Below are positions 1-64,000 of a DNA stretch of 64,000 nt, piece after piece. Both the position numbers and the translations under genes were made by a program. Below the pieces are notes generated by a model. It made no database searches and had not been told where the DNA came from. It saw only the letters and a list, made by a program, of their open reading frames with translations. The DNA comes from Planobispora longispora (GTDB taxonomy: Bacteria; Actinomycetota; Actinomycetes; Streptosporangiales; Streptosporangiaceae), in NCBI RefSeq assembly GCF_016863135.1, contig NZ_BOOH01000023.1, forward strand, positions 124,001-188,000, in the 5' to 3' direction. Every line of letters starts with the position of its first letter. Within the stretch, counting starts at the first letter, position 1.

Positions 1-793
1 TGGGCCCGGTGACGGCGCGCGGCGCGTCGCGCAGGCCCTCCAGCGTCGCCAGGTCGGCCTCCGCCTGACCGCGCAGGACGGGCGAGGGCTCGTCGTAGAC
101 GCCCAGGCCGACCATCGTCAGCGTGTGCAGCGACGTCTCGTGGATGCTGCTGACCTGCCTCAGCTCGTCCTCGCGCCGCCGTCTCTCCACCATGAGCGCG
201 ATCCCGGCGTGCGCGCTCTCCCGCAGGAAGGCGTCGGCCGAGGCGGCGGAGCGGCGCAGCAGCGTCATCAGCACCGTGATCGCGAGGATCTGCACGAGGT
301 GGATCGCCAGGGTGCCGGTCACGTCGTGGGAGGGCGAGGCCAGCCGTACACCGGCCAGATACGCGCCGGCCACGGCCAGCCCGGCGGGGACGGAGATCTT
401 CGGCAGCCAGGTGGCCCCGGCGACGACGACGGTCATGGTGACCAGTCCCGCGATCCAGCTCGATCCCGTGTCGAGCGCCTCCCGCGCCACGAGGTGACGC
501 TGCGCGAGGCACAACACGACGGTGGTGGCCACATCAGCGGCCACCAGCCAGGACGGCAGCGGTTCCCGCCGCCAGGCGAGGCGGAGGAACAGCACGGTCC
601 ACGCGAGATCGACCGCCAGCATGGGCGCCAGCCACAGGGCGGAGACCGGCGGGACGGCGCCGAGCACCGCGGCGACGACCGCAACCAGGCCCACCGTGCC
701 CCGCGCGGCCGCGCCGGTACGCGCGACGGCCTTGTCCAGCTGCCTGGCCGCCGAGTCGTACCTCGTGGAACTCGTGGAACCGGGGTGAGCCAT
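1..793 (-). CDS. Membrane sensor histidine kinase-like protein, 3' end cut by window edge
   Basis: The reading frame opens at an ATG whose complement is 791-793 and runs off the left edge after about 264 codons. The visible part has an N-terminal cytoplasmic stretch of about 30 residues, several hydrophobic segments (roughly residues 30-180) and then a charged helical stretch (ERRRREDELRQ). This is followed by an HETSLHTL-like segment resembling the dimerisation and phosphoacceptor helix of actinobacterial LytS/MacS-type sensor kinases. The ATPase domain would lie outside the window. It is divergent from the PP2C-like gene at 1027, which suggests a shared regulatory region. The membrane topology is seen directly; the kinase call is inferred from the helix after the membrane part and is moderate. 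An ATP-binding protein without kinase activity is an alternative. Confidence 0.55.
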   Translation of the reverse strand, partial: MAHPGSTSSTRYDSAARQLDKAVARTGAAARGTVGLVAVVAAVLGAVPPVSALWLAPMLAVDLAWTVLFLRLAWRREPLPSWLVAADVATTVVLCLAQRHLVAREALDTGSSWIAGLVTMTVVVAGATWLPKISVPAGLAVAGAYLAGVRLASPSHDVTGTLAIHLVQILAITVLMTLLRRSAASADAFLRESAHAGIALMVERRRREDELRQVSSIHETSLHTLTMVGLGVYDEPSPVLRGQAEADLATLEGLRDAPRAVTGP

Positions 794-924
794 GTGCCGT
801 CCGCCCGCAATAAGAGCACAAGACGGGTTTCACCCTAACGCGTCCGACATGAATGGGCAGAGTGGGAAAAAAGAAACAGGAATGGATTTCCCTACACTCT
901 GGGCCGCCCACGGCCCCGCGGCAC

Positions 925-969
925 GACGGCTGATCGGCCGTCACCCCGGACGACGGCCGATCAGCCGTC
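925..969. promoter_or_regulatory. 18-bp perfect inverted repeat in divergent promoter region
   Basis: Arms 925-942 and 952-969 are exact reverse complements (core ACGGCTGATCGGCCGT) around a 9-nt loop. The repeat lies 58 bp before the PP2C-like gene start and between divergent genes. No T-run follows, so it may be an operator, an mRNA leader hairpin or an attenuator rather than a simple terminator. Confidence 0.6.
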
Positions 970-1026
970 AACCGCACCGCCTCGCGCGGGCGTGTACTGG
1001 GCTCGTGTCTCAGCGAGAGGGGAGCC

Positions 1027-1791
1027 ATGACCTTCATCGTGATCACGATCCTGATCGGCTGTCTGTCCACGATGGCGGTCTACGGCCGGCGCGGGCCCTG
1101 GCCGCCCGGCACGCCGGCGGCCCGGCCGCGGCTGGTGGTGGCGGGCGGCACGTACGAGGGCTCGCAGGGCCGCCCCTCCGACGTGTACGTCCTTCAGGAA
1201 CGACTGATCGCGGTGGCCGACGGCGGGGGCGCCACCCGGTTCGGCCACACCGCCGCAGCCCTGACCCTGGGCGCCGTCGTCGTCGCCCGTCCCCAGTACA
1301 CGGCGCGGCGGGAGCAGGACATGGAGGACTGCGTCCAGGAGGCGCACCGCGCCGTGCGCACCACCGCGCTGCGCAACCCCGCCGTGTCCGGCCTGATCAG
1401 CACCCTGGACATGGTCGTCCTCGACCCGGGCGAGAACCCGTTCCTGCGCTACGCCCACGTCGGCAACGGCGCGATCTGGCACTGCCCGAAAGGCGGGCGG
1501 CCGAGGTCGCTCACCACGCCGCACTCCTTCGAGGGCGGCCCGCCGCTGCGCGCGATCGGCCTGGAGTCCGACCTCGCCTCCGACCTCGGCACGGTGCCGC
1601 TCCACCCGGGTGACCGCGTCGCCATCGTCACCGACGGCGTGATCAGGGCCGTCGGCGCCGCGCGCCTGGCCGAGTTCTTCTCCCGGGGCGCGTCCCCCGC
1701 CGCCTGCCTGGACGGGCTGTACGACGAGCTGGCCGCCGCGGAGCCCAAGGACGACGCCACAGTGGTCATCGCGGACTTCGTCACCGTATGA
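1027..1791 (+). CDS. PP2C-family protein phosphatase-like protein with N-terminal membrane anchor
   Basis: The protein has 254 residues. Residues 1-20 form a hydrophobic segment that likely anchors it in the membrane. The rest fits the PP2C fold: VADGGGA (metal-binding Asp, around residue 64), STLDMVVLD, YAHVGNGAIW, IVTDGV and the C-terminal KDDATVVIADF, in the usual motif order. PP2C enzymes dephosphorylate Ser/Thr using two metal ions bound by Asp residues. Some motifs are degenerate: the usual Gly-Asp-Ser turn reads GNG. Activity may therefore be low or altered. The start ATG is preceded by GAGAGGGGAGCC, a good ribosome site. It sits beside a STAS gene at 1967 and a SpoIIE-type phosphatase at 6589, which suggests partner-switching signalling. 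The family call is fairly safe; the substrate is unknown. Confidence 0.75.
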   Translation: MTFIVITILIGCLSTMAVYGRRGPWPPGTPAARPRLVVAGGTYEGSQGRPSDVYVLQERLIAVADGGGATRFGHTAAALTLGAVVVARPQYTARREQDMEDCVQEAHRAVRTTALRNPAVSGLISTLDMVVLDPGENPFLRYAHVGNGAIWHCPKGGRPRSLTTPHSFEGGPPLRAIGLESDLASDLGTVPLHPGDRVAIVTDGVIRAVGAARLAEFFSRGASPAACLDGLYDELAAAEPKDDATVVIADFVTV

Positions 1792-1966
1792 CGTCGCCGC
1801 ACGACGTCCACCGCATGAGGAGGCGGCCGACATGAGCCGGGGAACAACTCCGCCCCCGAATGCGTCATATAGAGATAGTCACGTAGACGCCGCCGCAGCG
1901 CGGCGCACCACCACAGGATGCCGGGGCGCAAGGACGCCCGGCGTTCCCCTTGATAGGAGGTCCCGC

Positions 1967-2287
1967 GTGGGCCTGTCCGTGACCGTACACGGCAACTCCA
2001 CGATCCACCGGGTGACCGGCGACATCGACGTCTCCACCGCGCCCGCGCTCCGCACGCGCCTGCAGAACGCGCTGACCGCCGGCGGCGGGCTCCTCGTCGA
2101 CCTGTCCGGGGTGACGTTCATGGACGCCCGCGGCCTCGGCGCGCTCGTCGCCGTCAACAACAGGGCGCGCGAGCTCGGCGGCACCGTCCAGCTCATCGGC
2201 GTGCCCGTCGCGGTCCGCCGGCTGCTCAAGCTGACCGGGCTGAACCGCCTGCTTCTGGGCGCGGAACCCGTCCCGCTCTGCGCCTGA
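1967..2287 (+). CDS. STAS-domain anti-sigma factor antagonist with Ala at the phospho-acceptor position
   Basis: The protein has 106 residues and is a single STAS domain of the SpoIIAA/RsbV type. These proteins free a sigma factor by binding its anti-sigma kinase, and are usually switched off by phosphorylation of a Ser after a conserved Asp. Here the loop reads DLSGVTFMDARGLG: Asp53 is present but the next residue is Ala54, so the standard phospho-Ser is missing. The GTG start at 1967 is chosen because AGGAGG lies six bases upstream (1955-1960); the frame is open further upstream but without a ribosome site. It follows the PP2C-like gene by 175 bp and is closed by a hairpin that includes its stop codon. 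The family is secure; the partner anti-sigma factor is not visible. Confidence 0.85.
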   Translation: MGLSVTVHGNSTIHRVTGDIDVSTAPALRTRLQNALTAGGGLLVDLSGVTFMDARGLGALVAVNNRARELGGTVQLIGVPVAVRRLLKLTGLNRLLLGAEPVPLCA

Positions 2288-2310
2288 CGGGCGCGCACGC
2301 CCGTCAGGCG
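2281..2310. terminator. Bidirectional hairpin terminator between convergent genes
   Basis: A perfect 13-bp stem (2281-2293 CGCCTGACGGGCG with 2298-2310) surrounds a CGCA loop. It includes the TGA of the STAS gene and lies before the end of the convergent gene at 2333. There is no U-tract, as is common for actinobacterial terminators. Confidence 0.75.
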
Positions 2311-2332
2311 CGGAGCCCGGCGAGACGGACGA

Positions 2333-3256
2333 TCACCGCCGGATGGACACCACGTCGTACGGGGTCGTCGGCGTGGGCGTGGTGGTGAAGCGGGCGTTGG
2401 GCAGGTAGAGCCGGTCCCCGAACACCGCGACCGTGGTCGGCACGTCGAAGTCCGGGTCGGTCAGCCGTTCGACGACCCGGCCCGACGACCCGTCACGGCT
2501 GATCTTGATGACGGCCACGGTGTTGAGCCGGTTCTGCACCACGTACAGGGTGCGGCCGAGCAGCAGCAGCCCGTCCCCGTTGGCGAGCGTCTCCCCGCCC
2601 AGGTCCACCCGCGTGGCGGCGCCGGTGGCGGGGTCCACGCGGAACAGCGTGCCGGTGTTGGACTGCACGATGAGCAGCGACCTGCTGTCCGGCGTCTCGA
2701 CGATGCCGTTGGCGTTGGTGCCCGTGCCGTACACGATGTCCCCGGTGAGCGGGAGCGTCACCGCCTGGTCGGGCAGGGCGCCCCGGCGCCCGAGGGGCAG
2801 CCGGTACAGCACGGGGCTCCTCGAGTCGGTGAACCAGGCGGCGTCGCGGGTCAGGACGACGTCGTTGACGAAGGTCGTGCCGGTGGCGAGGGCGTAGGAC
2901 TTGATCACCTCGCCGGTCCGGACGTCGACGACCCGCGCGTCGCCGCCGGTGCCCCCGGCGACGAACAGCCGCCCGCGCCGGTCGGTCTTCATCCCGAGCG
3001 ACGGCGTCCCGGGTCCCTCGCTGACGATCCGGCCCTCGCCGGTCCTCAGGTCGGCGCGGTAGATGTCGCCGGTGGCGCGCGATCCGAAGTAGGCCACCGG
3101 GCCCGGGCCGATCGCGATCCCCTCCGGCTGGAACCCGTCGGGCAGCGGGAAGTTCTCCGGGAAGGGCGCCACGCCATCGGCCTGCGCGGGCGCGGCCACG
3201 CCCATGAGGGCGACAAGCAGCGTGAGCAGCGCGGTTGTAACGGCTCCTGGTCTCAT
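2333..3256 (-). CDS. Secreted SMP-30/NHL-like beta-propeller protein
   Basis: The protein has 307 residues. Residues 1-26 are a typical Sec signal peptide ending in APAQA, so it is exported. The mature part consists of repeated blade-like units with Gly-rich turns (EGIAIGPGPVAYFGSRATGDIYRADLRTGEG, here paraphrased in part; later LFRVDPATGAATRVDLGG), as in SMP-30/gluconolactonase/LRE-like and strictosidine-synthase-like propellers. Those families bind a divalent metal and include lactonases, but a clear set of catalytic acidic residues cannot be assigned by eye. No enzyme activity should therefore be assumed. It is monocistronic, convergent with the STAS gene, with a hairpin between them. Secretion and the fold are well supported; the substrate is unknown. 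Confidence 0.75.
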   Translation of the reverse strand: MRPGAVTTALLTLLVALMGVAAPAQADGVAPFPENFPLPDGFQPEGIAIGPGPVAYFGSRATGDIYRADLRTGEGRIVSEGPGTPSLGMKTDRRGRLFVAGGTGGDARVVDVRTGEVIKSYALATGTTFVNDVVLTRDAAWFTDSRSPVLYRLPLGRRGALPDQAVTLPLTGDIVYGTGTNANGIVETPDSRSLLIVQSNTGTLFRVDPATGAATRVDLGGETLANGDGLLLLGRTLYVVQNRLNTVAVIKISRDGSSGRVVERLTDPDFDVPTTVAVFGDRLYLPNARFTTTPTPTTPYDVVSIRR

Positions 3257-3368
3257 ACGATCACCATCCCCGTCCCCCCTGCGCCGGGAAAGATCTGAAT
3301 CCTCTCTCCCAGCACTTTCCCAGGATCCTGCGGAGCATCCGGCCGCCGCGTCAGACGCGGCCGGGACG

Positions 3369-3683
3369 TCAGACGGTGAGCCAGCGGTTGCGCGGGCGGA
3401 TGGCGCCGCGGTGGTACAGGGCCTGCGCGGCGCGGCGGGCCAGCAGGCCGAGCTGGTCGTCGGTCAGCGAGACCGGGGTGGCGGCCAGCTCCGCGCGGAG
3501 GATCCGGGTGACGTCCTCCAGGAGGGACGGATCGTCCGGACCCCGCGGGGCGGGCGCGATCTCGCCCCGGTGCAGGGACCGGTCCGCGGGGTCGACCGCC
3601 ACACCGCAGACCCAGCAGACCGTCTCGGCCTCCAGGGCGGAGTCGATGCGAGGACGATGGTTGAAGACGAACGTTACGGACAT
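3369..3683 (-). CDS. Hypothetical protein with a CxxC pair
   Basis: I do not recognise this 104-residue protein. It starts MSVTFVFNHRP, has one CWVC pair near residue 25 that could bind metal or be redox active, a Pro-rich middle and a helical C-terminal half (SLTDDQLGLLARRAAQALYHRG). ATG at 3683 is preferred because GAGG lies about ten bases upstream; a GTG nine bases earlier is also possible. It has no signal peptide or membrane segment. It lies between a secreted propeller gene and an acyl-CoA dehydrogenase gene, both on the same strand, with gaps above 110 bp, so no operon can be claimed. The coding call rests on the ribosome site and the strong third-position GC. Confidence 0.6.
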   Translation of the reverse strand: MSVTFVFNHRPRIDSALEAETVCWVCGVAVDPADRSLHRGEIAPAPRGPDDPSLLEDVTRILRAELAATPVSLTDDQLGLLARRAAQALYHRGAIRPRNRWLTV

Positions 3684-3799
3684 CTCGGTCACACCTCACC
3701 ATCAGGGTAACCGGGTCGCCCGGAAATCTCCCGGCCCGCGGCCGCGGACCGGACGTCCGCACCGGGCCGGGTCCCGGGCGGCCGCCCTGGACCGGAACC

Positions 3800-4954
3800 T
3801 CAGAGGCGGTCGTGCTTGGCGATGGCGCGGCCGATGACCAGGCGCTGGACCTGGTTGGTGCCCTCGACGATCTGCAGGACCTTGGCCTCGCGCATGTGAC
3901 GCTCGACCGGGAAGTCCTCCACGTAGCCGTAGCCGCCGAGCACCTGCACGGCGTCGGTGGTGACCTTCATGCACATGTCGGTGGCGAACAGCTTGGCCAT
4001 CGCCGCCTGCGTGCCGTACGGCCGCCCCGCGTCGCGGGCGCGGGCGGCGTCGAGGTAGAGGGCGCGCGCGGCGGCGATCTGGGTGGCCATGTCGGCCAGC
4101 ATGAAGCCGACGCCCTGGAAGTCGACGATGCGGGAGCCGAACTGGCGGCGCTCCTTGGCGTAGGAGGCGGCGGCGTCGAAGGCGGCCTGGGCCAGGCCGA
4201 CGGCGCAGGCGGCGATGCCGAGCCGGCCGCCGTCCAGGGCCGCCATCGCGATGCGGAAGCCCTCCCCCTCCGCGCCGATCAGCGCGTCCGGCGCGAGCCG
4301 TACCCCGTCGAAACGGACCTGGGCGGTCGGCGAGGACTTCATGCCCATCTTCCGCTCGGGCTCGCCGAAGGACAGCCCGTCGGCTCCGGCGGGCACGTGG
4401 AAGCAGGAGATGCCGCGGGCCCCGTCGGCGGAGGTGCGGGCCATGAGCGTGTAGAAGTCGGCGGCGCCGCCGTGCGTGATCCAGGCCTTCACCCCGTCCA
4501 CGGCGTAGCCGTCGGCGTCACGGACGGCCTTGGTGGTCAGGGCCGCGGCGTCGGACCCGGAGTGCGGCTCCGACAGGCAGTAGGCGCCCAGCAGCCGGCC
4601 GCCGAGCATCGCGGGCAGCAGGCTCTCGCGCTGCGCGTCCGTGCCGTAGGCGGCGACCGGGAAGCACGACAGCGTGTGCACCGACAGGCCGAGGCCGACC
4701 GCCAGCCAGCCCGCGGCGAGCTCCTCGATCACCTGCAGGTAGACCTCGTACGGCTGCGCCGCCCCGCCGTGCTCCTCGGGGTAGGGCAGGCCCAGCAGCC
4801 CGGCCGCGCCGAGAGTGGCGAACACCTCGCGCGGGAAACGCCCGGCGGACTCGTCGGCCGCCGCCCGGGGCGCGACCTCCTTGCCGATCAGGTCACGGAC
4901 CAGGTCCAGCAGGTCGTGGGCCTCGGGGGTCGGAAGGACACGCTCGACGGGCAT
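3800..4954 (-). CDS. Acyl-CoA dehydrogenase
   Basis: The protein has 384 residues, the usual length for a short- or medium-chain FAD-dependent acyl-CoA dehydrogenase, which introduces the 2,3-double bond in fatty acyl or amino-acid-derived acyl-CoA. Visible signatures are CLSEPHSGSDA (FAD/substrate region), AWITHGGAADFY, and the C-terminal VLGGYGYVEDFPVERHMRE followed by VEGTNQ, where the Glu is the expected catalytic base. ATG at 4954 is chosen: GGAG lies upstream and the protein then begins MPVERVLPTPEAHDLLDLVRD, like its family. An in-frame extension to 5017 lacks support. No electron-transfer flavoprotein or other beta-oxidation gene is adjacent, so the substrate cannot be predicted. The family assignment is very secure. 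Confidence 0.93.
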   Translation of the reverse strand: MPVERVLPTPEAHDLLDLVRDLIGKEVAPRAAADESAGRFPREVFATLGAAGLLGLPYPEEHGGAAQPYEVYLQVIEELAAGWLAVGLGLSVHTLSCFPVAAYGTDAQRESLLPAMLGGRLLGAYCLSEPHSGSDAAALTTKAVRDADGYAVDGVKAWITHGGAADFYTLMARTSADGARGISCFHVPAGADGLSFGEPERKMGMKSSPTAQVRFDGVRLAPDALIGAEGEGFRIAMAALDGGRLGIAACAVGLAQAAFDAAASYAKERRQFGSRIVDFQGVGFMLADMATQIAAARALYLDAARARDAGRPYGTQAAMAKLFATDMCMKVTTDAVQVLGGYGYVEDFPVERHMREAKVLQIVEGTNQVQRLVIGRAIAKHDRL

Positions 4955-5111
4955 CGCCGCACACTCCAGATCATGGCGTGGAACAAAGAGGACGGGGTGA
5001 CCGGGATCGCCGGTCACCCCGATTGTGGCATCCGACCCGATTGTGACATCTGCCAGACGTCGCGGGCGTCACGGAACGCTCTCGGGCGCTCCCCCGGAAC
5101 GGTCCGGGATC

Positions 5112-6227
5112 TCAGATGACGACGAGCTCCCGGGGACGGTGGTTGACCCGCTCGCCGCCGCCTTCGGTGCAGATCAGGATGTCCTCGATGCGGGCGCCGT
5201 GCGTTCCGGGCAGGTAGATTCCCGGCTCGACGGAGAAGGCGAAGCCCTCCTCCAGCGGCTCGGTGTTGCCCGCCACGATGTACGGCTCCTCGTGGCTCTC
5301 CAGGCCGATGCCGTGGCCGGTGCGGTGGATGAAGTACTCGCCGTACCCCTCGGCGGCGATCACCTCGCGGGCGGCGGCGTCGATCTCCTCGCACGGGACG
5401 CCGGGCCGCACGGCGGCGCAGGCGGCCTCCTGGGCGCGCTGGAGCACGTCGTAGTACTTCTGGAAGCCGGCCGGCGGCTCCCCGACCGAGTAGACCCGGG
5501 TGGAGTCGGAACGGTACCCGCTGGGCATCCGGCCGCCGATGTCGACCACCACCGGCTCACCGGCCTGGATGACGCGGTCGGACAGCTCGTGGTGCGGGCT
5601 GGCGCCGTTGGGCCCCGAGCCGACGATGACGAAGTCGACGGTCACGTGCCCGGCGGCGAGGATCGCCTCGGCGATGTCCGCGCCGACCTCGCGCTCGGTC
5701 CGCCCGGCCTTCAGGAGGTCGGGGACCTGCGCGTGGACGGCGTCGATCGCCGCGCCCGCCTCGCGCAGGGCGGCGATCTCGGCGGGACTCTTGCGCATGC
5801 GCAGCTCGCGCAGGACCGTGCCGGCCAGGACCTGCTCGGCGCCGGGGAGCGCGTCACGGAAGCGCAGCGACTGCATCGCCCACATCAGGTCGGCCAGCCC
5901 GACCTTGCCGACCTTGCCCAGGCGGGCCGCCACGACGGCGTAGGGGTCGTCGGTCTCGTCCCAGGCGACGAACTCGACGCCGAGCCGCGAGGCCGGGGAA
6001 TGCTCGGCCGCCGGCAGTTCCAGCCTCGGCACCATCATGAAGGCGTCGCCCCGCGCGGGCAGCACCAGGCAGGTGAGCCGCTCCAACGGCAGCGCCTCGT
6101 AGCCGGTGATGTAGCGCAGGTCGGGGCTGGGGGTGAGCAGCAGGGCGTCGAGCCCGGCGGCGGCGGTCGCCTCCTGGGCGGCGGCCAGGCGGGCGACGGG
6201 GTACAGGTCAGAGGACTCCTTTGTCAC
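5112..6227 (-). CDS. M24 family Xaa-Pro aminopeptidase-like metallopeptidase
   Basis: The protein has about 371 residues: an N-terminal creatinase/prolidase domain (residues 1-130) and a C-terminal pita-bread domain. The five metal ligands of M24 peptidases can be followed in order: Asp in VVVDIGG, Asp in YRSDSTR, His in HRTGHGIGLESHE, Glu in SVEPGIY and Glu in ARIEDIL. Such enzymes remove an N-terminal residue next to proline or cleave Xaa-Pro dipeptides in the cytoplasm. The GTG at 6227 is preferred because a TAGATT hexamer sits exactly seven bases upstream, the layout of a leaderless transcript; a TTG at 6236 is the alternative. It is monocistronic. The family is secure, the exact specificity is not. 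Confidence 0.9.
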   Translation of the reverse strand: MTKESSDLYPVARLAAAQEATAAAGLDALLLTPSPDLRYITGYEALPLERLTCLVLPARGDAFMMVPRLELPAAEHSPASRLGVEFVAWDETDDPYAVVAARLGKVGKVGLADLMWAMQSLRFRDALPGAEQVLAGTVLRELRMRKSPAEIAALREAGAAIDAVHAQVPDLLKAGRTEREVGADIAEAILAAGHVTVDFVIVGSGPNGASPHHELSDRVIQAGEPVVVDIGGRMPSGYRSDSTRVYSVGEPPAGFQKYYDVLQRAQEAACAAVRPGVPCEEIDAAAREVIAAEGYGEYFIHRTGHGIGLESHEEPYIVAGNTEPLEEGFAFSVEPGIYLPGTHGARIEDILICTEGGGERVNHRPRELVVI

Positions 6228-6234
6228 GTGGACC

Positions 6235-6240
6235 AATCTA
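6235..6240 (-). promoter_or_regulatory. Putative -10 box of a leaderless transcript for the M24 peptidase
   Basis: Reading the minus strand, TAGATT (matching TANNNT) is followed by exactly seven bases and then the GTG at 6227. This spacing places the transcription start at or next to the start codon. No convincing -35 box is visible. This is inference from spacing. Confidence 0.4.
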
Positions 6241-6526
6241 GTGCCGCGCCGACGGCTCCGGGATCACCATGAGCCGGACCGGTGATCCCGGGCGGGATCC
6301 CCAAGGGTTGGCAGTTGAGCGAACACGTCACTACACTCCGTGTAATGGCGCTCACGTTTTGTCGGCCGTCCCGCCGGCAGAGCGTCCGATCAGCCCGCAA
6401 TCCCTCCCGCCCCTCCCTCAGGACGGGACCACCACCCCCATAGGCGAGCCGCAGGCATCCTCCACCGGTATCCCGCTTCTCCGGCGTGCCGGCGGCCACG
6501 CCCCCCGGTACGAACGAGGAACGACC

Positions 6527-6592
6527 ATGCAGACCGTACGCCCGATCCTCCCCGGTCTGGCGATCGTGACATCCTCGGCGGTGGCCGGGTGA
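6527..6592 (+). CDS. Possible 21-codon leader peptide coupled to the SpoIIE-type phosphatase gene
   Basis: An ATG at 6527 has GAGGAA about seven bases upstream and opens a 21-codon frame (MQTVRPILPGLAIVTSSAVA, then Gly). Its TGA overlaps the GTG start of the next gene in the sequence GTGA. The peptide is mostly hydrophobic. The phosphatase gene itself lacks a clear ribosome site, so this small frame may deliver ribosomes by translational coupling. A chance small frame cannot be excluded. The 290 bases before it (6237-6526) hold no other gene that I can support. Confidence 0.4.
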   Translation: MQTVRPILPGLAIVTSSAVAG

Positions 6593-7479
6593 ACGGTCCG
6601 GTGCCGCCGGGCGCGGCCCGGACGATGCGGCGGCCCCACGACGAACCGGGCGAGCCCGTCCCCGCCGAGAACGTCCTCCTCAACGCCCGCCTCGCCCTGG
6701 CCGAGCAGACCGCCTCGGACTCCCGGCGCATGCTGCTGGAGGTCAGCGAGCAGGCCGCCGCGGAGCGGAACGTGAGCGCCGCGCTGCGCGACGCGATCAT
6801 CCCCGGCGCGGGCGCCCACGTCGACCTGCCCCACGCGCGGGTCATGGCGCGCTACGTCCCGGCGGGGGCCGGGGCCGGTCTGGGCGGCGACTGGTACGAC
6901 GCCGGTTCCCTGCCCGACGGCCGGGCGGTGCTGGCCATCGGCGACGTGGCCGGGCACGGTCTGCCCGCGCTCGCCCGGATGGCCCAGCTCAGGCACGCGC
7001 TCGCCGGGCTCGCCATGAGCGGCGCGCCTCCCGGCCGGCTGCTGTCCTGGCTCGACGACCTGGTCGTGCACCGGATGCCCGAGACGACCGCGACCGCGAT
7101 CGTCGGCCACCTCGACCCGGACACCTCCGTGTTCACCTGGGGGCAGGCCGGGCACCCCGCGCCGATCCTGGTCCGCGACGGGACCGCCACCCGGCTCGCC
7201 CCGCCGCAGGGGGTGCTGCTCGGGGTCGGCGCGGGCCTGCCGTACGAACCGGCCGAGGTGCGCCTGCGGGAGGGCGACCTGCTGCTGCTGTTCACCGACG
7301 GTCTGGTGGAGCGGCGCGGCCGCGACATCGACGAGGGGGTCGCGCTGGCTCTGGAGGCGGCGGCCCGGCTGCCCCGCGGCGGCGGCCTGGACGCCGGGCT
7401 GAACCAGATGATCGAGGCCGTGTGCGGAAGCGCCCCCGAGGACGACGTGTGCCTGCTCTCGGTCGAGATCCTCGGCTGA
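6589..7479 (+). CDS. SpoIIE/RsbU-type PP2C serine phosphatase
   Basis: The protein has 296 residues: an N-terminal helical, probably coiled-coil stretch (residues 25-70, rich in Glu, Ala and Leu) and a SpoIIE/RsbU-type PP2C domain. Motifs in order are LGGDWYDA, AIGDVAGHG, GQAGHPAP, LFTDGLVE and EDDVCLL, covering the metal-binding Asp residues. Enzymes of this group dephosphorylate STAS anti-sigma antagonists and so activate alternative sigma factors. No PAS, GAF or membrane sensor domain is fused, so input may come through the helical N-terminus. The GTG start overlaps the stop of a 21-codon frame. The STAS gene at 1967, which lacks the usual Ser, is not an obvious substrate. The family is secure, the partner unknown. 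Confidence 0.88.
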   Translation: MNGPVPPGAARTMRRPHDEPGEPVPAENVLLNARLALAEQTASDSRRMLLEVSEQAAAERNVSAALRDAIIPGAGAHVDLPHARVMARYVPAGAGAGLGGDWYDAGSLPDGRAVLAIGDVAGHGLPALARMAQLRHALAGLAMSGAPPGRLLSWLDDLVVHRMPETTATAIVGHLDPDTSVFTWGQAGHPAPILVRDGTATRLAPPQGVLLGVGAGLPYEPAEVRLREGDLLLLFTDGLVERRGRDIDEGVALALEAAARLPRGGGLDAGLNQMIEAVCGSAPEDDVCLLSVEILG

Positions 7480-7485
7480 CGGCCG

Positions 7486-7572
7486 CCGGGCGCCAGGGTC
7501 TCGGCGGGGGGCGTTCAGCTCCACCGGGCGCCAGGGTCTCGGCGGGGGACGTCCGGCTCCGCCGGGCGTTGC
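7486..7572. repeat. Two-and-a-fraction copies of a 38-bp tandem repeat
   Basis: CCGGGCGCCAGGGTCTCGGC begins at 7486 and again at 7524; 25 bp are identical and the remaining 13 bp of each unit are similar. A third copy starts at 7562 and decays. The repeat fills the gap between the phosphatase and exonuclease genes and its role is unknown. Confidence 0.8.
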
Positions 7573-7616
7573 GATCGGCGCGCGGATTGTCGGCGTCGCT
7601 TGGTTGAATGGGGGTC

Positions 7617-8543
7617 ATGCCCGGACTGATGATCCTTGACACGCCGTCCCTCTACTTCCGCGCGTTCTACGGGGTGCCGGAGTCGGTCACCGCCCCCGAC
7701 GGAATGCCGATCAACGCGGTCCGCGGGGTCATCGACATGATCGCCTCCCTGGTCCGGGAGCACTCCCCCGGCGAGCTGGCCGCCTGCATGGACGCCGACT
7801 GGCGGCCCGCCTTCCGGGTGGCGGCCATCCCCTCCTACAAGGCCCACCGGGTCGCGGCCGAGGGCGGCGAGGAGGTCCCCGACACGCTCTCCCCGCAGGT
7901 GCCGGTGATCGAGCAGGTGCTGGACGCGGCGGGGATCGCCCGGGTCGAGGCGGCCGGTTACGAGGCCGACGACGTCATCGGCACGCTCACCGCCCGCGCC
8001 TCCGGCCCGGTGGACATCGTCACCGGCGACCGCGACCTGTTCCAGCTGGTGGACGACGCCCGGCCGGTCCGCGTCCTCTACACGGTGCGGGGGATCAAGA
8101 ACATCCAGCCCGTCGACGAGACCGTCGTCGCCGAGCGGTACGGCATCCCCGGCCGCTCCTACGCCGATTTCGCCGTCCTGCGCGGCGATCCCAGCGACGG
8201 GCTGCCCGGCGTCGCCGGGATCGGCGAGAAGACCGCCGCCTCGCTGATCACCCGGTTCGGCTCGCTCGAAGCGCTGCTCAAGGCCGCGGACGACGAGAGC
8301 GCGGAGAGCGGCCTGACCAGGGGACAGCGCTCCAAGCTGGCCGCCGCCCGCGACTACCTCGCCGTCGCCCCCGCGGTGGTCCAGGTGGTCCTCGACGTGC
8401 CGCTCCCGGAGCTCGCGGAGCCCGCGCGGCTCACCCTCCCGGCGGAGCCCCGCGATCGGGAGGCGCTGGAGGCCCTCTCCACCCGGTACGGCCTGAGCGG
8501 CCCGCTCAAGCGCCTGTCCGACGCCCTGTCCTGGAGCGCCTGA
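7617..8543 (+). CDS. 5'-3' exonuclease (FEN-like, DNA polymerase I N-terminal domain family)
   Basis: The protein has 308 residues, a stand-alone homologue of the 5' nuclease domain of DNA polymerase I. The signatures of this flap/5'-3' nuclease family are visible: LDTPSLYFRAFYG at the N-terminus (first metal Asp), DADWRPAFR with the Lys/Arg-rich SYKAHR segment, YEADDVIGTL, TGDRDLFQL, and the helix-hairpin-helix GLPGVAGIGEKTAA. Such enzymes remove RNA primers or flaps and act in replication and repair in the cytoplasm. ATG at 7617 gives the N-terminus usual for the family; an ATG nine bases upstream is possible. Family length and motifs are complete, so it is probably active. Confidence 0.93.
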   Translation: MPGLMILDTPSLYFRAFYGVPESVTAPDGMPINAVRGVIDMIASLVREHSPGELAACMDADWRPAFRVAAIPSYKAHRVAAEGGEEVPDTLSPQVPVIEQVLDAAGIARVEAAGYEADDVIGTLTARASGPVDIVTGDRDLFQLVDDARPVRVLYTVRGIKNIQPVDETVVAERYGIPGRSYADFAVLRGDPSDGLPGVAGIGEKTAASLITRFGSLEALLKAADDESAESGLTRGQRSKLAAARDYLAVAPAVVQVVLDVPLPELAEPARLTLPAEPRDREALEALSTRYGLSGPLKRLSDALSWSA

Positions 8544-8570
8544 GCCGGACGGTCCCGGGTGACGTCCGGC
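8544..8570. terminator. Hairpin between convergent genes
   Basis: GCCGGACG (8544-8551) pairs with CGTCCGGC (8563-8570) across an 11-nt loop directly after the exonuclease stop codon. A second short GC-rich palindrome follows at about 8575-8589. It probably ends both converging transcripts. Confidence 0.5.
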
Positions 8571-8601
8571 GTTCACCGCCGGCCGGTGGCGCCTACCTGC
8601 G

Positions 8602-8856
8602 TCAGGCGGTGGGGAAGGGGCCCTGGTACTCGGTGTAGTCGGAGACGCCGTCGCCGTTGAGGTCGACGCGCACCTCGTCGGTGTAGCCGTCGCCGTTGTG
8701 GTCGAGGTAGACCACGTCGGTCACGCCGTCGCCGTCGGCGTCGTAGCGCTCCTCGTCGGCCACGTAGTCGCCGTCGGTGTCGATGAGCTGGACGTCGGTG
8801 CCGCCGTCGCCATCGGTGTCGTAGTAGTCGGTGGTGGTGACGTAGAACTCGCTCAT
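8602..8856 (-). CDS. Small acidic protein with five 13-residue calcium-loop-like repeats
   Basis: The protein has 84 residues and is almost entirely made of five repeats that begin at residues 13, 26, 39, 52 and 65, an exact 13-residue period. Each unit follows D-x-[DN]-G-D-x-x-x-D (for example DADGDGVTD), the spacing of the first half of an EF-hand, dockerin or thrombospondin-3 calcium loop, without flanking EF helices. There is no signal peptide, membrane segment or sorting signal, so it is probably cytoplasmic. ATG at 8856 has GAGGGAAA upstream. It is monocistronic, convergent with the exonuclease gene. Calcium binding is inferred from the loop pattern; I know no characterised protein of this exact build. 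Divalent metal buffering or a small beta-solenoid scaffold are possible roles. Confidence 0.7.
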   Translation of the reverse strand: MSEFYVTTTDYYDTDGDGGTDVQLIDTDGDYVADEERYDADGDGVTDVVYLDHNGDGYTDEVRVDLNGDGVSDYTEYQGPFPTA

Positions 8857-9011
8857 CGGGGTTTCCCTCGTCCTTTTCGTTCGTGCCGGTTCGTCAGATA
8901 AGAGGGGCGTTCCGGCCGGATGGTTACAGCGACTTCCACGATTTTTTCGCAGCCCGTCCCCGCCGGGCGGAGAGGCGGCGGGACCGGCTCATCCATCCTC
9001 CCCGCCCAGGA

Positions 9012-9770
9012 TCAGGGCATCCTCGGCTGACCGCCGCCCTGCTCCAGCCACTCGCGGGGCGACACCGGGATGATCTCTCCCTGGATGAGGGCGCGGCTGA
9101 GCGCGGTCAGCTTGAGCTGGTGCGCGCGGGCATAGTCGCGCAGCAGCACGAACGCCTCATCGGGGGTCACCCCCAGCTGCCCGGCCAGCAGACCCTTGGC
9201 CTGCTCGATCAGCACCCGGCTGTTCAACGCCAGGCGCAGTTGCCCGGTGACGGTCTCGTGGTGGCGCACCGCGCGCCGGTGCGCCAGGCCGATGGCGGCC
9301 GCCTGGGCCAGGTCCCCGGCCAGACCGGCGGTCGCGGCCTCCAGCGGGAGCGGGACGGTGTGCAGCAGGATGAGCGCGCCGACGGCCTGGTCGCGACAGC
9401 CCATGGGCAGCGCGTGCACGGCGGCGAATCCGGCTGCCGCCGCGGCCGAGGCGAAGTTCGGCCAGCGCCCGGCGGCGGCCGCGAGATCGGGGCAGCTCAC
9501 GGGGGTCCGGCCCTGGTGGGCGTCCAGGCCGGGACCTTCCTGGTACTTGAGCTGGGACAGCCCCACGATGCGGGCCGGCTCGCTGGAACCGGCCACCATG
9601 CTGAGCGGGCCGGCGGGATCGGCCAGCAGCACCGCGCACGCGGTCACCTCCGCCACTTCGGCTCCGTGGCAGGCGAGATTGTCCAGGTAATCGACGATGT
9701 CGAAGTCGTCGGCCAGAGTGTCGGCCAGTTCTATGAAGATGCGGCCCATGCGCCGTCCGGGGTGCGCCAT
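9012..9770 (-). CDS. GAF-ANTAR antiterminator-type regulator
   Basis: The protein has 252 residues: a GAF sensor domain (about residues 10-160, with CAVLLADPAG, QEGPGLDAH and FAAVHALPM features) and a C-terminal ANTAR domain (about 175-235, LIEQAKGLLAGQLGVTPDEAF). ANTAR domains bind paired hexaloop hairpins in mRNA leaders and prevent termination. The GAF part senses a ligand or redox state. ATG at 9770 is chosen because GGAGGAGGAG lies immediately upstream and the protein then begins MAHPGRRMGRIFIELADTLA, as in relatives. An upstream in-frame extension to 9899 has no support. It stands alone, so its RNA targets are elsewhere and unknown. The domain calls are secure. Confidence 0.9.
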   Translation of the reverse strand: MAHPGRRMGRIFIELADTLADDFDIVDYLDNLACHGAEVAEVTACAVLLADPAGPLSMVAGSSEPARIVGLSQLKYQEGPGLDAHQGRTPVSCPDLAAAAGRWPNFASAAAAAGFAAVHALPMGCRDQAVGALILLHTVPLPLEAATAGLAGDLAQAAAIGLAHRRAVRHHETVTGQLRLALNSRVLIEQAKGLLAGQLGVTPDEAFVLLRDYARAHQLKLTALSRALIQGEIIPVSPREWLEQGGGQPRMP

Positions 9771-9935
9771 CTCCTCCTCCCCGCGTCTGCCGCCGCGTGA
9801 GGCAGTCCCCTGCCCTGCAATCAGCTTTTCAGACGAAACTCTCCCTGGGAGGGGGTTAAGCCTGTATCCCCGGACGAGGTTGAGCGACCCCCGGCGCATG
9901 GGCCGGCACGGCCGGAGCGGAGAGGCCGGGTGGGG

Positions 9936-11015
9936 CTATCCGGCCGAACAGGTGGGGACGGGCGGGTTGTTGACGCCGTTCCAGGAGGCCAGGAAGCCGA
10001 AGGCGGCCGAGCCGCCGGGGGGCAGGTCGCCGTTCCAGCCGAGGCTGCGCACGCTGACGGCGGGACCGCTCACGCTCAGCGTGCCGTTCCACATCTGGCT
10101 GATCCGCTGGCCGTCGGCGAAGGCCCACCGGACCGTCCAGGCGCTCATCGCGGCGGTCCCGGTGTTCTCGACCGTGACCTCGCCCTGGAAGCCGCCCGGC
10201 CACTGGCCGATGTTCTTGAACGTCGCCGTGCACCCGCCCACGGGCGTGACCGTGGGGGTGGCGGTGGGGGTCACGGTGGGAGTGACCGTGGGAGTGACGG
10301 TGGGCGTCGGGGTGGCGCCGGACAGGAGGTCCGCCAGCGCCGGGTACCACCGGTCGGAGATCTTCTGGTTGCCCGCCTCGTTCGGGTGCACCCCGTCATA
10401 GGTGTCGGTGGCCGTGTCGAATCCCGTCCACTGGTCGACGACCACGACCGGCGACTGCGGGGTGGAGACGGCCGAGGCCCAGGCCGGGATCGCGTCGTTG
10501 AGGTTCACGGCCCGCTGCCCGCACTCGGCGCAGGTGGCCGGGTTCATCGGAATGATCTTGGCGACCAGGATCCTCATCGCGGGGTTGCTCGCCCGCATCT
10601 GGTTCACCAGTGTGGTGTACGCGCTCAGGATCGTCGCGGGCGGGATGTTGCTCCACACGTCGTTGGTGCCGAAGTGCATCATCACGATGTCGGGCCTGGC
10701 GGCCGCCAGCCAGGCGGGCAGCTGGTTCTGGCGGGCCACGCTGGTGGCCAGGAAGCCCCCGTGGCCCTCGTTGTCGCCGTCGTGGGCCACCCCGCAGCCC
10801 TGCGCGGGCAGGGTCCCGACGAAGTCGATGTCGGTGTGACCGGCGTTCTGCAACCTGTTCCACAGCAGGGCGCGCCAGCAGCCCGGGGATCCGGTGATCG
10901 AATCCCCCAGGGGCATGATCCTGACGGTGGCGGCGCTGGCCGGTGCGGCGGTCAGGACCACCGCTCCCGCGGCCAGCGCCAGCAGCGCCGCCAGAAAAGC
11001 GCTGATCCTCTGCAT
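9936..11015 (-). CDS. Secreted SGNH/GDSL hydrolase with C-terminal CBM2 cellulose-binding module
   Basis: The protein has 359 residues. A signal peptide (MQRISAFLAALLALAAGAVV to APASA) is followed by an SGNH esterase domain with MPLGDSITG (nucleophile Ser), MHFGTND (oxyanion Asn) and YDGVHPNEAG (catalytic Asp and His). A Pro/Thr linker of repeated TPTV units (about residues 233-258) leads to a family 2 carbohydrate-binding module with WPGGFQGEVTVENTG, conserved Trp residues and a terminal Cys pair. This is the build of secreted carbohydrate esterases, such as acetylxylan esterases, acting on plant polymers. ATG at 11015 has GGGAG upstream. The linker is encoded by a 12-bp tandem repeat near 10246-10313. 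The ester substrate is inferred. Confidence 0.92.
   Translation of the reverse strand: MQRISAFLAALLALAAGAVVLTAAPASAATVRIMPLGDSITGSPGCWRALLWNRLQNAGHTDIDFVGTLPAQGCGVAHDGDNEGHGGFLATSVARQNQLPAWLAAARPDIVMMHFGTNDVWSNIPPATILSAYTTLVNQMRASNPAMRILVAKIIPMNPATCAECGQRAVNLNDAIPAWASAVSTPQSPVVVVDQWTGFDTATDTYDGVHPNEAGNQKISDRWYPALADLLSGATPTPTVTPTVTPTVTPTATPTVTPVGGCTATFKNIGQWPGGFQGEVTVENTGTAAMSAWTVRWAFADGQRISQMWNGTLSVSGPAVSVRSLGWNGDLPPGGSAAFGFLASWNGVNNPPVPTCSAG
10246..10313 (-). repeat. 12-bp minisatellite coding the Thr-Pro linker of the SGNH hydrolase
   Basis: Near-identical units of GTGACCGTGGGA (plus-strand view) repeat about five to six times and encode the TPTV linker repeats. Such linkers often vary in length between strains. 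Confidence 0.75.
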
Positions 11016-11234
11016 CGTCTGCTCCCGTCGTCGGCTGCGCAGATCGTAGGAGCGGGCCGTGCGGACGGGAAGGCGGACGATCATCGGGCGCGCGCCACCT
11101 GCGGCGTCGCCGGAGCCGGCGTGTAAATTTCAGGATCGGGAGCCGGAGACGGCGGGGCGCCTCCCGCCGGCCGCACCTCCCCGCCGGCCGCGCCGTACGG
11201 CCGCCGCGATTCAGGGAACGGCCCCGCCGGATCG

Positions 11235-12203
11235 TCAGGCCAGGCGGCCGAGCGCCTCCTTCGCCTCGGCGGCCACCCCTCGGCGGGCGCCCTCCTCGCC
11301 GAGTTCCAGGACGTGCCGGAGGGCCAGGCCGTAGGCGTGGACGAAGGCGTGCTCCGCGGGGAGGTCGATGTCGGGCACGATCCCGGTGCCCTCCCAGTTC
11401 GTCCCGGTGACCGGGTTGATCGCCCGGCCGCAGGGCACGGCGGACTTCAGGTGGGCGCCCACCCGGTAGCGCACGCCGGGGTGGGCCCCTCCCCTGGTGC
11501 GCTCGCCGACGACGGTCGCGCGCTTCCTGCTCTGCAGGTCGTAGGCGAACTCCTCGGCCCCGGAGAACGTGAACCCGCTGGTGAGCACGTAGACCGGCTT
11601 GTCCGCGCCGAACCGCGGCCCCGGCACGAAGGGCAGCGTCCAGAACTGGGCGGTGCTGTCGCCCGGGCGGTCGTAGATGTCGTTGAGGTGGGTCGGCTCG
11701 TCGAACAGGTAGCTGCACAGCAGCGCGACCATCCCCGGGTCGCCGCCGCCGTTGCGGCGCACGTCGACGATCAGCGCGTCGTTGAAGGCCACCAGGTTCA
11801 TCGCGGCGGTCGCCGCCTGCCCGGCGATGCCGGGGTCCGCCATCTGCCGGATGTCGAGATAGCCGACGTTGCCCTCGAGCCGTTCGACGCGCGCGAAGCC
11901 GTGTCCGCCGAGCTGGGTCTCGGCGCGGTAGAGGGCCAGGTCGAAGAACTCCTCGGCATCCTGCTCGGGGATCGGGTCGACGCTGTGCAGGAGGCGCAGG
12001 TGCTTGTCCCCGTTGACCGACTGCAGGTCCTCGGTCACCGCGGCGGCGAAGTCCTCGTCGCGGTCCAATTCCGCGTAGCGTCCCTCGGCCAGGCGGGCGC
12101 GGAGCACGTCCGCGATTTCCCGGGCCGCATCGGGGAAGACGTAGTACCTCAGCAGCTGGGCGCAGAGGATGTCAATGTGAAGGGATCGGTCAGCGTTGGT
12201 CAC
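11235..12203 (-). CDS. S41 family (C-terminal processing/IRBP-type) peptidase
   Basis: The protein has 322 residues without signal peptide or membrane segment. The N-terminal part (residues 1-100) is helical like the IRBP-type cap, and the protease core shows NVGYLDIRQM, ALIVDVRRNGGGDPGMV (the conserved Asn-Gly-Gly-Gly strand-turn) and TSGFTFSGAEEFAYDL, where the Ser of FSGAEE is the likely nucleophile. IRBP/TSP-type S41 enzymes use a Ser-Lys or Ser-His-Glu arrangement. It lacks a PDZ domain, unlike CtpA-type processing proteases. It is divergent from the RNB exoribonuclease gene. Several relatives of this type occur as secondary-metabolite or resistance-associated hydrolases, but nothing nearby defines a substrate. 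Confidence 0.85.
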   Translation of the reverse strand: MTNADRSLHIDILCAQLLRYYVFPDAAREIADVLRARLAEGRYAELDRDEDFAAAVTEDLQSVNGDKHLRLLHSVDPIPEQDAEEFFDLALYRAETQLGGHGFARVERLEGNVGYLDIRQMADPGIAGQAATAAMNLVAFNDALIVDVRRNGGGDPGMVALLCSYLFDEPTHLNDIYDRPGDSTAQFWTLPFVPGPRFGADKPVYVLTSGFTFSGAEEFAYDLQSRKRATVVGERTRGGAHPGVRYRVGAHLKSAVPCGRAINPVTGTNWEGTGIVPDIDLPAEHAFVHAYGLALRHVLELGEEGARRGVAAEAKEALGRLA

Positions 12204-12308
12204 GATCGATGACCCTATGGGGCATTCAGTGGAGATGACGAGTCGATTACCACGTCGTTCAGGGTGTCCGATAGGGGCGGCACGTCAGAGAACGGTAGGT
12301 TGATCGCC

Positions 12309-13736
12309 GTGCCGTACGCGAGCATTAAAGTGTCCGGGGAATCCCGTCTGCGCCTCGACGATGGTTTCGAGCGCATCCGCCGGGAGCTGAAGCTGCCGGA
12401 GGAGTTCCCCCGTAGCGTGATCGACGAGGCCGAGTGGGTGGCCGAGGTTCCCCGGCTGCCCCGGCTCGACCGGACCGACCTACCGCTCATCACCATCGAC
12501 CCGCCCGGCTCCATGGACCTGGACCAGGCCATGCACCTGGAGGAGCGGCCCGGCGGCTACCGCGTGTGGTACGCCATCGCCGACGTCGCGGCGTTCGTCC
12601 GCCCGGACGGGGCCATCGACCGCGAGGCGCGCCTCCGGGGTGAGACCGTCTACCTGCCCGACGGGCGGGTCCCGCTGCACCCGCCGGTCCTGTCGGAGGG
12701 CGCGGCCAGCCTGCTGCCCGGCCTGACCCGGCCGGCCGCCCTGTGGTGCGTGGACCTGGACGCCGAGGGCCGGACCGTGGGCGCCGACGTGACGCGGGCG
12801 CTGGTGCGCAGCCGCGAGCGGCTCGACTACGACTACGTCCAGACGGCCGTCGACACCGGGACCGCGGACGGCACGCTGCGGCTGCTGGCCGAGATCGGCA
12901 GGCTGCGCCTGGCGCTGGAGCGGGACCGGGGCGGGGTGGCGCTGCCCACCCCCGAGCGCGAGGTGATCCCGGACGGGGACGGCTACCGGGTGGCGGTCCG
13001 GGCCCCGCTGGCGGCCGAGGAGTGGAACGCGCAGATCTCGCTGCTGACCGGCATGGCCGCCGCCTCGATGATGCTGGATGCCGAGATCGGCCTGCTGAGG
13101 GTGCTGCCGGCCGCCCCGGCCGAGGAGGTCGCCCGGGTCCGGCGGATGGCCGCCGCCCTGGACATCCCGTGGCCGGAGGAGGCCCCCTACGGGGAGGTCG
13201 TGCACGGTCTCGACCCGAAGACCCCCGGGCACGCCGCCTTCCTCCAGGAGTCGGTGGTGCTGCTGCGCGGGGCCGACTACGTGGCCTTCAACGGCGAGCC
13301 TCCGGCCGAGGCCGCCCACGCCGCGGTGGCGGCGCCGTACGCGCACGTGACCGCCCCGCTGCGCAGGCTGGCCGACCGCTACGCCTCAGAGATCTGCCTG
13401 GCGATCGCCGCGGGCGAGCCGGTGCCCGAGGAGATCCAGCGGGTCATGGTCGAACTGCCGGAGGTCATGCGGGCGACCGGGCGGCGCGCGAGCGCGGCGG
13501 CGCGGGCGTGCGTGGACCTGGTGGAGGCGTTCGTGCTGCGTGAGCGGGTGGGCCAGACGTTCGACGCGGTGGTGATCGACGTGGACGGGGAACGGCCGGG
13601 CGGTCAGGTGCAGATCGACGAGCCCCCGGTGGTGGCCCGCTGCGACGGCGGGCGGCTCCCGCTGGGCGACAGGGTGCGGGTGCGGCTGACGCGCGCCGAC
13701 CCGGCCACCCGGGAGGTGCGCTTCACCCTCGCCTGA
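12309..13736 (+). CDS. RNB-family 3'-5' exoribonuclease (RNase II/R-like)
   Basis: The protein has 475 residues covering the RNB catalytic domain. The acidic metal-binding stretch reads TIDPPGSMDLDQAMHLE, followed by VWYAIADVAAFV, TVYLPDGRVPLHPP, SLLPGLTRPA and the C-terminal HVTAPLRRLADRY, all in family order. RNB enzymes degrade RNA from the 3' end. This one is shorter than RNase R: the cold-shock domains are missing and the C-terminal S1 region is reduced, as in many actinobacterial versions. GTG at 12309 gives the N-terminus PYASIKVSG that I expect; a GTG at 12264 in frame is an alternative. It is divergent from the S41 peptidase gene and convergent with the helicase gene, both RNA-related on the right side. 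Confidence 0.9.
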   Translation: MPYASIKVSGESRLRLDDGFERIRRELKLPEEFPRSVIDEAEWVAEVPRLPRLDRTDLPLITIDPPGSMDLDQAMHLEERPGGYRVWYAIADVAAFVRPDGAIDREARLRGETVYLPDGRVPLHPPVLSEGAASLLPGLTRPAALWCVDLDAEGRTVGADVTRALVRSRERLDYDYVQTAVDTGTADGTLRLLAEIGRLRLALERDRGGVALPTPEREVIPDGDGYRVAVRAPLAAEEWNAQISLLTGMAAASMMLDAEIGLLRVLPAAPAEEVARVRRMAAALDIPWPEEAPYGEVVHGLDPKTPGHAAFLQESVVLLRGADYVAFNGEPPAEAAHAAVAAPYAHVTAPLRRLADRYASEICLAIAAGEPVPEEIQRVMVELPEVMRATGRRASAAARACVDLVEAFVLRERVGQTFDAVVIDVDGERPGGQVQIDEPPVVARCDGGRLPLGDRVRVRLTRADPATREVRFTLA

Positions 13737-14063
13737 TCACGCCCTGCGGCCGCTCCCGCCCGGTCGGGCGCGCCGAGGCTCCCCGATCTCCGCCCGGTAC
13801 GGCCGAGGCCGCGTCCGGACTCTCCGGGCGCGGCCTCGCCAGCGGGGCGGGAACCTTGTCGGGGTGCTCCTTTCGCGGGCGGATCGGACGTGGACGGACC
13901 TTCGTTGGGAACGACCCGGTGGAGATGATTCTTCTGGGGTGGGCTCCAACGGTTCGTGACATGAAAAATTTCCGTCCGCGCCCCCGGGAAAACAGACGAC
14001 ACGGTTACGTTCCGCACACCTTCCGTCACACGGGATTGACCTGACGGTCAGGTGGCCGGCGGG
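13737..14063. other. Intergenic region between convergent RNB and helicase genes
   Basis: These 327 bases hold the hairpin at 13804-13838 and an AT-richer stretch near 13950-14000. I see no gene with a ribosome site in either direction. Confidence 0.6.
13804..13838. terminator. Hairpin terminator between convergent genes
   Basis: CGAGGCCGCGTCCGG (13804-13818) pairs with 13824-13838 with a single T/C mismatch position around an ACTCT loop. It probably ends transcripts from both sides. Confidence 0.65.
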
Positions 14064-16793
14064 TCAGCCGACCGAGGAGTAGGCCACCACCCCGCGCCGG
14101 AGCGCGTCCATCGCCTTGCCCGCGCTCTGCCTGACCTTGCTGTCGCGCGGCGAGGCGTCGGAGATCTGGCCGAGCAGGTCGAGCAGCTGCTTGACCCAGC
14201 GCACGAAGTCGCCCGCGGCCAGCTCGGCGCCGTTGACCCCGTCGCTGAGCACGGCGTCCAGGGTGTGGCCCTTGGCCCAGCGGAAGGCCGCCCAGGCGAA
14301 GCCCGCGTCGGGCTCCCGGGTGAAGGACAGCCCGTGGTCGCTCTCGATCGCCTCCAGGTCGGCCCAGAGGCGGATCATGGACGCCAGCGCCTGCTGCGCG
14401 CCGCCCGCGGGGATGCGGGGCTGGCGCGCCTCGTCGCCCTGCCGGGACTCGAAGATCAGCGAGGACACGCACGCGGCCAGCTCGGCGGGGTCGAGATCGT
14501 TCCAGAGCCCGGCCCGCAGGCATTCGGCGGTGAGCAGGTCCAGCTCGGTGTAGAGCTGGGACAGCCTGCGGCCCTCGGCGGTGACGGCCTCGCCGTCGAG
14601 GTAGCCGAGCCGGTCCAGCACCGCGCAGACCTTGTCGAAGGTGCGCGCGATGACGTGGGAGCGGCCCTCGACCCGGCGGCGCAGCCCCTCGGTCTCGCGC
14701 AGCAGCTTGTAGTAGCGCTCGGCCCAGCGGGCGTGGTCTTCCCGCTCGTCGCAGCCGTGGCAGGGGTGCCGGCGGAGATCCTTGCGCAGGCGCAGGATCT
14801 CGTCGTCCTCGACCGCGTGGTCGCGAGCCCGCTCGGGCTTGCCGAGGTCGCGGTCGCCGATCTTGGCGTGCATGGAGGAGACCAGGTTGGCCCGTTCCTT
14901 GGGCGAACGGGCGTTGAAGTGCTTCGGGATGCGCATGTGCTCGACCGGCTCCACCGGGACCGGGAAGTCGGCCGGCGACAGTTTCTTGACCTGCTTGCCG
15001 ATGGTCAGCACCAACGGGGAGGGGCCCTCGCCCCGGGAGTTCAGGCCCGGGTCCAGCACGACCGCCAGGCCGGCCCGGCGGCCGCCGGGGATGCGGATGA
15101 TGTCGCCCGGCCGCAGCGCCTCCAGCGAGCGCAGCGCCTGGAGTCTGCGCGCCGCGCCGCGCTGGCGGGACAGCTCGGCCTCGCGGTCCGACAGCGCCCT
15201 GCGCATCGCGGCGTACTCGGGGAAGTCGCCCAGGTGGCAGGTCATCGCCTCGCGGTAGCCCGCCAGCGCCTCCTCGTGCCGGCGCAGCTGCTTGGCGATG
15301 CCGACCACCGCCCGGTCCGCCTGGAACTGCGCGAAGGAGGACTCCAGCAGGGTTCTGGCCCGCTCCCTGCCGACCTGGCCGACGAGGTTGACGGCCATGT
15401 TGTAGGAGGGGCGGAAGCTGGAGCGCAGCGGGTAGGTGCGGGTGCTGGCCAGGCCCGCGACGTGCAGCGGGTCCATGCCCGGCTGCCAGAGCACCACCGC
15501 GTGGCCCTCGACGTCGATGCCGCGGCGCCCGGCCCGGCCGGTGAGCTGGGTGTACTCGCCGGGGGTGAGGTCGGCGTGGGTCTCGCCGTTCCACTTGTCG
15601 AGCTTCTCGATCACCACGGACCGGGCGGGCATGTTGATGCCCAGGGCGAGGGTCTCGGTGGCGAACACGGCCTTGACCAGGCCGCGGGTGAACAGCTCCT
15701 CGACGACCTCCTTGAAGGTCGGCAGCATGCCCGCGTGGTGGGCCGCCAGGCCGCGCTCCAGGCAGTCGCGCCATTCGAGGTAGCCGAGCACGGCCAGGTC
15801 CTCGTCCGGCAGGTGCGCGGTCCGCTCGTCCACGATCTGCCGGATCTCGTGGCGTTCGTCGTCGGTGGTGAGCCGGATCCCGGCGTGCAGGCACTGCAGG
15901 ACGGCGGCGTCGCAGCCGGCCCGGGAGAAGATGAAGGTGATCGCGGGCAGCAGGCCGTCGGCGTCGAGCCGCTCGATGGCCTCGGCCCGGTTGGGCGGGC
16001 CGGGCCTGCGCGGACGCGCGTAGCCGCGGCGGCCCCGGCCGTAGGCCTGGCGCTCCTCGTCGCGGGCCATCCTGAGCAGGTTGGGGTTGATCAGCGGCCT
16101 GCCGCCGTCCTCCTCGGTGAGGAAGAGGTCGTAGAGACGGTGGCCGACGAGCATGTGCTGCCAGAGCGGGACCGGGCGGTGCTCGTCGACGATGACCGAG
16201 GTGTCGCCGCGCACGGTGCCGAGCCACTCGCCGAACTCCTCGGCGTTGCTGACCGTGGCCGACAGCGCGACCAGCCGCACCGACTCGGGCAGGTGGATGA
16301 TCACCTCTTCCCAGACGGCCCCGCGGAACCGGTCGGCCAGGTAGTGGACCTCGTCCATGACCACGAAGCCGAGGCCGGCCAGGGTGCCCGACCCGGCGTA
16401 CAGCATGTTGCGCAGCACCTCGGTCGTCATGATGACGATCGGCGCCTCGCCGTTGACGCTGTTGTCACCGGTGAGCAGGCCGACCTTGGCGGCGCCGTAC
16501 CGCTTGACCAGGTCGTTGTACTTCTGGTTGGAGAGCGCCTTGATCGGGGTGGTGTAGAAGCACTTGCGGCCCTCGGCCAGCGCCAGGTGGACCGCGAACT
16601 CGCCCACGACGGTCTTGCCCGACCCGGTGGGAGCGGCCACGAGGACCCCGTCGCCCGCCTCCAGCGCCCGGCAGGCGTCGAGCTGGAACTCGTCCAGTTC
16701 GAAGTCGTACAGAGCCCGGAACGAGGTCAGCGCCGGCCCGCTCTCGGCCTGGCTCTGACGGAAGGCGGCGTAGCGTTCCGCAGGCGTCGTCAT
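14064..16793 (-). CDS. helY: DEAD/DEAH-box Ski2/Mtr4-like RNA helicase (HelY type)
   Basis: The protein has 909 residues. Superfamily 2 motifs are visible: LVAAPTGSGKT (Walker A, about residues 50-60), TTPIKALSNQKY (motif Ia), MTTEVLRNML, VVMDEVHYLADR (DEVH box), LSATVSN (motif III) and, in the second RecA domain, ETLALGINMPARSVV and QLTGRAGRRGIDVEGH (motif VI). The C-terminal third matches the DSHCT-type region of Ski2/Mtr4 helicases, ending in residues such as GDFVRWVKQLLDLLGQI. In actinobacteria this protein is usually called HelY and lies downstream of tatA-tatC, as here. It is thought to unwind structured RNA. The cluster order pafB-pafC-tatA-tatC-dagK-helY is kept on the minus strand. 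Confidence 0.93.
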   Translation of the reverse strand: MTTPAERYAAFRQSQAESGPALTSFRALYDFELDEFQLDACRALEAGDGVLVAAPTGSGKTVVGEFAVHLALAEGRKCFYTTPIKALSNQKYNDLVKRYGAAKVGLLTGDNSVNGEAPIVIMTTEVLRNMLYAGSGTLAGLGFVVMDEVHYLADRFRGAVWEEVIIHLPESVRLVALSATVSNAEEFGEWLGTVRGDTSVIVDEHRPVPLWQHMLVGHRLYDLFLTEEDGGRPLINPNLLRMARDEERQAYGRGRRGYARPRRPGPPNRAEAIERLDADGLLPAITFIFSRAGCDAAVLQCLHAGIRLTTDDERHEIRQIVDERTAHLPDEDLAVLGYLEWRDCLERGLAAHHAGMLPTFKEVVEELFTRGLVKAVFATETLALGINMPARSVVIEKLDKWNGETHADLTPGEYTQLTGRAGRRGIDVEGHAVVLWQPGMDPLHVAGLASTRTYPLRSSFRPSYNMAVNLVGQVGRERARTLLESSFAQFQADRAVVGIAKQLRRHEEALAGYREAMTCHLGDFPEYAAMRRALSDREAELSRQRGAARRLQALRSLEALRPGDIIRIPGGRRAGLAVVLDPGLNSRGEGPSPLVLTIGKQVKKLSPADFPVPVEPVEHMRIPKHFNARSPKERANLVSSMHAKIGDRDLGKPERARDHAVEDDEILRLRKDLRRHPCHGCDEREDHARWAERYYKLLRETEGLRRRVEGRSHVIARTFDKVCAVLDRLGYLDGEAVTAEGRRLSQLYTELDLLTAECLRAGLWNDLDPAELAACVSSLIFESRQGDEARQPRIPAGGAQQALASMIRLWADLEAIESDHGLSFTREPDAGFAWAAFRWAKGHTLDAVLSDGVNGAELAAGDFVRWVKQLLDLLGQISDASPRDSKVRQSAGKAMDALRRGVVAYSSVG

Positions 16794-16924
16794 GGCTTCA
16801 GCCTACCGATATCGCAATTCCGGTCCGTCCGGCGCGTGCTCAGCGTGCCGGGTAGCCGCCGAGGCCGTGCTCCGGCAGATCGAAGGTGAGTCGGGGCGCG
16901 GCGAGGGGTGCGACCGGGGGCGCG

Positions 16925-17797
16925 TCAGCTCAGGACGCGCAGGGCTCCGGGGACGGCCTCGCAGGTGAGGGGGGTCGGGCCGATGCGCTCGCCGTCGGCG
17001 TAGGCGATCGCGTCCGGAGCCTCCAGCGTCACCTTCCTGGCCCGCCGCATGGTGACCAGGGGGTGGCCGGCGTGGGTGCCCCGGTAGACCTTGGGGAAGG
17101 CGCGCAGGAACCGGCCCCGGGGACCGGCGTCGATGATCGTCACGTCCAGCAGGCCGTCGTCGGGCAGCGCGCCCGGGCAGACGCGCATCCCCGCGCCGTA
17201 GGAACGGGTGTTGCCGATCGCGACGAGCATGGCCTCGCGCTCGATCACCTCCCCGTCGAGGTCGATGCGGAACGGGATCGGGGTGAAGCTCCGCAGTTCC
17301 TGAACCATCGCGACCAGGTACTTGGCCATGCCGGGCGGCCAGGACAGCCGGTTGGCCCGCTCGTTGACCCGGGAGTCGAAGCCGCAGCACAGCACGCTGG
17401 CGAACCACTCGTCCTGGCCGATCCGCGCGGCGTCGACCGTACGGCACCGGCCCCGCGCCACCACGTCCGCGGCGGCGAGCGCGTTCTTCGGCAGGCCGAG
17501 GGCGTCGGCGATGTCGTTTCCGGTCCCGGCCGGGATGATGCCCAGCGGCACGTCGGTGCCGGCCACCGCCTGGACGGCGAGGTGGACCAGGCCGTCCCCG
17601 CCGAAGGCCACCAGCGCGTCGGGCCCCTCGGCGACGGCGGTGCACGCGCGCTCCAGGGCGTCCTGGGCGGACTCCCCCAGGATCACCGATACTTCGGCGC
17701 CGTCCCTTCGGAGGCGCTCCAGGACCGGGGCGAGCAGGCCGCGCGAGCGGCCGCCACGGGCGGTGGGGTTGACGAGGACGGCGATCTCTCCGGACAC
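16925..17797 (-). CDS. Diacylglycerol kinase-family lipid kinase
   Basis: The protein has 290 residues of the DagK/YegS-like fold. Key features are VLVNPTARGGRS at the N-terminus, the nucleotide-binding VAFGGDGLVHLAVQ, and IIPAGTGNDIADALGLP, which is the GGDGT/GTGND pair of DAGK_cat enzymes, although the usual GGDGT reads GGDGL. The C-terminal half contains MRVCPGALPDDGLLDV and YADGERIGP, typical of the family. These cytoplasmic enzymes phosphorylate diacylglycerol or related lipids such as sphingosine or undecaprenol-like substrates. It starts 17 bases after tatC ends and is probably co-transcribed with tatA-tatC. No lipid substrate can be read from the sequence. Confidence 0.88.
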   Translation of the reverse strand: MSGEIAVLVNPTARGGRSRGLLAPVLERLRRDGAEVSVILGESAQDALERACTAVAEGPDALVAFGGDGLVHLAVQAVAGTDVPLGIIPAGTGNDIADALGLPKNALAAADVVARGRCRTVDAARIGQDEWFASVLCCGFDSRVNERANRLSWPPGMAKYLVAMVQELRSFTPIPFRIDLDGEVIEREAMLVAIGNTRSYGAGMRVCPGALPDDGLLDVTIIDAGPRGRFLRAFPKVYRGTHAGHPLVTMRRARKVTLEAPDAIAYADGERIGPTPLTCEAVPGALRVLS

Positions 17798-17814
17798 AAA
17801 ACGGAACTTATCGC

Positions 17815-18729
17815 CTATCTGGCCCGGTCAGCATCGCTCGTATTCAAATCGAGAGAAGAGTCGTCATCCGGAAGGTCCGTGACACTCGAGATCTCAGATG
17901 CCTCATCATCCGACAAGTGGGAGAAGTCATCGTCCTTGCGGCGCCTGTCCCGCAGGTACATGATCCCCTCAGCGAGGGCGAACAGGACCACCATCGGCAA
18001 CGCCAGCGCCAGCATCGAGAACGGGTCGGTGCTCGGGGTCGCGACCGCCGCGAACAGGAACATGATGAAGATGACCATGCGCCGGTGCTTGGCCACCGTC
18101 GCGTGGGACAGCACGCCGATCACGTTGAGGAACACCATCAGCAGGGGCATCTCGAAGGAGATGCCGAAGATGACGAGCATGACCAGCGCGTAGCTGAGGT
18201 AGTCGTCCATCTCCAGCAGCGGCACGGCGTTCCCCGGCGCGAAGCCGAGCAGGATCGCCAGGCCCTTGTCCATGACGAAGTAGGCCAGCGCCGTACCCGC
18301 CAGGAACAGCGGGATCGCCAAGCCGAGGAAGATGATCGAGTAGCGCTTCTCGTTGCGGTAGAGACCGGGCGTGACGAAGGCCCAGACCTGGTAGAGCCAG
18401 AGCGGCGAGGAGACCACCAGGGCGAACATCGCCGCGACCTTCAGGTTGACGAGGAACGCCTCGAAGACGCCGCGGATGGCGAACGTGCACTCGCCCTCCC
18501 GGAGGATCTGCGAGGCCTCCAGGCTGCAGTAGGGCGCGGTGATGAAGTCCCAGATCGGATCGAAGAAGACGAATCCGACGATGATGCCGGCCACCAGCCC
18601 CAGCAGGGCGATGACGATCCGGTTGCGCAGCTCACGGAGGTGCTCCATGAGCGGCATGCGTCCCTCGGCCGCGTCCTCGGGTGACACGGACCCGTTACGG
18701 CCCGGCTTGGGCCATTTCAGCAGTGCCAT
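17815..18729 (-). CDS. tatC: Twin-arginine translocase subunit TatC
   Basis: The protein has 304 residues with six predicted membrane segments. The N-terminal cytoplasmic motif MPLMEHLRELRNRI, with the conserved Glu used to recognise twin-arginine signal peptides, and the FGISFEMPLLMVFLN segment with the conserved Phe-Glu-x-Pro are the family hallmarks. TatC forms the receptor of the Tat pathway, which exports folded proteins. The C-terminal tail after residue 240 is long, charged and Asp/Ser-rich, typical of actinobacterial TatC. It lies 48 bp after tatA in the same orientation. No tatB gene is visible nearby, which is normal because tatB is often at another locus. Confidence 0.97.
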   Translation of the reverse strand: MALLKWPKPGRNGSVSPEDAAEGRMPLMEHLRELRNRIVIALLGLVAGIIVGFVFFDPIWDFITAPYCSLEASQILREGECTFAIRGVFEAFLVNLKVAAMFALVVSSPLWLYQVWAFVTPGLYRNEKRYSIIFLGLAIPLFLAGTALAYFVMDKGLAILLGFAPGNAVPLLEMDDYLSYALVMLVIFGISFEMPLLMVFLNVIGVLSHATVAKHRRMVIFIMFLFAAVATPSTDPFSMLALALPMVVLFALAEGIMYLRDRRRKDDDFSHLSDDEASEISSVTDLPDDDSSLDLNTSDADRAR

Positions 18730-18777
18730 TCGTGAATCCCGGTCCGAGGAGTGAGGTGATCAGGTTATGTCCGCAGC

Positions 18778-19101
18778 CTACTGCTGCTTCTGGACACCCG
18801 CCTGCGCGCGCAGCTTGGCGGCCTGCTCTTCCAGGGCCCGGGCCTGCTCCTCGGCGGAGGGCTCGGCGACCGGGGCCGGAGCGGCGATCGGCTGCGGGGT
18901 CACGGGCGCCTGCTGGGGCTGCGCCTGCACGACCGTGGCGGTGACCTCGTCGTCGTCGCGAAGCTTGGAGGTCTCCGCCTTGAAGATGCGCAGCGACCGG
19001 CCGATCCCGCGCGCCGCCTCCGGCAGCTTCTTGGCGCCGAACAGCAGCACCAGGATCACGCCAATGATGATCAGTTCAGTAGCTCCGATACCGGCGGGCA
19101 T
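18778..19101 (-). CDS. tatA: Twin-arginine translocase pore subunit TatA
   Basis: The protein has 107 residues: one N-terminal membrane helix (ATELIIIGVILVLLFGAKKL), the FGAKKLPEAARGIGRSLRIFKAE hinge and amphipathic helix typical of TatA, and a flexible tail rich in Pro, Gln and Ala. TatA oligomers form the transport pore once TatC has bound a twin-arginine substrate. The gene is preceded by pafC and followed by tatC, the arrangement known from mycobacteria and streptomycetes. The tail ends in Gln residues and contains an EEQARALEEQAAKLRAQ helix. Start, length and motif are all as expected. Confidence 0.96.
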   Translation of the reverse strand: MPAGIGATELIIIGVILVLLFGAKKLPEAARGIGRSLRIFKAETSKLRDDDEVTATVVQAQPQQAPVTPQPIAAPAPVAEPSAEEQARALEEQAAKLRAQAGVQKQQ

Positions 19102-19322
19102 GGCACATCCTTAACCAGACGAAGTGCAATCTCAGTGCCGATCGTACGCTGCCGCGGACGCACTCTCATCCCTTCAGCGTCCGAATCGTCCTTTTACTCG
19201 CAACGAATCCCGTCCGTACGTGCTCCGGAAATCAGCGGTAAAGATTCCGTACGGGGTCAGGCCACCGGTTCGCGAGGCCGTAGCGGGGAACGGCGCGGCC
19301 CGCGGGGCCCCGGCGGGCCGGA

Positions 19323-20282
19323 TCAGGAGACCGACTCGTAACGGTTCAGCGCCGCCGCCGCGGCCTCGCGCACCGCCCCGGCCAGCGAGGGCGGCGAGAC
19401 GACCCGGCCGGTGTCGCCCAGCCGCAGCGCCAGCCGGAGCAGCCAGCCCTGGTCCCGGGCGCGCAGCGCCACCCGCAGGCGGCCCTCGCCGAGCTCCTCG
19501 ACGCCCTCGCAGGGGTAGTACTCCGCCACCCACCGGCCCGCCGCGGTCACCTCCAGCTCCACCAGCTCGTCGGTGGGCGAGGGACGGAACACCCCGGGGG
19601 TCACCTCGTCGGGCACCGCGTCCTCCGGCGGGGCCGCGAGCACGTCGAGCACCTCGACCGAGAGCATGCGGTCCAGCCGGAACAGGCGCACCGCCTCGGC
19701 CCGGTAGCACCAGCCCGACAGGTAGGAACGGCCGTCCACCACGACCAGCCGCATCGGGTCGACCTCGCGCGGGGTGATCTCGTCACGGCCCGGCACGTAG
19801 TAGCGCAGCGACAACCGCCGGCCGCGCCGCAGCGCCTCGTTGACGACGGGCAGCGCGTCGGAGACGGCGCCGTCCACCTCGACGGCGACCTGGCTGCTGA
19901 TCGCGGCGGCGCCCTCCCCCGCGGCCTGCTCGAACTTGGCGATCACCCGCGAGAGGGCGTCCCGCTCGCCGAACTCCGGCATCTCGGACAACATCCGCAG
20001 CGCCACCAGCAGCGCGCTCGCCTCGTCCACGCCCAGGCGGAGCGGGCGGGCGATCGTGTCGGCGTTGTCGATGACGATCTCGCCGCCGTCCCAGGAGACG
20101 TCGATCAGGTCGCCGGGGGTGTGACCGGGCAGCCCGCACATCCACACCAGCTGCAGGTCGTCGATGAGCTGCTTCTCGGTCAGCCCGAAGATCTTCGCGA
20201 CCTCGGGCACCTGCGCCCCCGGATGGGACATCAGGTAGGGGACCAGGGCCAGCAGCCTCGGCAACCGGTCGGCCGTGCTCAT
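19323..20282 (-). CDS. pafC: WYL-domain transcriptional regulator PafC
   Basis: The protein has 319 residues: an N-terminal helix-turn-helix region (PYLMSHPGAQVPEVAKIFGLTEKQL), a WYL domain around residues 140-230 (SLRYYVPGRDEITPREVDP, then SYLSGWCYRAEAVRLFRLDR) and a C-terminal WCX domain. With PafB it forms the activator of the LexA-independent DNA-damage response in mycobacteria, where the WYL domains are thought to sense single-stranded DNA. The gene lies directly between pafB and tatA, which supports the assignment. Its ATG at 20282 overlaps the end of a short upstream frame in ATGA, inside a repeated segment (see the repeat at 20277-20391). Function is transferred from the conserved family and gene order. 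Confidence 0.9.
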   Translation of the reverse strand: MSTADRLPRLLALVPYLMSHPGAQVPEVAKIFGLTEKQLIDDLQLVWMCGLPGHTPGDLIDVSWDGGEIVIDNADTIARPLRLGVDEASALLVALRMLSEMPEFGERDALSRVIAKFEQAAGEGAAAISSQVAVEVDGAVSDALPVVNEALRRGRRLSLRYYVPGRDEITPREVDPMRLVVVDGRSYLSGWCYRAEAVRLFRLDRMLSVEVLDVLAAPPEDAVPDEVTPGVFRPSPTDELVELEVTAAGRWVAEYYPCEGVEELGEGRLRVALRARDQGWLLRLALRLGDTGRVVSPPSLAGAVREAAAAALNRYESVS

Positions 20283-20391
20283 CGGTCGCTCACTCCGCTC
20301 ACCAGTCCGTCGTCCGCCACGCGGCCCGCTCGTCCCCCACGACCCACTCCGCTCACTCCGTCGGGCCCGATCCGGCTCATCGGTCGCTCAC
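20277..20391. repeat. Duplicated 17-bp segment covering the pafC start and its upstream copy
   Basis: GCTCATCGGTCGCTCAC occurs at 20277-20293, spanning the pafC start codon, and again at 20375-20391. The upstream copy opens a 33-codon frame whose TGA overlaps the pafC ATG. The spacer also repeats the motif GTGAGCGGAGTG. This may affect translation of pafC. Confidence 0.7.
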
Positions 20392-20420
20392 CACTCCATC
20401 ATCCGCAGCGCCGTACCGGA

Positions 20421-21380
20421 TCATGCCAGAACTCCCTTCAGCCGGCGGATCACCGCGTCACGGGCGTCCGGCGGCCCGACCACCACGGCGTCGGCGGCGA
20501 ACCCGGCGACCCATCCGGCCAGCCGTTCGGGGTCGGCGAAGGTGATCTCCAGCTCGTCCCAGCCCTCACCCGCGGGCCGTACGGCCCCCGCCACCTGGCG
20601 CAGGCCCTGGCAGGCGCCCTCGCGGACCCGGATGACGGCGGTGCGCCGCTGGACCGGGCCCTCGTCGCGGGGGGCGACCATCGCCTTGACGTCGACGTCC
20701 TCGGGCACCGTCACGGTCCCGGGGCGGCCCGCCGGGACGACCGGCCCGCTGATCCGGCTGAGCCGGAAGACCCGGGGCGCCTGACGGTCGCGGTCGTGGC
20801 CCACGACGTACCACTTGCCGCGGCGGCTGACCACGCCCCACGGCTCGACCGTGCGGGTCAGCACGCTCTCCCCGGCCGCGACCCGGTAGGGGAAGCGGAC
20901 CGGGTGCCGGTCGCGGACCGCCTCCCAGAGCGCGGGGAAGGCGGGGTCCTGGGTGTCGACCCGCAGCTCCAGCGCGCCGCCGAGCATCCCGCCGGTCTCG
21001 TCGGTCTCCACGCCCCCGGCGCGCAGCTTCAGCAGCGCCCCGCTGGCCGCCTCGGCCAGGCTCGCGCGCTGCCACACCCGGGCGGCCAGGCCCACCACGG
21101 CCGCCTCGTCGGGCTCCAGCGTGATCTCCGGCAGCTCGTAGGCCTGGCGGACGATCCGGTAGCCGGGATCCTCCTCCCAGGGGTCCTTCTGGACCTCGAT
21201 CGGGATGCCGATCTCCCGCAGCTCGTTCTTGTCCCGCTCGAACATCCGCTGGAAGGCCTCGTCGTTGGCCGAGTCGTAGCCGGGCACCGCCTGGCGGATG
21301 TGCTCGGCGGTCAACGGCCGCCGCGTGGCGAGCAGGCAGATCACGAGGTTCAGCAACCGCTCGGTCTTCCGGCGCGACAT
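20421..21380 (-). CDS. pafB: WYL-domain transcriptional regulator PafB
   Basis: The protein has 319 residues with the same build as PafC: an N-terminal winged helix (MSRRKTERLLNLVICLLATR, then LTAEHIRQAVPGY), a WYL domain (around residues 140-220, FPYRVAAGESVLTRTVEPWGV and KWYVVGHDRDR) and a WCX end. In mycobacteria PafB and PafC act together on promoters of DNA repair genes after damage; the names come from their position next to pafA. Here they are separated from pafA by two FKBP genes, a regulator gene and two other genes. ATG at 21380 is chosen because GGAGGG lies upstream. It is divergent from the DUF3866 gene with only 40 bp between the starts. Confidence 0.9.
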   Translation of the reverse strand: MSRRKTERLLNLVICLLATRRPLTAEHIRQAVPGYDSANDEAFQRMFERDKNELREIGIPIEVQKDPWEEDPGYRIVRQAYELPEITLEPDEAAVVGLAARVWQRASLAEAASGALLKLRAGGVETDETGGMLGGALELRVDTQDPAFPALWEAVRDRHPVRFPYRVAAGESVLTRTVEPWGVVSRRGKWYVVGHDRDRQAPRVFRLSRISGPVVPAGRPGTVTVPEDVDVKAMVAPRDEGPVQRRTAVIRVREGACQGLRQVAGAVRPAGEGWDELEITFADPERLAGWVAGFAADAVVVGPPDARDAVIRRLKGVLA

Positions 21381-21420
21381 CCGGCCTCCCTCCCTGTTCA
21401 AATGACGCTACTCTGCCCCC

Positions 21421-22530
21421 GTGATCAGATGGCGCAGGGGCGAGGTGTTGCGGATCCGGCGCGAGTGGCCGGGGGCCGTGGAGCTCGACGTCCGGACCGA
21501 GGAGGGCGAGGCGCGCGCGCTCGCCTATCCCGCCCTGGTAGGACGCCCAGAGCCCGGCGACGCGGTCCTGCTGAACACGACCGCGCTCGCGATGGGCCTC
21601 GGTACGGGAGGGTACGCCATGGTGGTGGCGATTCCCGACCGATTGCCAGAAGATCCAGACGGACCCGGACATCTGGTAAAGGCACGCTACACCCCGTTGC
21701 AGGCCACCGTTCTCGGCGCCGACGAGCAGGACTCCCCGCACCACGAGATCCTGCGGGAGGCCGACTCCCTCGACGGCATGCCGGTTGTGGTCGCCGACCT
21801 GCACTCGGCGCTCCCGGCGATCCTGTGCGGGCTGTACGATTCGCGCCCGCGGGCCCGCGTCGCCTACGTGATGCTGGACGGCGGCGCGCTGCCCGCCTGG
21901 TTCTCCATGTCCTGCGCCCGGCTGAGGGAGGCGGGCTGGCTGGCCGGGACGGTGACGGTGGGCCAGGCCTTCGGCGGCGACGTGGAGGCCGTCACCACGC
22001 ACACCGGGCTGCTGGCGGCCCGGCACGTCCTGGAGGCCGACATCGCGATCGTCACCCAGGGGCCGGGCAACCTGGGCAGCGGCACCCGCTGGGGGTTCTC
22101 CGGCGTCTCGGCCGGAGAGGCGGTCAACGCCGCCGCGGCGCTCTCCGGCCGCCCGGTCGCGGCGCTGCGGGTCAGCGAGGGCGACCGGCGCGAGCGGCAC
22201 CTGGGGGTCTCACACCACTCCCTGACCGCCTACGGCCGGGTCGCCCTGGCCCCGGCCCTCGTCGCGGTGCCGGAGCTGCCGGGCGACTTCGGCAGCCGGG
22301 TGGCCGAGCAGGTCCGGCCGCTGGGCGGCCGGCACGAGCTGGTCCCGGTCCCCGTGGACGGCCTGCACGAGGCGCTGAAGGGTTCGCCGGTGCGGCTGTC
22401 CACCATGGGCCGGGGGCTGGACGAGGACCCGGCCTACTTCCTGACCTCGGCCGCCGCCGGCAGGCTGGCGGCCACGCTCCCGGCCCCCGGGGAGCCCCCG
22501 GAGGCGGAGACGCCCGCGGGAGCGTCGTAG
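21421..22530 (+). CDS. DUF3866 family protein
   Basis: The protein has 369 residues and matches my recollection of the actinobacterial/firmicute DUF3866 family of unknown function. Visible features are an N-terminal barrel-like part (residues 1-75, VLLNTTALAMGLGTGGYAMV), and a larger domain with MPVVVADLHSALPAIL, DIAIVTQGPGNLGSGTRWGFSG and RRERHLGVSHHSLTAYG, all strongly conserved in character. There is no signal peptide or membrane segment. It is divergent from pafB and appears in the proteasome neighbourhood of many actinobacteria, which hints at a link, but no activity is known. Its last 97 bp overlap the end of the convergent DUF3291 gene. Confidence 0.8.
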   Translation: MIRWRRGEVLRIRREWPGAVELDVRTEEGEARALAYPALVGRPEPGDAVLLNTTALAMGLGTGGYAMVVAIPDRLPEDPDGPGHLVKARYTPLQATVLGADEQDSPHHEILREADSLDGMPVVVADLHSALPAILCGLYDSRPRARVAYVMLDGGALPAWFSMSCARLREAGWLAGTVTVGQAFGGDVEAVTTHTGLLAARHVLEADIAIVTQGPGNLGSGTRWGFSGVSAGEAVNAAAALSGRPVAALRVSEGDRRERHLGVSHHSLTAYGRVALAPALVAVPELPGDFGSRVAEQVRPLGGRHELVPVPVDGLHEALKGSPVRLSTMGRGLDEDPAYFLTSAAAGRLAATLPAPGEPPEAETPAGAS

Positions 22531-22952
22531 AAGTCCTTGAAGGTGAAGGCCTCCGGGGTGGGGCCTTCCCGCCGGAGCAGCTCCAGCCGCTCCATCCCCT
22601 CCGCCAGGGAGGGGATGTACCCCTCGGGGATCCACCACATCACGGAGTACGGCTCCGCCACGCGCAGGAACCACTCCCTGCGCCGCTGCAGCACCGGCAG
22701 GTGGGCGCTGCGGTAGACGAAGTTCCACAGCTCCTCGCGCGACGCCCAGACCGAGAAGTTGATCACCAGGTGGTCGCCGTAGTCGTGGTCGACCGTCTCC
22801 CGGGGGTCGTCGCCCGCCTTGAGCCGCCACACGAAGCCGGGCGCGGCGTCGGAGAGCTCGTTGATCGGTTCGAGGAGGTCGACGAAGTCGGCGAGCTCGG
22901 GGGAGTCCAGGGGCGCCCGCAGGTGGGCGACGTTCAGCTGTGCCAGGTGCAT
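22434..22952 (-). CDS. DUF3291 domain protein
   Basis: The protein has 172 residues. Residues 1-145 match the DUF3291 type: MHLAQLNVAHLRAPLDSP, the conserved HLVINFSVWASREELWNFVY, FLRVAEPYSVMWWIPEGYIPS and EAFTFKDFYDAP. The family has a ferredoxin-like/antibiotic-monooxygenase-like barrel fold in my recollection but no firm function. The last 25 residues are a Gly/Ala/Ser-rich tail that overlaps the convergent DUF3866 gene by 97 bp and is probably not part of the fold. The gene starts 32 bp after a Cys-rich ArsR/SufR-like regulator gene on the same strand, so the two are likely an operon and the protein may serve a redox or metal response. Confidence 0.75.
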   Translation of the reverse strand: MHLAQLNVAHLRAPLDSPELADFVDLLEPINELSDAAPGFVWRLKAGDDPRETVDHDYGDHLVINFSVWASREELWNFVYRSAHLPVLQRRREWFLRVAEPYSVMWWIPEGYIPSLAEGMERLELLRREGPTPEAFTFKDFYDAPAGVSASGGSPGAGSVAASLPAAAEVRK

Positions 22953-22984
22953 GACATCAGCAGACCATCCCCGCGCCTTCTATG

Positions 22985-23635
22985 TCAATTCTCATTATTT
23001 ATAGAGAGGCTCACGCAGCACTCCCCCGGTCTCGGGTCCAGCCGGGCCCGCGCCGGATCCTGACCGAGCCCCTCCAGCAGCCCCTGGCAGAGCGAGAGGT
23101 TCATCGAGCACACCAGCAGCGGATGCTGCTCGGCCAGCACGTGGAACGGGCAGTTGCGCAGCCGCAGGCGTCCCTCCTCCTCGTAGGGCTCGTAGCCGCG
23201 CCGCCGCAGCGTCTCCTCCAGCTCCTCCCCCGGCTCCACGCGCTCCGCGAGCCTGCCGCCCGCCCGCCGCGCGGCCTCCTCCGCCCGCTCGTCCCCGCCC
23301 AGCAGGTCCACCGCCTCGGCCAGCACCAGCGCGAGCGTGCGGTAGTCCCGGGCCGGGACGCTCACCTGCCACTCCCCCGGCGCCCGCCGGTAGACCTTCG
23401 CCGGGCGCCCGCTCCCCGGCCCGGTCTTCTCGCCCAGCCGCTTGAAGCCCGCCTCCAGCAGCCCGGCCTCGACCAGCTTGTCCAGGTGGAACGCCGCGAG
23501 CGTGCGCTGCACCCCGGCCGCCTCGGCGGCCTCGTTGCGCCCGACCTCGCGCCCCTGGGAGATCACATATTCGTAGACCGCCCGCCGTACCGGATCGTTC
23601 AGGGCCGCCACCACGCCGAGGTCATCGCTGCTCAC
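22985..23635 (-). CDS. Winged-helix regulator of the SufR-like (COG2345) type with a C-terminal cysteine cluster
   Basis: The protein has 216 residues. An N-terminal ArsR/MarR-like winged helix (residues 1-75, NDPVRRAVYEYVISQGREVG and RTLAAFHLDKLVEAGLLE) precedes a helical domain and a Cys-rich end with Cys162, 176, 183, 206 and 207. SufR repressors use C-terminal cysteines to hold an iron-sulfur cluster that controls DNA binding. The spacing here differs from the classical SufR pattern, so a metal or heme centre is equally possible. It is followed at 32 bp by a DUF3291 gene, its likely target partner. No suf genes are present in the window. The DNA-binding call is firm, the cofactor is inference. 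Confidence 0.75.
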   Translation of the reverse strand: MSSDDLGVVAALNDPVRRAVYEYVISQGREVGRNEAAEAAGVQRTLAAFHLDKLVEAGLLEAGFKRLGEKTGPGSGRPAKVYRRAPGEWQVSVPARDYRTLALVLAEAVDLLGGDERAEEAARRAGGRLAERVEPGEELEETLRRRGYEPYEEEGRLRLRNCPFHVLAEQHPLLVCSMNLSLCQGLLEGLGQDPARARLDPRPGECCVSLSINNEN

Positions 23636-23756
23636 AGCCGCGAGTCTAGGCCGTGCCGGATCCCGTACGGCGAGCGGCGGAACCGGATGACGGGACGACC
23701 GTTGACGCCGGCGGCGACCGTCCGCGGCGACGTGCCGGGCCGGATGGACCGGCGGC

Positions 23757-24662
23757 TCAGTAGGCGGCCAGGACGTCCACGACGAAGACGAGGGTGTCGG
23801 AGGGTTTGATCAGCGGGGGCAGTCCCTTGTCGTAGCCGAGGTCCGGAGGGACGATCATGACGACGCGGCTGCCGACCGGGACGCCGATCAGGGCCCGCTC
23901 CCAGCCCTTGATGACGCCGCCGCCGCCGACCCGGAAGGCCCTGGGCTGCCGGGCCCGCCAGGTGGACTCGAAGGAGGAGTCCGCACCCCAGACCCTGCCC
24001 TCGTACTGGGTGACGACGAGCTGCCCGGCCTGCACCCGGGCCCCCTTGCCCTGGATGAGGACCTTGCTCCGGAACCCGGAGGGCGGCGTGCCGCGCGGCG
24101 CCGTGACGACCGGGCGCTCGCCCGGGCCGCCGCCGACCTCGACGCCTGCCAGGGAGCCGGGTCCTCCGGCGCCCGTCGCGGTCGCCCCGGGCGGGAAGGC
24201 GCCGAGCACGTCGATGACGTAGAACAGCGCGCTGTCGGCGGCCATGCCGTCCGGCGGGTTGGGACCGAAGCCCTCCCCCGGGGGGATGGCGGCCACGACG
24301 CGGCTGCCGACCCGGTGTCCCCGCAGCGCCTTGCTCACGCCGGTGAGCGACTGGCTCAGCGGGAAGGAGGCGGGGGCGCCCTGGTTGAAGCTGGAGGCCA
24401 GCAGGGGGTTGTCCGCGCCGTCCCACACGTGCGCGGTGTAGTGGGCGACGACCAGGTCGTCGGATCCGACCACCGCGCCGGTGCCGGTCATCTGCTCGCC
24501 CACCTGAAGGTCCACCGGGGGGTCGCCCTCGGGGAAGGTGATCGTCGGCTTGGCTCCGAAGGAGCTCTCGGCCCGCACGCTCTGGGCCGCCTCGCCGTCA
24601 CCGGCGGTGCAGCCGACGGCGGGCACGAGAAAGAGCACGGTGAGCAGCGCGCGAATACGCAT
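23757..24662 (-). CDS. Lipoprotein with two FKBP-type peptidyl-prolyl isomerase domains
   Basis: The protein has 301 residues. Residues 1-18 form a lipoprotein signal (MRIRALLTVLFLVPAVGC; lipobox VPAVGC, lipidated Cys18). Two FKBP-like domains follow, about residues 60-150 and 195-301. The second shows LVVTQYEGRVWGADSSFESTW, VIKGWERALIGVPVGSRVVMIVPPDLGY and DTLVFVVDVLAAY, close to the FKBP consensus, while the first is more divergent. FKBP enzymes isomerise prolyl bonds and here would act on the outer face of the membrane. ATG at 24662 is chosen for the lipobox and GGGGAG upstream. A paralogue of the same build lies next to it at 24851-25801, suggesting a local duplication. Such genes recur beside pafA in actinobacteria. 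Confidence 0.9.
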   Translation of the reverse strand: MRIRALLTVLFLVPAVGCTAGDGEAAQSVRAESSFGAKPTITFPEGDPPVDLQVGEQMTGTGAVVGSDDLVVAHYTAHVWDGADNPLLASSFNQGAPASFPLSQSLTGVSKALRGHRVGSRVVAAIPPGEGFGPNPPDGMAADSALFYVIDVLGAFPPGATATGAGGPGSLAGVEVGGGPGERPVVTAPRGTPPSGFRSKVLIQGKGARVQAGQLVVTQYEGRVWGADSSFESTWRARQPRAFRVGGGGVIKGWERALIGVPVGSRVVMIVPPDLGYDKGLPPLIKPSDTLVFVVDVLAAY

Positions 24663-24737
24663 CCGACTCCCCTGGTCCGGCGGATACGGACACACATTAG
24701 CGCCCTATTAGGAAAAATGTCAGTAGCGTCGGGAAAG

Positions 24738-24778
24738 CGGAGAGCCCGGTCACGCCGAGGGCGTGACCGGGCTCTCCG
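24738..24778 (-). terminator. Strong hairpin terminator after the second FKBP lipoprotein gene
   Basis: Arms 24738-24756 and 24760-24778 form a perfect 19-bp stem with a 3-nt loop (core AGAGCCCGGTCACGCC). On the minus strand it lies about 73 bases after the stop of the gene ending at 24851 and is followed by a short T-rich stretch (CTTTCCC). Confidence 0.85.
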
Positions 24779-24850
24779 GCCGATGAAACGGACCTCTCGC
24801 GGCGCCCGCCCGCAGGCTCGGGGAGCCCGCCCGGACGGGCCAGGCGGCGG

Positions 24851-25801
24851 TCAGTAGGCGCCGACGATGTCCACCAGGAAGACCAGGGTGTCGGTGCCCT
24901 TGATGCCCGCCTGCGGGCTGCCCTGCTCGCCGTAACCGAGGGCCGGCGGGATGCTCACCAGCACCCGGGTGCCGACGGGCAGGCCGACCAGCGACTGGTC
25001 CCAGCCCTTGATGACCTGTCCGGTGCCGATCCCGAAGGTGGCCGGATCGCCCTTGCCCCAGCTGCTGTCGAACTCCTTGTCGGTGCCCCAGATCTTGCCG
25101 ATGTAGTGGGCCATGAGCTGCTGCCCGGACTTCACGACCGGGCCGGTGCCCTTGATGACGACCTTGGTGACCAGCTCCTTGGGAGCCTTCTCATCGGTCT
25201 TCGTGGTCAGCACGGGGGTCTTGCCGGGGCCCGGGTTCTCCACCTTGACGCCCTTGACGCCGGGGTCGACGGCCTTGCCGTCGACGGTCACCGGCTTCGG
25301 CTTGACCCCCACCATGTCCAGCACGAGCACCTGGGTCAGCTTGTCCTGGCCCTGCTGCTTGGCCTGCTCCAACTGCTCCTTGGTCAGGCTGTCCGGGGCC
25401 ACCACGGCGATGTGCCGCCCGCCGGGCTTGGCGCCGACGAAGGCCTCCCGCAGGACGCTCGGGAGGTCCTGGCTGACCGTGATGGTCTCCGGGCTGCCCG
25501 CGTCGTAGGTCGACCCGACCGTGGCGTTGCTCTTGCCGTCCCAGTTGAAGACCGTGTAGTTGACGATGACGCTGTCGCCGACCTTGAACTCCGTGCCGGA
25601 GCCGTCCTTGACCGTCTCCTCGGACGACTTCGCGGCGGGCGAGCCCGACGGGAAGGTCACCGACGGCTTCTTGCCGACCTCACCGGTGACCTTCAGACCG
25701 CTGCCGCCCGTGGCGGCCTTGCTGTCACCCCCCTCGGTGCCGCAGGCTGCGGCGAAGAACAGGGGCACTGCGGCCAGTACGGCCAGGCTGCGGCGGCGCA
25801 T
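24851..25801 (-). CDS. Lipoprotein with two FKBP-type peptidyl-prolyl isomerase domains (paralogue)
   Basis: The protein has 316 residues with a lipoprotein signal (MRRRSLAVLAAVPLFFAAAC; Cys20) and a Gly/Ser/Lys-rich spacer. The first, divergent FKBP-like domain (about residues 75-170) contains GDSVIVNYTVFNWDGKSNA. The second domain (about 215-316) is canonical: QQLMAHYIGKIWGTDKEFDSSWGKG, VIKGWDQSLVGLPVGTRVLVSIPPALGYGEQG and DTLVFLVDIVGAY. It should act as an extracytoplasmic folding helper. It lies 72 bp after pafA on the same strand and could be read from the same transcript. A strong hairpin follows it, separating it from its paralogue. Confidence 0.92.
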   Translation of the reverse strand: MRRRSLAVLAAVPLFFAAACGTEGGDSKAATGGSGLKVTGEVGKKPSVTFPSGSPAAKSSEETVKDGSGTEFKVGDSVIVNYTVFNWDGKSNATVGSTYDAGSPETITVSQDLPSVLREAFVGAKPGGRHIAVVAPDSLTKEQLEQAKQQGQDKLTQVLVLDMVGVKPKPVTVDGKAVDPGVKGVKVENPGPGKTPVLTTKTDEKAPKELVTKVVIKGTGPVVKSGQQLMAHYIGKIWGTDKEFDSSWGKGDPATFGIGTGQVIKGWDQSLVGLPVGTRVLVSIPPALGYGEQGSPQAGIKGTDTLVFLVDIVGAY

Positions 25802-25873
25802 TCGGTCATCCCTCGGGCAGACATCAGTTCGCGCAACCTTATCCGAAGCGCGCATACAGCCGAGGTAAAGGGA

Positions 25874-27232
25874 TCACATTCCCGCGATCAGCTTGTCCAC
25901 CCTCTCGTCCACGCTGCGGAAGGGGTCCTTGCACAGCACGGTGCGCTGTGCCTGGTCGTTGAGCTTCAGGTGCACCCAGTCGACGGTGAAGTCGCGCCGC
26001 TTCTCCTGCGCCCTGCGGATGAACTCCCCGCGCAGCCGGGCCCGGGTGGTCTGCGGCGGCACCGACTTCGCCTCGAAGATCTTCAGGTCGGACGCCACCC
26101 GCTCCACCGCACCGCGCTTCTGCAGCAGGTAGAACAGGCCGCGGCGGCGGTGCACGTCGTGGTAGGCCAGGTCGAGCTGGGCCACCCGGGGGCTGGACAG
26201 CGGCAGGTCGTACTTCTTGCGGTAGCGCTCGATCAGCTGGTACTTGGTGACCCAGTCGATCTCCCGGGCGACCAGGTCCAGGTTCCCGGTCTCCACCGCG
26301 GTGAGCGTGCGCTCCCACAGCTCCAGCACCCGGTGGCTGATGTCGTCGGCGCCGCGCCGGTCGACGAAGTCGCGCGCCTTGGCGAGGTACTCGTGCTGGA
26401 TCTCCAGCGACGACGCCTCCCGCCCGTTGGCCAGGCGCACCCGGCGGCGCCCGGTCATGTCGTGGGAGACCTCCCGGATGGCCCGGATCGGGTTCTCCAG
26501 CGACAGGTCGCGCATCACCGTGCCCGCCTCGATCATGCGCAGCACCAGGTCGGTCGCGCCGACCTTGAGCAGCATGGTCGTCTCGCTCATGTTGGAGTCG
26601 CCGACGATGACGTGCAGGCGGCGGAAGCGCTCGGCGTCGGCGTGCGGCTCGTCGCGGGTGTTGATGATCGGACGGGAGCGCGTGGTGGCGGAGGACACGC
26701 CCTCCCAGATGTGCTCGGCCCGCTGGGAGACGCAGTAGACCGCCCCGCGCGGCGTCTGCAGCACCTTCCCGGCCCCGCAGACGATCTGCCGGGTGACCAG
26801 GAAGGGGATCAGCACGTCGGCCAGGCGGCCGAACTCGCCGTGCCTGCCCACCAGGTAGTTCTCGTGGCAGCCGTAGGAGTTGCCGGCGGAGTCGGTGTTG
26901 TTCTTGAACAGGTAGATGTCCCCGGCGATGCCCTCTTCGCGCAGCCGCTTCTCGGCGTCCACGAGCAGGCCCTCCAGGATGCGCTCCCCCGCCTTGTCGT
27001 GGGTGACGAGCTCCACGACGTTGTCGCACTCGGGGGTGGCGTACTCCGGATGGCTGCCCACGTCGAGGTAGAGGCGGGCGCCGTTGCGCAGGAAGACGTT
27101 GCTCGACCGCCCCCAGGAGACGACCCGGCGGAACAGGTAGCGCGCGACCTCGTCGGGGGACAGCCGCCGCTGCCCCCGGAACGTGCAGGTGACGCCGTAC
27201 TCGTTCTCAAGCCCGAAGATGCGACGATCCAT
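25874..27232 (-). CDS. pafA: Pup-protein ligase PafA
   Basis: The protein has 452 residues, the usual length. PafA joins the C-terminal Glu of Pup to a Lys of a target protein, marking it for the proteasome. The N-terminus [13 protein letters not shown] carries Glu9 and the nucleotide/metal site, and [17 protein letters not shown] places the catalytic Asp at residue 57, the same number as in mycobacterial PafA. Further conserved stretches are [32 protein letters not shown] and [14 protein letters not shown], shared with Dop. The C-terminal domain (residues 400-452) ends the fold. It lies downstream of prcB-prcA and upstream of the FKBP lipoprotein gene on the same strand. All key residues are present. 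Confidence 0.97.
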
Positions 27233-27357
27233 TGCCTCACACTATTCGCCGAACCCCTCTCGCGGGAGGGATCAGTGGGGTTTTCGGTCGTCAGGCTTAT
27301 GCCCGGATGATCAGCGTCGTAAGCGGGTTCCGGGGGCGGAGATCTCCCGGTTCTTGC

Positions 27358-27870
27358 TCAGGGGGTGTAAATCTCCTGAACCTTCACGATCCGACCGCGG
27401 TAGACGGTGATCAGCGAGGGCTGCCCGTGCTTCGCGGCGCGGGCCAGCAACTGCTTGCGGGAGCAGCGCTTGTTGCCCAGGCCGGTGTTCCGGTCCACCG
27501 TGAACCCCGCCATGTTCGCGCCGCAACCGAACGCGCTGAGGAAGACGACGTCCGCCGCCACCGGGGAGGCGTACGCCATGACGTCGCCCTCCGGCGGGCC
27601 CACGAAGCGCCCTTCGGTGTGCTTGCCGGGCTTCCACCTGATCGGTTCGTACTCCGCCGTGCCGCGGCGCACGTGCGTGATCCAGCCGCGCAGGATGCCG
27701 TCCTTACGAGAGTGGATCTTCTTGGAGAAGTCGTGCCCGGGGTCGGGCTGGAAGGTCTTGCCGAAGATCTTCGGCTTGGGGAAGTCGGGGACGGCCGCGG
27801 CCTCGGCGGAGGCCGTTCCGGCCAGGACGAGGGCGGGCACGACGGCGGCGGCGGTGAGGAAGCGCTTCAT
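27358..27870 (-). CDS. Secreted protein of unknown function between prcA and pafA
   Basis: I do not recognise this 170-residue protein. Residues 1-25 form a signal peptide (MKRFLTAAAVVPALVLAGTA followed by SAEAAA), so it is exported. The mature part is basic, with two Cys residues that could form a disulfide (FGCGANM and KRCSRKQ), several Trp/Tyr residues and a C-terminal TVYRGRIVKVQEIYTP strand. The ATG at 27870 has only a weak ribosome site; a GTG nine bases upstream is possible. It is inside the proteasome gene block on the same strand, 125 bp before pafA, and is preceded by tandem repeats at 27927-28030. A role with the proteasome is unlikely given export, so it may be a passenger. Confidence 0.65.
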   Translation of the reverse strand: MKRFLTAAAVVPALVLAGTASAEAAAVPDFPKPKIFGKTFQPDPGHDFSKKIHSRKDGILRGWITHVRRGTAEYEPIRWKPGKHTEGRFVGPPEGDVMAYASPVAADVVFLSAFGCGANMAGFTVDRNTGLGNKRCSRKQLLARAAKHGQPSLITVYRGRIVKVQEIYTP

Positions 27871-27926
27871 GAACGTCACGACGGATACGACGGCACCGCC
27901 GATGGTCTGGTTGCCCGGCGTCCGGT

Positions 27927-28030
27927 GATCCGGGTCACATCACGCGGATCCGGGTCACATCACGCGGATCCGGGTCACATCACGCGGATCCGGGCCACCG
28001 CGGGTCCGGGCCACCGCGGGTCCGGGCCGC
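27927..28030. repeat. Tandem repeats between prcA and the secreted unknown
   Basis: Three exact copies of GATCCGGGTCACATCACGCG (27927-27946, 27947-27966, 27967-27986) are followed by 16-bp variants GATCCGGGCCACCGCG and GGTCCGGGCCACCGCG and a partial copy. No spacers separate the units. They sit in the upstream region of the secreted unknown. Confidence 0.9.
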
Positions 28031-28092
28031 ATGACACGGCGGAGCGCCGCGGCCCGCCGGGGCCGCGGCGCTCCGGAGGCGCCGGGCGGAGG

Positions 28093-28890
28093 TCAGGCGC
28101 CGGAGCCGGTGTCGATGTCTCCCTCGGGCGCGGTGGCCGGGCTGTCGCCCGTTCCCGGGGCCGCCTCGGCCGTCTCGGCCGCGGGGGCGGCCGACGCGGC
28201 CGCGCCCTCGGCCAGCAGGCGCTCCAGCCTCGGGCCGGCCAGCCGCAGGAACTTGCGGTGCGGCCGGTTGCGGTCGAGCACCGCCACCTCCAGCTGGCCG
28301 GCCGGGGGACGCTCGCCGCCCGGCTCGGTCAGCGCCGTCAGCGCCGTCTCCAGCGCCTCGGCCAGCCCCATGCCGTCGCGGTAGCGCTCCTTGAGACGGG
28401 TGGCGACCGCCTCGGCCTGGCCGCCCATCGCGGCCGTGCCGTGCTCGTCGAAGACCGAGCCGTCGAAGGTCAGCCGGTAGATCGCGTCGGCCTCGGGGGT
28501 GTCGCCGACCTCGGCGACGACCACCTCCACCTCCATCGACTTGATCGACTCGGTGAAGATCTGCCCGAGGTTCTGCGCGTACAGGTTGGCCAGACCGCGC
28601 GCGGTCACGTCCGTGCGGTCGTAGGTGTAGCCGTTGATGTCGGCGTAGCGGATGCCGCCCAGCCGCAGCGCCTCGAACTCGTTGTAGCGGCCGACCGCGG
28701 CGAACCCGATCCGGTCGTAGATCTCACTGATCTTGTGCAGCGCCCGGGAGGGGTTGGGCGCGACGAACAGGATGCCGTCCTCGTACTGGAGAACGACCAC
28801 GCTGCGGCCCCGCGCGATGCCCTTGCGCGCGTAGTCCGCCTTGTCCCGCATGATCTGCTCGGGGGAGGCATATCCAAAAGGCATGGTCAC
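28093..28890 (-). CDS. prcA: Proteasome alpha subunit PrcA
   Basis: The protein has 265 residues. The alpha-type N-terminus MTMPFGYASPEQIMRDKADYARKGIARG (cited here in part) forms the gate and outer ring contacts; alpha subunits lack the Thr nucleophile. The middle keeps SVVVLQYEDGILFVAPNPS and the YNEFEALRLGG segment typical of actinobacterial PrcA. The C-terminal 30 residues are Ala/Glu/Pro-rich and disordered, and are absent in mycobacterial PrcA. Four stacked rings (alpha, beta, beta, alpha) form the 20S core in the cytoplasm. GTG at 28890 has GAGAGG upstream; ATG six bases later is the alternative. It starts 21 bp after prcB ends, a clear operon. Confidence 0.97.
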   Translation of the reverse strand: MTMPFGYASPEQIMRDKADYARKGIARGRSVVVLQYEDGILFVAPNPSRALHKISEIYDRIGFAAVGRYNEFEALRLGGIRYADINGYTYDRTDVTARGLANLYAQNLGQIFTESIKSMEVEVVVAEVGDTPEADAIYRLTFDGSVFDEHGTAAMGGQAEAVATRLKERYRDGMGLAEALETALTALTEPGGERPPAGQLEVAVLDRNRPHRKFLRLAGPRLERLLAEGAAASAAPAAETAEAAPGTGDSPATAPEGDIDTGSGA

Positions 28891-28911
28891 CGGAGTGGTC
28901 TTCCTCTCGTG

Positions 28912-29760
28912 TTAGCGCAGCGGGGCGACGGGGCCGTCGGGGTTGTTCATCCGGCCGTCCACCGTCGTGCGCACGTACTGGGCGACCTCCTCGTCGGACA
29001 GGCGGCGGAACCCGTCGGCGGTGATCACCGCGACCACCGGCCAGATCCGGCGGGTCACGTCGGGGCCGCCGGTGGCCGAGTCGTCGTCGGCCGCGTCGTA
29101 GAGGGCCTGGATGAGCGTCAGGACGGTGTCCTCGGGCGAGGCTCCCTCGCGGTAGAGCTTCTTCAGCGCGCCGCGCGCGAAGATCGAACCGGAGCCGATC
29201 GCGTGGTGCTGGTACTGCTCGTAGGGGCCGCCGCCGACGTCGTAGCCGAAGATCCGGCCGCCGTCGACCTCCGGGTCGTAGGCCGCGAACAGCGGCACCA
29301 CCACCAGCCCCTGCATCGCCATCGCGAGGTTGCCGCGGATCATCGTGGCGAGCCGGTTGGCCTTGCCCGCCACGGAGAGGGTGCGGCCCTCCATCTTCTC
29401 GTAGTGCTCCAGCTCGACCCGGTAGAGCCGGGCCATCTCGATGCCGGTGCTCGCCGCCCCGGCGATGCCCATGCACGAGTAGTCGTCGGTGCGGAAGACC
29501 TTCTCGATGTCCCGCTGGGAGATGATGTTGCCGGAGGTCGCACGGCGGTCGCCGGCCATCACCACTCCTCCGGCGCAGGTGGCCGCGACGATCGTGGTGG
29601 CGTGTGGAATCCGGTCGCCGACCGGGGTCGCCAGGGTGTCGTTACGGCCGGGCAGCAACTCCGGCGCGTAGGACCCGACGAACTCGGTGAACGAGGAGTT
29701 TCCGGTGTTCGTGAAGAGATGGTTCACCATGCCGGCGGGCAGGTCCCTGTGCGATGCCAC
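28912..29760 (-). CDS. prcB: Proteasome beta subunit PrcB (catalytic)
   Basis: The protein has 282 residues including a propeptide of about 54 residues. The expected cleavage is in [13 protein letters not shown], leaving Thr55 as the N-terminal nucleophile, and the following [15 protein letters not shown] stretch matches the active-site region of actinobacterial PrcB. The conserved [16 protein letters not shown] segment and the [10 protein letters not shown] helix are also present. PrcB supplies the peptidase sites of the 20S core. GTG at 29760 is preceded by GGAGGGAG. It is the first gene of the prcB-prcA pair. Pup and dop, which usually lie directly upstream, are displaced by about 10 and 23 kb. 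The propeptide and nucleophile look functional. Confidence 0.97.
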
Positions 29761-29944
29761 GCGACTCCCTCCAAAGGTGCTTCCTTTACGGTCCGACCCT
29801 ACTCACGTTGCCGTGTTGCATGCACTTCCCTCGATCAGCTCAGCGCGAACCACTCCCGGCCGGCCCCCTGAATCTTTACGCGCGAGTATGCCCGTGTAAT
29901 TGTCGAGTTGTCGTGACATTCCGCCGCCTCCCGAGGAGGTCGCC

Positions 29945-31327
29945 GTGAGACTCTCCCCCCGACCCGCGCTGACCGCGGCCCTCGCGGCGACGCTGCTCGC
30001 CCTGGCCTCCTGCGGATCCGACACCCCGGCGGAGGACGGTTCCATCACGTTGACCATCACCGCCAACGCGATCCCCGGAGGCAAGAACTCGGCCAGCGCC
30101 GACTGGATCAGGCAGTGGGTGATCCCCCGGTTCGAAGCCGCGCAGAAGGCCGCCGGGCGCGACGTGCGGGTGCTGTTCCAGCCCAACGGCGTCGACGACG
30201 AGCAGTACAAGACGAAGATCGCGCTGGATCTGAAGTCGAAGACCGGCGCCGACGTGATCGACCTCGACGGGATCTGGGTCGGCGAGTTCGCGCAGGCCGG
30301 ATACGTCAAGCCGCTCTCCGAGGTGGGCGGGCCCGGCGTGGACGCCTGGGAGGGCTGGTCGCAGATCCCGCAGGCCGTCCAGGGCCTGGGCATCTTCGAC
30401 GGCAAGAAGTACGGCCTGCCGCAGGGCACCGACGGCCGGGTCCTGTTCTACAACAAGGAGCTGTTCGCCAAGGCCAGCCTGCCCGAGCCCTGGCAGCCGA
30501 CGAGCTGGCAGGACATCATCGACGCGGGCACGGCGCTGAAGAAGCTGCCCGGCGTCACCCCGATCCAGATCAACGCCGGCACCGCGATGGGCGAGGCGAC
30601 CACGATGCAGGGCGCCCTGCCGCTGCTGGCCGGGACCGGCACCGAGATCTACGCGGGCGGCAAGTGGACCGGCGCCTCCCAGGGGGTCAAGGACGTGCTC
30701 GGGTTCTACCGGCAGATCTACGGCGGCGGCCTGGGCGACCCCAAGCTGCAGCAGGAGGCCAAGGGCCGCGACAAGTCCTTCGCCGAGTTCGCCGACGGGA
30801 AGATCGGCATCCTCGCCGAGGGCGACTACTTCTGGCGGGCCGTCGTCGAGCCCCAGGCCGGCGTGGCGCCGATGGCCGACCGGGACCGGGTCGTCGGCTA
30901 CGCCAAGATCCCGGCCAAGGAGCCCGGAGCCGGGGTCCGCGGCCAGGACTTCGTCAGCATGTCCGGCGGGGCCGTACGGGTGCTGAACCCCTTCTCCAAG
31001 AACCCCCGGCAGGCGTGGGAACTGCTGGCGTTCATGCACTCGGCCGAGGCGATCAAGGCCGAGCTCGCCGGCGCGGCCCGCGTCACCTCGCGCACCGACG
31101 TCAACGACGAGGTCCTCGCCAACGACCCGATGCTGACGTTCATCGCCAAGGAGATCCTGCCGATCACCGCCTACCGTCCGGGCCTGGCCGTCTATCCGCA
31201 GGTCTCCACCGCCCTGCAGGAGGCCACCGCCGCCGTCGTCTCCGGCACCGGCCCCGAGGAGGCCGCCGACGCCTACCGGACCAAGGTGGAGGGAATCGTC
31301 GGTGGCGCCGGCAACGTCTCCAACTGA
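29945..31327 (+). CDS. ABC transporter sugar-binding lipoprotein
   Basis: The protein has 460 residues and is an extracellular solute-binding protein of the type serving MalFG/UgpAE importers. A lipoprotein signal ends in LLALASC (Cys23). The mature domain starts with ITLTITANAIPGGK and contains DVIDLDGIWVGEFAQAGYVKPLS, YGLPQGTDGRVLFYNKELF and the usual hinge and Trp-rich binding features. GTG at 29945 is chosen because GAGGAGG lies five bases upstream. It heads the operon to the mannosidase gene at 39671, so a mannose-containing oligosaccharide is the inferred ligand. It is separated from the permease genes by 242 bp with repeats and hairpins, which may let it be made in excess. It is divergent from prcB. 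Confidence 0.92.
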   Translation: MRLSPRPALTAALAATLLALASCGSDTPAEDGSITLTITANAIPGGKNSASADWIRQWVIPRFEAAQKAAGRDVRVLFQPNGVDDEQYKTKIALDLKSKTGADVIDLDGIWVGEFAQAGYVKPLSEVGGPGVDAWEGWSQIPQAVQGLGIFDGKKYGLPQGTDGRVLFYNKELFAKASLPEPWQPTSWQDIIDAGTALKKLPGVTPIQINAGTAMGEATTMQGALPLLAGTGTEIYAGGKWTGASQGVKDVLGFYRQIYGGGLGDPKLQQEAKGRDKSFAEFADGKIGILAEGDYFWRAVVEPQAGVAPMADRDRVVGYAKIPAKEPGAGVRGQDFVSMSGGAVRVLNPFSKNPRQAWELLAFMHSAEAIKAELAGAARVTSRTDVNDEVLANDPMLTFIAKEILPITAYRPGLAVYPQVSTALQEATAAVVSGTGPEEAADAYRTKVEGIVGGAGNVSN

Positions 31328-31340
31328 CCCGGCGAGGGAA

Positions 31341-31430
31341 CCGCGAGGGGGCGCCGGTGCACCGGGCTGAGGAGCGAAGGAGCGAGGAACGAGCGGATGG
31401 GTGATGAGGGCCGCGAGGGGGCGCCGGTGC
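31341..31430. repeat. 20-bp direct repeat between binding-protein and permease genes
   Basis: CCGCGAGGGGGCGCCGGTGC occurs at 31341-31360 and 31411-31430, with further GGAGCG-rich short repeats between the copies. The gap holds no gene with a ribosome site. Confidence 0.8.
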
Positions 31431-31502
31431 GCTGGACTGGGGAGCGCGCGCTGCGAAGCGAGCGCGTGACGAGGGAAGGCACCGGTTACCGGCCCCCGAG
31501 CC

Positions 31503-31568
31503 GCCGTGCGCAGCACGGCCATCAACACAGCCGGTCATCAGCCCCCGGGCCGCGACGCGCAGCGTCGC
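31503..31568. promoter_or_regulatory. Twin short hairpins just before the permease gene
   Basis: GCCGTGC-GCA-GCACGGC (31503-31519) and GCGACGC-GCA-GCGTCGC (31552-31568) are two perfect 7-bp stems with the same GCA loop, 49 bp apart, set in similar flanking sequence. The second ends two bases before the permease ATG, leaving no room for a normal ribosome site. They could set mRNA stability or translation of the permease genes relative to the binding protein. Confidence 0.6.
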
Positions 31569-31569
31569 C

Positions 31570-32520
31570 ATGAGCACTGACGCGGCGGGGCTGGGCAGGA
31601 GCAGAGCGGTCGGGTTCGTGCTGCCGGCGCTGGTGCTCATCGGGGTCTTCCTGGTCTTCCCCGCGCTGTGGACGATCTACCTGGGGCTCACCGACTACCG
31701 CCTGACCGGGCTGGCCGCCGCCGACCCCCAGGTGGTGGGGGCCGACAACTACACCGCCGCGCTCGGCGACGACCGCTTCCGCACCTCGCTCTGGCTGAGC
31801 GTGCAGTACGTGCTCGGCTCGGCCGTGATCGGGCAGGCCGTGCTGGGGTTCGCGATCGCGTGGACGCTGCGCGACCGGCGCGGGCCGGTGCGGCGGATCG
31901 TCGAAGGACTCGTGCTGCTCTCGTGGATCCTGCCGAGCTCGGTCGTGGCGTTCCTGTGGATCGCGCTGCTGGACCGCGACGGCGGCACCCTCAACGCCCT
32001 GCTGAACACCCCCGGGGCCGCCTGGCTGCTCGACCACCCGATGTTGTCGATCATCGTGTTCAACACCTGGCGCGGCACCGCGTTCTCGATGATGCTCTAC
32101 GCCGCCGCGCTCGAGAACGTCCCCCCGTCGCACCTGGAGACCGCCCGCCTGGCCGGGGCCTCGACCTTCCAGCAGCTGCGCGACGTGGTCCTGCCCCGGA
32201 TCAAGGGCCACATCCTGACCAACATGCTGCTGATCAGCCTGTGGACCTTCAACGACTTCACCCCGTTCCTGATCACCGCGGGCGGTCCCGAGGGGCGCTC
32301 GGAGATCCTGCCGTTCTACGTCTACACCACCGCCCTGCGCGGCGGGCAGCTCGGCTTCGGCGCCGCCGTCTCCTTCCTGATCCTGCTGATCAACCTCGTC
32401 TTCGCCCTCGCCTACCTGCGCCTGCTCCGCACCCGTGACCGCGCCCATGATCGCGGGGACGACGGCGGCCACGACGACGAGCCCGGCGCCGATCCCGCGA
32501 TCCGGGGGACCGCCGCGTGA
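31570..32520 (+). CDS. ABC sugar transporter permease (MalF/UgpA type)
   Basis: The protein has 316 residues with six membrane segments. The ATPase-docking EAA loop reads LETARLAGASTFQQLRDVVLPRIKG, with the conserved Gly and Pro. The N-terminus GFVLPALVLIGVFLVFPALWTIYLGL is typical of CUT1 permeases. The C-terminal tail after residue 288 is a charged stretch rich in Asp, His and Gly. It forms the membrane channel with the next gene product, with which it overlaps by four bases (GTGA), so translation is coupled. No ribosome site is visible immediately before its ATG because a hairpin occupies that position. Substrate is inferred from the mannosidase gene in the same operon. Confidence 0.93.
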   Translation: MSTDAAGLGRSRAVGFVLPALVLIGVFLVFPALWTIYLGLTDYRLTGLAAADPQVVGADNYTAALGDDRFRTSLWLSVQYVLGSAVIGQAVLGFAIAWTLRDRRGPVRRIVEGLVLLSWILPSSVVAFLWIALLDRDGGTLNALLNTPGAAWLLDHPMLSIIVFNTWRGTAFSMMLYAAALENVPPSHLETARLAGASTFQQLRDVVLPRIKGHILTNMLLISLWTFNDFTPFLITAGGPEGRSEILPFYVYTTALRGGQLGFGAAVSFLILLINLVFALAYLRLLRTRDRAHDRGDDGGHDDEPGADPAIRGTAA

Positions 32521-33341
32521 ACGCCGTCCGCCACGCCCTCGGCCGCATCGCCTCCGCCGTCTTCCTCTCCGTCGTCGGCGCGTTCTTCGCGCTGCCGATG
32601 CTCTGGCTGGCCTCCGCCCCCTTCGACGCCACCCCCTCCATCACCGTCTCCGTCCCCGAGTTCACCCTCGCCAACTTCCGCGCCATCCTCGACAACCCCT
32701 ACGCGCTCGGCTCCATCGGCAACTCCGTCATCCAGGCCGGCGGCGCGGCGGCCGTCGTCGTCGTCCTGGCCGCGCTGGCCGCCTACGCCCTGTCCCGGGT
32801 ACGGGTGCCGGGCCGCGACGTCCTGCTGTACGTGCTGCTCCTGCTCTCCTCCGTCGTCACCGGCACCGCCGCCATGGTGCCGATCTTCGAACTCGCCACC
32901 CGCCTCGACCTGATCGACACCCACCTCGGCGTCATCCTCGTCGTCTCCGGCGGCCTGCTCCCCGCGGCGATCTTCATCCTGAAGGACTTCATGGACGCCA
33001 CCCCGACCTCCTACGAGGAGTCCGCCCGGGTGTTCGGCGCCTCGCCGCTGCAGATCCTGCGGCACATCGTGGTCCCGGTGGTCCGGCCCGGCCTGGCCAC
33101 CATCGCGGTCTGGGCCGTGGCCAGCGTCTGGGGCGGCTTCCTGATGCAGTACATCCTGCTGCGCGACCCGGAGAAGTCCCCCAGCGCGGTGATCCTCTAC
33201 ACCCTCTACACCGAGGGCGGCCAGCCCAACCTCGACCTCATCTCCACCTTCTCGCTGCTCTACTCGCTGCCCGTGGTCCTGATGTACCTGTTCGTCAGCG
33301 GCCGGTACGGCTTCCGCTTCCACGGAGGGATCAAGCAGTGA
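32517..33341 (+). CDS. ABC sugar transporter permease (MalG/UgpE type)
   Basis: The protein has 274 residues with six membrane segments and the EAA loop EESARVFGASPLQILRHIVVPVVRPGL (cited as the family motif, the conserved Gly and Pro present). The early loop ASAPFDATPSITVSVPEFTLANF resembles other CUT1 MalG-type permeases. It pairs with the preceding permease. The GTG start overlaps the previous stop in GTGA and its own stop overlaps the start of the ATPase gene in the same way, so the three transporter parts are translationally coupled and made in fixed ratio. The cargo is inferred to be a mannose-containing sugar. Confidence 0.93.
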   Translation: MNAVRHALGRIASAVFLSVVGAFFALPMLWLASAPFDATPSITVSVPEFTLANFRAILDNPYALGSIGNSVIQAGGAAAVVVVLAALAAYALSRVRVPGRDVLLYVLLLLSSVVTGTAAMVPIFELATRLDLIDTHLGVILVVSGGLLPAAIFILKDFMDATPTSYEESARVFGASPLQILRHIVVPVVRPGLATIAVWAVASVWGGFLMQYILLRDPEKSPSAVILYTLYTEGGQPNLDLISTFSLLYSLPVVLMYLFVSGRYGFRFHGGIKQ

Positions 33342-34408
33342 CGATCTCCCTGCACGGCCTGACCAAGGTGTTCCCCGGCGGGGCCCGCGCTCTGGACTCC
33401 CTCGACCTGGACATCGGCGAGGGGGAGTTCTTCGCCCTGCTCGGCCCCTCCGGCTGCGGCAAGACCACGCTGCTGCGCAGCATCGCCGGGCTGGAGACCC
33501 CGTCCTCCGGGACCGTCTCCATCGGCGGCGCCGACGTCACCGCGCTGCCTCCCGGCCGCCGCGACGTCGCCATGGTCTTCCAGGACTACGCCCTCTTCCC
33601 GCACATGGACGTCACCGCCAACATCGCCTACCCGCTGCGCATCCAGAAGGTTCCGCGCTCCCGTCGCGAGGCCGCGGCCGCCGAGGTCGCCGGGCGGCTG
33701 AGCCTGTCGGAGCTGCTCCGCCGCCGCCCGGGACAGCTCTCCGGCGGGCAGCAGCAGCGCGTCGCCCTCGCCCGCGCCATCGCCTGCCGCCCCAAGGTCT
33801 TCCTCTTCGACGAGCCCCTGTCCAACCTCGACGCCCGCCTGCGACTGGAGGCCCGCACCTTCCTCAAGCGCCTGCAGGGCGAGCTCGGCGTCACCACCGT
33901 CTTCGTCACCCACGACCAGGGCGAGGCTCTGGCGCTGGCCCACCGCGTCGCGGTCATGGACGCCGGGCGGATCACCCAGGTCGGCGCCCCCGCCGAGATC
34001 TTCCACCGGCCCGCCACCACCTTCGTCGCCTCCTTCATCGGCTCCACCCCGATGAACCTCCTGCCCGGCAAGGTCGCCGGGGACGCCCTGCACGTCGCCG
34101 GGGCCGTCCTGCCCGCCCCGCCCGGCCTGCCCGACGGCGAGGAGATCGTGTACGGCGTCCGCCCCGAGTACGCCGACCTGTCCGCCGCCCCCCGCGACGA
34201 CGCCTTCCCCGGAACCGTCGCCGTCCTGGAGAACCTCGGCACCTCCACCCTGGTCACGCTGGAGGGCGGCGGGGACGACGGCGACCTGCTCGTCCAGGTG
34301 GTCGTCCCCGAGGGGGAGGAGCCCCCGGCCGGCACGGCCGCCTGGGCCGTGCCCCGGCCGGGCCGGGCCCTGATCTACCACGGCGACCGGCTGATCCACC
34401 CGGCATGA
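33338..34408 (+). CDS. ABC transporter ATPase (MalK/UgpC/PotA type)
   Basis: The protein has 356 residues. Nucleotide-binding motifs are complete: LLGPSGCGKTT (Walker A), the Q-loop FQDYALFPHM, the signature LSGGQQQRVALARAI and Walker B KVFLFDEPLSNLDA, followed by the switch His in FVTHDQGEAL. The C-terminal 120 residues form the TOBE regulatory domain found in MalK-type proteins. GTG at 33338 overlaps the permease stop; the frame is open far upstream but only this start fits. Dedicated ATPases inside CUT1 operons are less common in actinobacteria, where a shared MsiK often serves several importers, so this transporter appears self-sufficient. Confidence 0.94.
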   Translation: MTISLHGLTKVFPGGARALDSLDLDIGEGEFFALLGPSGCGKTTLLRSIAGLETPSSGTVSIGGADVTALPPGRRDVAMVFQDYALFPHMDVTANIAYPLRIQKVPRSRREAAAAEVAGRLSLSELLRRRPGQLSGGQQQRVALARAIACRPKVFLFDEPLSNLDARLRLEARTFLKRLQGELGVTTVFVTHDQGEALALAHRVAVMDAGRITQVGAPAEIFHRPATTFVASFIGSTPMNLLPGKVAGDALHVAGAVLPAPPGLPDGEEIVYGVRPEYADLSAAPRDDAFPGTVAVLENLGTSTLVTLEGGGDDGDLLVQVVVPEGEEPPAGTAAWAVPRPGRALIYHGDRLIHPA

Positions 34409-34484
34409 ACACCGCGGTCCGCGGACGGGGACGCCGGTGCGGGAGCGGGGACCTCGGACAGGAGCAGGGGATGGGGGCACCGGA

Positions 34485-35714
34485 ATGAGAGCGCTGCGCC
34501 GTACCGGCCACTGGACCGTCGCCGACCGCGCCGCCGGCCCGGTCCGCGGCGTCCCGTTCGAGCTGCCCGCCGACGCCCGCGCCTTCACCGTCCGCCTCGC
34601 CTACGACCGCTCGGCGGGCGTGCTCGACCTGGGCTGCCTCGGCCCGCGGGGATTCCGCGGCTGGTCCGGCGGGGCCCGCTCCGAGTACACGCTCACCCCG
34701 GGCTGGGCCACCCCCGGCTACCTGCCCGGCGAGCCCGAGCCCGGCGTGTGGCACGTCCTGCTCGGCCTGTACCGGATCCCGCCCGAGGGCCTGCCGTACC
34801 GGCTGCGGATCATCCCGCACCTGTCCCCGCCCGCCGTCCCCCCGCCGCTCCGGCGCGGCCTGCGTCCCCCTCCCCCGCCCCGCGAGCCCGCCGCCACCCG
34901 GCGCGGCCTGCCCTCCCTCGGGGGCCTGCGCTGGCTCGCCGGCGACCTGCACGCCCACACCGTGCACTCCGACGGCTCCCTCACCGTCGCCGAGCTGGCC
35001 TGCCTGGCCGCCGACCGGGGCCTGGACTTCCTCGCCGTCACCGACCACAACACCGTCAGCCACCACGCCGAGCTGCCCGCCGCGGCCGCCTACGCCGCCA
35101 TCTCCCTCCTGCCCGGCCAGGAGATCACCACCGATCTCGGCCACGCCAACGCCTTCGGCGACCTCGGCTGGATCGACTTCCGCGAGCCGCCCGGCGTGTG
35201 GGCGGCCGCCGTACGGGAGAGGGGTGGAGTGATGTCGATCAACCACCCCGTCGCCGCCGACTGCGCCTGGCGCCATCCCACGCTCGGCACGGACGTGCGG
35301 TCGCCGGTCGTCGAGACCTGGCACTGGAGCTGGCTGGACCGCTCCTGGGGCGCCCCGCTGGCCTGGACCCAGGCGTGGACCGCCGCCCCCATCATGATCG
35401 GCGGCAGCGACTACCACCGGCCCGAGGAGGGACACCCCCCGGGCGAGCCGACCACCTGGATCCTCGGCGGCGACACCCCCGGCGGGATCCTCGACGGGAT
35501 CCGCGCCGGGGCCACCTCCGTCTCCGCCGCGCCCGGCGGGCCGCTCCTGCTGCGCCACGGCGACGACTTCCTCGTCCTGGACGCCGACGGCCTCCTGCTG
35601 TGGGGCCCCGACACCCGCCGGGTGATCGTCGGCGACCGGGTCGTCCTGCCCGCCCGGCCGGGCCCCCACCGGCTGGAGACCTTCCGCAACGAGGTGATGG
35701 CCCTGTGCAGCTGA
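34485..35714 (+). CDS. CehA/McbA-type PHP-domain metallohydrolase
   Basis: The protein has 409 residues. An N-terminal beta-rich domain (residues 1-115, with WHVLLGLYRIP) and a Pro-rich linker (about 120-140) precede a PHP domain with metal ligands in GDLHAHTVHSDGS, VTDHNT, GQEITT, INHPVAADC and GGSDYHRPEE. PHP proteins of the CehA/McbA group are metal-dependent phosphoesterases, and some hydrolyse carbamates. ATG at 34485 is chosen by the start of the conserved domain. In this sugar operon it may remove a phosphate or phosphodiester from the imported glycan before the mannosidase acts; this is inference. It is followed by an oxidoreductase gene at 20 bp. Confidence 0.85.
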   Translation: MRALRRTGHWTVADRAAGPVRGVPFELPADARAFTVRLAYDRSAGVLDLGCLGPRGFRGWSGGARSEYTLTPGWATPGYLPGEPEPGVWHVLLGLYRIPPEGLPYRLRIIPHLSPPAVPPPLRRGLRPPPPPREPAATRRGLPSLGGLRWLAGDLHAHTVHSDGSLTVAELACLAADRGLDFLAVTDHNTVSHHAELPAAAAYAAISLLPGQEITTDLGHANAFGDLGWIDFREPPGVWAAAVRERGGVMSINHPVAADCAWRHPTLGTDVRSPVVETWHWSWLDRSWGAPLAWTQAWTAAPIMIGGSDYHRPEEGHPPGEPTTWILGGDTPGGILDGIRAGATSVSAAPGGPLLLRHGDDFLVLDADGLLLWGPDTRRVIVGDRVVLPARPGPHRLETFRNEVMALCS

Positions 35715-35734
35715 CCCCCGGCGCCGAGGTCCCG

Positions 35735-36817
35735 GTGAACGTCGCGATCGCCGGGCTCGGCGTGGCCGCGCAGGTGATGTACCTGCCGCTGCTGGCCAGG
35801 CGGCCGGAGCTGTTCCGCGTCACGGCCGTCTGCGACCTCGACCCCGAACAGGTCGGCCGGGTGGCCCGGCGCACCGGCGCCCGTCCCTTCTCCGATCCGC
35901 ACGCCATGCTCGACGCCGGCGGGTTCGACGCCCTCATCGTGCTCACCGCCGGAACCCACGGCGGGATCGTCGCCGCCGCGCTCGCCGCCGGACACGCCGT
36001 CCTGTGCGAGAAACCCCTCGCCTACAGCCGCGCCGAGGTGAGCGCGCTGCAGAACCGGGACCGCCTCATGGTCGGCTACATGAAGCAGTACGACCCCGCC
36101 GTCCGGCGCGCCGCCGCCCTCCTCGGCGGGCACGCCGTCCGCCACCTCGACGTCACCGTCCTGCACCCCGCCGGCGAGGCCCAGCTCGCCTTCGCCCGCG
36201 TCCGCCCCTCCCGGCCCGGCCCGCAGGCCCTGGAGCCCTGGCTGCGCGCCGACGAGCGGGCCCTGGACGCCGCCCTCGGCCCCGCCTCCCCCGCACCCTG
36301 GCGGTCCCTCTACGCGAACGTCGTCCTCGGCAGCCTCTGCCACGACCTGGCCCTCATGCGGACCTTCAGCGGCCCGCCCGCCACCGTCGAGCACGCCGCC
36401 GTCTGGGACGGTCCCTCCGTCGAGGTCTCCGGCGCGCTGGAACACGGCCGGTACGGCCTGCGCTGGCACTACCTGCCCGGCCACCCCGCCTACCGCGAGA
36501 CCGTCGCCGTCCACCACGAGGAAGGCTCCCTGGAGCTCGTCTTCCCCTCCCCCTACCTGATGAACGCCCCCACCGTCCTGACCGCCGCCTCCCGGTCCGG
36601 AACCACCGAGGTGCGGGCCGCGCACCTCGACGTGACGGAGGCGTTCGAGCTCCAGCTGGAGGCCTTCCACGCGCTGGTCACGGAGGGCGCGCCCCCGCTC
36701 ACCGGACTCGACGGCGCCCTCGCCGATATCGTGACAGCGCAGCGGATCATCGCGGCGGCCGCCGGAGACGCCATCGGAGGCGAGGCCAATGAGGCACACC
36801 AGTCACACGACGCCTGA
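35735..36817 (+). CDS. Gfo/Idh/MocA family oxidoreductase
   Basis: The protein has 360 residues. An N-terminal Rossmann domain begins VNVAIAGLGVAAQVMYLPLL and is followed by the family motif HAVLCEKPLAYS, where the Glu-Lys-Pro turn carries the catalytic Lys, and MVGYMKQYDPAVRRA. The C-terminal domain is the usual open beta-sheet. These NAD(P)-dependent enzymes oxidise or reduce hydroxyl groups of sugars, inositols and glycosides, and some split glycosides through redox steps. GTG at 35735 has GAGGT just upstream. It overlaps the start of the mannosidase gene by 29 bases, so the two are coupled. The substrate in this operon is unknown. Confidence 0.88.
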   Translation: MNVAIAGLGVAAQVMYLPLLARRPELFRVTAVCDLDPEQVGRVARRTGARPFSDPHAMLDAGGFDALIVLTAGTHGGIVAAALAAGHAVLCEKPLAYSRAEVSALQNRDRLMVGYMKQYDPAVRRAAALLGGHAVRHLDVTVLHPAGEAQLAFARVRPSRPGPQALEPWLRADERALDAALGPASPAPWRSLYANVVLGSLCHDLALMRTFSGPPATVEHAAVWDGPSVEVSGALEHGRYGLRWHYLPGHPAYRETVAVHHEEGSLELVFPSPYLMNAPTVLTAASRSGTTEVRAAHLDVTEAFELQLEAFHALVTEGAPPLTGLDGALADIVTAQRIIAAAAGDAIGGEANEAHQSHDA

Positions 36818-39671
36818 CCCCGCCGGGCACGCCCCCGGCCCGGAGATCGTCGTCGTCCCGCACACCCACTGGGACCGCGAGTGGTACCTGCCGTTCCAGC
36901 GCTTCCGCCTCGGCCTGGTCCGCATGCTCGACGAGGTCCTCGACACCATGGCCGCCGACCCCGGCTACCGCTTCACCATGGACGGCCAGCTCGCCGCCCT
37001 GGAGGACTATCTGGAGATCCGCCCCGAACGGCTCCCCCAGGTCACGGCCCTGGTCACCGAGGGCCGCCTGGCCGCCGGCCCGTGGCTCATCCTCGCCGAC
37101 GAGTTCCTGTGCTCCGGCGAGACCCTCATCCGCAACCTGGAGTACGGCGTCCGCGGCGCCGACGCCCTGGGCGGCGCGATGCGCGTCGGCTACCTGCCCG
37201 ACCAGTTCGGCCACTGCGCCCAGATGCCGCAGATCCTCCGCCAGGCCGGGTTCGAGCACGCCTGCCTGTGGCGCGGCGTGCCCGCCCGGCTCGACCGGGA
37301 CGCCTTCGCCTGGGTCGGCGCCGACGGCACCGCTATCCGCACCCAGTACCTGCCCGGCGGGTACGGCAACGCCGTCGCCCTGTTCAGCGGCCCCGCCGAG
37401 GCCCTGCCCGACCGGCTCGCCGCCTTCACCGAGACCCTGCGCCCCTGGCACCCCGACGGCCCCCTGCTGGCCATGTACGGCGCCGACCACACCGCCCCGG
37501 CCGCCGACATCACCGCCGCAGGGCTCCGCCTGGCCACCCTCGGCGAGTACGTCACCGCGCAGGACCCGTCCACCGCCGGCCTGCCCGCCCTCACCGGCGA
37601 GCTGCGCTCCCACGCCCGCGCCAACATCCTGCCCGGCGTCATCTCCGCCCGCGTCCCCGCCAAACGGGCCATGGCCCACGCCGAACGCGTCGTCACCCGC
37701 TACGCCGAGCCCCTGGCCGCCCGCTGGCTGCCCGGCGACACCGCCGCCGCCAGACTCCTCGACCTGGCCTGGCGCCGCCTGATCGCCTGCAGCGGCCACG
37801 ACTCCATCACCGGCTGCGGCGCCGACGACACCGCCCAGCAGGTCGCCGCCCGCATCGCCGAGGCCGGGCAGATCGGCCAGGCCGTCGTCGACATGGTCGG
37901 CGCCTCCCTCGCCGCGCAGGCCCCACGCGACCACATCGTCGTGGTCAACCCCTCCCCCGTCGCCCGGACCGCCCTCGTCCTCGCCGACCTCCCCGAGAGC
38001 CGCGCCCGCCTGCTCGCCCCCGGCGGCGAACCGGTGCCGCTGCAGCGGCTCGAACTGGCCCCCACCCTCCTCGACGAGACCGTCATGGACGACCTCACCC
38101 GCCTCCTCGGCCGCGTGCACGAGCGCGAGCTGTTCGGCCTCCAGATCGTCTCCTGGAGCGCTCCCGGGCCCGCCTCCGACGCGCCCCCGGACGCCTCCGC
38201 GACCTTCGCCGAGGGCGCCGTCCCGGGCATCCCCGCGACCTTCAGCATCGTGGTCGGCCGCCACGCCACCACCGGCTACGACTACGCCGACCTGCGCCGC
38301 GCCGTCCTGGAGGCCGCCGCCTCCCGGCCCGGCCCGTGGCTGGTGCAGACCCTCGCCGAGCCCGTCGTCACCGTCGCCGCCCGGGTCACCGTCCCCCCGC
38401 TCGGCCGCACCGTGCTCGCCTCCGCGCCCTGGACCGCCGCCGGAACGCCGGAACCGGCTGAGAACGCCGCCTCCCCCGGGGACACCGGAAACGCCGACGA
38501 CCTCCCCTCCACGCTCACCGGGGACACCGCACCGGCCGCCGGGGGCGCCGTCCTCGACAACGGCCTGCTCCGGGTCACCGTCGCCCCCGACGGCTCCCTC
38601 TCGCTCCGCTCCGGCGGGAGCGAGGTCCACGGGGTCGGCCGCGTCGTCGACGGCGGCGACGCCGGGGACACCTACAACCACGCGCCGCCCCGCCACGACG
38701 TCCTCGCCGACGCCCCGTCCTCCGTCGAGATCGAGAGCGTGTACGCGGGCCCCCTGGTCTCGGTGCTGGAGATCCGCCGCACCTACGACTGGCCGGTCGA
38801 ATCCTCCGAGGACGGCCGCGCCGCCACCACCGAGACCGTCGCCGTCACCACCCGCGCCGAGCTCCGCGCGGGCGAGCCGTACCTGCGGCTGGAGACCTCC
38901 TTCGACAACCGCACCCGCGACCACCGCGTCCGCTGGCACGCGCCCCTCCCCCGGGCCGCCGCGGAGTCCTTCGCCGAAGGGCAGCTCGCGGTCGTGCGGC
39001 GCGGCCTGACCGCCGAGGGCGGCTGCGGCGAGAAGCCCCTGCCCACCTACCCCGCCGAGGGCTTCGTGGCCGCCGGAGGACTCGCCGTCCTCCTCGACCA
39101 GGTCACCGAGTACGAGCTGACCGGCGGGGAGCTCGCCCTCACCCTGCTCCGCTCGGTCGGCCACCTGTCCAGGAACCGCAACGCCTACCGCGACGAACCC
39201 GCCGGACCCCAGCTGCCCACCCCGGACGCCCAGTGCCCCGGCCCCACCGGCATGCGCTTCGCCGTCCTCCTGCACGACGGCTCCTGGGACGAGGCGGGCC
39301 TGCCGCGGCTGGCCGAGGAATATCGCCACGAGCTGCTGGCCGTGCCGGGCTCGGGCGGCACGCCCCCCGGCGGAACCGCACCCGCGCCGGCGCGCGCCCA
39401 GGACGCGTCCTCCGGCCCCCCGGACGCCCCCCTGGAGGTCGAGGGCACCGGCGTGCTCCTCACCGCCCTGCGGGAACGCGACGGCGCCCTGGAGCTCCGT
39501 GTCGTCGCCGAGCACCCCGCCGCCACCGAGGCCGTCGTCCGCGGCCCCTTCACCGCCGCCCGCCGCGCCGGAATCCTCGGCACGGCGGGCGAGCGGCTGG
39601 AGATCACCGGCGGCGCCGTACGGCTGCCGCTGCGCCCCTTCGAGATCGCGACCGTCCATCTGACGCGCTGA
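36789..39671 (+). CDS. GH38 family alpha-mannosidase
   Basis: The protein has 960 residues. The metal motif HTHWDREW (His27 and Asp29), YLPDQFGHCAQMPQIL (nucleophile Asp138) and the later zinc ligand in CSGHDSITGCGADD identify glycoside hydrolase family 38, whose members remove terminal alpha-mannose with retention of configuration. A helical middle domain and large beta domains (residues 330-960) follow as usual. There is no signal peptide, so it acts in the cytoplasm on sugar imported by the upstream transporter. A Pro/Ala-rich insert lies near residues 555-590 and another near 855-885. It ends the operon; the region after it carries a hairpin shared with the convergent pup gene. Bacterial GH38 enzymes can also act on mannosylglycerate. 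Confidence 0.94.
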   Translation: MRHTSHTTPDPAGHAPGPEIVVVPHTHWDREWYLPFQRFRLGLVRMLDEVLDTMAADPGYRFTMDGQLAALEDYLEIRPERLPQVTALVTEGRLAAGPWLILADEFLCSGETLIRNLEYGVRGADALGGAMRVGYLPDQFGHCAQMPQILRQAGFEHACLWRGVPARLDRDAFAWVGADGTAIRTQYLPGGYGNAVALFSGPAEALPDRLAAFTETLRPWHPDGPLLAMYGADHTAPAADITAAGLRLATLGEYVTAQDPSTAGLPALTGELRSHARANILPGVISARVPAKRAMAHAERVVTRYAEPLAARWLPGDTAAARLLDLAWRRLIACSGHDSITGCGADDTAQQVAARIAEAGQIGQAVVDMVGASLAAQAPRDHIVVVNPSPVARTALVLADLPESRARLLAPGGEPVPLQRLELAPTLLDETVMDDLTRLLGRVHERELFGLQIVSWSAPGPASDAPPDASATFAEGAVPGIPATFSIVVGRHATTGYDYADLRRAVLEAAASRPGPWLVQTLAEPVVTVAARVTVPPLGRTVLASAPWTAAGTPEPAENAASPGDTGNADDLPSTLTGDTAPAAGGAVLDNGLLRVTVAPDGSLSLRSGGSEVHGVGRVVDGGDAGDTYNHAPPRHDVLADAPSSVEIESVYAGPLVSVLEIRRTYDWPVESSEDGRAATTETVAVTTRAELRAGEPYLRLETSFDNRTRDHRVRWHAPLPRAAAESFAEGQLAVVRRGLTAEGGCGEKPLPTYPAEGFVAAGGLAVLLDQVTEYELTGGELALTLLRSVGHLSRNRNAYRDEPAGPQLPTPDAQCPGPTGMRFAVLLHDGSWDEAGLPRLAEEYRHELLAVPGSGGTPPGGTAPAPARAQDASSGPPDAPLEVEGTGVLLTALRERDGALELRVVAEHPAATEAVVRGPFTAARRAGILGTAGERLEITGGAVRLPLRPFEIATVHLTR

Positions 39672-39979
39672 ACACGGGCCCGGGCGGTTCCGCGGCGTGA
39701 TTTCGCGGCGGCTTCGGACGGCATGACGTCAGGGGATCGCTCCGGACGCCCACGGATTCTCCGTCCGATCAGCTCTTGTCGTTTGAATGCCCATAGAGCA
39801 TGAAGTGAGATTAAATCCATCGTCCGCCGGTGAAAGCGGTCTCGCCGCGATAAAGCAAGACCGCCGGACGATCGCCCATGGCGCCGGAATTCATCGGCAT
39901 GCCTCCACACCCCGGCCCTCGCGGGCCTTCCGCCCTCCGAGTCGTCCGACGGGCCCGCTCGACCCTGCCTGCGCCCTCC
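39672..39979. other. Intergenic region between convergent mannosidase and pup genes
   Basis: These 308 bases include an AT-richer stretch (about 39770-39860) and an imperfect hairpin at 39819-39872. I see no gene. It separates two convergent transcripts. Confidence 0.6.
39819..39872. terminator. Imperfect hairpin between mannosidase operon and pup
   Basis: ATCGTCCGCCGGT (39819-39831) pairs with 39860-39872 at 12 of 13 positions across a 28-nt loop that holds a smaller GCGG/CCGC stem. It probably ends one or both converging transcripts. Confidence 0.4.
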
Positions 39980-40189
39980 TTACTCGCCGCCCTTCTGGAC
40001 GTACGACCTGACGAACTCCTCCGCGTTCTCCTCGAGAACCTCGTCGATCTCGTCCAGGATCGCGTCCACGTCGTCCGTGAGCTTCTCGTGGCGCTCCTGA
40101 ACGTCAGCAGACTCTTCGACCGCGGTCTCCTCGACCTCGCGGTCGGTCCGGCCGGTCTGCTTCTGCCCGCCGGTGTCCTTGCTCGCCAT
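39980..40189 (-). CDS. pup: Prokaryotic ubiquitin-like protein Pup
   Basis: The protein has 69 residues: a disordered, acidic N-terminal half, a helical Arc-binding segment (LTDDVDAILDEIDEVLEEN) and the C-terminus FVRSYVQKGGE. The Gly-Gly-Glu end is the mature form; PafA can ligate it without prior deamidation of Gln by Dop. ATG at 40189 is chosen because GGAGGTG lies just upstream; an in-frame GTG is part of that ribosome site. Pup is normally placed between dop and prcB. Here it keeps the minus orientation but stands alone, about 10 kb from prcB and 12 kb from dop, with a divergent membrane protein gene upstream. No other pup candidate is seen in the window, and the identity is clear from the C-terminal sequence. 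Confidence 0.96.
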   Translation of the reverse strand: MASKDTGGQKQTGRTDREVEETAVEESADVQERHEKLTDDVDAILDEIDEVLEENAEEFVRSYVQKGGE

Positions 40190-40335
40190 ATGTGGCACCT
40201 CCGCCTGGGGGACGTCTGTACTTCATATCTTCCCCGAAGTGGCAGACATTTCGCGCGGATCACCTCGCGATCTTCAGCCGCCTCGGACCCTGCCGCCAGA
40301 CAACCTCCCCCACCGGCTCCGAGGCAAATCCCGCC

Positions 40336-40384
40336 TTGACTAGATAGTAAGACTATCCAATAATTGGCTAGCGCCACTATCCAA
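40336..40384 (+). promoter_or_regulatory. Promoter with operator-like repeats between pup and a divergent membrane protein gene
   Basis: TTGACT (40336-40341) and AATAAT (40359-40364) are spaced 17 bp, a good sigma-70-type promoter for the gene at 40396. Overlapping it are a direct repeat ACTATCCAA (40352-40360 and 40376-40384) and the palindrome CCAATAATTGG (40357-40367). The segment is strikingly AT-rich for this genome and could bind a regulator affecting the divergent pup as well. Confidence 0.5.
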
Positions 40385-40395
40385 ATGGAGGAGTC

Positions 40396-40800
40396 ATGTC
40401 CCCGTCATCCCTGAGCACCGCCGGGGTGCTCCTGATCACCGTGCCCGCCGTCGCCTTCGGCGGGGTCTCGCTGCTCGCGCACATCATGCGCAACATCCCC
40501 GGATACCTCGACAACCCCGTACGGCGGGGCCTGTGGCGGGCCGGGCACGCCCACGCGGGCGTCCTGGTGCTCTTCGCCCTCGTCGCGCTGCTCTACATCG
40601 ACCAGGCCGACCTGTCCGAGGGGATCAAGAGCCTCACCCGGACCCTCATCGTGGCGGCGCCGATCCTGATGCCGCTCGGCTTCTTCCTGTCGGTGGTGCG
40701 CCCTTCGGACACCCGGCCGAGCAAGCTGATCTGGCTGGTCCCGCTGGGCGGGGTCTCCCTGGCCGCCGGGACGCTCCTGCTGGGGATCGGTCTTCTCTGA
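40396..40800 (+). CDS. Small four-helix membrane protein of unknown function
   Basis: The protein has 134 residues with four hydrophobic segments (about residues 6-28, 50-68, 85-103 and 112-134). The loop HIMRNIPGYLDNPVRRGLWRAGHAHAGVLV contains His residues near the second helix (cited as landmarks His52 and His54) that could bind metal or heme. I do not recognise a characterised family. ATG at 40396 has GGAGGAG upstream and a well-spaced promoter at 40336. It is divergent from pup and is followed by the Ser/Thr kinase gene at 40925 with 124 bp between. A transporter-like or signalling role is possible but not supported. Confidence 0.75.
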   Translation: MSPSSLSTAGVLLITVPAVAFGGVSLLAHIMRNIPGYLDNPVRRGLWRAGHAHAGVLVLFALVALLYIDQADLSEGIKSLTRTLIVAAPILMPLGFFLSVVRPSDTRPSKLIWLVPLGGVSLAAGTLLLGIGLL

Positions 40801-40924
40801 CGTGCCGGGGAGCGGCCCCGACCCGGCTTCTTTACAAAGTAGATCTATACCTATCCGGTCCGTTTCACCGATCCGGGGACGACCCGAGTAGGCCTTCGGC
40901 CCCGATTACTGAGATCATGCCCGG

Positions 40925-41719
40925 ATGAGCAGCATCGTCGCCGATCGTTATCAACTCCTCGCTCCCGTGGGCAAGGGCGCGACAGGCGTCGTGTGGCGGG
41001 CCTACGACCAGCTGCTGGAGCGGGATGTGGCGCTCAAGGAGATCGCCCTGCCGCCCGGCCCCGAGGCGTCCCACCGGCGTCGCAAGGTGGTGCGCGAGGC
41101 CCGCATGGCGGCGCGGCTCAGCCACCGGGGCATCGTGACGGTGCACAACCTGGTCGAGGAGCCGGAGCGGCTCTGGATCGTCATGGAGTTCCTGGAGGCG
41201 CTGACGCTGCACGACACGGTGGTGCAGGCCGGCCCGCTCCCGGTCGACCTGGTGGCGAAGCTGGGCCGGCGGCTGCTGGAGGCGTTGCGGCACGCGCACG
41301 ACGGCGGGGTGGTGCACCGGGACATCAAGCCCGCCAACATCATGCTGACCGGCGACCGCGTGGTGCTGGCCGATTTCGGTTTCGCAGCGTTCGAGGGCGC
41401 GGCCACGACGTCGATGCGCGGCACCCCGGCGTTCATCGCGCCGGAGGCGCTGCAGGGGCTGGGCGGGACGCGCGAGGCGGACATGTGGTCGTTCGGGGCG
41501 ACGCTGTACATGGCGGTGGAGGGCAGGACCCCGTTCCGGACGGTGAATTCCATAGCGGCGCTGATAGAGGCGCTGCGCGAGCCTCCGCGGGCGCCGCGCC
41601 GGGCGGGCGTCCTGGAGCCGATCCTGCGGGGACTGCTGCGCAAGGATCCGGCGTCCCGGCTCAGTTCGGCGCGGGCGCACGAGATGCTGATGGATCTGCG
41701 CCGGCACAGCGCCGCCTGA
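40925..41719 (+). CDS. Soluble Ser/Thr protein kinase, catalytic residues intact
   Basis: The protein has 264 residues and is a bare Hanks-type kinase domain without membrane or sensor part. The Gly loop is GKGATG (Gly16, 18, 21), the ATP Lys is Lys38, the helix C Glu is Glu58, the catalytic loop is H131-R-D133-I-K135-P-A-N138, and the metal motif is D150-F-G152, so it should be active. The C-lobe has GTPAFIAPEAL and MWSFGATLY. It phosphorylates unknown partners in the cytoplasm. The next gene encodes a paralogue in which several of these residues are changed. The ATG at 40925 follows a gap with few signals. Together with the downstream GGDEF-EAL gene it forms a plus-strand signalling group. 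Confidence 0.93.
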   Translation: MSSIVADRYQLLAPVGKGATGVVWRAYDQLLERDVALKEIALPPGPEASHRRRKVVREARMAARLSHRGIVTVHNLVEEPERLWIVMEFLEALTLHDTVVQAGPLPVDLVAKLGRRLLEALRHAHDGGVVHRDIKPANIMLTGDRVVLADFGFAAFEGAATTSMRGTPAFIAPEALQGLGGTREADMWSFGATLYMAVEGRTPFRTVNSIAALIEALREPPRAPRRAGVLEPILRGLLRKDPASRLSSARAHEMLMDLRRHSAA

Positions 41720-41947
41720 GACACGGAATGCGCGTTTCGGTCGCTTTATCGCTTCTTTAACGGCGCCCGGAAGCCTGAAAACATCCTTCCGTCAATGTAT
41801 CGCGCGTGTATGCGGTTGAGGCTCATGCGACCGATGCATATGCGACTGAATTGTTATGTGCGCTCTGCGGCATCGGCAGTTGATGCACCGTTCCAGATGA
41901 AAACATGAATCGACGGGGATTCGATCGCTACGCGCGACGGGTGGTTC
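41720..41947. other. AT-rich intergenic region between kinase and pseudokinase genes
   Basis: These 228 bases are clearly lower in GC than the surroundings (for example GAATTGTTATGTGCG and ATGCATATGCGAC). A promoter is likely here, but no -10/-35 pair stands out. No gene is supported. Confidence 0.45.
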
Positions 41948-42838
41948 ATGGGAAAGGAACTGGGAAAACCGCGATTACTCGGGGGCCGTTACCGGCTGAT
42001 GTCGCCGCTGAGCAGGGACAGCGCGGGCATCATGTGGCGGGCGCACGATCTGCGGCTGCGCAGGGATGTTTCGATCAAGGAGGTCCAGCCGCCGTTCCGG
42101 GGCAACGGCGCCGATCTGGGCCACGCGCGGCGGCGCGCGCTGCGTGAGGCGCGTTCGGCGGGGCGGCTGAGCCATCCGGCGGTGATCTCGGTGCACGACC
42201 TGCTGGAAGAGCGGGGCCGCCTGTGGATCGTGATGGAGATGCTGGAGGCGCTCACCCTGCGGGAGACCGTCGAGCACCTCGGGCACCTGCCGATCCGCTG
42301 GACGGCGTGGATCGGCTTCCAGCTGCTCGCGGGGCTGCGGCACGCGCACGGGGCGGGTGTCCTGCACCGGGACATCCATCCCGGGAACATCCTGCTGACG
42401 GGTGAGCGGGTGGTGCTGTCGGGGTTCGGCATCGCCGCGCTGAACGGGGACCCGAGCGTGTCGACGACGATCCCGATCAGTTGCTCCCCGGCGTACGTCG
42501 CGCCGGAGCGGCTGCGGGGCATGCCCGCGAGCCCGGCGGCGGATCTGTGGTCGTTCGGGGCGAGCCTGTACTTCGCGGTGGAGGGCCGCGCGCCCTATCC
42601 GGAGTCGGACGGGCTGTCGGCGCTGGAGAGGGTGACGGGCGGGGAGCCGGACCCCCCGGTCAGGGCCGGGCCGCTCCTGCAGGTTCTGGAAGGGCTGCTG
42701 CGGCGCGATCCGGGCGGGCGCGTCATCGCCGACCACGCGGCGCGCCTGCTGTCGCAGGTGCTCCGGACGGAAGGGGTGGTGGTCGGCCCACCCCAGCTCC
42801 CGGTGACACGGCTGCCGCCGGACGCCTTCACGGTGTAG
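41948..42838 (+). CDS. Probable pseudokinase paralogous to the upstream Ser/Thr kinase
   Basis: The protein has 296 residues and aligns along its length with the kinase at 40925. The fold markers WRAHD, IVMEMLEALTL, GLRHAHGAGV and WSFGASLYFAVEGRAPY are kept. The Gly loop reads LSRDSAG with two of three Gly lost (Ser22, Asp24), the catalytic loop reads H140-R-D142-I-H144-P-G-N147 with His for Lys, and the DFG motif reads G159-F-G161, so the magnesium-binding Asp is missing. The ATP Lys44 remains. This pattern suggests a catalytically dead or very weak kinase that may bind nucleotide and regulate the neighbouring kinase. ATG at 41948 is taken; the C-terminal 30 residues are Pro/Val-rich. The gene ends 84 bp before the GGDEF-EAL gene. 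Confidence 0.88.
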   Translation: MGKELGKPRLLGGRYRLMSPLSRDSAGIMWRAHDLRLRRDVSIKEVQPPFRGNGADLGHARRRALREARSAGRLSHPAVISVHDLLEERGRLWIVMEMLEALTLRETVEHLGHLPIRWTAWIGFQLLAGLRHAHGAGVLHRDIHPGNILLTGERVVLSGFGIAALNGDPSVSTTIPISCSPAYVAPERLRGMPASPAADLWSFGASLYFAVEGRAPYPESDGLSALERVTGGEPDPPVRAGPLLQVLEGLLRRDPGGRVIADHAARLLSQVLRTEGVVVGPPQLPVTRLPPDAFTV

Positions 42839-42922
42839 GCCGACGGGTAATCCCTCAAGACCGGCTCTCCCCCGCCGATGGGGCACCAGAGGGAAAATCC
42901 GCGTTACGGGGGAAGTCACGGC

Positions 42923-45670
42923 ATGAGAATCGGTCAGCGGGGACGCGCCATGCTGTCATACGCCGCCCTGATCCGCACCTTGACAGAACCGGTCACAGCC
43001 GTTCTCGCGGTGCTCGCGGTGTTCTCCACGGCGTGGTTCGCCCTCAGTTTCGCGCGTCCCCTCGCCCCGCCGATCGTGGCGTGGGTACCGGTGCCGCTCT
43101 CCTTCGGCCTCGCCGCCCTGGCAGCCGAGCGGGTGGCGCGGACCGCCGCCCTGGCCGCGCCGACGCGCCTGTTCTGGCGCCGCCTCGCCGTCGCCCTGGG
43201 CGTCATGACGCTCGCGCTGATCAGCAACGGCCACGACGCCCTGTCCGGTCCCGGCGCACCGCACCAGCAGGTCGAGCCGCTGACCATCCTGATGTACCTC
43301 GCCGGTCTCATGGTCGCGCTCTGGGCCCTGCTGCGGCTGCCCGGCGCCCCGCGTTCGCGCAAGGTGCGGCTGACCCTCGGCCTCGACTCGGGTGTCGTCA
43401 TGCTGGCCGGCGGGCTGTTCGTGGGCTACTTCACGGTGTACGGCTCGCCGGAGGCGCTCTCCGCCACCGGCTCGGCCTGGTGGGCCCTGACGGTCATCAC
43501 GCTGGGCTTCCTCACGATCCTGGCCGTGGTCAAGCTGGCGCTGTCGGGCAACGGCACGCTGGACCGCGGCGCCCTGTCGGTCCTGGGGCTGGCGGCCCTC
43601 GCCGGCGCGCTGGGCGGCGCTCTCATGCCTGTGATCCAGTCCAAGCCCTACCTTCACGTCGGGCACGTCAGCGTCCCCGCCGCCGCGTTCCTCGCCGCCG
43701 TCTCGGCCGGGCTGCAGCGGCGGACCGGGACGGCGCAGGTCCCCCTCCCCCGGCCGCGGCGGCCGTTCAGCCTGCTGCCGTACGCCGCGATCGTGGCGAC
43801 GGACGCCCTGCTGCTGTTCGCGACCCGGTCGGCGAGCTCGCAGATCCGCCTGGTGGTGATCGGCACGATCGCCCTCACCGCGCTGGTCGTGATGCGCCAG
43901 ATCGCCGCCTTCTACGACAACGCCAACCTGCTGGCCCGGCTGGACGCGAGCATGCTGGAGGTGAGCCGGCACGAGCAGCGGTTCCGGTCGCTGGTGCAGA
44001 ACTCCTCCGACGTCATCACGATCAACGACGTGGACGGGAAGTACGTCTACATCAGCCCGAGCGTCGAGGCCATTCTCGGCATCTCGGTCCGCCAGTGGCT
44101 GGGCCGTCCGGTGCACGACTTCGTCCACCCGGACGACCGGGACGCCCTCATGGAGATGAGCCACAGGCTCCGGGAGCGTCCCGGCGTCACGGCCACCTGC
44201 CAGGTCCGCATGCGCCACGCGGACGGCGGCTGGCGCTGGGCCGAGGTCGTGAGCACGAACCGGATGGACGACCCCACCGTCCGCGGCATCGTGAGCAACA
44301 CCCGCGACATCACCGAGACCAAGCGTTTCCAGGACGAGCTCGCCCATCAGGCCACCCACGACGCCCTGACCCTGCTGGCCAACCGGACCCTCTTCACCGA
44401 GCAGGCGTCGGGCGCGCTGTCCGCCGGGGGCGGCGTCTCGCTGGCGCTGATCGATCTCGACGACTTCAAGACGATCAACGACCGGCTGGGGCACGCGGTG
44501 GGCGACGCCGTCCTGGTGGCCGTGGCCGGCCGGCTGCGGAAGTGCGCCCGGCCGGGTGACTCGGTCGCCCGGCTGGGCGGCGACGAGTTCGCCGTACTGC
44601 TGCGGGACGTCACCCCGAAGCAGGCGGACCGGATCGTCGAGCAGATCATCACGGTGCTCGGCGCCCCCGTCAACGTGGAGGGGCACGACCTGCTCGTGCA
44701 GGCCAGCATCGGTCTGGTGGACGGCGAGCCGGGCATGGGCTCCAGCGAGCTGCTGCGCCGCGCCGACGTCGCCATGTACGCCGCCAAGGAGCAGGGCCGC
44801 AGCCGCTGCGTGCGCTACGCCGCGGAGATGGACCTGCGGGCGATCGAGTACGCCCAGCTCGGGGCCGAGCTGCGGCGGGCCGTGGACTCGGGCGAGCTGT
44901 TCCTGATGTACCAGCCGGTCGTCACGCTGCCGGCCGGCGAGGTGTCGGCGGTGGAGGCGCTGGTGCGCTGGCAGCACCCGGAGCGCGGGCTGGTCTCCCC
45001 GGCGGAGTTCGTCCCGGTCGCGGAGCGCAACGGGACGATCGTCCAGCTCGGCGCCTGGGTGCTGCGGGAGGCGTGCCGGCAGATGGTCGAGTGGCGGCAG
45101 ACGTACGGCGACGCCGCGCCCTCCCGGGTGGGGGTGAACGTCTCGGCCCGCCAGCTGCGGGAGCCGGGGTTCGCCCAGACCGTCGCGGACGTGCTGCACG
45201 AGACCGGGCTGGGGCCGGGCGACCTGCTGGTGGAGATCACCGAGACCGCCGTGTTCGACGGCGGGCCCGCCCTGGAGGCCGTGCACGCCCTGCGCGAGCT
45301 CGGCGTCAGCGTCGCCCTCGACGACTTCGGCACCGGCCACTCCTCGCTCGGCCTGCTGCGCACCTGCCCGGTGGACGTGCTGAAGGTGGACAAATCCTTC
45401 GTCGACGGCGTGACCGGCACGGTCGAGCAGGCGGCGATCGCCACCTCGCTGGCGCACATCGCCCAGGCGCTGCGGCTGCGGGCGGTGGCCGAGGGCGTGG
45501 AGACCGCGGCCCAGGCCAAGCGGCTGTACCAGCTGGGCTACCGACTGGCCCAGGGCTTCCACTTCGCCCGGCCGCTCTCCCCCGAGGACGTCGGCTCCCG
45601 CCTGTCCGCCCGCGCGGACGCGGAGAAGGAGTCTCCCGACTCCTGGGACCCGCCCGCCCTGGCCAGCTGA
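42923..45670 (+). CDS. Membrane PAS-GGDEF-EAL cyclic di-GMP enzyme
   Basis: The protein has 915 residues. About eight to nine membrane segments (residues 10-300, MASE-like) precede a PAS domain (about 325-440, FRSLVQNSSDVITINDVDGKY cited as landmark), a GGDEF domain with intact GGDEF near residue 552 and an RPGD inhibitory site five residues before it, and an EAL domain with AVEALVRW (about 677), VNVSARQL, VEITETAVF, LDDFGTGHSSL and LKVDKSF. All residues for diguanylate cyclase and phosphodiesterase activity are there, so it could both make and break cyclic di-GMP, with input from the membrane and PAS parts. In streptomycetes c-di-GMP controls BldD and development. ATG at 42923 has GGGGGAAG upstream. 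Confidence 0.93.
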   Translation: MRIGQRGRAMLSYAALIRTLTEPVTAVLAVLAVFSTAWFALSFARPLAPPIVAWVPVPLSFGLAALAAERVARTAALAAPTRLFWRRLAVALGVMTLALISNGHDALSGPGAPHQQVEPLTILMYLAGLMVALWALLRLPGAPRSRKVRLTLGLDSGVVMLAGGLFVGYFTVYGSPEALSATGSAWWALTVITLGFLTILAVVKLALSGNGTLDRGALSVLGLAALAGALGGALMPVIQSKPYLHVGHVSVPAAAFLAAVSAGLQRRTGTAQVPLPRPRRPFSLLPYAAIVATDALLLFATRSASSQIRLVVIGTIALTALVVMRQIAAFYDNANLLARLDASMLEVSRHEQRFRSLVQNSSDVITINDVDGKYVYISPSVEAILGISVRQWLGRPVHDFVHPDDRDALMEMSHRLRERPGVTATCQVRMRHADGGWRWAEVVSTNRMDDPTVRGIVSNTRDITETKRFQDELAHQATHDALTLLANRTLFTEQASGALSAGGGVSLALIDLDDFKTINDRLGHAVGDAVLVAVAGRLRKCARPGDSVARLGGDEFAVLLRDVTPKQADRIVEQIITVLGAPVNVEGHDLLVQASIGLVDGEPGMGSSELLRRADVAMYAAKEQGRSRCVRYAAEMDLRAIEYAQLGAELRRAVDSGELFLMYQPVVTLPAGEVSAVEALVRWQHPERGLVSPAEFVPVAERNGTIVQLGAWVLREACRQMVEWRQTYGDAAPSRVGVNVSARQLREPGFAQTVADVLHETGLGPGDLLVEITETAVFDGGPALEAVHALRELGVSVALDDFGTGHSSLGLLRTCPVDVLKVDKSFVDGVTGTVEQAAIATSLAHIAQALRLRAVAEGVETAAQAKRLYQLGYRLAQGFHFARPLSPEDVGSRLSARADAEKESPDSWDPPALAS

Positions 45671-45689
45671 GCACGGACGGCCTCGCCCC

Positions 45690-45732
45690 GGCCCGCGGAC
45701 GCGCCCTTCTCCGGAGGGGCGCCCCGCGGGCC
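45690..45732. terminator. Composite hairpin between convergent GGDEF-EAL and cobB genes
   Basis: GGCCCGCGG (45690-45698) pairs with CCGCGGGCC (45724-45732), and an inner GCGCCC (45701-45706) pairs with GGGCGC (45717-45722). The stem probably ends both transcripts. Confidence 0.65.
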
Positions 45733-45772
45733 GCGGCCTTCCCGGGGGATGCGCCGGGGTGCGGCGGGGCCG

Positions 45773-47122
45773 CTAAGGTACGGCCCGGCGCCGGCACTCC
45801 CCGGCGAACCGGGCGGCCAGGTGCGGCTCGCCCGCCCAGTGCAGGTGGAGGTAGGAGGCGGCGACCCGGTCGTCGGCGAACCCGTCGGCCCCGTCCCGCC
45901 AGCGGAACAGCGGCCGGTCGGGCGCGGGGCGCACGGCGGTGCGGTGGAACTCGTGCCCGCGGTACCGTTCCCCGTTCCTGGTGAGCACGGAGTCCCGGAC
46001 GGCCACCGCGTCGCGGTAGCCGAGGGTGAGCGTGCCGGTCATCTCGGCCTCGGCGGCGACGATCCCGCACATCGGCAGGCCGTCCAGCGAGCGCGCCAGG
46101 TACAGCAGTCCCGCGCACTCGGCCGCGATCGGCCCGCCGAACGCGGCGATCTCCTTGCGCAGCGGCTCGTTGGCGGCCAGGTCGGCCGCGTAGACCTCCG
46201 GGAAGCCGCCGCCGATGATGATCCCCCGGGTTCCGGCGGGCAGGGCCTCGTCGGTGAGCGGGTCGAAGGCGGCGAGCTCGGCCCCGGCCGCGGCCAGCAG
46301 CTCGGCCTGCTCGGTGTAGCCGAAGGTGAAGGCCCGCCCGGCGGCGACGGCGATCGTGGTCCCGTCCCGCGCGGAGCCCCGCGCGGCGACGGCGGACGCC
46401 GGGTCCCAGGGGCGGGCGGCCAGGGGCGGGGCCGTGCGCGCCAGCCGTACGACCGCCTCCAGGTCGCAGGAGGCGGCGACGAGCGCCTCGGCGGCCTCCA
46501 TCGCCTCGCCCGCCGGGGTGCGGCGCTCGGCGGCGGGGACCAGGCCGAGGTGGCGGGAGGGCGTGGCGACGGCGTCGCTGCGGCGGATCGCGCCCAGGAC
46601 GGGGACGCCGCTCTCGGCGAGGGCCTCGCGCAGCAGGTTCTCGTGCCGTTCGGAGCCGACCCGGTTGAGGATGACCCCGCCGAACCTGAGCCGGGTGTCG
46701 TAGGAGGCGAAGCCGTGGACCAGGGCCGCCACCGAGCGGCTCTGCCTGGCCGCGTCGACGACCAGGACGACCGGGGCGTCCAGCAGCCGGGCCACGTGCG
46801 CGGTGGAGGCGAACTCCCCGGCGCCCGCGCCGTCGTACAGGCCCATCACGCCTTCGACGACGGCGATGTCCGCCCCGGCCGCCCCGTGCAGGAAGAGCGG
46901 CGCGACGAGGTCCTCCCCGGTCAGCCAGGGGTCGAGGTTGCGCCCGGGGCGCCCGGTGGCCAGGGCGTGGTACCCGGGGTCGATGTAGTCGGGCCCGACC
47001 TTGTGCGCGGAGACGGCGAGCCCGCGGCGGGTCAGGGCGGCCATGAGGCCGGTCGCGACCGTGGTCTTCCCCGCGCCCGACGCGGGCGCTGCGATCACCA
47101 GCCTCGGCGTCCCGACGTTCAT
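45773..47122 (-). CDS. cobB: Cobyrinate a,c-diamide synthase
   Basis: The protein has 449 residues. It starts MNVGTPRLVIAAPASGAGKTT with an ATP-binding P-loop of the CobB/CbiA/CobQ group, followed by the synthetase domain with KVGPDYIDPGYHALATGRPGRNLDPWL (cited in part) and a C-terminal class I glutamine amidotransferase-like domain with the Cys nucleophile region AAECAGLLYLA and GYRDAVAV. CobB amidates the a and c side chains of (hydrogeno)cobyrinic acid using Gln and ATP. It is the last gene of the riboswitch-led minus-strand operon. ATG at 47122 gives the family N-terminus. It is 237 bp after cobO, with short direct repeats in between. All domain landmarks are present. Confidence 0.94.
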   Translation of the reverse strand: MNVGTPRLVIAAPASGAGKTTVATGLMAALTRRGLAVSAHKVGPDYIDPGYHALATGRPGRNLDPWLTGEDLVAPLFLHGAAGADIAVVEGVMGLYDGAGAGEFASTAHVARLLDAPVVLVVDAARQSRSVAALVHGFASYDTRLRFGGVILNRVGSERHENLLREALAESGVPVLGAIRRSDAVATPSRHLGLVPAAERRTPAGEAMEAAEALVAASCDLEAVVRLARTAPPLAARPWDPASAVAARGSARDGTTIAVAAGRAFTFGYTEQAELLAAAGAELAAFDPLTDEALPAGTRGIIIGGGFPEVYAADLAANEPLRKEIAAFGGPIAAECAGLLYLARSLDGLPMCGIVAAEAEMTGTLTLGYRDAVAVRDSVLTRNGERYRGHEFHRTAVRPAPDRPLFRWRDGADGFADDRVAASYLHLHWAGEPHLAARFAGECRRRAVP

Positions 47123-47176
47123 CCGCCCATCCCTTCCACGCCACTCACCGCAACCACTCCGCACTCACACCCCGCT

Positions 47177-47260
47177 GCCGGTGACCACCCGCACTCAGCC
47201 CGCACCGGCTCACACTCACCCGACCACCCCACGCCCGTCTCCCCGCCGGTGACCACCCGC
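47177..47260. repeat. 16-bp direct repeat in the cobO-cobB gap
   Basis: GCCGGTGACCACCCGC occurs at 47177-47192 and 47245-47260, within a C/A-rich stretch of related short repeats. No gene is seen in the 236-bp gap. Confidence 0.7.
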
Positions 47261-47358
47261 GCCGCACCCGCCCAGTCAGGTGCGCACACTTCCCGGCGCC
47301 GGTACGGCGAGGCGGGGTGCGGGCGTCTCCGGCGCCGCCGTACGGCGCGCACGCCGGA

Positions 47359-47961
47359 TCACCACTCGATGCCCTTCTGGCCCTTCTGCCCGGCGTCCAT
47401 GGGGTGCTTCACCTTTCCCATCTCGGTGACGAGGTCGGCGGTCTCGATCAGGCGCGGATGGGCGTCCCGGCCGGTGATGACGACGTGCTGGCCGCCCGGG
47501 CGCGCCGCCAGGGCCGCGACCACGTCCTCGACGTCGATCCAGCCCCACTTCACCGGGTAGGTGAACTCGTCCAGCACGTACAGGCGGAAGGTCTCGGCGG
47601 CCAGGTCGCGTTTGATCTGCTCCCAGCCCTCGCGGGCGTCGGCGGCGTGGTCGGCCTCGCTGCCGGGCCGCTGGATCCACGACCAGCCCTCCCCCATCTT
47701 GTGCCAGGAGACCGGCCCGCCCTCCCCCGACGCGCCGAGGACCCGCAGCGCGCGCTCCTCGCCGACCCGCCACTTGGCGGACTTGACGAACTGGAACACC
47801 CCGATCGGCCACCCCTGGTTCCAGGCCCGCATGGCCAGGCCGAAGGCCGCGGTGGACTTCCCCTTGCCGGGCCCGGTGTGGACCATCACCAGCGGCCGGG
47901 TACGGCGCTGCCGGGTGGTCAGGCCGTCATCGGGCACGCTGGCCGGTTTTCCCTGGGGCAT
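47359..47961 (-). CDS. cobO: Cob(I)yrinic acid a,c-diamide adenosyltransferase
   Basis: The protein has 200 residues of the CobO/BtuR/CobA type. It carries the P-loop HTGPGKGKSTAAFG near residue 30, QFVKSAKWRVGEE, and the C-terminal EFTYPVKWGWIDVEDVV and GRDAHPRLIETADLVTEM typical of the family. It transfers the adenosyl group from ATP to the cobalt of the corrin ring. It lies between the chelatase and cobB genes on one strand, consistent with late cobalamin synthesis. The ATG at 47961 starts MPQGKPASVPDDG, typical for actinobacterial CobO. The enzyme looks complete. Confidence 0.95.
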   Translation of the reverse strand: MPQGKPASVPDDGLTTRQRRTRPLVMVHTGPGKGKSTAAFGLAMRAWNQGWPIGVFQFVKSAKWRVGEERALRVLGASGEGGPVSWHKMGEGWSWIQRPGSEADHAADAREGWEQIKRDLAAETFRLYVLDEFTYPVKWGWIDVEDVVAALAARPGGQHVVITGRDAHPRLIETADLVTEMGKVKHPMDAGQKGQKGIEW

Positions 47962-48002
47962 GTCACGCCTTTCCTGTGCTCACAGCTGCTCGTGTCGTAC
48001 GG

Positions 48003-50426
48003 TCACGCGGCGGTCCGCTGCCGGATCATCCCGGCGAGGTCGGTGAGGTCGTCCAGGCGCACGGTCTCGGCGCCCATCCGGCGGGCCAGGGAGGCGGCGA
48101 GGCCGAGGCGGACGTAGCCGCTCTCGCAGTCCACGACCACGCTCGTCACCCCGGCCAGCAGCGCCGCCGCGCGGTGCGACTCCTCGACGGTGCCGGAGGT
48201 GGCCCGGCCGTCGGTGACCAGGACCAGCAGCGGCCGCCGGGACGGGTCGCGCAGCCGTTCCACCCGGAGCGCCTCCGCGGCGCGCAGGAGCCCGGCGGCC
48301 AGCGGGGTGCGCCCGCCGGTGGGCAGCTCGCGCAGCCGGGCGGCGCCCGCCTCGACGGAGGAGGTGGGCGGCAGCACGAGATCGGCGCGGGAGCCGCGGA
48401 AGGTGATGAGGCCGACCTTGTCGCGGCGCTGGTAGGCGTCGAGCAGGAGGCTGAGCACGGCAGCCTTGACGGCGCTCATGCGCTTGCGGGCGGCCATGGA
48501 CCCGCTGGCGTCGACGACGAGGAGCACCAGGTTGCCCTCGCGGCCCTCCCGGACGGCCTCGCGCAGGTCGTCGCGGCGCAACAGCAGCCCGGGGCCGCTC
48601 CTGCCGCGTTCCCGCTGGTACGGCGCCGCGGCGAGGACGGTGGCCGTCAGGTGGACCGAGGCCGGGCGCCCGCCGGGGACGCGGGCCCCGGTGGTGCGGC
48701 CGAGCGGGGTCCTGGCCCGGGATCGGCGGCCGGGGGCTCCGGCGCCGACCCCGGGGACGGTGAACACCCGGGCCGGGCGGAGCCGGCCGGGCGCCTCGAC
48801 CCGCTCACCGTCCCCGCCCTCGGCCCCCGGCCCCGGATCCGCCGCGCCCCCGGCGGGCGGGTGACCGTACGGGCCGCCGGACCGATCCTCCGGGGCCCGG
48901 GGGTCATCAGGCCCACCGTGCCCGCCCGATGCGTGGCCGTGCGGACCGCCGGACCGGCCCTCCGGGTCCCGGGGATCATCAGCTCCGTCACCGCCCTCGG
49001 CCCCCGGCCCCGGATCCGCCGCGTCCCCGGCGGGCGGGTGACCGTACTCGCCGGATGCTGGGTCGCGTGGATCGCCGCAGGAAGGGGGGGCGTCCCCGGG
49101 GCCGCCGCTCTCGGGGCCGCCGCTCTCGGGGCCGCCGCCGTCGGGGTCGTCGTCCTCGGGATCGTCGTCCTCGGGATCGTCGGGGATCCGGGCGAGGAGG
49201 GCGTCGAGTCTCGCCTCGTCCAGGCCGGGGGCGTCGAAGGGGTCGCGGCGGCGGCGGTGCGGGAGGGCGAGCCTGGCGGCCTCGCGGACGTCCTCGGCGG
49301 TGACCCTGCTCCGCCCCCGCCAGGCGGCGTGCGCGATGGCGGCGTTGGCGGTGACCAGGTCGGCGCGGAGACCGTCCACGTCGAACCCCGCGCAGACCGT
49401 GGCGATCCGCCGCAGCGCGGAGTCCGGCAGGACCACCTCCGCGACGCGGGCCCGCGCCTCGGCGATCCGGGCGGCCAGCTCCGCCTCCCGGCCGGCCCAG
49501 GCCGCGGCGAAGGCGGCCGGATCCGTCTCGAAGGTCAGCCTGCGCCGGACCACCTCGGCCCGCTCGCCCGGCTCCCGCGAGGCCCTGACCTCGACGGTGA
49601 GGCCGAACCGGTCGAGGAGCTGCGGGCGCAGCTCGCCCTCCTCGGGGTTCATGGTGCCCACCAGGAGGAACCGGGCGGCGTGCCGTACCGAGACGCCTTC
49701 CCGCTCGACGTAGCAGGTGCCGAGCGCGGCCGCGTCCAGGAGCAGGTCGACGAGGTGGTCGTGGAGGAGGTTGACCTCGTCGACGTACAGGACCCCGCGG
49801 TGGGCCGCCGCGAGGAGGCCGGGTTCGAAGGCTTTCACGCCCTCGGTCAGGGCGCGCTCGATGTCCAGGGAGCCCGCCAGGCGGTCCTCGGAGGCGCCGA
49901 CCGGGAGCTCGACCAGGCGGGCGGGGCGCGAGGACCCCGCCCCGACGCCCCCGCCGATCGCGGCTCCGCCGTCCGCCTCGGTGGGGTGCGGCCCGTCGGG
50001 GCAGCCGGGGTCGGGCGCGGCCGGGTCGCAGGAGAAACGGCAGCCGGGGACGACCGCGACGGGCGGCAGGAGCGCGGCGAGCGCGCGCACGACGGTGGAC
50101 TTGGCGGTGCCCTTCTCACCGCGGACGAGCACGCCGCCGACGCGGGGCGAGACGGCGTTGAGGATCAGGGCGAGCTTGAGGTCCGCGAGCCCCACGACCG
50201 CGGTGAAGGGGTAGCGCGGCGCCTCCCGCGCCGCCGGAACCGCCGCCGGGGACGGCGTCAGGACCACCGGGGAGGTGCCGGGCGCCGCCGGGGATGTCCG
50301 CCGAGCCGCTTCCGAGGCCCCTTCCCGGATGTCTGCCGAGGTCCCTCCCCGGGGCCCTGCCGGGATCTCCGCTGGGGTCTCTGTCGAGGTGTCGGGCACC
50401 GTCGGTGTCTCCTTGTGGTTCGTCAT
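48003..50426 (-). CDS. ChlI/ChlD-type (AAA+ and VWA) metal chelatase subunit, probably cobaltochelatase
   Basis: The protein has 807 residues. After a Pro/Thr-rich N-terminal 60 residues an AAA+ domain begins ([19 protein letters not shown]; Walker [24 protein letters not shown] Walker B region), then an acidic Pro/Gly-rich linker of about 150 residues, then a von Willebrand A domain with the metal site [16 protein letters not shown]. This is a fusion of BchI/ChlI- and BchD/ChlD-like parts, used in actinobacteria with CobN to insert cobalt into the corrin ring. No CobN or magnesium chelatase H gene is in the window. Its ATG overlaps the stop of the phosphatase gene in ATGA. The linker contains a direct repeat of 56 bp (48815-48870 and 48992-49047). 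Confidence 0.88.
48815..49047 (-). repeat. 56-bp direct repeat coding part of the chelatase linker
   Basis: A 56-bp segment beginning CGCCCTCGGCCCCCGGCCCC occurs at 48815-48870 and 48992-49047, 177 bp (59 codons) apart and in frame, with a single visible difference. It encodes the duplicated linker motif around GHPPAG and [11 protein letters not shown]. Confidence 0.8.
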
Positions 50427-51037
50427 TCGGGGTAGCTCAACCGCCAGCGTCCGCCGCGCCCGGTGAGGGAGACCCGGGCCAGCGGCGCGACGTCGACACG
50501 CCAGAAGGAGCGGGCGGGGGCGCCGAGGGCGTGGACGACGGCGGCGCGGACGACCGCGGGGTGGGTGACCGCGACGGTCCGGCCCGGCCCCGCGGCGGAC
50601 AACCAGCCGTCCACCCTGGCCAGGAGGTCCAGGAGCGGCTCGCCGCCGTGGGGCGCGGCGGCGGGGTCGGAGAGCCAGGCGGCGAGCGCCTCGGGTTCGG
50701 CCGCCTCGACCTCGGCGAGCGTCATGCCGCGCCAGCGGCCGTAGTCGCAGTCGGCGAGCAGCGGATCGGGGTCTCCCGCCGTCTCCAGGCCGAGCGCCCC
50801 GGCGGTCTGGACGCAGCGCCGCTCGGCGGCCCAGGCCACCCGGACGCCGCCGGGTCCGGTCCGCCCCTCCCGGCTCCGTCCCGCCTCCGCCGTCCCCACG
50901 AGGGGGGCCAGGGCGGCGGCCCGGCGCAGGCCGCGCTCGTCGAGCGGCTCGTCTCCGGGGAAGGCGGCCCTGGCGGTCGCCCGGGTCGAGGCGTGGCAGA
51001 CCAGCAGCAGGCGGGTGGTCCCGCCGGACGTCGTCAC
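50423..51037 (-). CDS. Histidine phosphatase-superfamily protein with Cys in place of the first Arg
   Basis: The protein has 204 residues of the phosphoglycerate mutase-like fold. The usual Arg-His-Gly motif appears as [12 protein letters not shown]: the catalytic His15 is kept but Cys14 replaces Arg. The second conserved His is in [12 protein letters not shown], and [16 protein letters not shown] is a typical middle segment. In a cobalamin operon an alpha-ribazole phosphatase role would be natural, but the changed Arg makes this uncertain. GTG at 51037 overlaps the cbtA stop in GTGA, and its own stop overlaps the chelatase start, so it is translationally locked into the operon. An extension upstream in frame lacks support. 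Confidence 0.82.
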
Positions 51038-51831
51038 GCCGGGGCGGGCGCAGGCGGTGCCGTGGTCCGCTCGCGTACGGCGAGGGCGAACAGGGCGCCG
51101 ACGCCGAGCCAGAACACGGCCTGGGTGCCCAGGGAGGCGACCCGGAAGTCCCACAGCAGGTCGGCGGGGAACCCGGCGGGCACCTCGGCGATCTCCGGAA
51201 GGAAGGCCCAGGCGGCGGCCACGGGCAGCAGCGTCGCCGCGCCCGCCGCGAGCCAGCGCAGCGCGGGGTCCGATCCGGCCGCCACACGGTGGGCGGCGGC
51301 GCCCGCGGCGGCGGCGAGGATGCCGATGACCACGGCGACCAGGTAGAGCACGGTGCGCTGGTTGATCGTGCCGGGGTCGCCGACGGCGGGCGGGTTGGCG
51401 GGATATTTCAGGAACGGGACCAGGACGACGGCGGCGAACGCGGTGACCGCCAGGACGACCGCGAGCACGGGCGCCGAGCGGGGTCCGGCCCGGCCGCGCA
51501 CGGCCGCGTGCACGAGGGCGAACAGGCCGCCGAGCGCCACGCCGTACAGGGCCAGGGCGAGGAAGAGCCCGAATCGCTGCCCGCCCCTGCTGACGAGGGC
51601 CCCCTCACCGTGGGAGTGGTCCCCTTCGGAGGCTCCGCCGTGGGAGTGGTCCCCTGCGGGCGTACCCGCGTGGGAGTGCTCTCCGGCGCCGTCCGAGCCG
51701 GTCGCGGCCGCCTCCTCCAGCGCGATGGCCCGCTCGATCTGGGGCTCGCCCACGACGTAGGCGAAGCCGGCCGCGAGCAGCCCGGCGAGCAGTCCGGCGA
51801 GCATGCCCCGGACCAGGAGTCTGGTGATCAC
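51034..51831 (-). CDS. cbtA: Cobalt transporter subunit CbtA
   Basis: The protein has 265 residues with about five to six membrane segments and the family N-terminus [21 protein letters not shown] His-rich loop after the first segment (about residues 51-78) has three repeats of a HSH unit (GEHSHAG, GDHSHGG, GDHSHGE), a likely cobalt-gathering site. CbtA with CbtB is a B12-regulated cobalt uptake system predicted from genome context. The gene follows cbtB by seven bases and its stop overlaps the phosphatase start. It is probably in the cytoplasmic membrane. The function is known by inference in the family rather than by detailed biochemistry. Confidence 0.92.
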
Positions 51832-51838
51832 GTGTGGC

Positions 51839-52033
51839 TCAGTGGCAGGGGACGCCGAGCAGGTGGCGCCCGTCGTGCATGAGCTCGTGCAGGTAGTTCC
51901 CGGCCTGCGAGATCGCGCCCTGGTCGAAGGCCGCCAGGTAGGCGACGAGGAGCAGGACCGGGACGGCGAGCAGCCAGGGGGTGAGCGAGGCCCACGGAAC
52001 GGGTCGGGTCTGCGGAGCCGAGATCTGGCTCAC
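51839..52033 (-). CDS. cbtB: Cobalt transporter subunit CbtB
   Basis: The protein has 64 residues with one membrane segment (WLLAVPVLLLVAYLAAFDQG) and the conserved His-rich end HELMHDGRHLLGVPCH, which matches CbtB and could bind cobalt. GTG at 52033 is preceded by AAGGAGGTAGCC, a strong ribosome site. It is the first gene after the cobalamin riboswitch at 52072-52190, so cobalt uptake and late corrin steps are switched off when B12 is plentiful. The short length is normal for the family. Confidence 0.93.
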   Translation of the reverse strand: MSQISAPQTRPVPWASLTPWLLAVPVLLLVAYLAAFDQGAISQAGNYLHELMHDGRHLLGVPCH

Positions 52034-52071
52034 GGCTACCTCCTTCAGGGATTGCGCGTCCCTCTCGTAGG

Positions 52072-52190
52072 TGGTGGCGGCCGAGTGACCTGGCTCCCGG
52101 CCGCGAAGGGCCGGTTACAGTGGCGCGACCGCACCGGAATCTCACCGGATTTCCCTCGCGCCGCCACAAAACATCCGGAACCTATCCCGT
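52072..52190 (-). ncRNA. Cobalamin riboswitch
   Basis: Reading the minus strand, the hallmark elements occur in order: GGGAAATCCGGTGAGATTCC, then GGTCGCGCCACTGTAAC, and the B12-box-like GGGAGCCAGGTCACTCGGCC. The element ends about 40 bases before the cbtB start, so it probably controls translation or termination of the whole cbtB-cbtA-phosphatase-chelatase-cobO-cobB operon in response to adenosylcobalamin. Exact ends are approximate. Confidence 0.92.
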
Positions 52191-52311
52191 GATCCTCTTC
52201 TCCGTCAATCTCCTGACCCATCACACGACGGATATATCCACAGAAAGCATCTGAACGCTCTCAATTTCCTGCGATACCGGACGCAGGTGCCGTCCGCGCG
52301 GGCAGGCGAAA

Positions 52312-52339
52312 GCCCGGGGCCCTTCTCGAGGCCCCGGGC
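52312..52339 (-). terminator. Hairpin terminator downstream of dop
   Basis: GCCCGGGGCC (52312-52321) pairs perfectly with GGCCCCGGGC (52330-52339) around an 8-nt loop, about 65 bases after the dop stop on the minus strand. It insulates the riboswitch operon from dop transcription. Confidence 0.75.
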
Positions 52340-52404
52340 ACGCCTTCACGGCCGGGCGCCGCTCCGCGGCCCGCGCGGCCTCACGCCGCCCGGGTGGCGC
52401 TCCG

Positions 52405-53919
52405 TCACTCGCCGGTGAGCGCGGTGACCAGCTCGCTGGCGGTGCGGCAGCGGTCGAACAGCTCGCCCACGTGGGCCTTGGTGCCGCGCAGCGGCTCCAG
52501 GGTCGGGACCCGCTGCAGCGACTCGCGGTCGGGGATGTCGAAGATCACCGAGTCCCAGGAGGCCGCGGCGACCGAGTCGCTGTACTGGCTCAGGCAGCGG
52601 CCGCGGAAGTAGGCGCGGGTGTCGCTCGGCGGGACCTCGACGGCGCGCTGCACCTCCTCCTCGGTCACCAGGCGCTGCATCCTGCCCCGGGCGACCAGCC
52701 GGTTGTACAGGCCGCGGTCGGGCCGGATGTCGGAGTACTGCAGGTCGACCAGTTGCAGGCGGGGGTGCGACCAGGGCAGCCCGTCGCGGCTGCGGTATCC
52801 CTCGAGCAGCTCCAGCTTGGCGACCCAGTCGAGCTCCCCGGACAGCTGCATGGGGTCGTCGGCCAGGCGGGTCAGGACCGACTCCCAGCGGTCCAGGATG
52901 TCCTTGGTCGGCTCGTCCACGCCGTTGCCGCTGCGGGTCTCGGCGTACTTCCTGGCCAGCTCCAGGTACTCCATCTGGAGCTGGACCGCGGTGAGCCTGC
53001 GGCCGTCGCGCATCGGGATCTCGTAGCGGAGCGTGGGGTCGTGGGAGACCGCGCGCAGCGCCTGAACCGGGTTCTCCACGGCGAGGTCGCGGGTGAAGAA
53101 GCCGTCCTCGATCATGGCGAGGATCAGGGCGGTGGAGCCCAGCTTCAGGTAGGTCGAGATCTCCGACATGTTGGCGTCGCCGATGATGACGTGCAGCCTG
53201 CGGTACTTCTCCGGGTCGGCGTGGGGTTCGTCCCGGGTGTTGATGATCGGCCGCTTGAGCGTGGTCTCCAGGCCGACCTCGACCTCGAAGAAGTCGGCCC
53301 GCTGGCTGATCTGGAAGCCCTCGCCGCGTGAGTCCTGGCCGATGCCGACCCGGCCGGCGCCGGTGACGACCTGCCGGGAGACGAAGAACGGCGTCAGGTG
53401 CCTGACGATGTCGGCGAACGGCGTGGCCCGCCGCATCAGGTAGTTCTCGTGGCAGCCGTAGGAGGCGCCCTTGTTGTCGGTGTTGTTCTTGTAGAGCTGG
53501 ATGGGGGCGTTGCCGGGCATCGCCGAGGCGCGGACCGCGGCGTCGTGCATGACCCGCTCTCCGGCCTTGTCCCAGATCACCGCGGCCCGGGGGTTGGTGC
53601 ACTCGGGCGTGGAGTATTCGGGATGGGCGTGGTCGACGTACAGCCGCGCGCCGTTGGTGAGGATCACGTTGGCCAGGCCGAGGTCCTCGTCGGTGAGCTG
53701 ACTCGCGTCCGCCACCTCCCGCGCGAGGTCGAAGCCTCGCGCGTCGCGCAGCGGGTTCTCCTCCTCGAAGTCCCACCGGGCGCGTCGCGCCCTGGCCGCC
53801 GAGGCGGCCAGGTAGGCGTTCACGACCTGGGAGGAGGTCACCATCGCGTTGGCCCCCGGCTGTCCGGGCACGGAGATGCCGTACTCGGTCTCTATGCCCA
53901 TCACCCGCCGTACCGTCAT
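52405..53919 (-). CDS. dop: Deamidase/depupylase of Pup, Dop
   Basis: The protein has 504 residues, homologous to PafA but with the Dop-specific N-terminus [20 protein letters not shown] and the extra segment [22 protein letters not shown] (the Dop loop region). The catalytic Asp is Asp96 in [16 protein letters not shown], and [20 protein letters not shown] and [14 protein letters not shown] are shared with PafA. Dop removes Pup from substrates and converts Pup-Gln to Pup-Glu. Since Pup here already ends in Glu, only depupylation should be needed. ATG at 53919 has AAGG upstream; an ATG at 53949 is the alternative. It is followed by a hairpin and separated from arc by an acyltransferase gene. 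All key residues are present. Confidence 0.95.
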
Positions 53920-54005
53920 GCGCACCTTCTGTTCGTCAGGGGCTGTCATGTCCGCTGTGTATATGCCCGAGCCTAGACCTTTCACCATGCCCTGTGGCCA
54001 GACAG

Positions 54006-55160
54006 TTATGGCACCGAAGCCTTTTCGCCCAGGCTGTGTGGCGCCGCGGAGACCCTTTCCCAGGAGGGTTCCGGCGCGGGGCCGCGCCGCCGCCGCCTGG
54101 CCTTGACGAACTCCTGGACCGGCCGTTCGGCCACCCGGTAGACGAGATAGGAGAAGGCCGTCACGGCCAGGACGGTGACGACGGCGGTCAGCCAGGGCGG
54201 CAGCGTGTCCCGGAGCGCGGGGATGATCAGCACGGCGCCCGCGGTGTGGAACAGGTAGACGGGGTAGGTGACGGCGCCCAGGACGACCAGGCCGCGCCAG
54301 CGCAGCCGGCCGAGCCAGCCGAGCGCCACCATCGCCATGAGGGCGTAGAAGGCGATCACGGTGGCCACGACGGCCCACTCGGGCACGGGCATGGCGGCGT
54401 AGCCGACCAGTTCGATCCGGCCGGCCACCCGGTCCAGGGCGGCGTTGACCGCGAGCCCGGCGCTGACCCCGGCCACGCACCACAGGATCAGCCGGGGGCC
54501 GTACCTGGTCATCAGGTAGAAGGCCATGCCGCCGACGAAGTAGGCCGCGTACTTGGGCATGATCAGCAGTTCGACCCAGTAGTCGTCGCTGCCCGTGAAG
54601 AACCCGGCCGCCAGCAGCCAGACGCCCATGAAGACCAGGCAGCGGCCGAGCGTCGCCCCGAAGATCACCAGGACGGAGATCAGCAGGTAGAAGCGGAGCT
54701 CGACCCAGAGCGACCAGTAGACGCCGTTGGCGTCGTAGACGCCGAACAGGCGCTGGAGCATGGTCAGGTTGACCGCGTAGCCGCCGGAGTCGAGCTTGGG
54801 GTCCAGGGCCGTGGCCGAGGTGAGGCCGTACAGGGCCGCGGTGACGCCGACGCTGACCCAGTAGGCCGGGTAGAGCCGGACCACGCGGGAGAGCGCGAAG
54901 CCGCCCAGGCCCCGTCCCCAGATGCTCATCAGGATGACGAAGCCACTGATCATGAAGAACAGTTCGACGCCGAGGATGCCGAGGCCGGAGATCGTGGAGA
55001 TCGCCGGGAACAGCTCGGCGGGCGTCTCATCCCATACGGAACGGAAGGCGACGAAGTAGTGGAAGGCGAGCACCGCCATGGCGGCGACGAAGCGCAGGAG
55101 GTCCAGTTCGGCGAGGCGGCCGCCGCCCTCCGCCGCTCCGCGCGACCTCGTGCCGGTCAA
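54006..55160 (-). CDS. Acyltransferase 3 family membrane protein
   Basis: The protein has 384 residues with about ten membrane segments. The family markers are [19 protein letters not shown] (catalytic His in the first helix), [24 protein letters not shown] and [12 protein letters not shown], characteristic of acyltransferase 3 (OafA/NodX) enzymes, which move acyl groups onto sugars, glycolipids or antibiotics across the membrane. The C-terminus is basic and Pro-rich. It is inserted between arc and dop on the same strand, where most actinobacteria have no such gene. ATG at 55160 gives the family N-terminus. No lipid or glycan synthesis gene is adjacent, so its acceptor is unknown. Confidence 0.9.
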
Positions 55161-55345
55161 CGGACGACCACGCCGAAATATTCACACACGCCCCTTGGAC
55201 GGCGAACCGATCACTTGGGTTCCAAGTGATGACATTTCACTTTTGTGACTGGTGGGAGAACGCCGGACCGCGCCGCCGGACCGCGCCGCCGCCCCGCTCA
55301 CCCGCCGGCCCACCGGTCCGCTCATCCGCCGGCCCCGGACACGCG

Positions 55346-55379
55346 CGTGGCGCGCTCCCCGGCCGGGGAGCGCGCCACG
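55346..55379 (-). terminator. 34-bp perfect palindrome downstream of arc
   Basis: CGTGGCGCGCTCCCCGG (55346-55362) is immediately followed by its exact reverse complement (55363-55379). It lies 37 bases after the arc stop on the minus strand and is probably its terminator. The same region holds CCGCCGGACCGCG-type short repeats. Confidence 0.75.
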
Positions 55380-55415
55380 TGGATGTGCCGCCGGACGCGC
55401 CAGGGATCGGACGCG

Positions 55416-57179
55416 TCAGAGGTACTGACCGGTGTTGGCCACCGTGTCGATGGAACGGCCGGCCTCGGCGCCCTGCTTGCCGGAGACCAGGGTGCGGATG
55501 TAGACGATCCGCTCGCCCTTCTTTCCGGAGATGCGGGCCCAGTCGTCGGGGTTGGTGGTGTTGGGCAGGTCCTCGTTCTCGGAGAACTCGTCCACGCAGG
55601 CGGTCAGCAGATGGTTGATCCGCAGACCCTTCTGCCCGGTCTCGAGGAACTGCTTGATCGCCATCTTCTTGCCGCGGTCAACGATGTTCTGGATCATCGC
55701 GCCGGAGTTGAAGTCCTTGAAGTACAGGACCTCCTTGTCGCCGTTGGCGTAGGTGACCTCCAGGAAGCGGTTCTCCTCGCTCTCGGTGTACATCCGCTCG
55801 ACGACCCGCTGGATCATGCCCGCGATGGCGCCCTCCCGGCTGCCGCCGTTCTCGGCGACGTCGTCGGGGTGGAGCGGGAGCTCGGGGATGAGGTACTTCG
55901 AGAAGATGTCCTTGGCCGCCTCGGCGTCCGGCCGCTCGATCTTGATCTTGACGTCCAGACGGCCGGGCCGCAGGATCGCCGGGTCGATCATGTCCTCGCG
56001 GTTGGAGGCGCCGATCACGATGACGTTCTCCAGGCCCTCGACTCCGTCGATCTCGGACAGGAGCTGGGGGACGATCGTGTTCTCGACGTCGGAGGAGACG
56101 CCCGAGCCGCGGGTCCGGAAGATCGAGTCCATCTCGTCGAAGAACACGATCACCGGGGTGCCCTCGGAGGCCTTCTCACGAGCCCGCTGGAAGACCAGGC
56201 GGATGTGCCGCTCGGTCTCACCGACGTACTTGTTGAGAAGCTCGGGACCCTTGATGTTGAGGAAGAAGCTCTTGCCGGACTGGCCGGTCTTCTCCGCGAC
56301 CTGCTTGGCCAGGGAGTTGGCGACCGCCTTGGCGATGAGCGTCTTGCCGCAGCCGGGCGGGCCGTACAGCAGCACGCCCTTGGGCGGACGGAGCTTGTGC
56401 TCGCGGAAGAGGTCGGCGTGCAGGTAGGGAAGCTCGATCGCGTCCCTGATCTGCTCGATCTGCCGGCTGAGGCCGCCGATCTCCTCGTAGGAGATGTCGG
56501 GCACCTCCTCCAGGACGAGCTCCTCCACCTCGGACTTGGGGATGCGCTCGTAGACGTAGCCCGAACGCGGCTCCAGCAGCAGCGAGTCGCCGGCCCGGAT
56601 CGGCTGGTCGAGCAGCGACTCGGCGAGCTTCACCACCCGCTCCTCGTCCGCGTGCGAGATCACCAGCGCCCGCTTGCCGTCCTCGAGGAGCTCCTTGAGC
56701 ATCACGATCTCGCCGAGATCCTCGAAGCCGAGGGCCTCGACGACGTTGAGCGCCTCGTTGAGCATCACTTCCTGGCCGCGCTTGAGATCGTCGACGTCCA
56801 CCGCCGGACTGACGTTCACGCGAAGCTTGCGACCGCCGGTGAAGATCTCCACCGTGCCGTCTTCTCTGGCCTCCAGGAAGACGCCGAACCCGGATGGCGG
56901 CTGCGCCAGCCGGTCGACTTCCTCCTTGAGGGCGACAATCTGATCCCTGGCTTCCTTGAGGGTCGCCACCAGGCGTTCGTTCTGCGCGGTGACGGCCGCG
57001 AGATTCGCCTGCACCTCATGGAGACGCTCTTCAAGGACCCTGGCCTGCCGGGGAGACTCCGTCAATTTCCGACGTAGCGCGGTGATCTCCTCCTGCAGGA
57101 AGGAGACCTGTGTTGTGAGGTCAGCGACCTCCCGTTCGCGCTGCGCGGCTCGAGCCTCAGCGTCGTCGCGAGCTGCCAC
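55416..57179 (-). CDS. arc: Proteasome-associated AAA+ ATPase Arc/Mpa
   Basis: The protein has 587 residues: an N-terminal coiled coil (residues 1-95, rich in Glu/Arg/Leu) that binds Pup, two OB domains (about 95-235), an AAA+ domain with YGPPGCGKT (Walker A), [12 protein letters not shown] (Walker B) and the arginine-finger region [11 protein letters not shown], and the C-terminus GQYL, the motif that docks into the proteasome alpha ring. It forms a hexamer that unfolds pupylated proteins into the 20S core. GTG at 57179 has GGAGGTGACGGC just upstream. It is followed by an acyltransferase gene and then dop. Nothing needed for activity is missing. Confidence 0.97.
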
Positions 57180-57405
57180 GCCGTCACCTCCTTCCCAGTC
57201 GAGACCGACTACTCAAGACCCTACCCATCTGAGGGCTCTGCGTTACCTGACCGAGCAGTGTTCGTGTGGCTACTCTAAGTGTTCAGTGATTAATCCCTTA
57301 TGGTGTGTTTAGCACTAAGAGCAGGAGAACACGACGTTCTGTTCCCGTGTCATACCCCGGAATACGTCGCGACCGAATCGTCGTGCGGCGGCTGCCGCCG
57401 AACTG

Positions 57406-59579
<2,174 letters not shown>

Positions 59580-59657
59580 GGGTGATACTCCAAATCGCGC
59601 CACCCTCCGCCCGCCGTCTCCGGCAGGGCGTCCCGATTCGACGGAGAGAGGGATGGG

Positions 59658-60209
59658 ATGAGCATCACCCATCAGATCGGCCTGGACTCCGGTGCCCTGC
59701 TCTGGTGCGGAGCACCGGGAGACTCCCTGGAGAGCCTGATCGAGACCTTCGCCGGGCACGACGCCGACGACCTGATCGAGCGGGTCGTCGCCGCGGCCGC
59801 GACGGTGTGCTCGACCGGCTACGCGGGGCTGGTGGAGGTCGATCCGGTGGAGGAGAGCGCGGTCCCGGTCCACGTGCACGTCCCGCCCGGCGATCCGCTG
59901 CGGGTACGGCGCTGGCTGCGTGACGGCGCCGTGCTCAAGACCCTGGCGACCCGATGCCGCCCCGTCTTCCTCCCCCGGGACCCCGCCCTGGGACATCCCG
60001 GTTTCCTGGCCGTCCCGGTGCCGCTGGCCACCGTCGGCCAGGCGTACCTGTGGGTGGCCGGGCGCCCCTTCGACCACCGGGACGAGGATCTGCTGGTGCG
60101 CTTCGCGACCGCGGCCGGGCGGGCCCTGGAGGCGGCCCGGGGGTTCGAGGCCGCCACCCGGATCCTCCGCTCGATCCACGCGTTCAACCGGCCCCGCGCC
60201 CGGTCCTGA
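59658..60209 (+). CDS. Stand-alone GAF-domain protein
   Basis: The protein has 183 residues. Residues 30-165 fit a GAF domain (DLIERVVAAAATVCSTGYAGLVEV, HPGFLAVPVPL, AYLWVAGRPFDHRDEDLLVRFATAAGRALEAA). There is no output domain, in contrast to the GAF-ANTAR protein at 9012. The N-terminal Cys in LLWCGAPGDS may matter for ligand binding. ATG at 59658 has GAGAGAGGGATGGG upstream. Stand-alone GAF proteins in actinomycetes often serve as sensors for partner kinases. No partner is evident here. Convergent with the aminotransferase gene, with a hairpin in between. Confidence 0.75.
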   Translation: MSITHQIGLDSGALLWCGAPGDSLESLIETFAGHDADDLIERVVAAAATVCSTGYAGLVEVDPVEESAVPVHVHVPPGDPLRVRRWLRDGAVLKTLATRCRPVFLPRDPALGHPGFLAVPVPLATVGQAYLWVAGRPFDHRDEDLLVRFATAAGRALEAARGFEAATRILRSIHAFNRPRARS

Positions 60210-60230
60210 CGCCCGGTCCCGGGACGCGGC

Positions 60231-60249
60231 CGGGCCGGGGACCGGCCCG
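60231..60249. terminator. Short hairpin between convergent genes
   Basis: CGGGCCGG (60231-60238) pairs with CCGGCCCG (60242-60249) around GGA. It lies between the GAF and aminotransferase genes and probably ends both transcripts. Confidence 0.5.
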
Positions 60250-60327
60250 CTCCGGACTCGTGCTCGCGGTCCGGCCCGCTACGGCTGGAACCTGTCGTCC
60301 GGCCCGTCCCGGAACCGGGCCGCCGGG

Positions 60328-61563
60328 TCAGTCCGCCCCGAACCGGGCCCTGAGCCGGGCGAAGGCCGCGTCGGTGCCCTGCAGGGCGCGGTCGATGTCG
60401 TCGTCGGTGTGCGCGGCCGAGATGAACCAGTTGTGCCAGGGGTGGAGGTAGACGCCCTCCGCCAGGCAGGCCGCGGACCAGAACATGCCCTTCTCCAGCG
60501 TCGCGTCGCCCTCGAAGGACAACCACGGGATCTGGACCGGGCCGGTCTGGTTGATCGTGAAGCCGTGGGCGGCGGCCTGCGCGGCCAGGCCCTCGCGCAG
60601 GCGTGCGCCCGCGCGCTCCATGAGGGCGACGCCGCCGATGGCGTGCAGCGTCTCGATGGTGGCCTTCGCCGCGGCCATCGGGGCGGCGTTGAACCAGAAC
60701 GACCCGGTCGAGTAGATCGTCTGGGCCGGCCCGCGCAGGGCGTCCACGCCGGTGACGGCGGCGATCGGGTGGCCGTTGGCCATGGCCTTGCTGAAGGCGT
60801 ACAGGTCGGGGCGGACGCCCAGGGTCTCCCAGGAGCCCCCCAGGTCCAGGCGCCAGCCGCCGCGCACGTCGTCGATCACCAGGGCGGCGCCGATCCGGTC
60901 GGCCAGCGCGCGCAGGCCCCGGGCGAACTCGGGCGCGGCGAGCTCCTGGTCCTCGAAGGAGTCGTGCTTGAACGGCGTGACGATGATCGCGGCGACGTCC
61001 GACCCGCCCGGTCCCTCCGCCTCGGCCGCGGCGGCCTCGGCGCTGGCCAGGTCGTTGTAGGTGAACTCGATCAGGTCGGCGCGCTCGCTGGGCGTGGTCC
61101 CGGACGGGCTGGGCGTGCACCAGGGGTCGGCGCCGTGGTAGGACCCGTGGGCCATCAGGACCTTGGTCCGGCCGGTGGCCGCGCGGGCGACCATCAGGGC
61201 CTGGGTGGTGGCGTCGGTGCCGTTCTTGGAGAACATCACCCAGTCGGCCTGCGGGATGGTCTCCACCATCAGCTCGGCGAGCTCCACGAAGACGGGGCCC
61301 GGGCCGTTGAGGCAGTCGCCGGCGGCGAGCTGGGCCGCGACGGCCGACTCCACGGCCGCGTGGCGGTGGCCCAGCACGATGGGACCCCAGGAGCACATCA
61401 GGTCGATGTACTCGCGGCCGTCGGCGTCGAACTGGCGGCAGCCCTCCCCGCGCACGAAGAACTGGGGGTAGGCCGGGCCGTGCAGGGGGGCGTTGAGGTG
61501 ACCGTACATGCCGCCGGGGACGACCTTGGCGGCGCGGTCACGCAGATTCGCATCGATCGACAT
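60328..61563 (-). CDS. Class III aminotransferase (glutamate-1-semialdehyde aminomutase-like)
   Basis: The protein has about 411 residues of the PLP fold type I, class III. Signature segments are GGMYGHLNAP, DLMCSWGPIVLGHRHPAVE-like (here HRHAAVE), MFSKNGTDATTQAL, LVIDDVRGGWRLD and AFSKAMANGHPIAAVTG with the PLP-binding Lys. The usual Asp-Glu-Val of the family reads Asp-Asp-Val. It resembles glutamate-1-semialdehyde aminomutase but lies far from heme genes. It follows a PfkB-type kinase gene by 56 bp on the same strand, facing a TetR gene, which suggests a small regulated pathway for an amino sugar or amino alcohol. The start is not firm: ATG at 61563 fits relatives, ATG at 61575 is possible. 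Confidence 0.85.
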   Translation of the reverse strand: MSIDANLRDRAAKVVPGGMYGHLNAPLHGPAYPQFFVRGEGCRQFDADGREYIDLMCSWGPIVLGHRHAAVESAVAAQLAAGDCLNGPGPVFVELAELMVETIPQADWVMFSKNGTDATTQALMVARAATGRTKVLMAHGSYHGADPWCTPSPSGTTPSERADLIEFTYNDLASAEAAAAEAEGPGGSDVAAIIVTPFKHDSFEDQELAAPEFARGLRALADRIGAALVIDDVRGGWRLDLGGSWETLGVRPDLYAFSKAMANGHPIAAVTGVDALRGPAQTIYSTGSFWFNAAPMAAAKATIETLHAIGGVALMERAGARLREGLAAQAAAHGFTINQTGPVQIPWLSFEGDATLEKGMFWSAACLAEGVYLHPWHNWFISAAHTDDDIDRALQGTDAAFARLRARFGAD

Positions 61564-61619
61564 TTTCGGGAACATCACCTTTCACGGGTGCCATCGGGCC
61601 GGGACGGGCCGAGGTCTTC

Positions 61620-62528
61620 TCAGAGCCGGGACAGGTCGAGGCCGTCCAGCCCCGCGTCGGAGCCGAGGCCTCCGGCGACGCGGGCGGCCACCGCGGTGCC
61701 GAGCCCGGCGGCGGCGAGCACGTCCCTCCCGCCGGCCAGACCGGCGATGAACCCGGCGCAGTAGGCGTCGCCGCAGCCGGTCGTGTCGATCACCGGCACG
61801 TCGAGGGCGGGCACGCGGGCGATCCCGGCGGCGGTGGCCACCAGGCTGCCCTCGCCTCCCAGCGTGACCAGCACGCCCCGGGGGCCTTCGGCCAGCAGTT
61901 CGGCGGCGGCCTCCTCGGCGGTGGCCGCCCCGCTCATCATCAGCGCCTGCTCCTCGTTGGGCAGGAGATAGTCGACGTGCGGGAGGAAAACACGCGCTCC
62001 CTGCATCAGGTCGGGCATGTTGGACAGGAGGTCCATCGTGACGACCGTTCCGCCGGCCCTCGCCTCGTCCAGGAGGGCGAAGAACCCGGGGTCGTGCAGC
62101 CCCCAGGTCACGTCCATGCCGCCCAGGTGCAGGACCTCCGCCGCCTTGATCCGGGCGGGGTCCAGGTCGGCCGGTGACAGGACGAGGTTGGCGCCGGGCA
62201 CGTGGAAGGAGGGGCGGCCGCCGTCGGGCCGGATCGGCAGGATCGAGGCGGCGGTCTGCTCGCCGGGCTTGCGCACGATCCCGCTGACGTCCACCCCGTG
62301 GCGGGCCATGACCATGAGGAGGAAGTCGCCCAGCTCGTCGTCCCCGGCCGCCCCGGCCGAGGCGACCTCGACGCCGAGCTTCGCCAGGGCGACGGCGGTC
62401 CCCGCCGCCGCGCCCGCCGCGGTGATCCGGATCTGCTCCAGCAGGTGGGTGTCCTGGCCGGCCGGGATCGACTCCACGGGCCGGGCGAGCACGTCCACGA
62501 TGTGCACCCCGAGGGTGACGACGGCCAT
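61620..62528 (-). CDS. PfkB-family carbohydrate kinase
   Basis: The protein has 302 residues of the ribokinase/PfkB fold. It contains the GAAAGTAVALAKLG substrate-side segment near the N-terminus, MDLLSNMPDL, DYLLPNEEQALMMSG, VLVTLGGEGSLVAT and the C-terminal DTTGCGDAYCAGFIAGL, where the catalytic Asp and anion hole GCGD are intact. PfkB kinases phosphorylate sugars, nucleosides or related alcohols with ATP. It is the first gene of a two-gene operon with the class III aminotransferase and is divergent from a TetR gene with about 90 bp between the starts, the usual arrangement for autoregulated control. The exact substrate cannot be told. Confidence 0.88.
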   Translation of the reverse strand: MAVVTLGVHIVDVLARPVESIPAGQDTHLLEQIRITAAGAAAGTAVALAKLGVEVASAGAAGDDELGDFLLMVMARHGVDVSGIVRKPGEQTAASILPIRPDGGRPSFHVPGANLVLSPADLDPARIKAAEVLHLGGMDVTWGLHDPGFFALLDEARAGGTVVTMDLLSNMPDLMQGARVFLPHVDYLLPNEEQALMMSGAATAEEAAAELLAEGPRGVLVTLGGEGSLVATAAGIARVPALDVPVIDTTGCGDAYCAGFIAGLAGGRDVLAAAGLGTAVAARVAGGLGSDAGLDGLDLSRL

Positions 62529-62621
62529 GGCGAGCCCTCCTCATGTCTTGACGGTCTTAGCGGATAATAGACGGGCGTCCGAATACCATGTCAACGTGTG
62601 AGCCGGGGAGGAAAGGCAACC

Positions 62622-63362
62622 GTGCCGAAGATCGTCAATCACCGGGAGCGCCGCGAGGAGGTCGTCGAGGCCGCCCGCCGCGTCATCCTCCGCGACGGCA
62701 TCGAGGCCGCCACCACGAGGGCCATCGCCAAGGAGGCCGGTTACTCCAACGGCGTGCTCACCCACTACTTCGCCGACAAGGACGACATCATGTTGTCGGC
62801 GCTGCGCTCGTCGCACCGGCGCATCGTGGAACGGCTGCGCGCCAAGCTCTCCGGCCGCGCCGGACTGGCCGCGCTCCGCGAACTCCTCCTCGACAACCTG
62901 CCGCTGGACGACGAGCGTGCCCAGGAGAGCGGCCTGGAGGTGGGATTCTGGAGCCGGAGCCTGACCAGCCCCGCCCTGCTGGCGGCGCAGCGCGCCGAGG
63001 CGGAGGAACTGCGCTACCTGGTGCGGAGCCTGCTCGGCGCGGCCGCCGACGCGGGCGAGATCGCGACCGCCGAGGACCTCGACGACGTCACCGAGCGGCT
63101 GCTCGCCCTGGTGGACGGCCTCAGCCTGCACCACCTGCTCTATCCCGGCCGGGTCGGCGCCGGGCGGCTGGAACGGCTGCTCCACGCCGAACTGGACCGC
63201 CTCCGCCTCCCCGTCGCCCCCGCGGGCGGCGCTCCACCCGCGGACGACGCCTCACCCGCGGAAACCGCCGGGACCCGGGACGGCGCGGCTCAGGACAGCA
63301 GCACTGCTCAGGACAGCGGCACTGCTCAGGACAGCAGCACTGCTCAGGACAGCAGCGCGTAG
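62622..63362 (+). CDS. TetR-family transcriptional regulator
   Basis: The protein has 246 residues. The N-terminal helix-turn-helix (REEVVEAARRVILRDGIEAA, then TTRAIAKEAGYSNGVLTHYFADKDDIML) is a textbook TetR DNA-binding domain, followed by a helical ligand domain (about residues 70-200). The last 30 residues are a low-complexity tail with four AQDS[SG] units encoded by an 18-bp tandem repeat. GTG at 62622 is chosen because GGAGGAAAGGC lies upstream; a GTG 24 bases earlier is open too. It is divergent from the PfkB/aminotransferase operon, its likely target. Its 3' end overlaps the convergent kinase gene by 19 bases. Confidence 0.9.
   Translation: MPKIVNHRERREEVVEAARRVILRDGIEAATTRAIAKEAGYSNGVLTHYFADKDDIMLSALRSSHRRIVERLRAKLSGRAGLAALRELLLDNLPLDDERAQESGLEVGFWSRSLTSPALLAAQRAEAEELRYLVRSLLGAAADAGEIATAEDLDDVTERLLALVDGLSLHHLLYPGRVGAGRLERLLHAELDRLRLPVAPAGGAPPADDASPAETAGTRDGAAQDSSTAQDSGTAQDSSTAQDSSA
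63288..63359. repeat. 18-bp tandem repeat, four units
   Basis: GCTCAGGACAGCAGCACT-type units start at 63288, 63306, 63324 and 63342. They code the C-terminal repeats of the TetR protein, and the last unit holds the stop codon of the opposite-strand kinase. Each unit would give the same in-frame stop on that strand. Confidence 0.9.
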
Positions 63363-64000
63363 ATCCGGTCGGCCACTCCCCTGGCCGTGGGCCGCTTGGC
63401 CACGTCGCCGATGCAGACCCCGACCAGCTCGGCCAGCTCCGGCTCCAGCCCGGTGTCGATGGAGGGCGCGATGCTGTTGATCTTCCGCAGGGTCAGCAGC
63501 GGGTCGTGGACGGGAAGCTCGCCGTACAGGCCGGTGCCGCTCGCCGCCCAGTGCAGCGTCGCGCCGAGCGACCACACGTCCCCGGCCGGGGTGGGCCGAT
63601 CCCCCTGCAGCAGCGCCGGGTCGACGAACTCCACCGACCCGATCCCGCCCATGCCCGTCACCGTCGCCCCCGGTGTCAGCACCTGCGACAGGCCGAGGTC
63701 GGACAACTTGCCCCCGGTCTCGGTGAGCAGCACGTTCCCGGGGTTGATGTCGCGGTGCACGATGCCCTCCTCGTGGAGCGCCTGCGCGGCGTGCGCGGCG
63801 CAGGCGACCGCGCGCAGCGCCCTGTCCCGCGGCACCGGCTCGGCGGGACGGCTCAGCGAGCCGCCCGGCAGGTACTCCATCGAGTAGTAGAACACCCCGC
63901 CGTGCCGGCCCGCGTCATAGAGCGTCACGAGGTACGGCGAGCGCACGGCGGCGAACGCCTTCAACTCCCGGGTGGCCCGGCGGAACGCGTCGGCCCCGGT
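63344..64000 (-). CDS. Ser/Thr protein kinase, 5' end cut by window edge
   Basis: About 218 C-terminal codons of a Hanks-type kinase are inside the window; the start lies beyond the right edge. Visible parts are the helix C region FRRATRELKAFAAV, the hinge YYSMEYLPGGSL, the catalytic loop HRDINPGNVLL (Asn where Lys is usual), SDLGLS in place of DFG with the Asp kept, and GDVWSLGATLHWAASG. The kinase ends shortly after the C-lobe (RPTARGVADRIYALLS) with no membrane segment in the visible part. The Lys-to-Asn change in the catalytic loop may lower activity. The Gly loop and ATP Lys cannot be judged. It is convergent with the TetR gene and overlaps it by 19 bases. Confidence 0.85.
   Translation of the reverse strand, partial: TGADAFRRATRELKAFAAVRSPYLVTLYDAGRHGGVFYYSMEYLPGGSLSRPAEPVPRDRALRAVACAAHAAQALHEEGIVHRDINPGNVLLTETGGKLSDLGLSQVLTPGATVTGMGGIGSVEFVDPALLQGDRPTPAGDVWSLGATLHWAASGTGLYGELPVHDPLLTLRKINSIAPSIDTGLEPELAELVGVCIGDVAKRPTARGVADRIYALLS

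Follow-up and report, generated by a model that had tools for sequence, protein, structure and literature searches.

According to published descriptions, a PafA-family gene invariably borders pup, and pup is usually followed directly by prcB. A stretch of 64,000 nucleotides from Planobispora longispora (the window, whose numbering is used throughout) conflicts with these statements: 17 unrelated genes, referred to as cargo below, separate pup from dop and prcB. The locus raises the question of how pup came to stand apart from both neighbours, and whether it owes its promoter to that event.

An interrupted Pup-proteasome locus

Six genes lie colinearly on the minus strand in the order arc-dop-pup-prcB-prcA-pafA, and all match NCBIfam profiles above the cut-offs: arc/mpa for the proteasomal ATPase (55416-57179; TIGR03689, 845 bits, cut-off 505), dop for the depupylase/deamidase (52405-53949; TIGR03688, 780 bits, cut-off 492), pup (39980-40189; PF05639 and TIGR03687, 74 bits, cut-off 41), prcB (28912-29760; TIGR03690, 348 bits, cut-off 192), prcA (28093-28890; TIGR03691, 350 bits, cut-off 139) and pafA for the Pup ligase (25874-27232; TIGR03686, 759 bits, cut-off 551). 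The pup gene starts with ATG (a GTG at 40198 is probably not its start) and encodes 69 amino acids ending in GGE, while Arc ends in TGQYL; both agree with the GG[EQ] and GQYL ends given in PMC8223512 and PMC3511204. The intervals around pup measure 12.2 kb with 10 genes towards dop and 10.2 kb with 7 genes towards prcB, in accord with the gaps of about 12 and 10 kb reported in the earlier note. That note had described three pieces with pup alone in the middle. The isolation of pup stands, but the pieces are more numerous: the arc-dop gap holds an older cargo gene for an acyltransferase-like protein (54006-55160, minus strand; PF01757; one gain and 6 losses by Dollo parsimony), and the prcA-pafA gap a 173-aa open reading frame of unknown function, hyp173 (27358-27879, minus strand; no Pfam match).

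Between dop and pup, an AdoCbl riboswitch (52036-52180, minus strand; RF01482, 54.7 bits, gathering score 50) lies upstream of cbtB in a cobalt/B12 operon on the same strand (45773-52033; Pfam/NCBIfam). Its genes are cbtB (51839-52033), cbtA (51034-51831), a histidine phosphatase gene (50423-51037), a cobaltochelatase-like ChlID gene (48003-50267; 771 bits, slightly below the TIGR02442 cut-off of 779), cobO (47359-47961) and cobB (45773-47122). On the plus strand follow a PAS-GGDEF-EAL gene (42950-45670), confined among the compared loci to g1 and g4 (Planomonospora), two Ser/Thr kinase genes directed away from pup (41948-42838 and 40925-41719; PF00069), and mem134 (40396-40800), divergent from pup and coding for a small hydrophobic protein with a homologue but no family match. 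The cobalt and kinase/c-di-GMP genes, once taken for a single operon, thus occupy opposite strands, and their distributions among loci are separate. The cargo between pup and prcB is a mannoside-type operon on the plus strand (29945-39671; Pfam) with genes for SBP (29945-31327), two permeases (31618-32520 and 32517-33341), an ABC ATPase (33338-34408), PHP (34485-35714), a GFO/IDH/MocA oxidoreductase (35705-36817) and GH38 (36789-39671).

Compared with the known Pup-proteasome locus, the window has the same six genes, order and strand, but its pup adjoins neither dop nor prcB. Because contiguity of dop-pup-prcB-prcA fails, and adjacency is a matter of arrangement rather than function, we class the locus as a variant and not as a typical member, its proteins being known here from their genes. 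PMC3511204 already notes loci in which unrelated reading frames stand between pafA and the proteasome genes; there too the insertion lies between locus units, but at prcA-pafA and not at the flanks of pup. Among open-licence PMC papers no description of pup split from both neighbours was found. With genomic islands and integration hot spots the locus shares a cargo that recurs and differs from lineage to lineage while the core genes around it stay in place. Unlike an island carrying an integrase at a tRNA gene, the window contains no tRNA genes, none of its 17 cargo genes matches a recombinase family, and the cargo is mostly old. The pup region gave no plasmid match.

Recurrence of the split

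Of 140 single-contig cases in 150 Streptosporangiales genomes, 78 have dop and pup more than 1 kb apart; for pup and prcB it is 65 of 143. Distances in this sample reach to profile or match ends, so that gaps are overstated by up to about 150 bp. Every case with two of pup, dop and prcB on one contig is colinear, within the 150 genomes and equally among class members sampled beyond the order, and chance is therefore no issue. The order's two other families (4 sampled genomes) are compact at both junctions in 4/4, with 233-263 bp between dop and pup and 84-596 bp between pup and prcB. Outside the order, the class sample has dop-pup gaps above 1 kb in 9/103 cases and pup-prcB gaps above 3 kb in 0/100. 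A lack of contiguous relatives had been named as evidence against a split derived by insertions on both sides of pup; compact dop-pup-prcB relatives exist within and outside the order, and the derivation is supported.

Layouts were set on a core tree of 93 loci, built from locus genes and not from genomes; to cover genera, 92 genomes were picked from 149 others for comparison with the window, and they are not a random sample. Cargo genes occur at 72/92 dop-pup and 49/91 pup-prcB junctions, and at none of the tight junctions prcB-prcA (0/91), trmI-arc (0/67) and pafA-FKBP (0/72). Within the cargo-bearing sub-clade, the pup-prcB gap is free of called genes in 11/52 loci. In a second lineage only the dop side of pup is filled, with different genes. 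Where both gaps are known (90 loci), no link was seen between a split locus and a Pup ending in Glu: GGE ends are found in 16/39 loci with cargo in both gaps, 10/31 with dop-pup cargo only, 2/9 with pup-prcB cargo only and 4/11 with none.

The control was a single locus, the ruvB region, with 13 junctions in 40 genomes, all of the sub-clade. Gaps above 3 kb occur at one of its 13 junctions (5/34 loci), against 21/39 for dop-pup and 27/40 for pup-prcB. By this one control locus, the flanks of pup have received more insertions than comparable junctions at the 3 kb threshold; at 1 kb, 3/13 control junctions are themselves variable (22/34, 12/29 and 7/36).

Promoter-like blocks of pup and prcB

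A conserved promoter-like block precedes pup (40222-40274, minus strand), with ATGTCT (40244-40249), a spacer of 16, TATGAA (40222-40227) and the core TTCGGGGAAGATATG (40224-40238). Another precedes prcB (29793-29826, minus strand; AGTGCA..TGAGTAGGGTCGG), also designated the TGAGTAGGGT block. The long pup block is a feature of the sub-clade; outside it, 4/39 loci match within 3 mismatches. A reading of the pup block as a RecA-NDp/PafBC promoter was set aside, as its spacing does not fit that motif.

In the window the -10-like element of pup, TATGAA, is not a TANNNT and was not called by the consensus scan. The first test covered positions -55 to -38 from the ATG. TANNNT occurred in 5/20 loci whose dop-pup gap is free of called genes (shuffled mean 1.2) and in 3/72 with cargo, below the shuffled mean of 6.7; GATA occurred in 8/20 and 57/72 (shuffled means 0.5 and 2.9). 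In a post hoc test, with the range widened to -55 to -33 and GATA and TANNNT pooled after the sequences had been viewed, an element is present in 20/20 loci without called dop-pup cargo and 67/72 with cargo, against shuffled means of 2.1 and 11.0. Upstream control windows gave 1/20 and 0/72, 8/20 and 12/72, and 6/20 and 16/72. The element of cargo loci is GATA. Eighteen of the 20 loci without called dop-pup cargo lie outside the cargo-bearing sub-clade, and the two within it (G033 and G060) have probably lost their cargo. The prcB block is found in 11/11 sub-clade loci without cargo and 41/41 with cargo, as raw counts, shuffled controls having been run for the pup element.

Since pup and prcB have promoter-like blocks in front of them whether or not cargo is present, the insertion was probably not the source of the pup promoter, contrary to what had been proposed. 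As opposite-strand genes flank pup on both sides, its transcript in the window would most simply be a single-gene one from an inherited promoter. Separate promoters of pup and prcB may be the reason why the gaps tolerate insertion.

Origin of the cargo and competing explanations

This Pup-proteasome locus is probably an ordinary one, whose gaps on either side of pup gained unrelated operons and have kept eroding them through the history of the sub-clade. Sequence comparison has provided the grounds for this reading: one core order, mostly core-like cargo trees, gene fragments left from cargo since lost, another lineage whose dop side holds different genes, and, in a congener, a young insertion. 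Both pup and prcB would already have had a promoter just upstream, DNA entering between transcription units would have been close to neutral, and the tightly spaced prcB-prcA, trmI-arc and pafA-FKBP would have stayed closed. Functional coupling of cargo and pupylation is not needed, since the B12 operon comes with an AdoCbl riboswitch of its own and the mannoside operon is antisense. Against this explanation count the TANNNT deficit in cargo loci, the rarity of the long pup block outside the sub-clade, the SBP and mem134 trees, which track the core less closely (0.55 and 0.59), the control junctions variable at 1 kb, and the 11/52 sub-clade loci with an empty pup-prcB gap.

Kinase, B12 and mannoside cargo is common to many genera. 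Distances among cargo genes correlate with those among core genes (Spearman 0.76-0.93 in 13/15 families), and 0/500 permutations reached the observed correlation in any of the 15. These values refer to sub-clade loci (acylT and hyp173 excepted) and omit the ABC ATPases from outside eight genera as likely unrelated; where a locus had two kinases, the one closer to pup was used. The earlier note was thus half right and is partly supported: insertions took place, but they are not peculiar to this genome, since many genera carry the same cargo in the same positions, and it mostly tracks the core genes. Under Dollo parsimony, which presupposes no regain, losses number 5 for chlID, 8 for GH38 and 18 for the ABC ATPase. 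The gene calls come from a home-made codon-score caller that misses small genes, so that counts of presence are lower bounds and losses upper bounds; in four loci tblastn recovered a cbtB that had not been called, and in other loci cobX and mem134. The dating of the mannoside operon to the base of the sub-clade draws on Sphaerisporangium (1/4 sampled g24 loci, plus the named L209).

Remnants persist in places without a called gene. GH38 pieces remain in both g23 loci (E 2e-18 and 6e-13) and in G124 (7e-12), G134 retains parts of the oxidoreductase, PHP, ABC and permease genes (4e-52 to 4e-13), and G121 and G110 retain a piece of cbtA (9e-21) and of SBP (1e-6), respectively. ABC-ATPase matches in Nonomuraea loci without the gene were dropped as remnants, as the query gene model was over-long and the matches fell outside its ABC part. 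Young cargo is seen in G040, where about 6.4 kb between dop and cbtB is absent from its congeners G032 and the window; inspection by eye of its six genes (G040 against G032, ends approximate and not base-level) found no integrase.

A bolder and rather unlikely reading would make the gaps flanking pup long-lived acceptor sites, with tag, recycling enzyme and core particle separately controlled because pup and prcB have promoters of their own, and with a Ser/Thr kinase captured beside pup in the ancestor of 16 sampled genera and kept as a regulator of tag supply. Somewhat less likely still is a functional association, in which the pup-adjacent kinase, perhaps with mem134, was retained as a regulator of Pup or the proteasome and the cargo was kept for joint control. 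Of the dop-pup cargo the kinase cluster is the most stable (40/92 loci; one gain and 2 losses, where B12 and mannoside genes have 5-18 losses), and mem134, where present, is divergent from pup, with a promoter-like site in the window (40336-40364, plus strand) that overlaps an inverted repeat (GATAGT-3-ACTATC, 40343-40357). However, the cluster pools two paralogues, the kinase is in none of 12 sampled Nonomuraea (g7) loci while the position of pup is unchanged, and it diverges fast (median cargo/core distance ratio 8.95, top of 15). No tie is evident for the B12 and mannoside functions, and joint function is unnecessary for retention beside a shared intergenic region.

Horizontal transfer might have delivered the same operons to the same sites repeatedly and independently, instead of one old gain with many losses. 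The patchiness of cargo within genera (pup-prcB cargo in 5/8 g16 loci with known gap) and the SBP correlation of 0.55 would fit this account. We regard it as improbable, given that cargo trees are mostly core-like and gene remnants are marks of loss; in-locus GH38 copies are 63-86% identical to that of the window and copies elsewhere 47-62%, ranges that nearly touch and come without a joint tree. Misassembly of this draft of 120 contigs, or a second intact pup locus, is scarcely credible, as pup is apart from both neighbours also in the single-contig genomes G069 and G082 and in named records, and a search of all 8.84 Mb of the assembly (99.96% complete) found one each of pup, dop, pafA and prcB and no second pup, dop or prcB. 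A second pup beside another dop or prcB was what the earlier note had named as speaking against its own reading.

The significance of the split locus is one of genome architecture and not of a new biochemical system. In split strains, expression of pup is measurable as a separate unit. Compact, filled and eroding loci together present a natural series on which to see which gaps of an operon-like cluster tolerate insertion.

Layout of the Pup-proteasome locus

The core genes arc, dop, pup, prcB, prcA and pafA follow each other in this order in the window, all on the minus strand and at the positions claimed for them in the earlier note, and all six proteins score above the NCBIfam cut-offs. The space between dop and pup is filled with ten unrelated genes (cargo): six on the minus strand, namely cbtB, cbtA, a histidine phosphatase gene, one for a cobaltochelatase-like ChlID protein, cobO and cobB, and four on the plus strand that encode a GGDEF-EAL protein, two Ser/Thr kinases and a small hydrophobic protein. 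Seven plus-strand genes lie between pup and prcB, coding for GH38, a GFO/IDH/MocA oxidoreductase, PHP, an ABC ATPase, two permeases and a solute-binding protein. A search for a second pup or dop returned a single pup in the genome, and the two members of the Pup_ligase family that it contains proved to be dop and pafA; prcB is present once at E 1e-30 or better. No description of a pup isolated on two sides was found in open-licence PMC literature.

In 33 of 85 loci, an ORF without Pfam match (hyp173, window:27358-27879) lies between prcA and pafA. A second prcB-like gene is present in each of the 19 genomes sampled from three genera (g18, Actinomadura/Spirillospora; g12; g28), and one genome of genus g33 (G121) has three prcB matches. 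In genome G114, pafA is represented only by pieces, two N-terminal and two C-terminal, on separate contigs (C46, C45, C2, C15); they look like an assembly break at a near-identical repeat, pafA perhaps being duplicated. Among Streptosporangiaceae and Actinomadura-group loci (L171-L250), PafA, where present, reaches at least 95% to the best of four PafA queries and PrcB approximately 75-92%, PafA being clearly more conserved.

Distribution of the insertions

Pup, dop and prcB were located in 150 Streptosporangiales genomes from 39 genera, and wherever two of them share one contig, their order and strand are identical. The dop-pup gap exceeds 1 kb in 78/140 and 3 kb in 58/140 of these genomes, the pup-prcB gap in 65/143 and 33/143, respectively; both exceed 1 kb in 28/134, spread over 11 genera. 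Of the 138 genomes in the class sample, 126 come from outside the order, and 106 of these gave a pup match. In this set, dop-pup is longer than 1 kb in 9/103 and than 3 kb in 4/103, and pup-prcB, here measured up to where the beta-subunit model begins and so too long by roughly the propeptide, in 3/100 and 0/100; no exceptions to colinearity were found outside the order. Three genomes of family f13, also outside the order, have dop-pup gaps of 1.4, 1.4 and 10.2 kb, so that Streptosporangiales are not alone in having a wide dop-pup gap. Wide gaps on both sides of pup occurred only in Streptosporangiales in the two samples. These counts show that the split is not peculiar to the window's genome.

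Insertions within the locus are confined to some junctions. Cargo genes are found at dop-pup (72/92), arc-dop (55/80), pup-prcB (49/91) and prcA-pafA (34/85), and are absent from trmI-arc (0/67), prcB-prcA (0/91) and pafA-FKBP (0/72) in the compared loci. The ruvB neighbourhood, with 13 conserved junctions, served as control in 40 genomes of the cargo-bearing group of 16 genera (the sub-clade). Gaps above 3 kb occur at one of its 13 junctions (5/34 loci); in these genomes, dop-pup exceeds this length in 21/39 and pup-prcB in 27/40. The contrast is less marked at 1 kb, with three variable ruvB-region junctions (22/34, 12/29 and 7/36) versus 27/39 and 35/40, and it refers to a single control locus, not a genome-wide null.

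Age and descent of the cargo

The locus layouts of the window and of 92 selected genomes were placed on a tree of the six core proteins. The sub-clade has 54 tips in 16 genera, among them genera tied to Streptosporangium, Planomonospora, Microbispora, Nonomuraea, Sphaerisporangium, Planotetraspora and Herbidospora. Within it, the kinase, the B12 operon and the mannoside operon of the window recur at corresponding places and in unchanged orientation, with varying completeness. Dollo parsimony yields one gain and two losses for the kinase, and 5, 8 and 18 losses for chlID, GH38 and the ABC ATPase. Cargo distances correlate with core distances (Spearman 0.76-0.93 in 13 of 15 families; 0.55 for the solute-binding protein and 0.59 for mem134, the small hydrophobic protein divergent from pup), and the observed value was reached by none of 500 permutations in any family. 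GH38 copies within the locus are 63-86% identical to that of the window, those elsewhere in the genomes 47-62%. Several loci in which the intact gene is absent retain fragments of it, namely of GH38 in G124 and the two g23 loci, of four operon genes in G134, of cbtA in G121 and of the solute-binding protein gene in G110; G105 retains a marginal GH38 piece (E 8e-4). The insertions proposed on either side of pup are real, and trees, fragments and distribution mark them as old, shared and eroding, not as recent or restricted to the window's genome.

In the lineage formed by g3, which we take to be Nocardiopsis-like, and its neighbours, other genes fill dop-pup and often also arc-dop, and pup-prcB is shorter than 0.5 kb; in g25, the deepest branch of this lineage, each pup-flanking gap holds one gene. 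Accretion is ongoing, as between dop and cbtB the congener G040 has approximately 6.4 kb, with six antisense genes, missing in the window and the other congener, G032.

Inspection of this young insertion by eye revealed genes for a radical-SAM protein, a sulfotransferase/oxygenase, a tetrapyrrole-methylase-like protein and a small proline-rich peptide; it is possibly a peptide biosynthesis cluster. Loci of g3 and g11 carry up to three alpha-lytic-type serine protease genes (cluster c15) antisense beside pup, and the single protein scanned has Trypsin and Pro_Al_protease domains. In Herbidospora (g14) and g23, dop-pup spans 17-21 kb and by eye contains much of the cobalamin pathway, including a CobN-like protein.

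Pup C-terminus and putative promoters

Pup ends in Gln in 59 of the 93 loci and in Glu in the other 34, in each case preceded by invariant QKGG; the window, where this last residue is encoded at window:39983-39985, has GGE and its two congeners GGQ. Variation of PupQ and PupE by species is already known (PMC3511204). At least 24 changes are required on the 93-tip tree (shuffled mean 27.9, minimum 19), and such frequent switching suggests that the deamidation step is close to neutral in these genomes.

The promoter-like site of mem134 (window:40336-40364, TTGACT-17-AATAAT) overlaps a perfect inverted repeat, GATAGT-3-ACTATC, which suggests a candidate repressor site.

The block GGTTCGGGGAAGATA lies approximately 50 nt before the pup start codon and is strongly conserved in the sub-clade, with at most one mismatch in 51/54 loci; its best matches in shuffled sequence have at least five mismatches. 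Outside the sub-clade it is found within three mismatches in only 4/39 loci, and the window's genome contains one exact copy of its core, at pup, and one with a single mismatch. The element common to the whole order upstream of pup is smaller, GATA or TANNNT at -55 to -33, found in 20/20 loci without a gene called in dop-pup (18 of them outside the sub-clade; shuffled mean 2.1) and in 67/72 cargo loci (shuffled mean 11.0), region and combined pattern having been chosen post hoc on sequences already inspected; TANNNT by itself is rare in cargo loci. The prcB block AGTANGGTC, searched with one mismatch allowed and counted without shuffle control, is present in 52/52 sub-clade loci (41 with cargo, 11 without) and 29/39 others.

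The B12 operon of the window carries its own AdoCbl riboswitch. Antisense neighbours on both sides of the window's pup make its co-transcription with dop or prcB unlikely. The promoter-like blocks occupy the same position whether a locus is compact or filled, an argument for the putative promoters of pup and prcB being older than the insertions; contrary to the earlier proposal, the insertions probably did not give pup its promoter.
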